From Candidatus Ozemibacteraceae bacterium (GTDB lineage: Bacteria > Muiribacteriota > Ozemobacteria > Ozemobacterales > Ozemobacteraceae): a DNA stretch of 34,126 bases. The position numbers and the translations under genes are program-made. The stretch is from the NCBI GenBank assembly GCA_937998695.1, contig CALLCO010000190.1:1-34126 (forward strand), read 5' to 3'. Below, piece by piece: positions 1-34,126 of the stretch (position 1 is the stretch's first letter; every line of letters begins with the position of its first letter). The notes beneath the pieces are model-generated. The model had not been told where the DNA came from and did no database searches. It saw only the letters and a list, made by a program, of their open reading frames with translations.

Positions 1-32
1 AGCACGAGGGGAAGGGCGAAGCGGCGTTTCAT
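1..32 (-). CDS. 5' end of a secreted protein (partial)
   Basis: Only the first ten codons lie in the window. The minus-strand ATG at 32-30 follows a clear GGAGG ribosome binding site (about 7 bases upstream), and the product begins MKRRFALPLV, a basic n-region followed by hydrophobic residues, typical of a Sec signal peptide. It lies downstream of, and on the same strand as, the LysM/M15 peptidase gene, 165 bp away. Nothing can be said about the mature protein. Confidence 0.55.
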   Translation of the reverse strand, partial: MKRRFALPLV

Positions 33-197
33 CGTGGTGACCTCCGGGTAAGATCTTGGCGATATTCTACCACCAGAATCGGTGGAGGGAAGAGGCCGTA
101 TGCCAGGGGAAACGCCCACCCAGCCCACCGGATTGGGGCGGCGGCGGGTGGGCGCCCTGGCGCTGGAAACAGGCCTGCCGGCGAGGCCGACATGGGC

Positions 198-1343
198 TCA
201 GTATCCTGTGCAGTATTGGAAATGCATCGGGTCATTGGGAAGCTGATAGAACCCGTATTTCCGGAAGACCTCGGCCAATTGCCGCTGGCCGTCGGTCATC
301 TGGCTCGAACCCATGGGGTTTTCAGAGGCGTTGAGATCGACAGCGATGCCCCAGGCATGGGTGCTCGGGGTCGAACCGCCCCGTTTGTTGCGGTTGTTGT
401 AGCAGCCGTCGAAGGTCTTGATATGCTGTGACAGGCCCCGGGACTTGATCTCATCGAAGACGGCCTTCAGGCGGGCCGCGATCAGCCGGTGGCAGGTGAC
501 CGAGACCATCCGGCCGCCGGGGCCGGCCGCCATGCTGACCGTGGTCTGGTTCGTGCCGCGCGAGCCGAACACCCGCTCGATCCCGGCCCGGCCGTCGGGG
601 CGCTCGAGGGGAGGCAGCCCGGCGACCCCGCCGGTGCCGCCCGAGTCGGTCCCCGTCGAACCCGACCCGCCGCCGGTGGTGCCCGTGGAGGTGCCCGACG
701 TGGTGGTTCCTGTTCCCGAACTCGTGGTTCCGGTGGAGCCGCCACCCGGGATCGTGAGCACCCACCCCGGATAGATGAGGTTGGGGTTCTTGAGCAGGCT
801 GGGATACTTGTCCTTGTTGGCCTCGACCAGCTCGGTATACCGGCTGCCGCTGCCCAGGAAGCGCTCGGCGATCGTCCAGAGGGAGTCACCCTGAACGACG
901 GTATAGGTGCCCGGGGTCGGAGACGATCCGGTGGACCCTATTCCGGTCGAGGTGCCCGTGCCGGTGGTGGTGCCGGTGCCGGTCAAGCCCAGCAGTTGCG
1001 CGATCATATCGAGCAGTGTTTTCAGGGAATTGAGGAATTTCTCGATGGAAGCTCCAATGGAATCGGCCGTGAGGCCGGCGGTCCCGGAGGGGGTGCCGGT
1101 GCTCGAGGTATCGGCGACCGCCGGGGCGGTCGCATCCGCATTTCCGGTGGTTTCCGTGGTGGCGGGAGGCGACACGGTGGGCGTTTCGGTCTGGACCACT
1201 CCGCCACCGGTAATTTCCTCATCAGACGAGAGGATCGCGTCCTGCCCGCCGTCCTCGGCCCATGTCCTCGACGGGAATGGTCCTCCCATCATGACCAGGG
1301 CGGTTACCACCACGGTGAGCAACATCATCATTCGGCGTCTCAT
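198..1343 (-). CDS. Secreted LysM + M15-type D,D-peptidase
   Basis: A 381-residue exported protein predicted to cleave peptidoglycan stem or cross-link peptides. Order of parts: signal peptide (about 1-28), a short acidic motif SSDEEITGGGVV (about 39-50), a Ser/Thr/Pro-rich stretch, a predicted amphipathic helix (about 98-120), a Gly/Thr-rich linker, a LysM peptidoglycan-binding domain (about 147-199, beginning YTVVQGDSLWTIA), another Gly/Thr/Ser-rich linker, then an M15-type domain. Zinc ligands are visible as S-x-H329-x2-G-x-A-x-D336 and the terminal M-H374-F. The start at 1343 is chosen over upstream ATGs because AGGAGG sits six to seven bases before it. M15C/VanY-like enzymes are zinc carboxypeptidases or endopeptidases; which one this is cannot be read from sequence. 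Its N-terminal layout resembles that of the zincin at 21952. Confidence 0.85.
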   Translation of the reverse strand: MRRRMMMLLTVVVTALVMMGGPFPSRTWAEDGGQDAILSSDEEITGGGVVQTETPTVSPPATTETTGNADATAPAVADTSSTGTPSGTAGLTADSIGASIEKFLNSLKTLLDMIAQLLGLTGTGTTTGTGTSTGIGSTGSSPTPGTYTVVQGDSLWTIAERFLGSGSRYTELVEANKDKYPSLLKNPNLIYPGWVLTIPGGGSTGTTSSGTGTTTSGTSTGTTGGGSGSTGTDSGGTGGVAGLPPLERPDGRAGIERVFGSRGTNQTTVSMAAGPGGRMVSVTCHRLIAARLKAVFDEIKSRGLSQHIKTFDGCYNNRNKRGGSTPSTHAWGIAVDLNASENPMGSSQMTDGQRQLAEVFRKYGFYQLPNDPMHFQYCTGY

Positions 1344-1670
1344 CTTTGGCCTCCTGTGCATTGGCCTTCCTTTGCAAGGCATCGGCTGAAGAAAATACGC
1401 TTCATACCCGTGCGGCGTTACATCCCGGAAGCCTTATTGCCCGATTCGCGCGTATGCCTCCCTTGCCTGGGAAAAACCCGGGGTGGTATCCTCGGTAGGT
1501 TTCCGCTCATTCCTCTCCAAGAGGGTTGGCCGACAACTGCCTACCCGTGAACAAGATCTCGGACCCAAGACAGTCGTGGGGCTCGATGGCGGGGTTGGCC
1601 CTCACCGCGACCCCCACCAAAGGACTCGGCCGGGGAATCACCGATCGACCCGGCCGGTAAGGAGTCGACC
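1344..1670. other. Divergent intergenic region
   Basis: This 327 bp gap separates the leftward peptidase from the rightward acyl ligase and should hold promoters for both. I see no strong -35/-10 pair, no RNA gene and no convincing ORF. AAGGAG at about 1660 is the ribosome binding site of the ligase. Confidence 0.4.
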
Positions 1671-3407
1671 ATGGCGCTTCCCAGGATTGGCTACGACGTC
1701 GGGAAAGAAAGTCTGCGCAACAACTGCTTCTGCTTCCTGCAGGAGCATGTTGAAAAGCATCCCGACCGGGTATGCATGAAGTGGGTCAACACGAAGAACA
1801 AGTTGTGGTTCGACTACAACCCTTTCGCCCGGACGCTGACGCACGACACCTTTACGTATAAAGATATTTATGACATGGTCGTCCATGTGGCTGCTGGCTA
1901 CCAGAAGCTCGGCATCAAGAAAGGCGACCTCGCCCTGGTGTACGTGCCCATGATTCCATGGCTCTATTCGGGGATGTTCGCTTTCCAGATGCTGGGGGCC
2001 ACCTGTATCTTCCTCGATTCTTTCGCGCGGGCCGAACAGCTCGGGTTCGTGGCTGACCTCTGCAAGCCCAAGGTCTGGCTGTCGGGCGAGCGCGGATTCG
2101 CCATGGGCGCAGGGCAGCCCGCCCTCGAGGCCATTCCCATCAAGATCAACATGGGCCCCTGCACGAAGACCTGGACCGCCCGCTTCGAGGAGCTGCTCAA
2201 GACCCCCGAGGTCGCGCAGCCGGTACCGCTCGAGCAGGAACACACCGCTCTCATCACGTTCACCACCGGGTCGTCCGGCACGCCCAAAGGGGCCGACCGT
2301 TCCCATCGCTTCCTGGCGGCGCAGCATTACGCCATCGACGCCTGCCTGCCGTATGAAGAAACCGACCTCGACCTTCCGGTCTTCCCCATCTTCTCGTTGA
2401 ACAATATCGCGGCGGGAGTGCCCACCGTCTTGCCCGCCATCAACGTGGCCGAGCCGGCCGACAACGATGCCTACGTGCTCTACACGCAGATCAAAGGCGA
2501 GGGCATCACCACCCTGACCCTGAATCCCTCATTGCTCAACGGGTTGAACAAATACTGCCTCGAAAAAGGCCTGACTCTGCCAGGATTGCGGCGCGTCGCG
2601 GCCGGTGGCGCCGCCGTCTCACGCGACGTGGTGGCCGAGTTCGCGAAGATCGCCCCGAACGCCGAACTCGTCGTCATGTACGGCTCGACCGAGGCGGAAC
2701 CGATGTGCCACATCACCGGGAAGGAGATGCTCGCCCAACGCAGCGTCACCGAGGACGATCCAGAACTCGTCGATGCCGGCGTCAACGTCGGCCACTTCGC
2801 CGAGGGGTTGCAGTACAAGTTCATCAAGATCGTGCGCGGCCCCATCGAGATCGCCTCCGACAGCCAGTGGGCCGACCTCGAAGTGCCGCGCGGCAGCGTC
2901 GGCGAACTGCTGGTCGCCGGCGAGCACGTCTGCCGCGCCTACTACAACGACCCCGAGGCTTTCAGGAAGTCGAAGATCCGCGATCACCACAACGTCGTCT
3001 GGCATCGCACGGGCGATCTCGGGCGGCTCGACGAGAAGGGCAACGTCTGGATCGTCGGCCGCATCCACAACGTCATCGAGCGCGCGGGCGAGTATCTCTT
3101 CCCCGTTCAGCCGGAGGTTGTGCTGAAGCGCCAACCCTACACCCGGCTGGCCGCTTATCTCGGGGTTCCCGATGCGAAGCTCGGCGAGAAGACCGTCTGC
3201 GTGATCGCCCCGAAAGACGTCGCCGACATCAAGAACGCCAAGCTCTGCGCCGAACGCGAAGCCGAGATTCGCCGTGTCATGGCCAAGAACAAGATCCCGG
3301 TCGATCAGGTGATCTTCCATCCCGACATCCCCATGGATCTGCGCCACCGCTCGAAGGTCGAATACGGCATCCTCCGCGACGAGCTGAAAAAGGCAGGGCT
3401 GGTGTAG
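1671..3407 (+). CDS. AMP-forming acyl ligase, OleC-like
   Basis: A 578-residue member of the ANL superfamily, which activates carboxylates as acyl-adenylates. Visible motifs are the phosphate loop FTTGSSGTPKG (197-207), the A5-type motif YGSTEAEP (337-344), RTGDLG with the hinge-region GRIHNV, and a C-terminal Lys in HRSKVEYG. The stretch FHPDIPMDLRHRSK resembles the FPVD-RHN-K ending of OleC-type enzymes, and VWHRTGDLGRLDEKG also fits them. OleC makes beta-lactones from beta-hydroxy acids in olefin synthesis, but no oleA, oleB or oleD is present here, so a general fatty acyl-CoA ligase is equally possible. AAGGAG precedes the ATG by about 7 bases. The gene appears to be monocistronic. Confidence 0.85.
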   Translation: MALPRIGYDVGKESLRNNCFCFLQEHVEKHPDRVCMKWVNTKNKLWFDYNPFARTLTHDTFTYKDIYDMVVHVAAGYQKLGIKKGDLALVYVPMIPWLYSGMFAFQMLGATCIFLDSFARAEQLGFVADLCKPKVWLSGERGFAMGAGQPALEAIPIKINMGPCTKTWTARFEELLKTPEVAQPVPLEQEHTALITFTTGSSGTPKGADRSHRFLAAQHYAIDACLPYEETDLDLPVFPIFSLNNIAAGVPTVLPAINVAEPADNDAYVLYTQIKGEGITTLTLNPSLLNGLNKYCLEKGLTLPGLRRVAAGGAAVSRDVVAEFAKIAPNAELVVMYGSTEAEPMCHITGKEMLAQRSVTEDDPELVDAGVNVGHFAEGLQYKFIKIVRGPIEIASDSQWADLEVPRGSVGELLVAGEHVCRAYYNDPEAFRKSKIRDHHNVVWHRTGDLGRLDEKGNVWIVGRIHNVIERAGEYLFPVQPEVVLKRQPYTRLAAYLGVPDAKLGEKTVCVIAPKDVADIKNAKLCAEREAEIRRVMAKNKIPVDQVIFHPDIPMDLRHRSKVEYGILRDELKKAGLV

Positions 3408-3733
3408 GGCTGCGCTTGCTTGCAGGTTCTTCTGATTGGCCTGGCGGGGGTGTCAGGAAACCGCCGAATCGTTCTCCCGCGTGCTCCTGACCCTCGGGCC
3501 GTTCTTCCCAGAAAGCCATCTGGCCATCTGGACGAGCTGTTGGCCGGTGGACCCGCCGGGACCCATGGATGCGGATGACCTGGGGCCACTGCCTTCGGCC
3601 ATGCGGAGTCCATTAACCCAACTTAACCCAAGACCATGGTGAGTGGCCTGGTATGCCGTAAAGCGGGAATGGGGGCGGAAGAGATTTCCTTCCAGGTGAA
3701 CTGGGGGCTTTGATCGGGCCGCCTCGAACCTAA
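3408..3733. other. Intergenic region without recognisable content
   Basis: No gene, RNA or strong hairpin is visible between the ligase stop codon and repeat copy S1. Overlapping ORFs here have no recognisable domain and poor codon bias. Confidence 0.4.
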
Positions 3734-3896
3734 GTTTCGCCGTCGCCGTTGTCGTTGTTCGGGCTACGGAATCGTTGTCGGGAAGAGCATCCACGAAGGG
3801 CGGGGGTGTAATGTCACGGGCTCTTCCGTTACCCAGAGGGCGTCTAATGGGCGACCCCCAGGGCAGTTATGGGATCTCGTTGGATCGAAGAACATG
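3734..3896 (-). repeat. Dispersed repeat S, copy 1
   Basis: This roughly 160 bp stretch closely matches 29704-29860 in the same orientation, including the blocks GGGCTACGGAA, GGGAAGAGCATCC, GGCGGGGGTGTAATG, GGGCTCTTC and GATCTCGTTGGATCGAAGAA. GGAAGAGC and GCTCTTCC within it could form a stem. On the minus strand both copies carry a 43-codon ORF with the same ATG and TAG (here 3895 to 3764) and no indel, but most differences change the amino acid, so selection on the peptide is doubtful. The second copy overlaps a transposase remnant, so this may be IS-derived debris. Confidence 0.75.
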
Positions 3897-3919
3897 GCAG
3901 CTTCAAGCTCTGGAAGGAG

Positions 3920-4446
3920 CTACCCGGCGGTCGACGGAAGCTTCTCCTGGACCGGGATGCTGGACTTCTGTTTCAGGTGGGCGAGAATCCGTCGCCCTTC
4001 CTGCTCGTCATCAGTCACGAACAACAGCATCTGCCCCTTGGGCGAAGACCAATAGATCGAAATCCGAAACCGGGTAAACCTTTTGTTTCTGTAATATAGT
4101 AATGCCGGCCATAAGTGTAATACTTCTCCTGTGTCCATAGGAACGTGCCTCCCTCATCGATGGGTGTGGCGGGCCGCACGAAAGGGAGGGAGAAGGGGAA
4201 GGGAATCTGGAAAAAGCTCAAAGCACTGGCGATCGTCCGCTGTCGGAGATGGATGATCGTTTCCATCTGATACCCCAGAATCAGCAAAGCCACCAGAATG
4301 AGGGGAAAGGTAGCTATCAGGTAATAGAACTCTTGGAACGCGGGAAAGAGTCCGGCGAACAGCAAGGGAATGGACAGGAGTTTCACCCAGAGAATTTCGT
4401 GGCCAAAGACGATCTCTTCATCGGTCATGGCGACCAGATTCAACAT
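3920..4446 (-). pseudogene. Frameshifted small membrane protein
   Basis: The minus-strand ATG at 4446 has a good GGGGGAG ribosome binding site and encodes a protein with two adjacent hydrophobic segments (about residues 22-60), then a soluble part. In this frame the sequence becomes implausible after KYYTYGRHYYITETKG, ending RGRCCCS. The next frame continues sensibly as FTRFRISIYWSSPKGQMLLF and on to a stop at 3920. A one-base indel near 4070-4085, close to a run of four A in the coding strand, would join the two halves into about 175 residues. It could be a true pseudogene or a sequencing/assembly error. I do not recognise the family. Confidence 0.6.
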
Positions 4447-4479
4447 GAGATCTCCCCCTTGGTTGGTGATTTCTGTTGG

Positions 4480-4488
4480 ATTGTATCA
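4480..4488 (-). promoter_or_regulatory. Possible extended -10 promoter
   Basis: The minus strand reads TGATACAAT about 35 bases before the start of the frameshifted membrane gene: TACAAT preceded by TGN, an extended -10 element. No good -35 box is visible. Confidence 0.35.
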
Positions 4489-4744
4489 GAAGAAGCCCGC
4501 TAGACTCCCCCATCACCACGCGGGTCAGAGTTACTAATGAGTCTCCTTCTGCCCTACTCCCCCGAACTGAATCCCGACGAACTGGTCTGGAACTGCGTAG
4601 AGAGCAAGGTATCCCGCCGCGGCGGAAGATCCCAAAACGAGTTGAGGTGAGCGGCGGAGGCGGAACTTCAGCGCCTCCAGCGGTCCCCGGCAACCGTTCA
4701 GGGCCTTTTCAAGGAAAAACACGTTCGCTATGCCGCCTTATGAT
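4489..4744. other. Intergenic region without recognisable gene
   Basis: Short overlapping ORFs on both strands have no recognisable domain. Together with R copy 1 and the following stretch it forms a gene-free interval between the membrane gene and tmRNA. Confidence 0.35.
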
Positions 4745-4864
4745 GAGCCTGTTGCATGAATTGGCTTGTTGTTCGTCGTGTCCATAACGCTCCTGATCTG
4801 ATCGGCATCTCCGAATGGACTGTACATGAAAATGGGCTGTTTTGGGCATTCGCGCAACAGGCTC
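4745..4864 (+). mobile_element. R element, copy 1 (MITE-like)
   Basis: A 120 bp element with near-perfect terminal inverted repeats: it begins GAGCCTGTTGCATGAAT and its end, read backwards, is GAGCCTGTTGCGCGAAT (15 of 17 match). The interior, including ATCTCCGAATGG and ACATGAAAATGGGCTGT, is shared with the copies at 5738, 6990, 9123 and 27720. No transposase is encoded. A target duplication is not evident at this copy. Confidence 0.85.
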
Positions 4865-5182
4865 GTAAATCGGGAAAACTCTATTTTGCCAGCCGCTGCT
4901 TCCTTTGCCCAAGCCGATCTCCAAGGATTGCCGGCTCCCAAAAGCAGGTGGCAATCTGCGGTAATTGACCGAACTGTTCGCGCTGCATGCCCATCGCTCC
5001 CCCGGCCTGATTAGACAATTACCAACGCCCAGTCATCCCCCCACCTCGTAACCAAGAGATCAGGCACGGTACACTCCGATAGGTGCGCGCCTTCCTCTGG
5101 CAAAACAGATGCTGGCCCAAATGAAAATAACCTCAGAAGTGTCCCCAAAAAACGTCACCCCTGAGGCTATTTTCTTGGAAAA
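4865..5182. other. Intergenic region upstream of tmRNA 3' end
   Basis: No gene seen. Inverted CCTCAG (5131-5136) and CTGAGG (5161-5166), flanked by T-rich sequence on the minus strand, could be a second, weaker terminator for ssrA. Confidence 0.4.
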
Positions 5183-5197
5183 GCGCTCCCAGAGCGC
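5183..5197 (-). terminator. Rho-independent terminator of ssrA
   Basis: On the minus strand GCGCTC-TGG-GAGCGC forms a six-pair stem with a three-base loop, followed directly by TTTT. It lies five bases after the mature tmRNA 3' end. Confidence 0.65.
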
Positions 5198-5202
5198 ATC
5201 TA

Positions 5203-5562
5203 TGGAGGTGGCGGGAATCGAACCCGCGTCCGAAGAGGATCACAGACACCGTCTACCATCATGTCCTGCGTTTTTTTGGTTTAAGGCTTTCGTAACCCGC
5301 AGGCCGGTCTCTACTCACCCGAGCCGTCTGGAACGTCTCGATGCCGTGGGCCAGGGGCCCCCCACGTCACCCAGCCGGATTTGTCGTCGGTTCTTCGGGA
5401 GCCTACCGGCGTCGTCCCCCGGGAACCGTCGGGCCTAATTAGGCCGCGAGTGCCAGGTCTTCGTTGGCAGTTGTTTTTTTGATCGATTTTTTACGAGGCC
5501 CTTCGACCAACCTCGGATGGCAGGTGGCAGCTCACGCTCCCCGTCGAAACCAGGACACCCCC
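5203..5562 (-). ncRNA. ssrA: tmRNA
   Basis: A single-piece tmRNA of about 360 nt that rescues stalled ribosomes. The 5' end GGGGGTG pairs over seven bases with the 3' end CACCTCC, followed by discriminator A; CCA is not encoded. The hallmark TGGTTTCGACGGGGAG follows the 5' end, and the T arm GCGGGTTCGATTCCCGC precedes the 3' end. The tag reading frame ends in TAA and, taking GCC after CAACT as resume codon, encodes ANEDLALAA, so tagged proteins would end AANEDLALAA, a classical ClpXP/ClpAP degron. The resume codon is inferred by analogy with other bacteria; the LALAA ending is certain. R elements flank the gene on both sides. Confidence 0.95.
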
Positions 5563-5605
5563 GGGTAAAACGAAAACTACCGTCGGAACGACCTCCGACA
5601 CCAAT

Positions 5606-5634
5606 AATATAGGAACCCCAATCAAGCGCGTCAA
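5606..5634 (-). promoter_or_regulatory. Sigma70-type promoter of ssrA
   Basis: The minus strand shows TTGACG (5634-5629), a 17-base spacer and TATATT (5611-5606). Transcription would begin near 5599, giving a 5' leader of about 37 nt to be removed by RNase P before the mature end at 5562. Confidence 0.8.
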
Positions 5635-5674
5635 GGGACAATTTATGCCATCGAACGAAAAAACGCCCCGGGGA

Positions 5675-5692
5675 TATTATCTATAGATAGTA
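5675..5692. repeat. AT-rich palindrome upstream of ssrA
   Basis: TATTATCTA and TAGATAGTA abut as a near-perfect palindrome (8 of 9 pairs) in otherwise GC-rich DNA, about 40 bp upstream of the ssrA -35 box. Just beyond, GGGAT (5699-5703) and ATCCC (5710-5714) form a small hairpin followed by seven T on the plus strand (5720-5726), which could terminate rightward transcription. Either could be regulatory; no gene on the plus strand requires a terminator here. Confidence 0.4.
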
Positions 5693-5737
5693 TAGTGGGG
5701 GATAGACCAATCCCTGTCGTTTTTTTCTGCCATAATT

Positions 5738-5857
5738 GAGCCTGTTGCACGAATGGCCAAAACAGCCCATTTTCATGTACCGCCCATTCGGAGATGTCGA
5801 CCGGATCTGGGCTACTACGTACACTGCGAGCAAAAAACCGATTCATGCAACAGGCTC
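5738..5857 (-). mobile_element. R element, copy 2 (MITE-like)
   Basis: A 120 bp copy in the opposite orientation to copies 1, 3 and 4. Ends are GAGCCTGTTGCACGAAT and, complementary, ATTCATGCAACAGGCTC. The interior shares AAAACAGCCCATTTTCATGT and CCATTCGGAGATG with the others. It abuts a degraded reading frame to its right, so it may have inserted into a former gene. Confidence 0.85.
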
Positions 5858-6188
5858 GAATGGCCCGCAGGAAGGACCGATCGCGCTTCAGGTCGGCGAT
5901 CAGTCACTGATGCTCGGCGAGAAGTTCGTCAGGAGAACGAACATCCGGTGTCGGCGGGAATTCCTTGGGCTTTTTGGGCGCGGGACCTCTCCCAGCGGTT
6001 TGGGGGATGGAACGCGACAGTTTCCGAACGATCTCACACTCCTATAGTTCTACCATGAATCCGCCGGAAACGGAACCCACAGGTGGGGGGGCGGCGAGTG
6101 TATGAGGGATGGCGGCACTCGCCTGGATCGTTCCAGTGGTGGTTTTCGCAGAAAAGAAACAAAGAATTCAAGTTCGAATAAATTTCGC
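5858..6188. other. Gene remnant and lexA upstream region
   Basis: No intact gene. On the minus strand a frame from about 6040 reads EIVRKLSRSIPQTAGRGPAP and continues through a Pro/Lys-rich segment to LLAEHQ, stop, then LIADLKRDRSFLRAIR up to the edge of R copy 2. There is no start codon and there is an internal stop. It looks like a decayed gene, family unknown. Confidence 0.35.
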
Positions 6189-6217
6189 TTGATTTTCGTC
6201 TTTCATTCGCTTATATT
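6189..6217 (+). promoter_or_regulatory. lexA promoter
   Basis: TTGATT (6189-6194), a 17-base spacer and TATATT (6212-6217). Transcription should start near 6224, about 26 bases before the lexA ATG. Confidence 0.7.
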
Positions 6218-6226
6218 TGAATGGAA

Positions 6227-6239
6227 CGCACAACGTGCG
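6227..6239. promoter_or_regulatory. Candidate LexA operator
   Basis: A perfect inverted repeat, CGCAC-AAC-GTGCG, lies just downstream of the predicted lexA transcription start, a position where bound repressor would block transcription. It matches neither the E. coli (CTGT-N8-ACAG) nor the Bacillus (GAAC-N4-GTTC) LexA box. It is assigned by position and symmetry only. Confidence 0.4.
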
Positions 6240-6249
6240 GAGGTCTGAT

Positions 6250-6873
6250 ATGTCGCCTGATCCTTTGACGCCGAAGCAGAAAGCCGTGCTGACCTTCATT
6301 CGCTCTTTTTTTGCCCGGTGGGGGTATGCGCCCACCATTGCCGAGATCGGCGAGGGGTTGCACCTGTCATCGACGGCCACTGTCCACAAGCACCTGCAAG
6401 CCCTCGTCGACAAGGGTCACCTCGAGTCGCTGCCGCGTCGGTCGCGGGGGCTGGTGGTCAAGACCGAGCAGATTCCGGTCGGAGGTGGGGTCGAGGTGCC
6501 CCTGTTGGGCCGGGTGGCGGCCGGTCAGCCGATCGAGATCAGCGAGCTGCCCGAGACGATCTCCCTCCCCGAATGGATGATAGGACGGGGCGAAACCTTC
6601 GTACTGCAGGTGAAGGGCGAATCGATGATCGACGAAGCGATCAAAGACGGCGACCTGGTCATCGTCGAGAAGCGCGACACGGCCCGCAACGGCGAGATGG
6701 TGATCGCGTGTCTCGACGGCGAAGAGGTGACCCTCAAGCGGCTGTATCGCGAGGGCGACCGCGTGCGGTTGCAGCCGTCCAACCCGGTGATGCCGCCCAT
6801 CATCGTGGCTGATCGCGAGGTGACGATCAAGGGTGTGGTCATCGGCATCCTGCGCAAATATCGGCAGTTCTGA
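6250..6873 (+). CDS. lexA: SOS repressor LexA
   Basis: A 207-residue repressor of the DNA-damage response. The N-terminal winged helix-turn-helix spans about residues 7-70 (LTPKQKAVLTFI and ATVHKHLQALVDKGHL). The C-terminal S24-type autoprotease has the cleavage site A91-G92 in GRVAAGQP, nucleophile S125 in GESM and general base K163 in VTLKRL. All catalytic parts are intact, so RecA-stimulated self-cleavage is expected. The start at 6250 has GGAGG six bases upstream, so the extra residues possible from 6217 are unlikely. The gene lies between tmRNA and dinB, with R element copy 3 inserted after it. Confidence 0.95.
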   Translation: MSPDPLTPKQKAVLTFIRSFFARWGYAPTIAEIGEGLHLSSTATVHKHLQALVDKGHLESLPRRSRGLVVKTEQIPVGGGVEVPLLGRVAAGQPIEISELPETISLPEWMIGRGETFVLQVKGESMIDEAIKDGDLVIVEKRDTARNGEMVIACLDGEEVTLKRLYREGDRVRLQPSNPVMPPIIVADREVTIKGVVIGILRKYRQF

Positions 6874-6892
6874 ACCTGGACGACAGCCACCC

Positions 6893-6911
6893 CCGGGTCT
6901 GACTGACCCGG
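6893..6911 (+). terminator. Hairpin after lexA
   Basis: CCGGGTC-TGACT-GACCCGG forms a perfect seven-pair stem 20 bases after the lexA stop codon. There is no T run, so termination is possible but unproven. Confidence 0.4.
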
Positions 6912-6989
6912 TCGAACGAAGGGAGTGACCCTCGCGTGTCGCTCCCCAGAGGGGTACCGCCGCTCTGACGGTGATTTCAGAGAAGGAGA
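6912..6989. other. lexA to R-element spacer
   Basis: No feature seen. Together with R copy 3 and the dinB upstream repeats it fills the 440 bp lexA-dinB gap. Confidence 0.35.
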
Positions 6990-7108
6990 GAGCCTGTTGC
7001 ATGAATCGGTTTTTGCTCGTCGGGTACATAACGCCCCTGATTCGATCGGCGTCTCCGAATGGGCGGTACATGAAAATGGGCTGTGTTGTGTATTCGTGCA
7101 ATAGGCTC
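6990..7108 (+). mobile_element. R element, copy 3 (MITE-like)
   Basis: A 119 bp copy beginning GAGCCTGTTGCATGAATCGG and ending GTGCAATAGGCTC, orientation as copy 1. Flanking heptamers aggagag and cgaagag match at five of seven positions, which could be a decayed target duplication like the perfect one at copy 5. It separates lexA from dinB. Confidence 0.85.
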
Positions 7109-7133
7109 GAAGAGTCCATTGAATGAATCCGAC

Positions 7134-7145
7134 TTTTGGCCAAAA
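7134..7145. promoter_or_regulatory. Palindrome upstream of dinB
   Basis: TTTTGGCCAAAA is a perfect 12-base palindrome about 170 bp before dinB. It could be a regulator binding site; no protein can be assigned. Confidence 0.3.
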
Positions 7146-7201
7146 GAGACAATGTGACCCTGGTTTGACAAGGGGTTGCCGGGCAATCGCACCGGGCAGA
7201 G

Positions 7202-7237
7202 GCCGTATTTGGGTCTGCGACACCCAGAGGCCAAAAC
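7202..7237 (+). repeat. Direct repeat upstream of dinB, unit 1
   Basis: A 36 bp unit whose first 24 bases (GCCGTATTTGGG then TCTGCGACACCC) are identical to those at 7274; the last 12 are similar. The shared core has partial dyad symmetry (GGGT...ACCC). Confidence 0.75.
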
Positions 7238-7273
7238 GACGGCCGTGGCCCGGAGGTAGACCGCGACCTAGTC

Positions 7274-7309
7274 GCCGTATTTGGGTCTGCGACACCCTGG
7301 AGCAAAAAC
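7274..7309 (+). repeat. Direct repeat upstream of dinB, unit 2
   Basis: Second unit, 72 bp from the first. Its end carries the GGAG that serves as the dinB ribosome binding site, so this copy overlaps the translation signals. It may be a paired operator or a tandem duplication of the leader. Confidence 0.75.
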
Positions 7310-7313
7310 TGTC

Positions 7314-8492
7314 GTGGTGAAACGTATCGCCTGCCTCGATCTCGACGCCTTCTTTGTCGAGGTTGCTCTGAAAGACCGTCCCGACTTGCGCGGGAAGCCT
7401 GTCGCCGTGGGGGGCAGCGGCGGCAGGGGCGTCGTCTGTTCGGCTTCGTACGAGGCACGGCGGTTCGGGGTGCGCTCGGCCATGCCCACCTGGATGGCCC
7501 GCCAGAAATGTCCCCACCTGCACCTGCTGCCCGTGCCGCGCACGGTCGAAGCATTCTCGGCGCGGGTTCGCGAGCGGCTCGAACTGCTCTGCCCGGTCGT
7601 CGAGCAGGTCTCGGTCGATGAGTTCTACCTCGACTACACCGGGTGCGATCGGCTCTTCCCCGTCAATCTCGAGGTGGCCGACCGGCTGACGCGGGCCATC
7701 GCCGACGATCCGGGGCTGCCCACAACGATCGGGGTGGGTACCAACAAGCTGATATCGAAGGTTGCCTCCGACCTGGGCAAACCGCGCGGCGTGCTCGAGG
7801 TCTTCCCCGGGTCCGAGCGGGCCTTCCTGTCGCCGCTGCCCGTCAAGCACATTCCCGGGGTCGGCCCCCGTTTGCAAGAGACGCTGGCCGCTATGGGCGT
7901 GACCCGGGTTGGCGAGATCGTCCAGGTGCCGGTCGAAGCTTGGCAGGCGGCGTTCGGCCGCACCGGCGAGACCCTCTTCCTGCGCGCTCTCGGTGAATGC
8001 GGCACGCCGGTCGTGCCTCCGGCGCAGCGGGCGCACCGCAAGGGAGTTTCCCGCGAAACCACCCTCGGCCAAGACACCACCTCGCGCGACCTGCTGCGGG
8101 CCCTGCTGTCGAAGCTCACCGAAGACGCCGCCCTCGAACTGCGCACCGCAGGGCTGACCTGCGGCGGGATAGCGGTCAAGCTGCGCTATGCCGACTTCTC
8201 GACCTGCACGCGCGCGGCCCGGGTCACCCGCACCAACCACGACGGGCCGCTGTTCCGGGTGGCGGCGGGGTTGTTCGAACGCTTGTTCACCCGCCGGTTG
8301 AAGGTACGGCTGATCGGGGTGCGGCTCGACGACATCCAACCCGGGGCCCCCACCCCCGACCTCTGGGATACCCTCACCCCCGACGTGCGGCGACGGTTGC
8401 CCGCCGTCGTCGACGAGATCCGGGCCCGCTTCGGCTGGAAGGCCATCCTGCGCGCCCGTTCCCTGGCCCGCCCCGATGGCGCCTCCCCCTGA
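7314..8492 (+). CDS. dinB: DNA polymerase IV (Y family)
   Basis: A translesion polymerase of about 392 residues. Catalytic acidic residues are visible in LDLDAFF (D9) and SVDE (D102, E103). SYEARRFGVRSAMP is the typical fingers motif, and the helix-hairpin-helix-like KHIPGVGPRLQETLAAMGV and the little-finger domain follow. Start choice: GTG at 7314, 11 bases after GGAG; GTG at 7317 and TTG at 7281 are alternatives. The usual beta-clamp motif (QLxLF) before the last helix is replaced by PDLWDT, so clamp binding may be weak or altered. Location after lexA suggests SOS control, though no shared operator is evident. Confidence 0.92.
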   Translation: MVKRIACLDLDAFFVEVALKDRPDLRGKPVAVGGSGGRGVVCSASYEARRFGVRSAMPTWMARQKCPHLHLLPVPRTVEAFSARVRERLELLCPVVEQVSVDEFYLDYTGCDRLFPVNLEVADRLTRAIADDPGLPTTIGVGTNKLISKVASDLGKPRGVLEVFPGSERAFLSPLPVKHIPGVGPRLQETLAAMGVTRVGEIVQVPVEAWQAAFGRTGETLFLRALGECGTPVVPPAQRAHRKGVSRETTLGQDTTSRDLLRALLSKLTEDAALELRTAGLTCGGIAVKLRYADFSTCTRAARVTRTNHDGPLFRVAAGLFERLFTRRLKVRLIGVRLDDIQPGAPTPDLWDTLTPDVRRRLPAVVDEIRARFGWKAILRARSLARPDGASP

Positions 8493-8508
8493 GAAAAGTT
8501 ACCTCCCC

Positions 8509-9036
8509 ATGGCCGAACTGATGCACGACACCCCGACCGACACCACGTCTGAGTCCCCCATTTCATCATGGGCTTCCCCCCGAAGCCAGACACCACCCCT
8601 CAACGAGGGTCAGGGGGGGCGGATGGTCCCGCGTGGCGCGCACCAGCCTGGGGCGCGCGGGGCAGTTCTTTCCGGCTGGGGTCGGGGGGCGCGAGAAAGC
8701 ACCGATCCCGGTGCCCCTGACGCCCCGGCGTCCAAAACCCATGATCTCGCCGGCGATGGCGGGGTCAGACCAGGGAAGGCCAACACCCGCCTGGTTGACC
8801 TCATTTTTGAGGCAGTGGCCATGAAGCTTGAAGTGACGCGCTGCGAGTTGCGTGAGTGCGAGCGTGGACTGCAGCGCTTCGCCCTCGCCTACGGCTGCGG
8901 CATCGAAGACCTGCCTGTCCTCATGGCGAGGCCGGTGCCGCCGGTCTCACGCGAAGACGCCCTGGTCTGGTGCACCGAACTGCTGCGGCGCGGGCGCCTG
9001 CTCGATGACATTGCCCACCTCGCGGTGCTCGAATGA
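8509..9036 (+). CDS. Hypothetical protein downstream of dinB
   Basis: The frame is open from 8509 to 9036, but only the last 71 codons look convincing. The ATG at 8821 (MKLEVTRCELRECERGLQRF) has GAGG eight bases upstream, and the product is a compact, charged, probably helical domain ending LLDDIAHLAVLE. The upstream part is low-complexity, Pro/Gly/Arg-rich and has no ribosome binding site. In another frame an ORF from 8633 stops at 8824 with a TGA that overlaps the 8821 ATG (ATGA), which would suit translational coupling, but that ORF also lacks a recognisable domain. I do not recognise the protein; 8821 is the more probable start. Confidence 0.45.
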   Translation: MAELMHDTPTDTTSESPISSWASPRSQTPPLNEGQGGRMVPRGAHQPGARGAVLSGWGRGARESTDPGAPDAPASKTHDLAGDGGVRPGKANTRLVDLIFEAVAMKLEVTRCELRECERGLQRFALAYGCGIEDLPVLMARPVPPVSREDALVWCTELLRRGRLLDDIAHLAVLE

Positions 9037-9122
9037 GCCATACCAGGCCTTCTTCGTCCTCTGTCATTGTCGAAGCTGGGGGAGGTCCTGTCGCTGCCTG
9101 GCTCCCTTTGGGGGAGACACGT
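9037..9122. other. Spacer before R copy 4
   Basis: No feature seen. The whole interval 9037-9379 is gene-free and contains only R copy 4. Confidence 0.35.
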
Positions 9123-9240
9123 GCGCCTGCTCCATGAATCGGTTTTTGGGCTTGCGGTACACGATGTTCTTCTCTCATCACGGATGACTGGCAGACGGTA
9201 CAGAGAAAAAGGGCGTTTTTGGCGTTCGCGCAACAGACTC
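9123..9240 (+). mobile_element. R element, copy 4 (degenerate)
   Basis: A 118 bp decayed copy. It begins GCGCCTGCTCCATGAATCGG and ends TTCGCGCAACAGACTC; the middle has diverged strongly but keeps CGGTACA and the spacing of the ends. Orientation as copy 1. Confidence 0.65.
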
Positions 9241-9379
9241 ACATGGGAAAAACACAAAATCATCGGGAACGGAGGACTAATCCTCCGCTACGATCGACGT
9301 TGAAGACTTCCTGGCGTAGCCATCGGAAGGCAACAATGGGCCAGGGGTGGGCGAACCAAGGCAAAAAGGCGGTAGGGTC

Positions 9380-11893
9380 TCACCCCTCCGGAGGACGGAG
9401 CGCTCGCAGGCCGTTGGCGACCACTAGTACCGAGGCGCCGGTGTCGGCCAGTACCGCCAGCCAGAGAGTGGCATGGCCGGCCAACGAGAGGGCGAAGACG
9501 GCCAGTTTGAGTCCGATGGCCAGGGTGATATTCTGCCGGATGATAGTGCGGGTGCGGTGGGCGATGGCCAGCAGCAAAGGCAGGCGCCGCAGGTCGTCGT
9601 GCAGCAGCACCGCGCCGGCGGTGGCGAGGGCGGCATCGGTGCCCTTGGTGCCCATGGCGACCCCGACATCGGCCGCGGCGAGGGCGGGGGTGTCGTTGAT
9701 GCCGTCGCCCAGCATCAGGGTCGGGCCGTGGCGGGCGGCCAGGTCGGCGAGGCGCGCCCCCTTGGCTTCGGGGTCGAGCCGGCCGGTGCTTTCCCTCACC
9801 CCGACAGCGGCTCCGAATTCCCGGGCGGTTTCGCTGCGGTCTCCAGAGAGCAGTGCGGTGTGGGTGATGCCATGGTTGGCCAGGTCGGCCACGACCGCCG
9901 CTGCCTCCGGGCGCAGGCGGTCGCCGAGTGAGGCAATGGCCAGAGGCCCATCTTCGTCGTAGAGCACCGACACCGTCAGGCGGGCAGCCCCGGCCGGAGG
10001 AACCACCGGCGGCAAGTCGGGGCAGAGGGCGCCGGCCCATTCGGGAGCGCCGAAGCGATACGGGCGCCCGTTGATCCGGCCTTCGACGCCCTGGCCACGT
10101 ATCGCGGCGAACCCCTCGATGGCGGGAAGTGCCAGCCCCGCCTCGCTCGCCCGTCGGATGAAGACGCGGGCCAGGGGGTGTTCAGATCCGGCTTCCAGGG
10201 CAGCGATCAGGGCCAGGGCGGTTGGCCGGTCGACCCGCTCCGACAGCGGGACGAGGTCGAGCAGATCGGGTTCGCCGACGGTCAACGTGCCGGTCTTGTC
10301 GAAGGCGACCACCCGCACGCTGGCGGCGGTCTCGAGCACGTCGCCGCTGCGCACGAGAATGCCCCGGCGGGCGGCGGCGGCCATGGCGGCAACCAGCGTC
10401 ACTGGTGCGGCGAGCACCAGAGCGCACGGGCAGGCGATGACGAGCAGCACCAGCGCGGAATGGATCCAGGTGGAGAAGGGGCCAAGGCCGAACAGGGGCG
10501 GGATGACGGCGACCAGCAGGGCCAGTCCGATCACGACGGGGGTATACATGTCGGCGAACCGTTCAAGAGACGTCTGCAAACGGGACTTGGCGGCCTGGGC
10601 CTCCTGCACCGAAAGCATGATGCGCGAGAACCGCGACGCCTCGGCCAGCCGAGTCACCTCGACCAGCAGGGTGCCGTCGCCGTTGGTGGTGCCGGCGTAG
10701 ACCGGGTGGCCGGGTTCCTTGACGACGGGCAGGCTTTCCCCGGTCAGGGAACTCTCGTCGACAGGCGAGCTTCCTGCGGTCACGGTGCCGTCGAGGGGCA
10801 GCCGCTCGCCCGGCTTGATCCGGATACGGTCTCCCACCTGGATGCCTGCCGCCAGCACGTCCGCCTCGCGTCCGTCGGCCAGCACCAGGTGGGCTTGAGC
10901 CGGGATTTGTTGGCGCAGAGCCTCGATCGACGAACGGGCCTTCTCGCCGCTCACCTTTTCGAGCCACCTGGCGACGGCGAACAGGAACAGAACCATTGCC
11001 CCTTCGTTCCATTCGCGCAGGAAGACCGCCCCGATAGCGGCAGACAGCATCAGCACGTTCATGCCGACCCGGCGGCCCGCCAACTCGGCCCAGGCTTTCC
11101 CCAGCACGGGCCGGGCGGCCACGACCAGCGCAGCCAAGAGGAGGCCGGGCTGATCGAGAAGGCTGGCCAGCAGGATGAGGCCCCCCGAGATGACCATTGT
11201 CCACAGCTCCTGGGGCCACCAGGGGGTGGTGGCGGTCGGGGGCGGGGTGTCCAGGTCGTGGAGTTCAAGCCCGTGCTGGCGGCCCAGTTTGGCGACGGCA
11301 GCGCGGCATGAGGTGGCGGGGGTGCAGAGCACGCGCAGGATGCCGCCCATGAAATCGAGGTGGACGTCTTCGATGCCGTCCAAGGTGCGGATGGTGGTTT
11401 CGAACTCGCGGGCACATGAGGGGCAGTCGAGGCCGACTACCCGCCAGACATAGGTGTGGGTGGGTTCGGAACGGGCTGGACGTGGGGCGATGGGGGGGTT
11501 GCCAGTTGGTCGGGAACTATCGGTGGGAAGAGCGTCCTGGAAGGGCAAGGGGCCGTTCGCTGTCTGGCCGGTCAGCGGTGGTTTCGGTGGCAAGGCTTGG
11601 CCGGGGCATGCGTCTTCGGAAGCAGGAGAAGAGGAGGGACGCGAGTCGTGGGTGGCTGAAACCGCCGGCGCGGCAGAGGTCTCACTGGGGAGTGGTTCCG
11701 GGGCGGGGGGAACCTGGCAGCACCCGTCCAGAAGTTTGGGGCGGCGCAGGCCAAAGCCTCCAGAGGGTGGTCCGTCCTGGTTTTTGGGATGGTCCGTTGG
11801 CTCGCCGTGGGTGGTGAGATCTCGGCCTGGAGTAGGGTCGGCCTGCGAGGGGGGGGAGATGGATGCGGCGGAATGATCGTGATTAGCGCACAT
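9380..11893 (-). CDS. Heavy-metal P1B-type ATPase (ZntA/CadA-like)
   Basis: An 837-residue exporter predicted to pump Zn(II), Cd(II) or Pb(II) out of the cytoplasm. It begins with His-containing MCANHDHS, then a long Pro-rich linker (about 17-140), one HMA domain with the metal site GLDCPSCA (Cys near 156 and 159), transmembrane helices, the P1B motif CPC in IACPCALVLAAP (near 488), phosphorylation motif DKTGT (D near 532), an SEHPL motif, the hinge GDGIND (near 727), and a final helix with DTGASVLVVANGLRAL, typical of the Zn/Cd group. The ATG overlaps the end of the ArsR gene by 11 bases, so the two are co-translated. The long disordered linker ahead of the metal-binding domain is unusual. 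Confidence 0.93.
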   Translation of the reverse strand: MCANHDHSAASISPPSQADPTPGRDLTTHGEPTDHPKNQDGPPSGGFGLRRPKLLDGCCQVPPAPEPLPSETSAAPAVSATHDSRPSSSPASEDACPGQALPPKPPLTGQTANGPLPFQDALPTDSSRPTGNPPIAPRPARSEPTHTYVWRVVGLDCPSCAREFETTIRTLDGIEDVHLDFMGGILRVLCTPATSCRAAVAKLGRQHGLELHDLDTPPPTATTPWWPQELWTMVISGGLILLASLLDQPGLLLAALVVAARPVLGKAWAELAGRRVGMNVLMLSAAIGAVFLREWNEGAMVLFLFAVARWLEKVSGEKARSSIEALRQQIPAQAHLVLADGREADVLAAGIQVGDRIRIKPGERLPLDGTVTAGSSPVDESSLTGESLPVVKEPGHPVYAGTTNGDGTLLVEVTRLAEASRFSRIMLSVQEAQAAKSRLQTSLERFADMYTPVVIGLALLVAVIPPLFGLGPFSTWIHSALVLLVIACPCALVLAAPVTLVAAMAAAARRGILVRSGDVLETAASVRVVAFDKTGTLTVGEPDLLDLVPLSERVDRPTALALIAALEAGSEHPLARVFIRRASEAGLALPAIEGFAAIRGQGVEGRINGRPYRFGAPEWAGALCPDLPPVVPPAGAARLTVSVLYDEDGPLAIASLGDRLRPEAAAVVADLANHGITHTALLSGDRSETAREFGAAVGVRESTGRLDPEAKGARLADLAARHGPTLMLGDGINDTPALAAADVGVAMGTKGTDAALATAGAVLLHDDLRRLPLLLAIAHRTRTIIRQNITLAIGLKLAVFALSLAGHATLWLAVLADTGASVLVVANGLRALRPPEG

Positions 11894-12215
11894 GGCGGGG
11901 CTCTTCGACATGTTCCCAGGCGACCCGGACCAGACTGGCAACGTGCTCGTCGGCCAAGGCATAGAAAATGTGCTGGCCGGAGCGCCGCGCCTTGACGAGG
12001 TGGAGGCTGCGCAAAAGGCGGAGTTGGTGTGAGATGGCAGACTGACTGCCGCCGACGGTGGTGGCAAGATCGCCGACGCTGTATTCCCCGGAGAGAAGCG
12101 TGCACAAAAGGGACAGACGGGTCGGGTCTCCCATGGCCTTGAACAAGTCGGCCACTTCGGCCAGTCGGCTCGGATCACCTAACAGCGCGAGCGATGTGTC
12201 TGAAAAATCGCTCAT
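11883..12215 (-). CDS. ArsR/SmtB-family metal-sensing repressor
   Basis: A 110-residue winged helix repressor (DPTRLSLLCTLL, then SVGDLATTVGGSQSAISHQLRLLRSLHLVKARRSGQHIFYAL). The last helix has D-x-H-x10-H-x2-E (DEH...HVEE), the alpha5 zinc site of SmtB/CzrA-type sensors. The alpha3 cysteine pair of CadC-type sensors (ELCVCD) is replaced by EYSVGD, so Zn(II) rather than Cd/Pb is the likely inducer. It overlaps the ATPase gene downstream and should repress both. No ribosome binding site precedes the ATG. The promoter places transcription start at the ATG itself, so the message is probably leaderless. Confidence 0.9.
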   Translation of the reverse strand: MSDFSDTSLALLGDPSRLAEVADLFKAMGDPTRLSLLCTLLSGEYSVGDLATTVGGSQSAISHQLRLLRSLHLVKARRSGQHIFYALADEHVASLVRVAWEHVEEPRHVR

Positions 12216-12238
12216 ATATTCATATTATCGAATTTTCA
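12201..12238. promoter_or_regulatory. Candidate operator of the zinc operon
   Basis: TGAAAAATCG and CGAATTTTCA form an inverted repeat (9 of 10 pairs) around an AT-rich 18-base centre. It covers the -10 box and start codon of the ArsR gene, where repressor binding would block transcription. The spacing differs from the usual 12-2-12 ArsR/SmtB operator, so the exact site is uncertain. Confidence 0.45.
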
Positions 12239-12250
12239 TGTATCTGGCAA
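12222..12250 (-). promoter_or_regulatory. Promoter of the zinc operon
   Basis: On the minus strand: TTGCCA (12250-12245), 17-base spacer, TAATAT (12227-12222). Start of transcription, seven bases after the -10 box, falls on the A of the ATG at 12215. Confidence 0.65.
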
Positions 12251-12579
12251 GGGTAATGGGCACCGTGGTATGCTGGATGTGGCAACAGGCTCGAAGAAAA
12301 AAATGCGAAATTTTGAGTGCCAATGTTGATCCCGTGGTGGTATGGGAGTACAAGTCACAAGGCATGAATTATGGGCCTAAACGCAGCTTCTCATGGCTGT
12401 TCAGTTTTTGATAGAATGCGTCTGCGTGATAAGGGATCGACCCCTTCCATGTGGTTTGTGAGCTTCCAACCTCTTTCCAGGGACTGCGGGTGGCCACCGT
12501 ATGACTTCACCCGCCCCTTGACCAAGTCCCCCTTTGGAGATCTCAGACAGGGTCTGTTCGCTGTACCCACCTCCGACAA
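12251..12579. other. Intergenic region upstream of the zincin gene
   Basis: No gene recognised. It holds an 11-base match to an R-element end (GCAACAGGCTC, 12282-12292) without the rest of the element, possibly a leftover fragment. The sequence is AT-richer than neighbouring genes. Confidence 0.35.
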
Positions 12580-13140
12580 GTGAAAGCGCGCGCCGGCACG
12601 TTGCCCCCTTCCCCCGGGAAGCCCCGGACCCATGCCACCTTTCCCTGCCCCCATCGGGGGTTGGGAATCGGTGAACATCCGTTCCTGCATCTGCTGCCAG
12701 ATGCTCTCTCCAGTCCGGCTCTGGCGTTGGTAGGAACCGAGCGGATTCCCGGCGACCTGGTCGTGCGGGAGGCGATGGTGCGGGTGGTGGACGATGATGG
12801 CTATTGCTGGATCGATGAAGCGACGCCGTGCATCGTGCTGACCCACGATCACTACGAGACGGGCAGCGACCTCGACCTTTACCTCGATCTGCTCCATGAG
12901 GCCACCCATCTGCGGCATGTCCGCGAAGGTCGGGATGTCTGGGATGAGCGCTTCCCCTACCACCGCCGCCCGACCGAGATCGAGGGGTTCGCGGTGGCGG
13001 TCGCCGAGGGGCGTCGCCTTGGTCTCGACGAGGACGGGATCCGGGCCCACCTCCATAACCCCTGGATGACGGCCGCCCAGGTCGAAGAGTTGCTATCCGC
13101 CATCAATGCCTATCTGCAGAGTCCGCCGCGCGGGGGGTGA
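12580..13140 (+). CDS. Small zincin-like protein
   Basis: Up to 186 residues. DLLHEATHLRHV (HEATH at 106-110) matches the HExxH zinc-peptidase signature, and TEIEGFA (E133/E135) downstream could give the third ligand, as in short intracellular zincins such as the ImmA/IrrE and related groups. There is no signal peptide. The start is uncertain: GTG at 12580 lacks a ribosome binding site, and the first 30 residues are Pro-rich and may not be translated; TTG at 12661 or a later codon is possible. Peptidase activity is inferred only from the motif. A strong hairpin follows the stop codon. Confidence 0.65.
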   Translation: MKARAGTLPPSPGKPRTHATFPCPHRGLGIGEHPFLHLLPDALSSPALALVGTERIPGDLVVREAMVRVVDDDGYCWIDEATPCIVLTHDHYETGSDLDLYLDLLHEATHLRHVREGRDVWDERFPYHRRPTEIEGFAVAVAEGRRLGLDEDGIRAHLHNPWMTAAQVEELLSAINAYLQSPPRGG

Positions 13141-13143
13141 GCC

Positions 13144-13165
13144 CGCTGGGCAGGTGCGCCCAGCG
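13144..13165 (+). terminator. Hairpin after the zincin gene
   Basis: CGCTGGGC-AGGTGC-GCCCAGCG, a perfect eight-pair GC-rich stem, begins four bases after the stop codon. It has no T run. Confidence 0.5.
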
Positions 13166-13316
13166 ATGACCAGGCGGCGGGATCTCCATCCGGGCTGAAG
13201 GCCGGGGCGGGTACCGCCGCGAAGGCCGGAGCACGACGGAGCGTAGAAGCAGGGCGAGGGAAATCCGTCTCATGCTGCGCGGCGAATGATCGGTGTTCGG
13301 AGGCCGGGGGGGAGGG

Positions 13317-13345
13317 TTGACAGGTGAAAAGCCCCCTGGTAAATA
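13317..13345 (+). promoter_or_regulatory. Promoter of the hydrolase gene
   Basis: TTGACA (13317-13322), 17-base spacer, TAAATA (13340-13345). Start would be near 13352, leaving a leader of about 54 nt. Confidence 0.65.
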
Positions 13346-13405
13346 TGAGAGTAGAATCGGTTTTCAGAAATGCCGGTGGTCTCCGCCGGACGAACGAGGG
13401 AAGGC

Positions 13406-14806
13406 ATGATGCGACGACAGGCGACCTGGACCGCGCTTCCACGGTGGGCCACTGGGCTGGTGGCGTTCTGGCTGGTGCTGGGGGTCGCCCTGCCGGCAAC
13501 CGCTTCCGACCGGTTCCGTCCCGACCAGCCCCTGCGGGTGTTCACCGGGGCCATCGCCCGCCCCTGGGAGCGGGTCGAGCTCCTCGAAGATCCCCATCCG
13601 GACTGGGGTGAGGAGAAGGTTGCCACGCTCGGCTGCCATCTCGAGTCGTACATCAAGCATTGGTTCAGTTCGACCACCCCGCCGTCCCGGCAGGTGCTGC
13701 TGCACTGCGCCAAGGGGTTCGCCGGCAAGACTCTGCCGCACCCGATCTTGCTCGTGCATGGGGCCCATGACGATGCCAACCGTGCCTGGCAGAACCCCTG
13801 GGGGCAACCCGATCCCCGTGATGTCTCTCCAGATAAGCGGGGTTTTGCCTTTTGGCTGTCCGAGCTGGGGTATCCCGTCTTCGCCGTGACCTTTGCCCAT
13901 CGCCATGGCTGCAATATCCGGCAGGCCGAACAGATCGCCAATGCCATCGCCCGCATCCGGGTGCTGCTGGGCCGCCAGAACGACCCCGATTTCAAGGTCG
14001 ATCTGATCGTGCATTCCAAAGGAGCGGTGGCGGCGCGCCTCTATTGTTCGGATGCGCCGTCCATCTTTCCCGACCGGAAATTCCTGACGCGGTTCCGGCA
14101 CGACGTGCGGACGCTCGTCTTCTTGGGTGCACCCCAGCAGGGGATCGACACCCCCTTCCGGTATTACGGCTACAACCTCATGCGGGTCACCCTGCCTGAA
14201 CTGGAAGCGGCCGGCCCCACGGCCGTCGAGGCCATGCTGGTCAACGGCCGGTGGCGCGATTACCGCCACTGGAGCTACTCGCACCAGGGGAATGAGTTCT
14301 GGCCTGGCCAGGCGCAATGTCTGTATAACCTTGCGCGGGACGGCGGCATTCCCCTCGATGCCGATTCCTGGACCGCGGTCGATGGCAACCTGACCATGAA
14401 CGCTCTTTACCATGGCGGTCGCACCCTCTACCTGCAGTCGGCCGGCATCGATCGGGCCATCGAGCGCGGTGAGCGTCTGATGTACCGGCTCGAGGAGCGG
14501 GGCCTGGAACCCGACGTCGAGGCGATGATCGTGGCCGGCACCAACCCCGTGTTTGACGCGGAGAGCTGGTCCCCGCCGCTGCGCTTCCTGACCTGGTCGT
14601 GCGGCTTGTTCCAGGCCACCTGCAGCCCGCCCTCGGATGGGGTCGTCTTCCTCAAGTCGGCGATCACCACCACCGGGTTGCGACGGCGCGGGGCTCGCGT
14701 CCTCGAGACCCTGGTCCTGCCCCTGCATCATGTCGAGCTGGGCCGGCAGCGCCAGGTGCTGCAGGCGATCGATGCCCAGTTGTTGCGCAAGGGGAAAGAT
14801 CGCTGA
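13406..14806 (+). CDS. Secreted alpha/beta hydrolase, lipase-like
   Basis: A 466-residue exported protein with a signal peptide (basic MMRRQ, hydrophobic core, cleavage near ALPATAS). LLVHGAHDD resembles the oxyanion-hole HG region of lipases. IVHSKGAVAAR carries the nucleophile elbow with S204 in H-S-K-G, where lipases usually have G-x-S-x-G. LPLHH near the end (H441/H442) is a candidate catalytic His. VFLGAPQQG resembles the strand-loop after the nucleophile in PGAP1/triacylglycerol lipase-like proteins. The substrate is unknown. ATG at 13406 is preceded by GAGGG at five bases. The double TetR gene follows after 78 bp on the same strand, so it may regulate this gene. Confidence 0.8.
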   Translation: MMRRQATWTALPRWATGLVAFWLVLGVALPATASDRFRPDQPLRVFTGAIARPWERVELLEDPHPDWGEEKVATLGCHLESYIKHWFSSTTPPSRQVLLHCAKGFAGKTLPHPILLVHGAHDDANRAWQNPWGQPDPRDVSPDKRGFAFWLSELGYPVFAVTFAHRHGCNIRQAEQIANAIARIRVLLGRQNDPDFKVDLIVHSKGAVAARLYCSDAPSIFPDRKFLTRFRHDVRTLVFLGAPQQGIDTPFRYYGYNLMRVTLPELEAAGPTAVEAMLVNGRWRDYRHWSYSHQGNEFWPGQAQCLYNLARDGGIPLDADSWTAVDGNLTMNALYHGGRTLYLQSAGIDRAIERGERLMYRLEERGLEPDVEAMIVAGTNPVFDAESWSPPLRFLTWSCGLFQATCSPPSDGVVFLKSAITTTGLRRRGARVLETLVLPLHHVELGRQRQVLQAIDAQLLRKGKDR

Positions 14807-14847
14807 GATTCAGCCTCCCTCATACATCAATATGAGATTCGATTCGT

Positions 14848-14859
14848 TTTTCATGAAAA
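14848..14859. promoter_or_regulatory. Palindrome before the double-TetR gene
   Basis: TTTTCATGAAAA, a perfect 12-base palindrome 25 bases before the start codon, in a short AT-rich spacer. TetR proteins often bind palindromes at their own genes, so this is a candidate autoregulatory site. Confidence 0.4.
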
Positions 14860-14884
14860 GAACCTGGCGAAAGGGGGGGACCGG

Positions 14885-16270
14885 ATGACCGCCTCCCGGC
14901 CCCGGTCTTCTCCAACCTGGTCACGACGGGTGCCCACGTCGGCCGGTGTTGCCGTCACCGCCTCTCACCCTATCCTTGATCCGGTGCGCTCGGCTGCCAC
15001 GGGCGGTTCCCCCCAAGTTCCTCAGACCCGATCATCTCGAAAGGCGGGCGAGGCGACCATCGTTCGTCATGGTCCCGCGTCCGGGTCGGCGGGCCGGCGT
15101 GTGCGCGCTCCCGTCACCCGCCGTGGCACGAAGACCCGTGAACGGCTGCTCGAACGAGGGGTCCAGGCTTTCACCCGGCAGGGCTTCCATACCGTGTCGG
15201 TGGCTTCGATCTGTCGGGCCGCCCGGGTGGCCAACGGCAGTTTTTACCAGTATTTCCCTGACAAGCTGGCTCTCTTTCAGGCTCTAGTGGAGCGGTTGCG
15301 CTTCACCTTCACCCAGACCCTGCGCGGGGCCCGGGGCATCGACGAAACCGGCCGTCGCCTGTTCGATTTCTTCGACGAAGCCGGCTCCCTGTTCCAGATC
15401 TACCGGGAGGCGGAATTCCTCGCCGTTCCCCACCCTCGGCGCACGTTTTACGATGAGGCGGTCGGCACCCTGGCTGCCGCCCTCGACATCGACGAAGGCA
15501 CGGCCTGGGGCGTGTTCGGCGCGCTGGTCATGGCCGGCCTGCATTTCGGGGTCTGGGAAGGGCGATCCGTCCCGAACGCCATTCGCGGCGAGATGATCGA
15601 GGTCGTGGCCCGCGGCATCGCCGCCGGCCGCGACAGCCCCTGGCAGGATCTGACCTGGCCCGCGCCTCCGCCTCCGGGGGGCGATACGGCTCCGGTCGGA
15701 AAGGGGGAGCAGACCCGCCGGGCCATCGTGGCGACGGCGCGCCGGCTCTTCGCCGGGCAGGGATATCCTGCCACCCATGTCGCCCAGATCACGGCCGCCG
15801 CTGGCGTGGGCCTCGGCACCTTTTACGGCCATTTCTCCGGCAAACGCGAACTGCTCGCCCACCTCACCGATAGCATCCGTGAGGAGATGCGGGTCTGGGT
15901 GCGGGCGGCCGCCGCCGGGGCTGCCGATCACCCCCTTGAGGTCGAGCGACGTATGTTCCTGGCCTTCCTGGGGTTCATCCGGCGCCACGGCGATGTCTAC
16001 CGGATCGTGCGCGAGGCGGAGTTCGCCGAACCCGACATCGGCCGCCGCTACTATCACGGCATCCATGCCGATCGTATCGCTTTCCTGAGCCGGGCCCAGG
16101 CCCTCGGTCAGGTGCGCACCGGCAACCCCTCGGTGCAAGCCTGCTACCTGATGGGGGTCGAGGCGCTGGCCGGACTGCGGTGGGTGCTCTGGCACGAAGC
16201 CGACCACCCTCCGGCGGGCGGCTTGCAGGCCACCCTTCGGCTGATCTTCCACGGACTCGCCGCCGGCTGA
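14885..16270 (+). CDS. Double TetR-family regulator (tandem fusion)
   Basis: A 461-residue protein holding two complete TetR regulators. The first helix-turn-helix domain spans about 82-138 (TVSVASICRAARVANGSFYQYF), with its ligand-binding half to about 250. A Pro-rich linker PAPPPPGG (about 259-266) follows, then a second helix-turn-helix domain about 275-330 (ATHVAQITAAAGVGLGTFYGHF) and its own ligand half. Both ligand halves contain a YR..REAEF-type motif followed by an aromatic segment (RRTFYDEAV / RRYYHGIHA), so the whole unit was probably duplicated. Ordinary TetR proteins are about 200 residues and work as dimers; this chain may be a built-in dimer or bind two sites. The first 80 residues are low-complexity. 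AGGGGGG lies before the ATG. Confidence 0.9.
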   Translation: MTASRPRSSPTWSRRVPTSAGVAVTASHPILDPVRSAATGGSPQVPQTRSSRKAGEATIVRHGPASGSAGRRVRAPVTRRGTKTRERLLERGVQAFTRQGFHTVSVASICRAARVANGSFYQYFPDKLALFQALVERLRFTFTQTLRGARGIDETGRRLFDFFDEAGSLFQIYREAEFLAVPHPRRTFYDEAVGTLAAALDIDEGTAWGVFGALVMAGLHFGVWEGRSVPNAIRGEMIEVVARGIAAGRDSPWQDLTWPAPPPPGGDTAPVGKGEQTRRAIVATARRLFAGQGYPATHVAQITAAAGVGLGTFYGHFSGKRELLAHLTDSIREEMRVWVRAAAAGAADHPLEVERRMFLAFLGFIRRHGDVYRIVREAEFAEPDIGRRYYHGIHADRIAFLSRAQALGQVRTGNPSVQACYLMGVEALAGLRWVLWHEADHPPAGGLQATLRLIFHGLAAG

Positions 16271-16460
16271 GACGAGGCCAACGGGGCCATCCCCGGCCCC
16301 CGTGGCCACCGGTCCTTCACGGAAGGTGCTCCTTCTCGGAACCAGCTCCCAGGCGGGGAAGAGCCTCTGGTGCCAAGGAGGGTATGGCGCGATGGCCCCT
16401 TCCTGTGCCTTGACTCCACAGCACTTCGGGGGAGGGCGCTTCCGGGGGTGCTCTGGTCGG

Positions 16461-17471
16461 TCAGGGCCGCCGGACGACCGATCCGACCTCGAAGACCTGG
16501 GCCCGGCGCAGGCGGGTGGCCTGCTGGAAGGGCGGGCTGCCGGGGGCGGCATCCGGCGGCAGGTCGCCGGTCAGGTCGTATTCCTCGCGGTGGAGGAGGA
16601 GCCGCGCGCTCAGAAAGACCCGCTCTGGGTCTTCGGGCATCGGCAGATCACGCCAGTTCTGCGTGAAGATCATGGGCTCGCGCGGTACCCGCAGAATGGT
16701 CACGGTGCGTTCTCCCGCGGCCGCCGGCACCCGGAACGCCCGGTGGGTCACGCCATCGGGGCCCTCGTTGGGCTCGAGCACGCGGTCATAGGCTTCCAGC
16801 AACTCCTGGTGGAAGGCCAGCACGCCCATGCCGCTCCAGGCGACCGTCTCTTCCTCGGTGAGCCTGGGCGGCGGTGGCGCGGCCGGCTCGAGATAGAGCG
16901 AGGCGAAGGGGATGTGCTCGTCGAAATACGCCTGGCTGGAGAAGGCTTGCCCCTCGACCACCTTCCCGTGGCGCGGAATCAGCAGGGGTGGGTAGGGGGT
17001 GAGGGCGGTGAAGGGGTAGCCGGTGGGGCCGATGAAGGCCTTCTTGACGCGCAGATTGTCGCGTCGGATCAGATACGAGCGCAAGCGCGGGTAGGAGGGA
17101 AGCCGGTGCAACAGGAAGCCGTCGATCAACCGCTTCGTCGAGATGAAGGCGCTGAGCGATTCGGGAAATCCGAAGAACTTCAGATAGAGCGTGAACTTCC
17201 CGGGTTGATGACGGTTGGGAAAGGGGAACCCCAGGCCGCAGATGGCGTCGAGATCGATGTTGGTGATGTCGGGGGCGGACGGATCGAACCCGGGGCCCAC
17301 CGGCATCGGCGGCACCATGTCGAAGGGCCGCGGGTCGCGCGGTTCCTCGGCCACGAAGAAGGCGAAGTGGAACTTCAGGCGGTCGTCGATCGTCCACTCG
17401 CCGGCCGCCCGGGCCAGCGCGGGAACGCCCAACGACAGGATGAGGCAGGTGATCCAGAGGCGGAATTTCAT
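16461..17471 (-). CDS. Secreted protein of unknown function
   Basis: A 336-residue exported protein: signal peptide MKFRLWITCLILSLGVPALA with cleavage near ARA-AG, then a mainly polar domain with many Pro and aromatic residues and no repeats or known motif. A cysteine-poor mature chain and lack of membrane segments suggest a periplasmic or outer-surface location. The strong ribosome binding site GGGAGG and the promoter at 17501-17529 support the start. I do not recognise the family. Confidence 0.75.
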   Translation of the reverse strand: MKFRLWITCLILSLGVPALARAAGEWTIDDRLKFHFAFFVAEEPRDPRPFDMVPPMPVGPGFDPSAPDITNIDLDAICGLGFPFPNRHQPGKFTLYLKFFGFPESLSAFISTKRLIDGFLLHRLPSYPRLRSYLIRRDNLRVKKAFIGPTGYPFTALTPYPPLLIPRHGKVVEGQAFSSQAYFDEHIPFASLYLEPAAPPPPRLTEEETVAWSGMGVLAFHQELLEAYDRVLEPNEGPDGVTHRAFRVPAAAGERTVTILRVPREPMIFTQNWRDLPMPEDPERVFLSARLLLHREEYDLTGDLPPDAAPGSPPFQQATRLRRAQVFEVGSVVRRP

Positions 17472-17500
17472 GATTTTTCCTCCCAGGCGTAAATGTCTGA

Positions 17501-17529
17501 ATTGTAGGAGGACCGTCCGTCCGGGTCAA
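17501..17529 (-). promoter_or_regulatory. Promoter of the secreted-protein gene
   Basis: Minus strand: TTGACC (17529-17524), 17-base spacer, TACAAT (17506-17501), starting transcription near 17494, about 23 nt before the ATG. Confidence 0.7.
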
Positions 17530-17572
17530 TGCCGGGCCAGCCCGGCCCCGAGTGCCGGAGGGAGTGTGGAGG

Positions 17573-19276
17573 ATGACGATCCCTGTCATTGCCCGGGGTC
17601 GCCTAGCCATGGTAAGGTGGCGCCCAGCAAGGGAATGCGCACCGGATGCCGGCGGCCATCCGGAGTGGCCCTGGTCGTTGATGGCCTTGATTCCGGGCAG
17701 GAGCGAAAAAGAGACCGTGGAAAACGCCTTGGTGGTCGGCAAGAGCCTGCGCGACAGGTCGTTCCTGGCACGGGTGATCGTGACCGTGGCATTGCTGGCG
17801 ATGGCCCTCCTGCTGGATGGGGCAGGTGATCCGGCGTTTCCGGGGCGGCCATTCTGGTGGCTGACCGTCGTCAGTCTGGGATTGACCCTCCGGCAAGGCT
17901 TGGCCCTCTGGCGGCAGTGGCGGACGCTGGTCATTCTCCCCGAAGGATTCATCATCGAGGATGGACGTGGCCGACGCACCTATCGGGATGATCAGGTGGT
18001 CAGCCTGGCGCTGTTTTCCCAGACCAATTTCGCTCAGGGGCTTCCCGACTCGCTTACCCAACAATTGCGGCTGTGGCTCGACGAAGGGGGGCGGTATGCC
18101 CAGGTCGACCTCGAGCTCACCCATCCGGTGGCGGTGGCCAACCCCTTCGCGGAGCTCGAACAGCGCTTGGCCGACCGGCTGACGGCCAAGGCCCGCGCAG
18201 TGCTGGAGGCCGGGCGCGAGGTGGTCGGGGAGGGCTGGAAGCTGGGGCCGGCGGGCCTGCAAGTGCAGACCCCGTCCGGGACGCGGCAGCTCGATCTCGA
18301 CCAGGTGGCCGACCTCGGGGTGTTCGATCACGAGGTGTGTCTCTGGCGGAAAGACGAGGACGAGCCGTATGTCCGCATCCCGGCCCGGTCGATGAACGCC
18401 CTGCTGCTGGAACGCCTCGTGCGGGAGAAACGCGGAGAAGCGCTCGGCCAGGTCGAGGGGACGCCCAGCACCCTGGGGCGCGTGTTGTTCGAACGCAAGA
18501 TCCCCGCCGGCTGGAGCCTGTTCTGGGGGTTCTGCGCCGTCCTCGGCCTCCTGGCGGCCGTGGGCACTCTGGTGGGATCAGGCGAGTCGGCAGTGGCGGC
18601 CGTGGTTGCCGGGGTAAGCGCCGTGCCATTGCTGCTGGCCCTCTGGGTGCATCGGTGGCGGTTCCGGTGCCACCAGTTCGGCGTCAGCCAGCGGGGCCTG
18701 CTGAGCGAGGGGCGCCTGATGTATCGCGACATGGCCTCGTTCACCTATCAGACCACGCGCATGTTCTACAATGGCGTTTATACCGGCACGACCATCCAGA
18801 TGGTGTTCGGTCCCGTGCCGGGGCCGGGCCGCCAGACGATCACCTTCCAGACGACCCTGCAGGGGCTCGACGAGGAACTGGACAACCTCCGCCAGCACAT
18901 CGCCAAAGTCATCGCCCATCGCCTGATCGATGAATTGAAGGCCGAACGGAGCGTCGACTGGACCCCGAACCTCCGCTTCCTGCCCAACCTGAGCCTCGAA
19001 TACCGGGCCCCCGGCCTCCTGTGGGGGAGCCACGAACCGGTGGTCATTCCGCTGGCGACGATCGTCAATGTCGGGTTCGACGCCGGATATTTCCATATCT
19101 GGGTGCAGGGGCAGGAGAAATCCGTCGTGCAGGAGCAGGCAAGCAGTACCAATTTCTGGCCGGGGTTCTACCTGCTGTCGGCCCTGCTCGAACCGCTACA
19201 GGCCGCCGCGCCTTCCGCTTCTTCCGCTCCTTCCGCTGCGTCGTCCGGCGAGGAACAGGCGCCTTCGTCTCCCTGA
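17573..19276 (+). CDS. Multi-pass membrane protein of unknown function
   Basis: Up to 567 residues with two pairs of predicted membrane helices (first pair LARVIVTVALLAMALLL and FWWLTVVSLGLTL; second pair WGFCAVLGLLAAVGTL and AVVAGVSAVPLLLALWV). The regions between and after them look like beta-rich PH-like membrane-protein domains (TLVILPEGFIIEDG; FRCHQFGVSQRGLLSEGRLM). The C-terminus is Ala/Ser-rich. The start is ambiguous: ATG 17573 follows GGAGGGAG by eight bases, whereas ATG 17681 (MALIPGRSEKE) gives a more natural N-terminus but lacks a ribosome binding site. The family is not recognised. Confidence 0.75.
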   Translation: MTIPVIARGRLAMVRWRPARECAPDAGGHPEWPWSLMALIPGRSEKETVENALVVGKSLRDRSFLARVIVTVALLAMALLLDGAGDPAFPGRPFWWLTVVSLGLTLRQGLALWRQWRTLVILPEGFIIEDGRGRRTYRDDQVVSLALFSQTNFAQGLPDSLTQQLRLWLDEGGRYAQVDLELTHPVAVANPFAELEQRLADRLTAKARAVLEAGREVVGEGWKLGPAGLQVQTPSGTRQLDLDQVADLGVFDHEVCLWRKDEDEPYVRIPARSMNALLLERLVREKRGEALGQVEGTPSTLGRVLFERKIPAGWSLFWGFCAVLGLLAAVGTLVGSGESAVAAVVAGVSAVPLLLALWVHRWRFRCHQFGVSQRGLLSEGRLMYRDMASFTYQTTRMFYNGVYTGTTIQMVFGPVPGPGRQTITFQTTLQGLDEELDNLRQHIAKVIAHRLIDELKAERSVDWTPNLRFLPNLSLEYRAPGLLWGSHEPVVIPLATIVNVGFDAGYFHIWVQGQEKSVVQEQASSTNFWPGFYLLSALLEPLQAAAPSASSAPSAASSGEEQAPSSP

Positions 19277-19460
19277 GGGCGCCTGCCGCGTTGCCCCGGT
19301 CGCCGTTGTGTTCGTTCGCTTCGCGGGGGGGGCGGCAACGCCTTGCCCCACCCGGCGACGCTGTTCGCCCTGTGCCTGGGAGACGGGATCGCTCCTGCTC
19401 GGGCTGCCGGTGGGGCCGGGGGCCGGGCTCTTCCTGTCCTGAAGCGCGGGCCGTCGGGCC

Positions 19461-20906
19461 TCAGTCGGGCAGAAACCCGTCGAGCTGGGCCGACCCGCGG
19501 GCCAGGAACCGGCCGCGGCCCGCTTCTCCCATCCATAGGCCGTTATCAACGATGATCTCGCCGCGGCTGACGGTCATGACCGGCCAGCCGGTCCCGCGCA
19601 GACCTTCGTAGGGGGAATAATCGGAACCCATGTGGAAGGTGGCCGCCTTCAGTTCGGTGCTCCGGTCGGGATCGAACAGCACGAGGTCGGCGTCGGCCCC
19701 GGGCTGGAGGGAGCCTTTGCGGGGGTAGAGGCCGAACAGGCGCGCGGGGTGGGCGGTGAGGGCACGGATGGCGATGTCGAGAGGAATATGGCCGTTGAGG
19801 CCGCCCCACAGGGTCAGGGGGCCCAGGGTCTCGATGCCCGGCAACCCCATGGGGAGACGGGTGATGTTGCCCTCCCAGCGGTCTTTGTCGGCGCGACGGA
19901 AGGGGCAGTGGTCGGTGGCCACCACCTGCAGGTCACCGGCATGGAGCGCCGCCCACAGGCCCGCCGCCTGGCCCGCCGCCCGGATGGGGGGGCAGCAGCC
20001 GAAATCGTGACCCCGTTCCCCGCCGAAGGCGGCATCGCTGAGATACAGATACTGGGGGCAGGTTTCGCCCAGGAGCGGCGCGCCGTGCCGACGGGCGGTG
20101 GCCAGGGCGGTGGCGCCGTCCCCCGATGAGAGGTGGACGACGTAGGTGGCCGCTCCGGTGGCCCGGGCCAGGTGACCGAGGCGGGAGACGGCCTCCACTT
20201 CGGTATAGACCGGGCGGGTCAGGGGAAGGGCCCCGATACCCAGCGAGGAGGGGGGCAGGCCGTCGCCCCTCCCCCGGACCGGGTCTTCCCGGGCCGGCTC
20301 GCCGGCGGTCCCTGCCAGCAGGCGGTCGGTCAGCAGGTCGATCAGCACCCCATTCTCGGCGTGGACGGTCACCAGCACCCCCGCCTTCCGGCAGGCCTCC
20401 ATCACCTTGTACAATCCTGCGTCGTCCTGCATGAGTCCGACCCGGGAGTAGGCCATGAACACCTTCAGGCTGGTCAGGCCGGTCTCGACCGCCCAGGCCA
20501 GGTCGGCCAACGGCCGGTCGATCTCACGGCCGATGCAGGCATGGAAGGAAAAATCGACGGCGGCGCGCCCCCGGGCCTCGGTCAGGCGGCGCTCGAATCC
20601 CTCGCGCAGGCCCTCGCCGGGATGCTGGGCGGTGAAATCGATGAAGGTGGTGATCCCGCCGAAGGCGCCCGCCCGGCTTCCGGTGAAGAAATCGTCGGCC
20701 GAGACCGCCCCGGCGAAGGGGAGCGACATGTGGGTATGGACGTCGAGGAAGCCGGGAAGGAGCCATTTCCCTCCCGCCTGGACCTCACGGCGGCCGGCCA
20801 GGCCGGTACCGATCGCCGAGATCGTGCCTCCCTCGACGGCCAGGTCGGCCACGAAGGTCTGGAACCCGTCACGAAGCTGCGCGTCCTTGAACACGAGATC
20901 GAACAT
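19461..20906 (-). CDS. Dihydropyrimidinase/hydantoinase-type amidohydrolase
   Basis: A 481-residue cyclic amidohydrolase that should open a cyclic amide such as dihydrouracil or a hydantoin, releasing N-carbamoyl amino acids. Metal-site residues are visible: H57 and H59 in DVHTH, K148 in TSLKVFMAY (expected carboxylated lysine), H182 in TVHAEN, H258 in YVVHLSS and D332 in TDHCPF. ETCPQYLYL is also typical of D-hydantoinases. An Arg/Gly-rich stretch (about 200-225) looks like a loop insertion. GGGAGG lies before the ATG. No carbamoylase, dihydropyrimidine dehydrogenase or permease gene is adjacent, so the substrate is open. Confidence 0.9.
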   Translation of the reverse strand: MFDLVFKDAQLRDGFQTFVADLAVEGGTISAIGTGLAGRREVQAGGKWLLPGFLDVHTHMSLPFAGAVSADDFFTGSRAGAFGGITTFIDFTAQHPGEGLREGFERRLTEARGRAAVDFSFHACIGREIDRPLADLAWAVETGLTSLKVFMAYSRVGLMQDDAGLYKVMEACRKAGVLVTVHAENGVLIDLLTDRLLAGTAGEPAREDPVRGRGDGLPPSSLGIGALPLTRPVYTEVEAVSRLGHLARATGAATYVVHLSSGDGATALATARRHGAPLLGETCPQYLYLSDAAFGGERGHDFGCCPPIRAAGQAAGLWAALHAGDLQVVATDHCPFRRADKDRWEGNITRLPMGLPGIETLGPLTLWGGLNGHIPLDIAIRALTAHPARLFGLYPRKGSLQPGADADLVLFDPDRSTELKAATFHMGSDYSPYEGLRGTGWPVMTVSRGEIIVDNGLWMGEAGRGRFLARGSAQLDGFLPD

Positions 20907-21012
20907 GGTTCGCCTCCCGGGTGGGTTTATCCCATTCTACCAGGGCCACCATCCTTCCGCACATGATCCATCCATCCGGCAGGGCAAATGCCCATTTTTC
21001 TCGCTCTGAGCC
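20907..21012. other. Upstream region of the hydantoinase gene
   Basis: Contains GGGC-AAAT-GCCC followed by ATTTTTC on the plus strand (about 20983-20999), a small terminator-like hairpin with no plus-strand gene before it. Minus-strand TAGAAT near 20940 could be a -10 box for the hydantoinase gene. Nothing else seen in the 327 bp gap apart from the element at 21013. Confidence 0.35.
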
Positions 21013-21131
21013 GGCCGTTGGGCACTCTCGTGTCAGGCTGCTCCGTGCCCTCGGAGCGCCAGGCCATTCCTCGCGCTCGTGGGGTGCTCGTGGGCATTGC
21101 GGTCGCCTTTCTTCGAGAGTGCCCAAAGGCC
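21013..21131. repeat. 119 bp element with 18-bp terminal inverted repeats
   Basis: GGCCGTTGGGCACTCTCG at the left and CGAGAGTGCCCAAAGGCC at the right are complementary at 17 of 18 positions, enclosing 83 bases with an internal hairpin (GCTCCG-TGCCCT-CGGAGC). The length resembles the R elements but the sequence differs. No other copy is seen in this window, so it may be a second small mobile element or a structured leader. Confidence 0.6.
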
Positions 21132-21233
21132 TTCAGGGAAGGAAAAGGTTGGCGGTTGCCCTGGGGGCGATGGCTGGAAGACGGCTCCGGGGAAGGAAAA
21201 GGTGGTAAAATCCAGCCGGGAGAGAGAGCGACC

Positions 21234-21782
21234 ATGGGGTTCACCACATCGTTTGGGCCCAACGCCGCCGGGGGTGAGCGGCGGCCGTGTCCGTTCTGTG
21301 CCGAGTCGATCCTGGTTGGCGCGAAGAAATGCCGCTATTGCCAGAGCATGCTGGTCGACGGGCAGGGCCGACCCGTCGTCGTCGGCCCCGGAGGACAGGT
21401 TCCCCCCTCAGATGCCTCTCCGGGCGGGCCGGCACCGTCGTCGACGACGGGGGCTGACCAGGGCGGCCCTTCCTTGATGTCGGGCCTGCTGGCCAACCTG
21501 GTGTGCCCGGGGCTGGGCTCCTGGCGGATGGGCCACCGGATGCGCGGCATTCTCATCGGGGCCGGGATGATTCTGGCGGTCCTGTTGTATGCCCAGACCG
21601 CCGTCCCGATCTATCAGAAGATGCTCACCCAGGTGCTGCGCGGGCGGAAGGCCGTCCTGACGGCCGAGCAGCAGGCCGAGCTCGACGACATCATCTGGCA
21701 CAAGGTGGCCGTCGGCCTGTTCGTCTACTCCTTCGTCGACGTCTGGCTTCTCTATCGCCCGCCTCCCCGAAAGCCCTCCTGA
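21234..21782 (+). CDS. Zinc-ribbon membrane protein
   Basis: 182 residues: an N-terminal zinc ribbon with CPFC and CRYC (four Cys within about 18 residues), a Pro/Ser/Gly-rich linker, then two predicted membrane segments (GILIGAGMILAVLLYAQTAV and VAVGLFVYSFVDVWLLY). PGLGSWRMGHRMRG before the first segment resembles the Gly-rich entry of TM2-like or related small membrane domains. The role is unknown. The start at 21234 is chosen because GGGAGAGAG lies just upstream; the longer frame from 20988 runs through the inverted-repeat element and is unlikely to be translated. Confidence 0.75.
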   Translation: MGFTTSFGPNAAGGERRPCPFCAESILVGAKKCRYCQSMLVDGQGRPVVVGPGGQVPPSDASPGGPAPSSTTGADQGGPSLMSGLLANLVCPGLGSWRMGHRMRGILIGAGMILAVLLYAQTAVPIYQKMLTQVLRGRKAVLTAEQQAELDDIIWHKVAVGLFVYSFVDVWLLYRPPPRKPS

Positions 21783-21951
21783 ACCCTCCCCCGGCTTCCA
21801 GGCGGGCGGTCGAGGCACCTCGGGGAAACCCAGGAGGCGGTGCCTTGGCCAGGGACCCGGCTATGGGCCTCCAGACGGAAATGTAACGAAGGCCAGGGGG
21901 TTGGGCGTAACCCGGGTGAACGCAGCTCATGAATCGAAGGAGGCCATTCTG

Positions 21952-23379
21952 ATGAACAGCCGGTATGGAAGATTCGACGCGGTTCTCCTGGCGGTCCTGA
22001 TGGTGCTGGCGATCCTGGGGCAGGCTCCCGTGTGGGCCGAAGAAGACGTGTTGCCCAGCGACCAGGAAGTGGTGGGCGGGCCCGTGGTAAGCCAGCCCGC
22101 CTGCGGCTCCGACATGTCGGGCGGCGGCTCGAGCTGCGGCGGTTCGGTGGGTGGCGGCTCGAGTTGTGGTGACTCCAGTTGCGGCGGGGCCGTCTGCGGC
22201 GGCTCGAGCTGTGGTGGTTCCAGTTGCGGCGGCGGTTCTTGCGGCGGGGGCGGGTGCGGCATCACCAGCGAAGATCTCGACCGGTTCTTCACCAACCTGA
22301 CCGGGTTCATTCAGCGGGTCATCAACCTGGTACGGAACATCATCCAGGAGATCCGCAACATCTTCAGTGGAAATGGTGGTGGGTCTTCCAACAACGGTGG
22401 CGACGTGGTCAACGTGCCTCCTCCGGGCAACACCGGCGGCGGGACGACAACCGTGGCCAATCCGCCGACCGATTCCGGTTCCACCCCCGGCAGCACCACC
22501 CCCGGCAGCACCACCCCCGGCGGCGACCAGACCGTCCAGAATCCTCCGGGGCAACCCCCGGCCGACCCTCCCACCTCGGGCAATACCGCCGTGGGCCAGG
22601 TCGAGTTCATCAACTTCCCCGCCTCGAAAAACCTGAGCAACAGCACCTGGGGGCCCCTGCTGACCGACATCGAAAACCACCTGCCTTCCAGCTATGGCAC
22701 CCAGTATCGTGATCAGAGCCCCTCGACCCACGCGCACGAGACCACCCACGGCATCAACAGTCATATCCGCAACTACCTGAACAAGACCGGCCGCAAGGCC
22801 AACGGGTTCTACGTCGGCAACAACCGGGCCGTGGTGCTGATCGAGCCCAACCTGCGCAAGTCGGCGGCCGTGCCGTTCGTGCCCAACAGCCTGCGGGGCA
22901 GCCGGTTCAATCTCTACCTGCTGGGCATGGGTGCCTGGGACGACACCCCGCTCTACATCTTCGACGAGTGGGTCGCCTACACCAACGGGGCCCTGGTGGC
23001 GGTCGATCAGGCCAAGCGCGGCCTCTGGCGTCAGGGCTGGACCGACGGGGTCTACGGTGCGCTCGAGTTCACCGCCTACTCGTTTGCCCTGGCCATGGCC
23101 GTGGCCCAGCGCGATCCGCAGTATTTTGCGAAATATCCGCAGTTCAAGGCGTTCATGGCCTTCCAGGCCAAGCGGGCCATGGATGCCTTCCGGGCCGGCC
23201 GCAACCTGAAGGAGTTCAAGTACGACAAACAGGAAACCTTCTCCCGCAACCTGGTGAGTGGCTCCGACAGCGCCCCCATGCGCGACTTCATCAAGAAGAA
23301 CTGGGGCGAGGGGTTCTGGAACGAGGTCTTCCTCGGTCAGGCCCCGGCCGCCCAGGCCAGGGCTCCGCTCAAGAAATAG
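21952..23379 (+). CDS. Secreted zincin with Cys/Gly-rich tract
   Basis: 475 residues. Signal peptide (1-29, ending APVWA), acidic motif LPSDQEVVGGPVV (34-46), a Ser/Gly/Cys tract with nine Cys (51-102, SSCGGSSCGG-type units), a predicted amphipathic helix (about 106-139, EDLDRFFTNLTGFIQRVINL), a Thr/Pro/Gly linker, then a catalytic-looking domain with HETTH (262-266, preceded by another His at 260) and a possible third ligand in FDEWVAYTNG (E339). It is therefore probably a zinc peptidase acting outside the cytoplasm. AAGGAGG lies eight bases before ATG 21952, so the frame start at 21901 is rejected. The N-terminal layout resembles the M15 peptidase at 198-1343. Confidence 0.8.
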   Translation: MNSRYGRFDAVLLAVLMVLAILGQAPVWAEEDVLPSDQEVVGGPVVSQPACGSDMSGGGSSCGGSVGGGSSCGDSSCGGAVCGGSSCGGSSCGGGSCGGGGCGITSEDLDRFFTNLTGFIQRVINLVRNIIQEIRNIFSGNGGGSSNNGGDVVNVPPPGNTGGGTTTVANPPTDSGSTPGSTTPGSTTPGGDQTVQNPPGQPPADPPTSGNTAVGQVEFINFPASKNLSNSTWGPLLTDIENHLPSSYGTQYRDQSPSTHAHETTHGINSHIRNYLNKTGRKANGFYVGNNRAVVLIEPNLRKSAAVPFVPNSLRGSRFNLYLLGMGAWDDTPLYIFDEWVAYTNGALVAVDQAKRGLWRQGWTDGVYGALEFTAYSFALAMAVAQRDPQYFAKYPQFKAFMAFQAKRAMDAFRAGRNLKEFKYDKQETFSRNLVSGSDSAPMRDFIKKNWGEGFWNEVFLGQAPAAQARAPLKK

Positions 23380-23411
23380 CCCCGGTTTCGCCGGTCTGCC
23401 GTTCCCTTCGC

Positions 23412-23438
23412 GTCCCGCCCGGAACCTCCGGGCGGGAC
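23412..23438. terminator. Bidirectional hairpin between convergent genes
   Basis: GTCCCGCCCGG-AACCT-CCGGGCGGGAC is a perfect 11-pair stem between the convergent zincin and phosphatase genes. There is no long T run on either side. Confidence 0.6.
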
Positions 23439-23476
23439 TGCTGTCCTGGGGATGTTTCTTCCCCGGAGGAGAAGGC

Positions 23477-26062
23477 TCAGGCGGGCGGGGGGAGGAAATC
23501 GGGGCGGAAGCGCACGGCCAGCAGGGTCTGATCGTCCGGAGGGGGGGTTCCCGCTCGGAAGCGGTCCAGTTCCCCAATCAACGAGGAAAGGGGGAACCCG
23601 CCACCGGTGCGGAGTAGGGTCAGCAACCGGTCCAGGCCAAACATCTCGCCGGCGGGGTTCCGGAGGTCGGTTACCCCGTCAGTGTAGAACAGGAGGCGAT
23701 CTCCCGGCCGGAACGGGATGCGTCGTTCGGAGTAGGTGTGGGGAACGAGGCCGACCGGCACCTCGGGGAAGGTCAGGACGTTGACCTGGCGGATGTTCCC
23801 CTGACCGATGATGGAGAGCACGGGGGTGTGGCCGGCGTTGCTCCAGGTAAAGGTTGCGCTGGCCGGGTCGAGCAGGCCGTAGACCACCGTGATGAAGCGG
23901 CCGTCCGGGATGAGGTCGAGCATGACCTCGTTGAGCCGGTTCATCAGCAGGTGGGGGGCGATGCCGGGAACGGGAAGGGTGCGCAAGGTGGCCCGCAGGA
24001 CCATGGTCAACAGGGCGGCGGACACGTTCTTGCCGCTGACGTCGGCGATCAGCACGCCCAGCCGACCATCCGGGAAGGGGAAGAACTCGTAGAAATCGCC
24101 GCCGACTTCGCTGGCCATGGAGATACGGGCCTCCAGGTCGTAGGCCGGATGGGCGGGCACCGAGGTGGGCAGGGCACTCTCCTGGATCTCCTTGGCGATG
24201 CGGAGCTGGAACGACATCTCCCGTTCCTTCAGCGAGATGACGAGAAGCTCGGCGATCTCCAGCATGGTGGCGAGGTTCTGGACGATGACCGAGAGGAAGA
24301 GATGGTCGGCCGCCCGCAGGATCCCTTGGGAGGGGGTCAGGACGATGTAGAGGAACCCGGCCATCGACCGCATGGGAAGCCGGTCGAGGAGAGGCGTGCG
24401 GATGGCGAGAAAGCCCAGGTCGAGCGTCCGCCCTGCCTGGAGAGGGGGAGGCAATTCGGGCCACCGGGTCAGGGGAAATGAGTCCAGGGAGCCCTGATCG
24501 TGGTCCTCGGCGATGATCGGAGACAGGGCCCGCTCCGGGGCCAGCCAGGTGGCGATGGCCACGTGGTCGGCGGCCGACAAGGGGTACAAGGGTGACCCCG
24601 GGGGTGGGGTGGTGGATCCGAAGGGGTCGCCCATGGGCTGGGCCCGTCCGTCCCCCATTTTGAAGAACCAGGCGAAGACGAGATCGGGAATCTGGGCTCC
24701 CACCAGATCGAGCAGGCGTTGAATCGGCTGGCGGAGAGAGCCGGTGGGATCGGCCCCCGGGTGACTGGGCATCTCGTAGAGCGACGAGAAAATCTGCCGG
24801 ATGCGGGCGATGGTCTGAAAATACCGATGTTGCAGACGGATATGCCGATTGACCTGGCTCACCATGTCGACGAAAGAATGGTCGAGATCCTCGAACTCAG
24901 CGACGATGCAGGGGGGGGCGGGGGGAAGGGGTTCCCCCGGTTTGACCTGGCGAAAACGGGTGCGCAGACGCTCGATGGGGTCGGCCAGCAGGGCCGGGAA
25001 CCAGGCCAGGCCGATGGTGGCCAGCACGAACGAACTGATCAGGAAGACGAACCTCCACCAGAATTTCTCGCGGACCTCGGTCAGGAGGCGGTCGGCGTCG
25101 GTGGTGATGGCTTCCCAGAGGTAGTCGGCCTCGGCCACGATGTGGTCGGCCCCGAGCGAACGGGTCGTCCGCAGGCCTTCGTGCAGTTGCAGCAGGCGTT
25201 CCTCGAGCCCCTGGCGGCCGAACCGCCGGCTCTCGACGAACTGGCGGTAGGTGGAGAACTCGGTCCGGAACCGCTCGATCTCCCGGGCCAGGGGGTGGAT
25301 CACGCCGGGGGTGGACAGGCCCAGAAACCCTGGCAGAAGGGCGGGAAGCAGGCCGGACAGGGCTCGCAGCCGGGCCTCGACGCGCGAGTCGAGCTCGGCG
25401 AGAAGGGAGCGGGACAAGCCCCCGGGCGGTGCTTCCCCCACCATCTGGGCATGCGAGGCGATGTTGGTCTCGACTTCGCGCAGAGTCTCCTGAATGATGC
25501 GCTGGACGGACACGACGGGGATCGGATCGAACCCCGAGGGCCCGCGATCGACCTCTCGGCGGGCGTTGGCGAGGATGGCGGACAGTGAGGCCAGGCGGAG
25601 CGAGAAGGCCTCCTTCCATTCGATGCGGGCCGCGCTTTCCGCCCGCATCATGTTCTGCCATTCCCGCATGCCGGTGTTGAATTCGGCGAACTGGGTGGTG
25701 TAGCTGGCGAGCAGGGATCTGATGATCATCCATTGTGGTTGTCGTGGATGGTCCTGCAGAGCCTCGTCGAGTTCGGCGGCGACGCTGGCGATCCGGTCGA
25801 GCGAGATCTGGGCCTGGACGGGATCGATCGGCAGGCCGCGCAGGAAGCTCTCGTTCCGCAAAGAACCCAGTTGGAACCAGGTGCTTACCAGCCGCTCGTA
25901 GAGACGGCCGAGCACCAGCTCCTGCCGCTGGTCGGTCTCGATGAACGTGGTGAAAGCCCGGAACGACCACAGGCTGAGCACGAGGAAAGAGACGATGAGA
26001 ACGAGGATCGAAGCGAGGAGGGCGGTCAGGATCTGCTTGAACGACTTGGGCCAGAACGCCAT
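23477..26062 (-). CDS. Membrane-bound PP2C (SpoIIE/RsbU-type) phosphatase
   Basis: An 861-residue sensor phosphatase. The first membrane helix is about 12-34, a mostly helical extracytoplasmic sensor region runs to about 335, the second membrane helix is about 336-358, followed by a HAMP-like linker, a GAF-like region and a C-terminal PPM-type phosphatase. Metal and catalytic motifs are intact: SEVGGDFYEFF, IADVSGKN, YTDGVTDL and PDDQT. Such enzymes usually dephosphorylate anti-sigma-factor antagonists (STAS proteins), but no STAS, anti-sigma or sigma gene lies in this window, so its partner is elsewhere. A purine-rich ribosome binding region (GGAGGAAGGGGG) precedes the ATG. It is divided from mltA upstream by an inverted-repeat element. 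Confidence 0.9.
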   Translation of the reverse strand: MAFWPKSFKQILTALLASILVLIVSFLVLSLWSFRAFTTFIETDQRQELVLGRLYERLVSTWFQLGSLRNESFLRGLPIDPVQAQISLDRIASVAAELDEALQDHPRQPQWMIIRSLLASYTTQFAEFNTGMREWQNMMRAESAARIEWKEAFSLRLASLSAILANARREVDRGPSGFDPIPVVSVQRIIQETLREVETNIASHAQMVGEAPPGGLSRSLLAELDSRVEARLRALSGLLPALLPGFLGLSTPGVIHPLAREIERFRTEFSTYRQFVESRRFGRQGLEERLLQLHEGLRTTRSLGADHIVAEADYLWEAITTDADRLLTEVREKFWWRFVFLISSFVLATIGLAWFPALLADPIERLRTRFRQVKPGEPLPPAPPCIVAEFEDLDHSFVDMVSQVNRHIRLQHRYFQTIARIRQIFSSLYEMPSHPGADPTGSLRQPIQRLLDLVGAQIPDLVFAWFFKMGDGRAQPMGDPFGSTTPPPGSPLYPLSAADHVAIATWLAPERALSPIIAEDHDQGSLDSFPLTRWPELPPPLQAGRTLDLGFLAIRTPLLDRLPMRSMAGFLYIVLTPSQGILRAADHLFLSVIVQNLATMLEIAELLVISLKEREMSFQLRIAKEIQESALPTSVPAHPAYDLEARISMASEVGGDFYEFFPFPDGRLGVLIADVSGKNVSAALLTMVLRATLRTLPVPGIAPHLLMNRLNEVMLDLIPDGRFITVVYGLLDPASATFTWSNAGHTPVLSIIGQGNIRQVNVLTFPEVPVGLVPHTYSERRIPFRPGDRLLFYTDGVTDLRNPAGEMFGLDRLLTLLRTGGGFPLSSLIGELDRFRAGTPPPDDQTLLAVRFRPDFLPPPA

Positions 26063-26125
26063 GGCCTGCCCCCTTCCTCCTCTCCCCGGGATAAGTCACC
26101 CATCCAGTCTACCGCTTCTCTCTCC

Positions 26126-26316
26126 CGTTCCACAAACCTCATTCTGTGTGAAAAGGATGTGTCCCGGCGGCGAAGGCCATCAGAACGAGCTTTGCCGCAT
26201 GCCTTCGATACTCGTTCTGCGTCGGTCAATGTCGCGCGGGTCCGCCAAAGGGCCTTCCCGAAATCGTTTTCGAAGGGGACACAAAGATTGTGAACAGAAA
26301 TTCGGTTTGTGGAACG
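26126..26316. repeat. 191 bp inverted-repeat element between mltA and the phosphatase
   Basis: CGTTCCACAAACC at the left end and GGTTTGTGGAACG at the right are perfectly complementary (13 bp). Complementarity continues inwards as TTCTGT, a ten-base unpaired stretch and TGTGTCCC (26158-26165 with 26276-26283), and a second nested pair CAGAACGAG / CTCGTTCTG (26181-26189, 26211-26219). It fills almost the entire 258 bp gap. It may be a MITE or a large structured RNA. Confidence 0.7.
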
Positions 26317-26320
26317 AGGG

Positions 26321-27526
26321 TCAGCGGGCGAGGACCAGCCAGACTCGGCCGTAGTGGTGCAGGTCGCCGGCCCGGTCGCCGGCGGCGGTGCCGAGACCGA
26401 AGAAGAGGTCGAGGTGGCCGGGGCCCTTGATGGCGCCGCCAATGTCGTGGGCGAACAGCAGGCGCCACTCGTGGCCGATCAGGCGGCCGTGGGTGTCAAG
26501 GACGGGCACCTCGGCCAGCATGATGGTGCCGGCCGGCATGATGGCCGGGTCGGCGGCCACCGAGGCGCCGGGGATCAGCGGAATGCCCGCCGCCCCCGTA
26601 GGGGTTTTCGTCATCTCCTTGAAGAAGACGTAGGACGGGTTCTGATCGAGCAGGGCCATGTCTTCGGGGTGGGCGCGCATCCAGTCGCGGATGGCGCGCA
26701 AGCTGATCTTGTCGGCGGGAATGCTGCCGCGCTCGACCAGCAGGCGGCCCAGGCTCTTGTAGGGATGACCGTTGCCGCTGTCGTAGGCCGCCCAGATCTC
26801 GCGACCGTCCTGGAAGCGCAAGCGGCCCGAGCCCTGCACCTGCAGGAAGTAGACGGCCAGCAGATCGTCCGACCAGGCCAGTTCGAGGCCGCGCCCCGCC
26901 AGCGCCCCCTTCTTGTCGATCTCCTCGCGGGTCGGCAGAGGTTTGGGCAGGCCCTTGGGGGCGCGATAGAGCGGGAAGCGGAACCGCTCGTCGGGCTGGG
27001 CGGCGACCTCGAGCCGCGGGATGAAGTAGCCCGTGAACTGGACGTTCCCCTTGCCGTCCTCGCCTTGGCTGCGATAGAGCTTGAAGGGGAAGCCCTTCCC
27101 CGGCTTGCCGGAGCGCAGCCAGGCGTCGACGGCGCGGGCCGTCCGTTCGAGGTCGGCCCCGGACACGGTCAGGTTGCCGACCTTGACGGTCTTCTGGGTG
27201 GCATAACGGCGGGCGACCGCGCGGTTGGCCCGGGCGGCGAAGCGGGCGGCGTCGCTGCGCGGCGGGGTGACCGTGGGCGGCTGGCGTTCCGCTTCCCAGG
27301 CCAGCTTCTGCGCGGGCCCAGGGCGCTTGCCGTCGCCGGCGAAGTCGTAGCCCCGCCCGGTCTGGGCCTGTAGAGCGGGGGTGAGGCAGAGCAGGGCCAT
27401 GATGACCCAACCCGCCCACCCGACCAACCCCGGTGCACGGGTGGAGAGGGAAAGCCGCGGGGTGGCCCGCCGGGGAGAGGGGTGGCCAGCGTTGGCGCGA
27501 GTGGATAGAGATCGGGTGATCGACAT
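26321..27526 (-). CDS. mltA: Lytic murein transglycosylase, MltA type
   Basis: A 401-residue enzyme that cleaves the MurNAc-GlcNAc bond of peptidoglycan. MltA-domain motifs are present: FTGYFIPRLEV, FLQVQGSGRLRFQDG and VFFKE. The 3D domain follows with FAHDIGGAIKGPGHLDLFFG, where the Asp in HLDLFF corresponds to the catalytic Asp of E. coli MltA. The N-terminus is a long, basic signal sequence with a hydrophobic core (WVIMALLCLTPALQA). There is no convincing lipobox, so unlike E. coli MltA it may be soluble in the periplasm or anchored. GGAGGG lies eight bases before the ATG. Its presence argues for a diderm host. Confidence 0.93.
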   Translation of the reverse strand: MSITRSLSTRANAGHPSPRRATPRLSLSTRAPGLVGWAGWVIMALLCLTPALQAQTGRGYDFAGDGKRPGPAQKLAWEAERQPPTVTPPRSDAARFAARANRAVARRYATQKTVKVGNLTVSGADLERTARAVDAWLRSGKPGKGFPFKLYRSQGEDGKGNVQFTGYFIPRLEVAAQPDERFRFPLYRAPKGLPKPLPTREEIDKKGALAGRGLELAWSDDLLAVYFLQVQGSGRLRFQDGREIWAAYDSGNGHPYKSLGRLLVERGSIPADKISLRAIRDWMRAHPEDMALLDQNPSYVFFKEMTKTPTGAAGIPLIPGASVAADPAIMPAGTIMLAEVPVLDTHGRLIGHEWRLLFAHDIGGAIKGPGHLDLFFGLGTAAGDRAGDLHHYGRVWLVLAR

Positions 27527-27719
27527 GGGGTTCGCCCTCCGGATTTGGATTGCCTGCGGGTGGATGACCCGCGTCAGTGTAGTGGAACCGGGCTGAGTTG
27601 ACTAGAGGGGAAAGAGGGGGGAAAGTGGGCATTCTAGCATGGGTACAGATGGCTTCTGACAAGAAACCTGAGTCGCTGCCAGCTCAGGAGCCGCATCACC
27701 TCGCATCTCGTGGCAAGAT
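27527..27719. other. Region upstream of mltA
   Basis: No gene seen. A minus-strand TACACT near 27575 could be a -10 box, without a good -35. It opens a 739 bp gene-poor interval (27527-28265). Confidence 0.3.
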
Positions 27720-27839
27720 GAGCCTGTTGCGCGAATGCCCAAAACAGCCCATTTTCAGGTACCGTCCATTCGGAGATGCCGATCTGATCAGGAGCATTAT
27801 GTACACGACGAATAAAAACCCGATTCATGCAGCAGGCCC
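27720..27839 (-). mobile_element. R element, copy 5, with target duplication
   Basis: A 118-120 bp copy, orientation as copy 2: GAGCCTGTTGCGCGAATGCC at the left, GATTCATGCAGCAGGCC at the right. It is flanked by perfect 7-base direct repeats CAAGATG (27714-27720 and 27839-27845), which overlap the outermost bases and make the element proper 27721-27838. This is the best evidence that the family moves by transposition and that this copy is recent. Confidence 0.88.
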
Positions 27840-28265
27840 AAGATGCGCTCGGAATGTGTCGGGTGTGACCCAACGGCAATGTACTCATTTTTTTCGGAAC
27901 TCTTCATCAATAGGGCGCTTGGGGCCATGGAACAAAAGTTGCGTACTTTTCCCAAGAACTAACTCCCATTTGATTTTCGCACGACACGGCAACTCTTTCG
28001 CAAAGCCGGCTTCAAGACCAAAACTAAAGGAGGTTTCTCGAATGCATGAGGAAATGTAGCCCGGCTCATGTGTACATTCCCGGAATTTCGCTTGGGATCA
28101 TGTTTTCAGCGGTATCTACATGGTTTCCAGGTCACACCCCCTTCCCGGGGGCCTTGTGCAACAGCCCCGCCTCCGCCAAGACCCCAGTGCTCCAGGCGCT
28201 TGAACCCATCGATGACCTTCAGGGTGTCGGAATCAGGGGATGGAAAGGTTCCGCGGGCTGTCTCC
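27840..28265. other. AT-richer intergenic region with strong orphan ribosome binding site
   Basis: AAAGGAGG (about 28028-28035) is a strong ribosome binding site in good position for ATG 28042, which runs only five codons (MHEEM, stop). A second ATG at 28046 opens a frame to 28315 (89 codons) without a recognisable domain, running into the end of the convergent ATPase gene. It could be a broken gene start or a leader peptide. No RNA gene seen. Confidence 0.35.
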
Positions 28266-29447
28266 TCAAGATGTGGCGGAAGGGCGTCGCCTCGCTAGCA
28301 GAGGAATGCGGTTGAGGGCTTCGGCGAGGGGAAGGGCTTCGTTCTCCTGACCGAGAGCGATGGTTTCTTCGCCTGGATAGACGATCCAGCGATGCTTGAT
28401 GGAGAGGTCGTCGCAGGCAAGAAAGAACCCTTTGGCGGGTCGGGGGTGGGAGATATTCGCCTTGCACTCGATGGCCACGAAGGGCTGGCCCTGCCGCAGG
28501 AGGAGCAGATCGATCTCCGCGCCGGCGGAAGTCCGCCAGAAGCTCGTTTCCCAGCCCCGGGGGAGGATGGCCTCTACCTGTTGGAGGACGAAGCCTTCCC
28601 ATGAGGCCCCAATGACTGGGTGAGTCTGAAGGTCGAGGCGGGCCTCCAGGTTCAGGAGGGCATGCAGAAGGCCGGAGTCGGCCAGGAACACCTTGGGCGA
28701 TTTGACCAGGCGCTTGCCGAGATTGGTGAAGAATGGCATCACCCGCCGAACCAACAAGGTCTGCAACATGGCATCCAGATACCGCCCGGCGGTTGTGGCC
28801 CCGATGCCAAGGCTGCGGGCGAGTTGGGAGCCATTCCACACCTGGCCGTGAAGATGGGCGAGCATCAGGAGGAAGCGGCGCATTCGCTCGGGAGGCAAAT
28901 CGAAGCCAAGAAGGCGCAGGTCGCGTTCGACGAGGTCGGCCATGTAGGCGGTCCGCCATGCCAGGCTCGTGGCGTCGTCGATGGCCCCGAAGGATGGAGG
29001 GAAACCGCCGCGGAGCCACAGCCGGTCCTGGTGTGCGGGGCCGGTTTCCGGGAGGGAAAGCGGGTGGAGGATGACCGTCTGGTTGCGGCCGGCCAGGCTT
29101 TCGGCTGCCTGCCGGCGGAGGTCCGGGGAGGCGGAGCCCAGGAGGAGGAACCGGCCGGGGCGACGGTCCTCGTCGATGAGCACCCGGAGAGCGGGGAAGA
29201 GATCTTCCATCCGTTGGGCTTCGTCGATGACAACCAGCCGGTTTGCCTGGCCCCCCAACGTGGCCATGGGGTCTTCCAGGGCCAGGCGGTGGCGGGGGTT
29301 TTCCAGGTCGAACACGACGCCTCCCACGTGGTCGGCGATCTTTCGGGCGAGGGTGGTCTTGCCGGTCTGCCTGGCCCCGACCATAGTGACGGCGGGGAAC
29401 CGCGCCAGCGCCTGGTGGATCTTCTGTTCGAGGTGACGTGGAATCAT
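28266..29447 (-). CDS. AAA+ ATPase with DUF4143
   Basis: A 393-residue protein of the common AAA_14/DUF4143 family. Walker A is GARQTGKTT (24-32) and Walker B is VVIDEAQR (about 92-99). RFLLLGSAS resembles a sensor motif. The middle is helical with a winged-helix-like part (LARSLGIGATTAGRYLDAM). The C-terminal part has AEIDLLLLRQG...IECKA, the D...ExK pattern of PD-(D/E)XK nuclease-like folds. The cellular role is poorly known; such genes are often in accessory regions and vary between strains, which fits the nearby transposase remnant and repeats. The start is taken at 29447 (MIPRHLEQ), seven bases after GGGGAGG, not at 29462. Confidence 0.85.
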   Translation of the reverse strand: MIPRHLEQKIHQALARFPAVTMVGARQTGKTTLARKIADHVGGVVFDLENPRHRLALEDPMATLGGQANRLVVIDEAQRMEDLFPALRVLIDEDRRPGRFLLLGSASPDLRRQAAESLAGRNQTVILHPLSLPETGPAHQDRLWLRGGFPPSFGAIDDATSLAWRTAYMADLVERDLRLLGFDLPPERMRRFLLMLAHLHGQVWNGSQLARSLGIGATTAGRYLDAMLQTLLVRRVMPFFTNLGKRLVKSPKVFLADSGLLHALLNLEARLDLQTHPVIGASWEGFVLQQVEAILPRGWETSFWRTSAGAEIDLLLLRQGQPFVAIECKANISHPRPAKGFFLACDDLSIKHRWIVYPGEETIALGQENEALPLAEALNRIPLLARRRPSATS

Positions 29448-29473
29448 CGTGGGCCTCCCCATCCTTACATAGA

Positions 29474-29502
29474 AAAATAACCGCTTGGTGGCGAATATGC
29501 AA
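29474..29502 (-). promoter_or_regulatory. Possible promoter of the DUF4143 ATPase gene
   Basis: Minus strand: TTGCAT (29502-29497), 17-base spacer, TATTTT (29479-29474), about 25 bases before the start codon. Confidence 0.45.
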
Positions 29503-29503
29503 G

Positions 29504-29540
29504 GAAGAAATCGCCGACGGTTCGGTGGGGAGATTTTTGG
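29504..29540. repeat. Imperfect direct repeat upstream of the ATPase, unit 1
   Basis: Core GAAGAAATCGCC...GGTGGGGAGATTTT. It matches 29580-29616 with about five or six mismatches in 37 bases and a 76 bp period, next to the predicted promoter. Confidence 0.6.
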
Positions 29541-29579
29541 CCAATGGCTACGTGAACGTGACCTCGAACAGTGCTACAC

Positions 29580-29616
29580 GAAGAAATCGCCCATGGTTTC
29601 GTGGGGAGATTTTGGG
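29580..29616. repeat. Imperfect direct repeat upstream of the ATPase, unit 2
   Basis: Second unit (GAAGAAATCGCCCATGG...GTGGGGAGATTTT). It may be a binding-site pair or a remnant of a duplication; nothing else is seen between 29541 and 29703. Confidence 0.6.
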
Positions 29617-29703
29617 TTTGACGGTGGGATCAGGCCAGGGTCAAGAGGGAAGACATCGGACCGCTTCTCCTGTGATAGGTTCTGGAACCACACTTTGACC
29701 GAC

Positions 29704-29860
29704 GTTTCGCCGTTGTCATTTCTCGGGCTACGGAAACGTTGTTGGGAAGAGCATCCTCGAATGGCGGGGGTGTAATGGAACGGGCTCTTCTGTCACCCAG
29801 AGGGGGCCAAATAGGCGATCCCCAAGGCAGTTATGAGATCTCGTTGGATCGAAGAACATG
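29704..29860 (-). repeat. Dispersed repeat S, copy 2
   Basis: Matches 3734-3896. The minus-strand 43-codon ORF (29859 to 29728, MFFDPTRSHNC...) has the same start and stop as in copy 1. It overlaps the end of the transposase remnant in a different frame. Confidence 0.75.
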
Positions 29861-30095
29861 CGGTGAGCCGACGTTCCGCCTTCTGGGGCCCCCAAGCCAG
29901 GATGGCTTCCTTGGGGGATTGATTGGCTTGGATCTTCTGCAGGATATCCTCGGCTGACCCGAGATAGATCTGTTTGGTCATGACCTTGGATGGTCCCGTC
30001 CTATTCGTCTTGCCGGGGGTCTCCTTGGCACGCCAGGAGCGTTGGAAGTAGGAGTAGACCCGACCGCTTATGGTTCGCCCGAGGATGGAAGCCAT
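29793..30095 (-). pseudogene. Truncated IS1634-like transposase
   Basis: The N-terminus looks intact: AGGAGG six bases before ATG 30095, then MASILGRTISGRVYSYFQRS, basic residues and VMTKQIYLGSAEDILQKI, the pattern seen at the start of IS1634-type DDE transposases (reading ...RQ-YLG-ADEIL). After about 65 residues the similarity is lost and the frame ends at 100 codons, against about 500 or more for a complete enzyme. No catalytic domain remains. Family assignment rests on this N-terminal pattern only. Confidence 0.55.
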
Positions 30096-30647
30096 GGGCG
30101 CCTCCTGTATACCTACAAATAGTAGATAAAAAGGCTATCATAATGGCAAGAATGGATAAAATGTTACATGTACACTTTTAGCCTGTGGCAACGACGTTCA
30201 GAAGCGACTTCGTCAGCTAGGAGATGAGACAACGGCGAAACTACGGTCCAAGACACGCTTCAGGGGAAGAAACGAATCAGGCAGGAACAACCCACCCGAG
30301 GTCTTCAAACGAGTGGAAAGGGTGTCGTTTCAGGAGACCAGACCGGTGATCACGAAAAGGGACCACCGGCGGAGAAGTCAGCCACTGCCTCGAAGACGCC
30401 GGGAAGTCATACGACAGGGAAGACAACCACCAGGAAATCCAGTTCTGATCAGGGGAGCCACCAAAGCCTGATCGGCCACCCAGGCCCAGATTCACTCCCG
30501 CGGGGATCCCCCCTGGCGGGTTTTCTGTCTCTGGCAAACGAAAGGCCCAAACCCGCAGACACCCCCTGAAATCAGCCAAGTCCCCCAAGAACCGTGCTCC
30601 GGTCACCCGGAAAAAGCCTGCTCACGCTCAATTCCTGAGAAACAAGA
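30096..30647. other. Intergenic region between transposase remnant and tRNA-Gly
   Basis: No gene recognised. A hairpin CCCGC...GCGGG (30497-30520) followed by TTTT on the plus strand looks like a terminator, but no plus-strand gene precedes it; an unrecognised RNA in the purine-rich stretch from about 30200 is possible. Minus-strand ORFs here have no known domain. Confidence 0.35.
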
Positions 30648-30678
30648 AACCCCGGATTCCATCAAGGTTTCCGGGGTT
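30648..30678. terminator. Terminator of the tRNA-Gly gene
   Basis: AACCCCGGA and TCCGGGGTT form a nine-pair stem with a 13-base loop. T-rich sequence follows on both strands, so it can work in both directions. It lies just after the tRNA 3' end. Confidence 0.75.
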
Positions 30679-30686
30679 TTTCCAAG

Positions 30687-30759
30687 AGCGGGAAACGAGG
30701 GTCGAACTCGCGACATCCAGCTTGGGAAGCTGGCGCTCTACCAACTGAGCTATTCCCGC
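30687..30759 (-). tRNA. tRNA-Gly (anticodon CCC)
   Basis: 73 nt cloverleaf on the minus strand. Acceptor GCGGGAA pairs with TTCCCGC; D arm TAGCTCAGTTGGTAGAGC; anticodon stem CCAGC/GCTGG with loop TTCCCAA, giving anticodon CCC; T arm with GAGTTCGACCCTC-type sequence. Discriminator U73 is the expected identity base for bacterial tRNA-Gly. CCA is not encoded, so it must be added after transcription. Confidence 0.95.
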
Positions 30760-30769
30760 GGACGGGGAA

Positions 30770-30799
30770 ATCTTACCACAGGCGGCGGGGAGGATGCAA
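30770..30799 (-). promoter_or_regulatory. Promoter of tRNA-Gly
   Basis: Minus strand: TTGCAT (30799-30794), 18-base spacer, TAAGAT (30775-30770), ten bases before the mature tRNA 5' end. Confidence 0.6.
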
Positions 30800-31092
30800 G
30801 ACCCTGCAGGGGGGTATGTCGCGACCCTTCCGGCCACCGAGTGGCGTCAGCGAGGCGGGGGCTGGCGGTCGAGCAGGCGAAAGACGAAGACTTCCAGCGG
30901 AGTCAGGCAGAACCTTGGCACCGGTCCGCCGGTCCTGCGGGCATTTCGGGGGAAAGAGGCCCCGGCAAATCCGACGAGGCGGGCTTCCCAACGAAAAGTC
31001 CCGGAATCGACATCGCCCCCAGGGAGGAGGTGGTAGGTGGACGCCTCCGCCGCTGAACACGACTCCGACGCGAAGGATGGCGGAGGAGCACC
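30800..31092. other. Intergenic region downstream of the zinc-finger gene
   Basis: No gene, RNA or repeat recognised. Short Pro/Arg-rich ORFs on both strands look non-coding. Confidence 0.35.
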
Positions 31093-32238
31093 TCACGGTC
31101 GCCCTGCCGCCAGCCCCGGGATATCCTTGACCAGCCCGAGGCCGCTGATGATGACCTTGTGCTTGTCGCCTGGCTTCAGCCGTTGGAAGGCCTCGTAGGA
31201 CAGCGGCTTGTTGTCGAGCTCCTCGACCTGGTATTCCTTCCCATCCTTGTCGGATTTGAGGGTGACCTTGTATTTCTCTTCGCGGGCCCCTTCGCGCTTC
31301 TCCCCGACCACGTCGCGGGGGTGCGGGGAAGCGCCCGTCTCGGGCCAGCGCGGTTCGTCGGTGGTACCCTGGGCGGTCGCCTTCTCGATGTCCTTCCAGC
31401 GGTCGACCTCGAACTCGATCCAGGTGTCGTAGACCGGCTCCTGGCGATACTGCGGCTTCTGCACCGTGCGGGTCTTCTCGACATCGCGGTAGACCGGCTC
31501 GTCCTCCCAGAGTTCCTCGAACCGGCCGTTGCCCAGGTCGCGCACGCCCTTCTTGACCTTCTTGGTGCCGGCCTGTTCCTGTTCGGTATACGTCTCCTGG
31601 ACGGTCTTGTACCCGATCAGCACGTCACGATAGGATCTGACCTTCTCCTGGCGGCCGATCTCGCGGGCGCCGGCCGGCAGCTCACCGCGCCAGGCCCCCT
31701 CGCGGAAGGTCTGATACTGCATGACCTGGATGGACCGCCGCCACTCTTTCCCGGCGACGGTCATGGTGTCCTCGAACGACAGGCACTGCAGCCCCATCAG
31801 GGCCATGAACCCGAGCACGACGACGGCGCACCCGGCCTTGAACCAGATCGGCAGCGGCACCTTGACCGGCTCGATGCGCACGTCGGGAGCGACCGTGGCG
31901 TGCGGGCTGTACTGCCGCTTCGCCGAGCCCTCGCCGCCCTTGACGGTGGCGTCCTTCACCTCGCGCAAGGTGCCGTCGGAGCGGGCGGCCGAACAGCTCT
32001 GGCACCTCTGGCGGTCGAAGGCGTTGCTGCCCCCGCAGAAGGCGCAGATCCAGTCGGGGCCGGCCGTGGCCTTGGCCTTCTCGGCGGCGTCGGTGACCGC
32101 CTGGCCGTCCTCCTCGTAGATGAACTGGACGTTGCCCCGCACCGCGCCGCAGGCATCGCAATTCTCCTTCGCGCCGCGGTTCTTCGTCTGACAATGGGGA
32201 CAGATCCAGCTGCCCTCGCGGATGACCTTCTCAGCCAT
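31093..32238 (-). CDS. Membrane protein with two RanBP2-type zinc fingers
   Basis: 381 residues. Two N-terminal zinc fingers fit W-x-C-x2-C-x3-N-x6-C-x2-C exactly: finger 1 has W11, C13, C16, N20, C27, C30; finger 2 has W63, C65, C68, N72, C79, C82. A single membrane helix (about 131-152) follows, then a charged domain rich in Tyr/Arg/Glu (YRDVEKTRTVQKPQYRQEPV) and a Lys-rich C-terminal beta-like region. Fingers would face the cytoplasm if the helix runs inside to outside. In eukaryotes this finger binds RNA or ubiquitin; its use here is unknown. AAGGAG precedes the ATG. The neighbouring NHL gene runs the same way upstream. Confidence 0.8.
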   Translation of the reverse strand: MAEKVIREGSWICPHCQTKNRGAKENCDACGAVRGNVQFIYEEDGQAVTDAAEKAKATAGPDWICAFCGGSNAFDRQRCQSCSAARSDGTLREVKDATVKGGEGSAKRQYSPHATVAPDVRIEPVKVPLPIWFKAGCAVVVLGFMALMGLQCLSFEDTMTVAGKEWRRSIQVMQYQTFREGAWRGELPAGAREIGRQEKVRSYRDVLIGYKTVQETYTEQEQAGTKKVKKGVRDLGNGRFEELWEDEPVYRDVEKTRTVQKPQYRQEPVYDTWIEFEVDRWKDIEKATAQGTTDEPRWPETGASPHPRDVVGEKREGAREEKYKVTLKSDKDGKEYQVEELDNKPLSYEAFQRLKPGDKHKVIISGLGLVKDIPGLAAGRP

Positions 32239-32323
32239 GGCTCACTCCTTCACCGGATATCGCCGCCCATGATAGCACCAATCGCCCCCTCGGGCAGGAG
32301 GGAGCGAGCCGCGGGAATCCGGG

Positions 32324-34126
32324 TCAGAACGAAAAGGCCGGAGAGGCGGGTGGCGGCAGGGGGGGAAGAGGCGGCGGGGACGGCGGGGGCGGTGGTAGGG
32401 GTGGCGGCGGGGGCGGCGGTTTGGGGCAACGCTCGTATTCCTTCGAAGAGGGGCCCCGGAAGACCTGCAGGCGGCAGTTCATGGTGTCGAGCACGTAGAG
32501 ATCGCCGCGCGGGCCGAAGTGGGCCTCCCACGGCTTGCTGAAGCGGCCGCGCTGGGTGCCGAAGCCGCCGACGATCTGCAGGATCTTCCGGTCGGGGGCC
32601 GGGCCGACGATCAGCACGGTGTGGTTGCCGGTGTCGGCGATGGCGATCCGCCCGTCGAGCGAGTCATGGATGCCGTTCGGGTACAGCAGCCGGTAGAACG
32701 GCCAGGAGGTCAGCTCCTCCTTCTTGTCGAGGTTCTTGTCGAAGACCAGCACGCGGCGGTTGCCGTTGTCGGCGAGGTAGATGCGGTCTTTCGTCACGCA
32801 GACCCGCGACAAGTCCTTGAACTGCCGGTAGTCGCGGCCCGACATGTGGTGCATGTGGCCGAGCCGCTTGACGACCTTCTTGTCGGGGCCGAACACCTGC
32901 AGCCGGTTGCCCTGCACCCGCTGGCGCTGGGCGGCGTCGAGCCCCAGCCCGCGGATGTACTTCGACCGCGGCTCGACGACGTAGATGTTCTGCTCGCAAT
33001 CGACGGCTACGCCGAGGGGTTGATGGAAATAGCCGTCCTTCCAGCCTTCCTGGCCGAGGATGAACTGCACCTCGCCCGACAGCTTGACCGCCTTCAGCCG
33101 GTGATTCTCGGTATCGGATACCAGCAGCGTGTCCTGGTCGAGCCAGGCCACCCCCTGCGGGTAGTGGAAGCGGTCCATCGGGACTTTGTCCCAGGGCCGG
33201 ATACGGGCCTGCCCGCCGTGGTAGGGCCGACCCGAGGAGGCTCGCGGCGGCCGCAGGCCGTCGGCGTGGTCGGGTTCACGGTAGCGGTCGGGCCAGTCGG
33301 CCGGCTCGAGGCTTCCCTCGTAGGGCCATAGACCGCCCAGCACCACCTCGACGGTGAACGAGGGAATGCCCAACCCTGGCGTGCCGGCGGGGCTTGCCGT
33401 CCCCTTGGCTTCACCCTGGGCGGTCGGCGCCGCGCCTGCCAGCGGCGCGCCGTCGGTGTTGTCACCGTAGGGGGGGAAGGTGCCATCCCCGAAGGGGTCT
33501 TTCCCCAGGTCGTCATCCCCGGCGGCAGGGGGAGCCGGGGCGGTAGGGGCCGTATCGGGCCCGGCTGGTTCGGGGCGGGGCGATCTCGCCCCCGGGCCGG
33601 CGGGGGGTGTTTCGGCACCAGGGCCGGGGGACGTTCCCGCGCCAGGGCGGGCGTTCGCCGGGTCGAAGATCTCGTCGAGATCGGGGTTGAAGAACTCTTC
33701 GAGGGTGAGCTGCTTGGCGGGTTCTGGAGGTGGGAGTGACGGGGGTGGCTCCGGCGGTGGCGGCGGGGGGGCGACCGGCGCGGCCTCTCCGGTGGTTCCT
33801 CCGGGCCCGGTTTCGGCGGGCAGGTGCACCCGCAGCACGATGACCCGGTGATTGTCGGTATCGCAGATGGCCAGCCGGGTGCCGTCCCGTGAAAAGGCCA
33901 TGGCCTTGGGGTGCCGGAACTGCCCCGGCCCGTGCCCGCTCGACCCGAACGAGGTCAGGAAATGGTAATAGACCGGCGACGTCGCCACGGGGGGCGGGAT
34001 GTCGTGGGCGATTCCCTGGCGGGTAAGCAGCAGCAGGAAGACAATGCCCAGGGCCCTCGCCCAGGACGTCAACCAGCCCTTGCCCCGGCGCTCGACGGGG
34101 AAGGCGTCGGACGGTGCAGGAGGGGG
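32324..34126 (-). CDS. NHL-repeat beta-propeller protein (5' end unresolved)
   Basis: At least 582 residues. A hydrophobic segment (ALGIVFLLLLTRQGIA) forms a signal peptide. NHL-type blades are visible: one near the start (GPGQFRHPKAMAF...CDTDNHRVIVL), then, after a Pro/Gly/Ala-rich insert of roughly 190 residues, five more (e.g. FHYPQGVAWL...SDTENHRL; LYPNGIHDS...ADTGNHTVLIV; GRFSKPWEAHFG...LDTMNCRLQVF), together enough for a six-bladed propeller. The C-terminus is a long polyproline tail. TTG at 34072 is the only in-window start suggested, but the frame stays open to the window edge with basic residues before the hydrophobic core, so the true start is probably outside. Likely an extracytoplasmic scaffold; ligand unknown. 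Confidence 0.75.
   Translation of the reverse strand, partial: PPPAPSDAFPVERRGKGWLTSWARALGIVFLLLLTRQGIAHDIPPPVATSPVYYHFLTSFGSSGHGPGQFRHPKAMAFSRDGTRLAICDTDNHRVIVLRVHLPAETGPGGTTGEAAPVAPPPPPPEPPPSLPPPEPAKQLTLEEFFNPDLDEIFDPANARPGAGTSPGPGAETPPAGPGARSPRPEPAGPDTAPTAPAPPAAGDDDLGKDPFGDGTFPPYGDNTDGAPLAGAAPTAQGEAKGTASPAGTPGLGIPSFTVEVVLGGLWPYEGSLEPADWPDRYREPDHADGLRPPRASSGRPYHGGQARIRPWDKVPMDRFHYPQGVAWLDQDTLLVSDTENHRLKAVKLSGEVQFILGQEGWKDGYFHQPLGVAVDCEQNIYVVEPRSKYIRGLGLDAAQRQRVQGNRLQVFGPDKKVVKRLGHMHHMSGRDYRQFKDLSRVCVTKDRIYLADNGNRRVLVFDKNLDKKEELTSWPFYRLLYPNGIHDSLDGRIAIADTGNHTVLIVGPAPDRKILQIVGGFGTQRGRFSKPWEAHFGPRGDLYVLDTMNCRLQVFRGPSSKEYERCPKPPPPPPPLPPPPPSPPPLPPLPPPASPAFSF

Follow-up and report, generated by a model that had tools for sequence, protein, structure and literature searches.

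The window, a 34,126-nt stretch of DNA that is contig C190 of a draft genome (G000; 4.53 Mb, 324 contigs, 92% complete), carries five copies of a short repeat, here called R, and these are very probably MITEs mobilized by a transposase of the IS1182 family. R is short with inverted ends, occurs in many copies with a target duplication and shows evidence of movement. Its ends match those of an IS1182-family element and its usual duplication is 4 bp, while an intact partner was found in a genome of the same genus rather than in G000 itself. All of the evidence is computational.

Structure of R and its copies in the window

The R consensus is 120 bp long and runs from GAGCCTGTTGCATGAATCGG to CATTCGCGCAACAGGCTC. 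In fuller form, one end reads GAGCCTGTTGCATGAAT and the other, given as the reverse complement, either GAGCCTGTTGCGCGAAT or GAGCCTGTTGCACGAAC. Inverted ends of ~17 bp enclose a non-coding interior, for a total of ~120 bp without a transposase gene, and the older copies display a left-right difference between the ends (ATGAAT vs CACRAAC).

An earlier note, made from the DNA letters of the window, had placed R elements at five positions, all of which were recovered when the coordinates were re-derived by matching to a model of the family (Table 1). Its description of inverted ends and a common interior lacking a transposase gene holds for the window copies, and the mobilizing transposase is, as it had stated, absent from the window. 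The 10-mer AGCCTGTTGC, which the same note had given as shared by the ends of all five copies, is exact at both ends in only two of them (4745 and 5738); it is altered at one end in the copies at 6990 and 27720, and at both ends in the copy at 9123.

Table 1. R elements, target duplication and neighboring genes in the window (neighboring gene names are Pfam-based)
Feature	Position	Strand	Remarks
R element, 120 bp, near-consensus	4745..4864	+	105 bits; flanks TGAT / GTAA, no clear target duplication
tmRNA	5203-5562	-	
R element, 120 bp	5738..5857	-	tmRNA-lexA interval; no clear target duplication
lexA	6217-6873		
R element, 119 bp	6990..7108	+	Interval from lexA to DinB-like gene; no clear target duplication
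DinB-like gene	7281-8492		
Small ORF	end at 9036		
R element, diverged	9123..9240	+	Between small ORF and P-type ATPase-like gene; 64 bits; no clear duplication
P-type ATPase-like gene	9380-12178	-	
Target duplication AAGAT, 5 bp, left copy	27715..27719		
R element, 120 bp	27720..27839	-	Sole clear target duplication of the window copies
Target duplication AAGAT, 5 bp, right copy	27840..27844		

Copy number and distribution

With up to two mismatches allowed, the end pattern AGCCTGTTGCRYGAAT was found in G000 106 times in forward and 106 times in reverse orientation, compared with 0 and 1 places for a reversed-pattern control; the family is far larger than chance would give. When 27 copies were used to build a sequence-only model, it gave at least 128 matches in G000 at an E value of ≤0.001, a lower bound because scoring was limited to 150 of 1441 first-look candidates. 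The genome-wide search that the earlier note had proposed therefore returned many more copies, which together would account for as much as ~15 kb of the draft genome (128 matches of ≤~120 bp). Seven and eight matches, respectively, were obtained in G001 and G002, two genomes of the same genus, with the best 150 candidates scored (model scoring covered at most 150 of the 1352 to 1787 first-look candidates per genome).

Among 56 relatives' genomes searched, R was present in three: G000, G001 and G002. A phylum-wide search, in which at most the best 93 candidates were scored per genome, gave matches in 5 of 39 genomes, namely the three of the genus together with single weak matches in G014 (E value, 2.7e-6) and G003 (E value, 3.8e-4). 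An exact R 25-mer identified one stretch in genome_contigs, in a Riflebacteria MAG identical to G002 over 320 bases, in a search that may have left out the window's own genome, and an R 20-mer gave no matches in viral contigs. No MITE of Riflebacteria was found in the literature among the matches listed.

A second R subfamily, of the CCGTTTTTCGG...TTCCGG type, was observed in G000 (C97:5294, C118:16521 and C177:6618) and in G001 (C26:17107 and C50:60057); because it occurs in two species, it either predates the species split or has moved between species. The copy at C80:155 is an ordinary diverged R element (full-model match, minus strand, 67.9 bits).

Target duplications and target preference

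Duplications were counted in 106 near-full-length copies of the 128 G000 matches, the 22 partial ones being left out. Exact 4-bp target duplications flanked 35 of them, and 71 lacked one; other lengths were rare (5 bp, n = 2; 6 bp, n = 2; 7 bp, n = 1, the last at C35:3792). When the right flanks were shuffled (2000 shuffles), exact 4-mers averaged 1.01 with a maximum of 5. The share of copies with a 4-bp duplication, by score class from best to worst, was 14/28, 6/15, 9/32 and 6/31, and an earlier count on 61 copies picked by their ends had given 27. One R copy in G002 has GTGG on both flanks.

These counts revise the 7-bp target duplication that had been proposed from the copy at 27720. CAAGATG is indeed present on either side of that copy, but the duplication comprises AAGAT only. 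Aligned to the family, the element spans G27720 to C27839, and the longer match arises because its terminal G and C are equal by chance to the neighboring G and C. As we infer the strand chemistry of R insertion, an IS1182-family DDE transposase would act in trans on the R ends, and the element would be joined to target DNA whose strands had been cut four bases apart, giving rise to the 4-bp direct repeats.

A preference in the sequences around the target was also measured. Where a 4-bp duplication was present (35 copies), C at -1/-3 and G at +1/+3 occupied 83 of 140 places, compared with 41.7 expected from flank composition, although a p-value for this set is optimistic because the first 27 of these copies had served to choose the positions. 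Eight later-added copies, held out from that choice, had the preferred base at 19 of 32 places (p = 0.0005). Copies that lacked an exact 4-bp duplication (n = 71) were skewed in the same direction but more weakly (127/284; p ~8e-8). The central 4-mer was A or T at 95 of 140 places. Overall, R prefers a loosely palindromic target, CNC-NNNN-GNG, whose center is rich in A/T.

Genomic position of R

The longest stop-free stretch across reconstructed R sites reached a median length of 507 of the 696 nt possible, whereas random positions gave 693 nt (Mann-Whitney p ~1e-15; 85 of the 106 copies with enough flank vs 1721 random window positions). A second test of 53 copies against 398 same-loci controls gave 675 versus 1038, and 15% of R sites were open throughout. 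With the stop-free stretch serving as a proxy for gene calls, R sites fit an intergenic position, which agrees with the earlier description of R as lying between genes. This placement probably reflects selection against insertions into genes.

Sites that look intergenic would also be expected of a structured intergenic RNA or a REP/ERIC-like repeat that is retained because it serves the cell. Single strands of R fold better than shuffled sequences (z of -3.3 and -3.0), largely via the inverted ends, and both-side changes were seen in 2 of 20 consensus pairs. However, the covariation term of +0.28 across 16 diverse copies amounts to no net support, no Rfam family reached its gathering score on the window R copies, and the duplications, nesting and R-free intervals show that R is mobile. 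A structured RNA was rejected as the main explanation on these grounds and is extremely improbable. Single R copies may nevertheless have taken on a regulatory role later.

Evidence of movement

Seven pairs of identical R copies were found at different sites, the same seven whether 61 or 106 copies were compared, which suggests recent movement. One copy (C299:22566-22684) lies inside an older R element and is flanked by a GAAT duplication; when one GAAT is removed and the flanks are joined, an R-like order is restored. The R copy at C93:5469 is immediately preceded by 58 bp (at C93:5410) that resemble the left end of the IS described below (74% identity; E value, 0.003), and this copy may have inserted into an IS relic. 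Additionally, two R copies stand head to tail at locus L103 (G000:C117:6101-6344) with TATA between them, the first having TATA on both sides.

The earlier note had also proposed a comparison with orthologous sites lacking the element, and such R-free intervals exist in both relatives. Neither of the outcomes that the note had named as refuting it, a lack of further copies or relatives filled at all the same sites, was observed. G001 has the gene order of the window (tmRNA, lexA, dinB-like gene, small gene, P-type ATPase gene and ArsR-type regulator gene) in blocks of 75 to 91% DNA identity, and its syntenic 7-kb stretch contained no R match better than an E value of 0.18. The tmRNA-lexA, lexA-dinB and ORF-ATPase intervals are R-free in G001, as is the lexA-dinB interval of ~11 bases in G002. 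Between aligned blocks, the ORF-ATPase interval is 122 bp longer in the window than in G001, corresponding to approximately one R element and its duplication. The tmRNA-lexA and lexA-dinB intervals differ from those of G001 by about 364 and 381 bp, the latter being ~380 bp longer in the window; these differences imply other changes, so that no base-exact empty sites could be read.

An IS1182-family partner

A full-length IS of 1560 bp was identified at G001:C50 (L048:1205-2764), 27 bp from an R copy. Its left end reads GAGCCTGTTGCATGAAT and its right end, as the reverse complement, GAACCTGTTGCACAAAC; both ends thereby match those of R and reproduce the left-right difference of the older copies. 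The 456-amino-acid protein encoded by this IS exceeded the cut-off of NCBIfam transpos_IS1182 (288.3 vs 270 bits) and contains the Pfam domains DUF772, DDE_Tnp_1_6 and DDE_Tnp_1. The R ends, which had not been recognized as those of a described MITE, therefore match those of the IS1182 family, and the search for a full-length IS with matching ends suggested in the earlier note was successful in a genome of the same genus. The likeness between R and the IS is confined to the ends (left 17 bp exact; 32 bp at 84% identity with one copy; E value, 0.04). No target duplication was identified at the flanks of the G001:C50 element (CTGG vs ATTA).

Three IS1182 coding pieces in G002 (C57, C45 and C162) start ~85 to 125 bp inside GAGCCTGTTGCA ends, and those at C45 and C162 stop exactly at contig ends. 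In G000, an IS1182 profile search identified only two relics, C95:25913, which directly adjoins an R copy, and C244:15320, which has an internal stop. They share 87% and 82% DNA identity, respectively, with the G001 IS; the lineage therefore once held an IS of the G001 type. Because the G000 draft assembly yielded no intact IS1182 gene, the partner is deduced from the relatives and the relics. The absence itself is weak evidence, since drafts may lack multi-copy ISs, as the G002 pieces ending at contig ends illustrate. Judged from the ends, the duplication length, the relics and the element in the relative, the transposase of the matching-end IS probably moved the R elements.

If the match to IS1182 were convergent, a transposase of a different family with similar ends could have moved R instead. 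The lack of an intact IS1182 gene in the G000 assembly, the R interior unrelated to the IS and eight other DDE_Tnp_1 matches in G000 would suit such an origin. At those eight loci, each examined together with flanks of ~1 kb or more as far as the contig reached, three 11-bp end matches with two mismatches were the only ones found and none was paired; on this basis another IS family was rejected as the R partner. Set against it as well are the G001 IS, matching both R ends down to their left-right difference, the IS1182 relics beside R copies, and 4-bp duplications that fit published IS1182 cases. Convergence with a different family is thus quite improbable.

Mobilization by an IS1182 transposase is compatible with a further possibility, that R is a fossil family, once moved in this way and now immobile after loss of its partner. 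The assembly holds only IS relics, and many R copies are diverged and without duplications. The seven identical pairs, however, point to recent movement, and the missing IS may be a product of the draft state of the assembly. Present immobility is accordingly conceivable, albeit somewhat doubtful. A more far-reaching proposal is unlikely when taken as a whole: that R is a MITE family which expanded to well over 100 copies in one species versus seven or eight in its sister species, that its mobility persisted, with no intact IS1182 gene in the genome, through a transposase that is distant or was acquired transiently, and that it exposes a quantitative CNC-N4-GNG palindromic rule for an IS1182 group with a 4-bp stagger.

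Comparison with known elements

ERIC, Chunjie and BOX/RUP MITEs have partner ISs other than that of R, or unknown ones. R resembles them in being short, mostly intergenic and present at high copy number, with different ends; in a review of prokaryotic MITEs, ERIC is given 30 to 711 copies and BOX/RUP/SPRITE elements are described as inserting into one another (PMC10969869).

The closest counterparts are the ISMac2-related MITEs of Methanosarcina acetivorans, which also belong to the IS1182 family. In the section of that report covering them, they are listed at 160 and 169 bp, with 14 and 7 copies, and 4-bp repeats are given for the 160-bp set and none for the 169-bp set (PMC3852290). R is likewise non-autonomous with an IS1182-family partner and shares the 4-bp repeats with one of the two sets, but it is ~120 bp long with at least 128 matches, resides in a bacterial host and has ends of ~17 bp rather than 25 to 26 bp; unlike the case in that account, its intact partner was seen only in a relative (PMC3852290). 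ISPse1 of Paracoccus, as it appears in an excerpt of its description, is an IS1182-family element of 1653 bp with 4-bp repeats and 16-bp inverted ends (PMC3281130); it has the 4-bp repeats in common with R, but is a full IS with its own transposase.

IS1272 of Staphylococcus is placed in the IS1182 family and thus shares its transposase family with the probable partner of R. According to the available part of the IS1272 study, this element replaces an inverted repeat and produces no duplication, whereas R leaves 4-bp duplications at sites that are not replaced; palindrome targeting by some members of the IS1182 family is also mentioned there and attributed to others (PMC5678879). As far as these partial sources extend, IS1182-family MITEs with 4-bp repeats and palindrome targeting by some members were thus already known (PMC3852290, PMC5678879), and the CNC-N4-GNG rule was not found in the IS1182 literature compared (PMC5678879, in part). 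Less expected are the size of the expansion without an intact partner in the assembly and the measured CNC-N4-GNG preference.

Through this analysis an abundant repeat gains a likely mobilizer, and an IS family that has been little studied gains a duplication length and a target preference. A MITE family is also described in an uncultured phylum; no new kind of biology is introduced. Since several mechanical ORFs cross R repeats, annotation of R may help annotators.

Other features of the window

The tmRNA of the window (5203-5562, minus strand) encodes the tag peptide ANEDLALAA, and an identical tag occurs in G001. A second repeat of 154 nt is present at 3743-3896 and 29707-29860 (88% identity, same strand), with a further copy at G000:C39:2506-2658 (85%) and no match in G001 or G002. 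In the lexA-dinB interval, 36-nt direct repeats with GCCGTATTTGGGTCTGCGACACCC lie at 7202-7237 and 7274-7309; they are 89% alike and adjoin the R copy at 6990.
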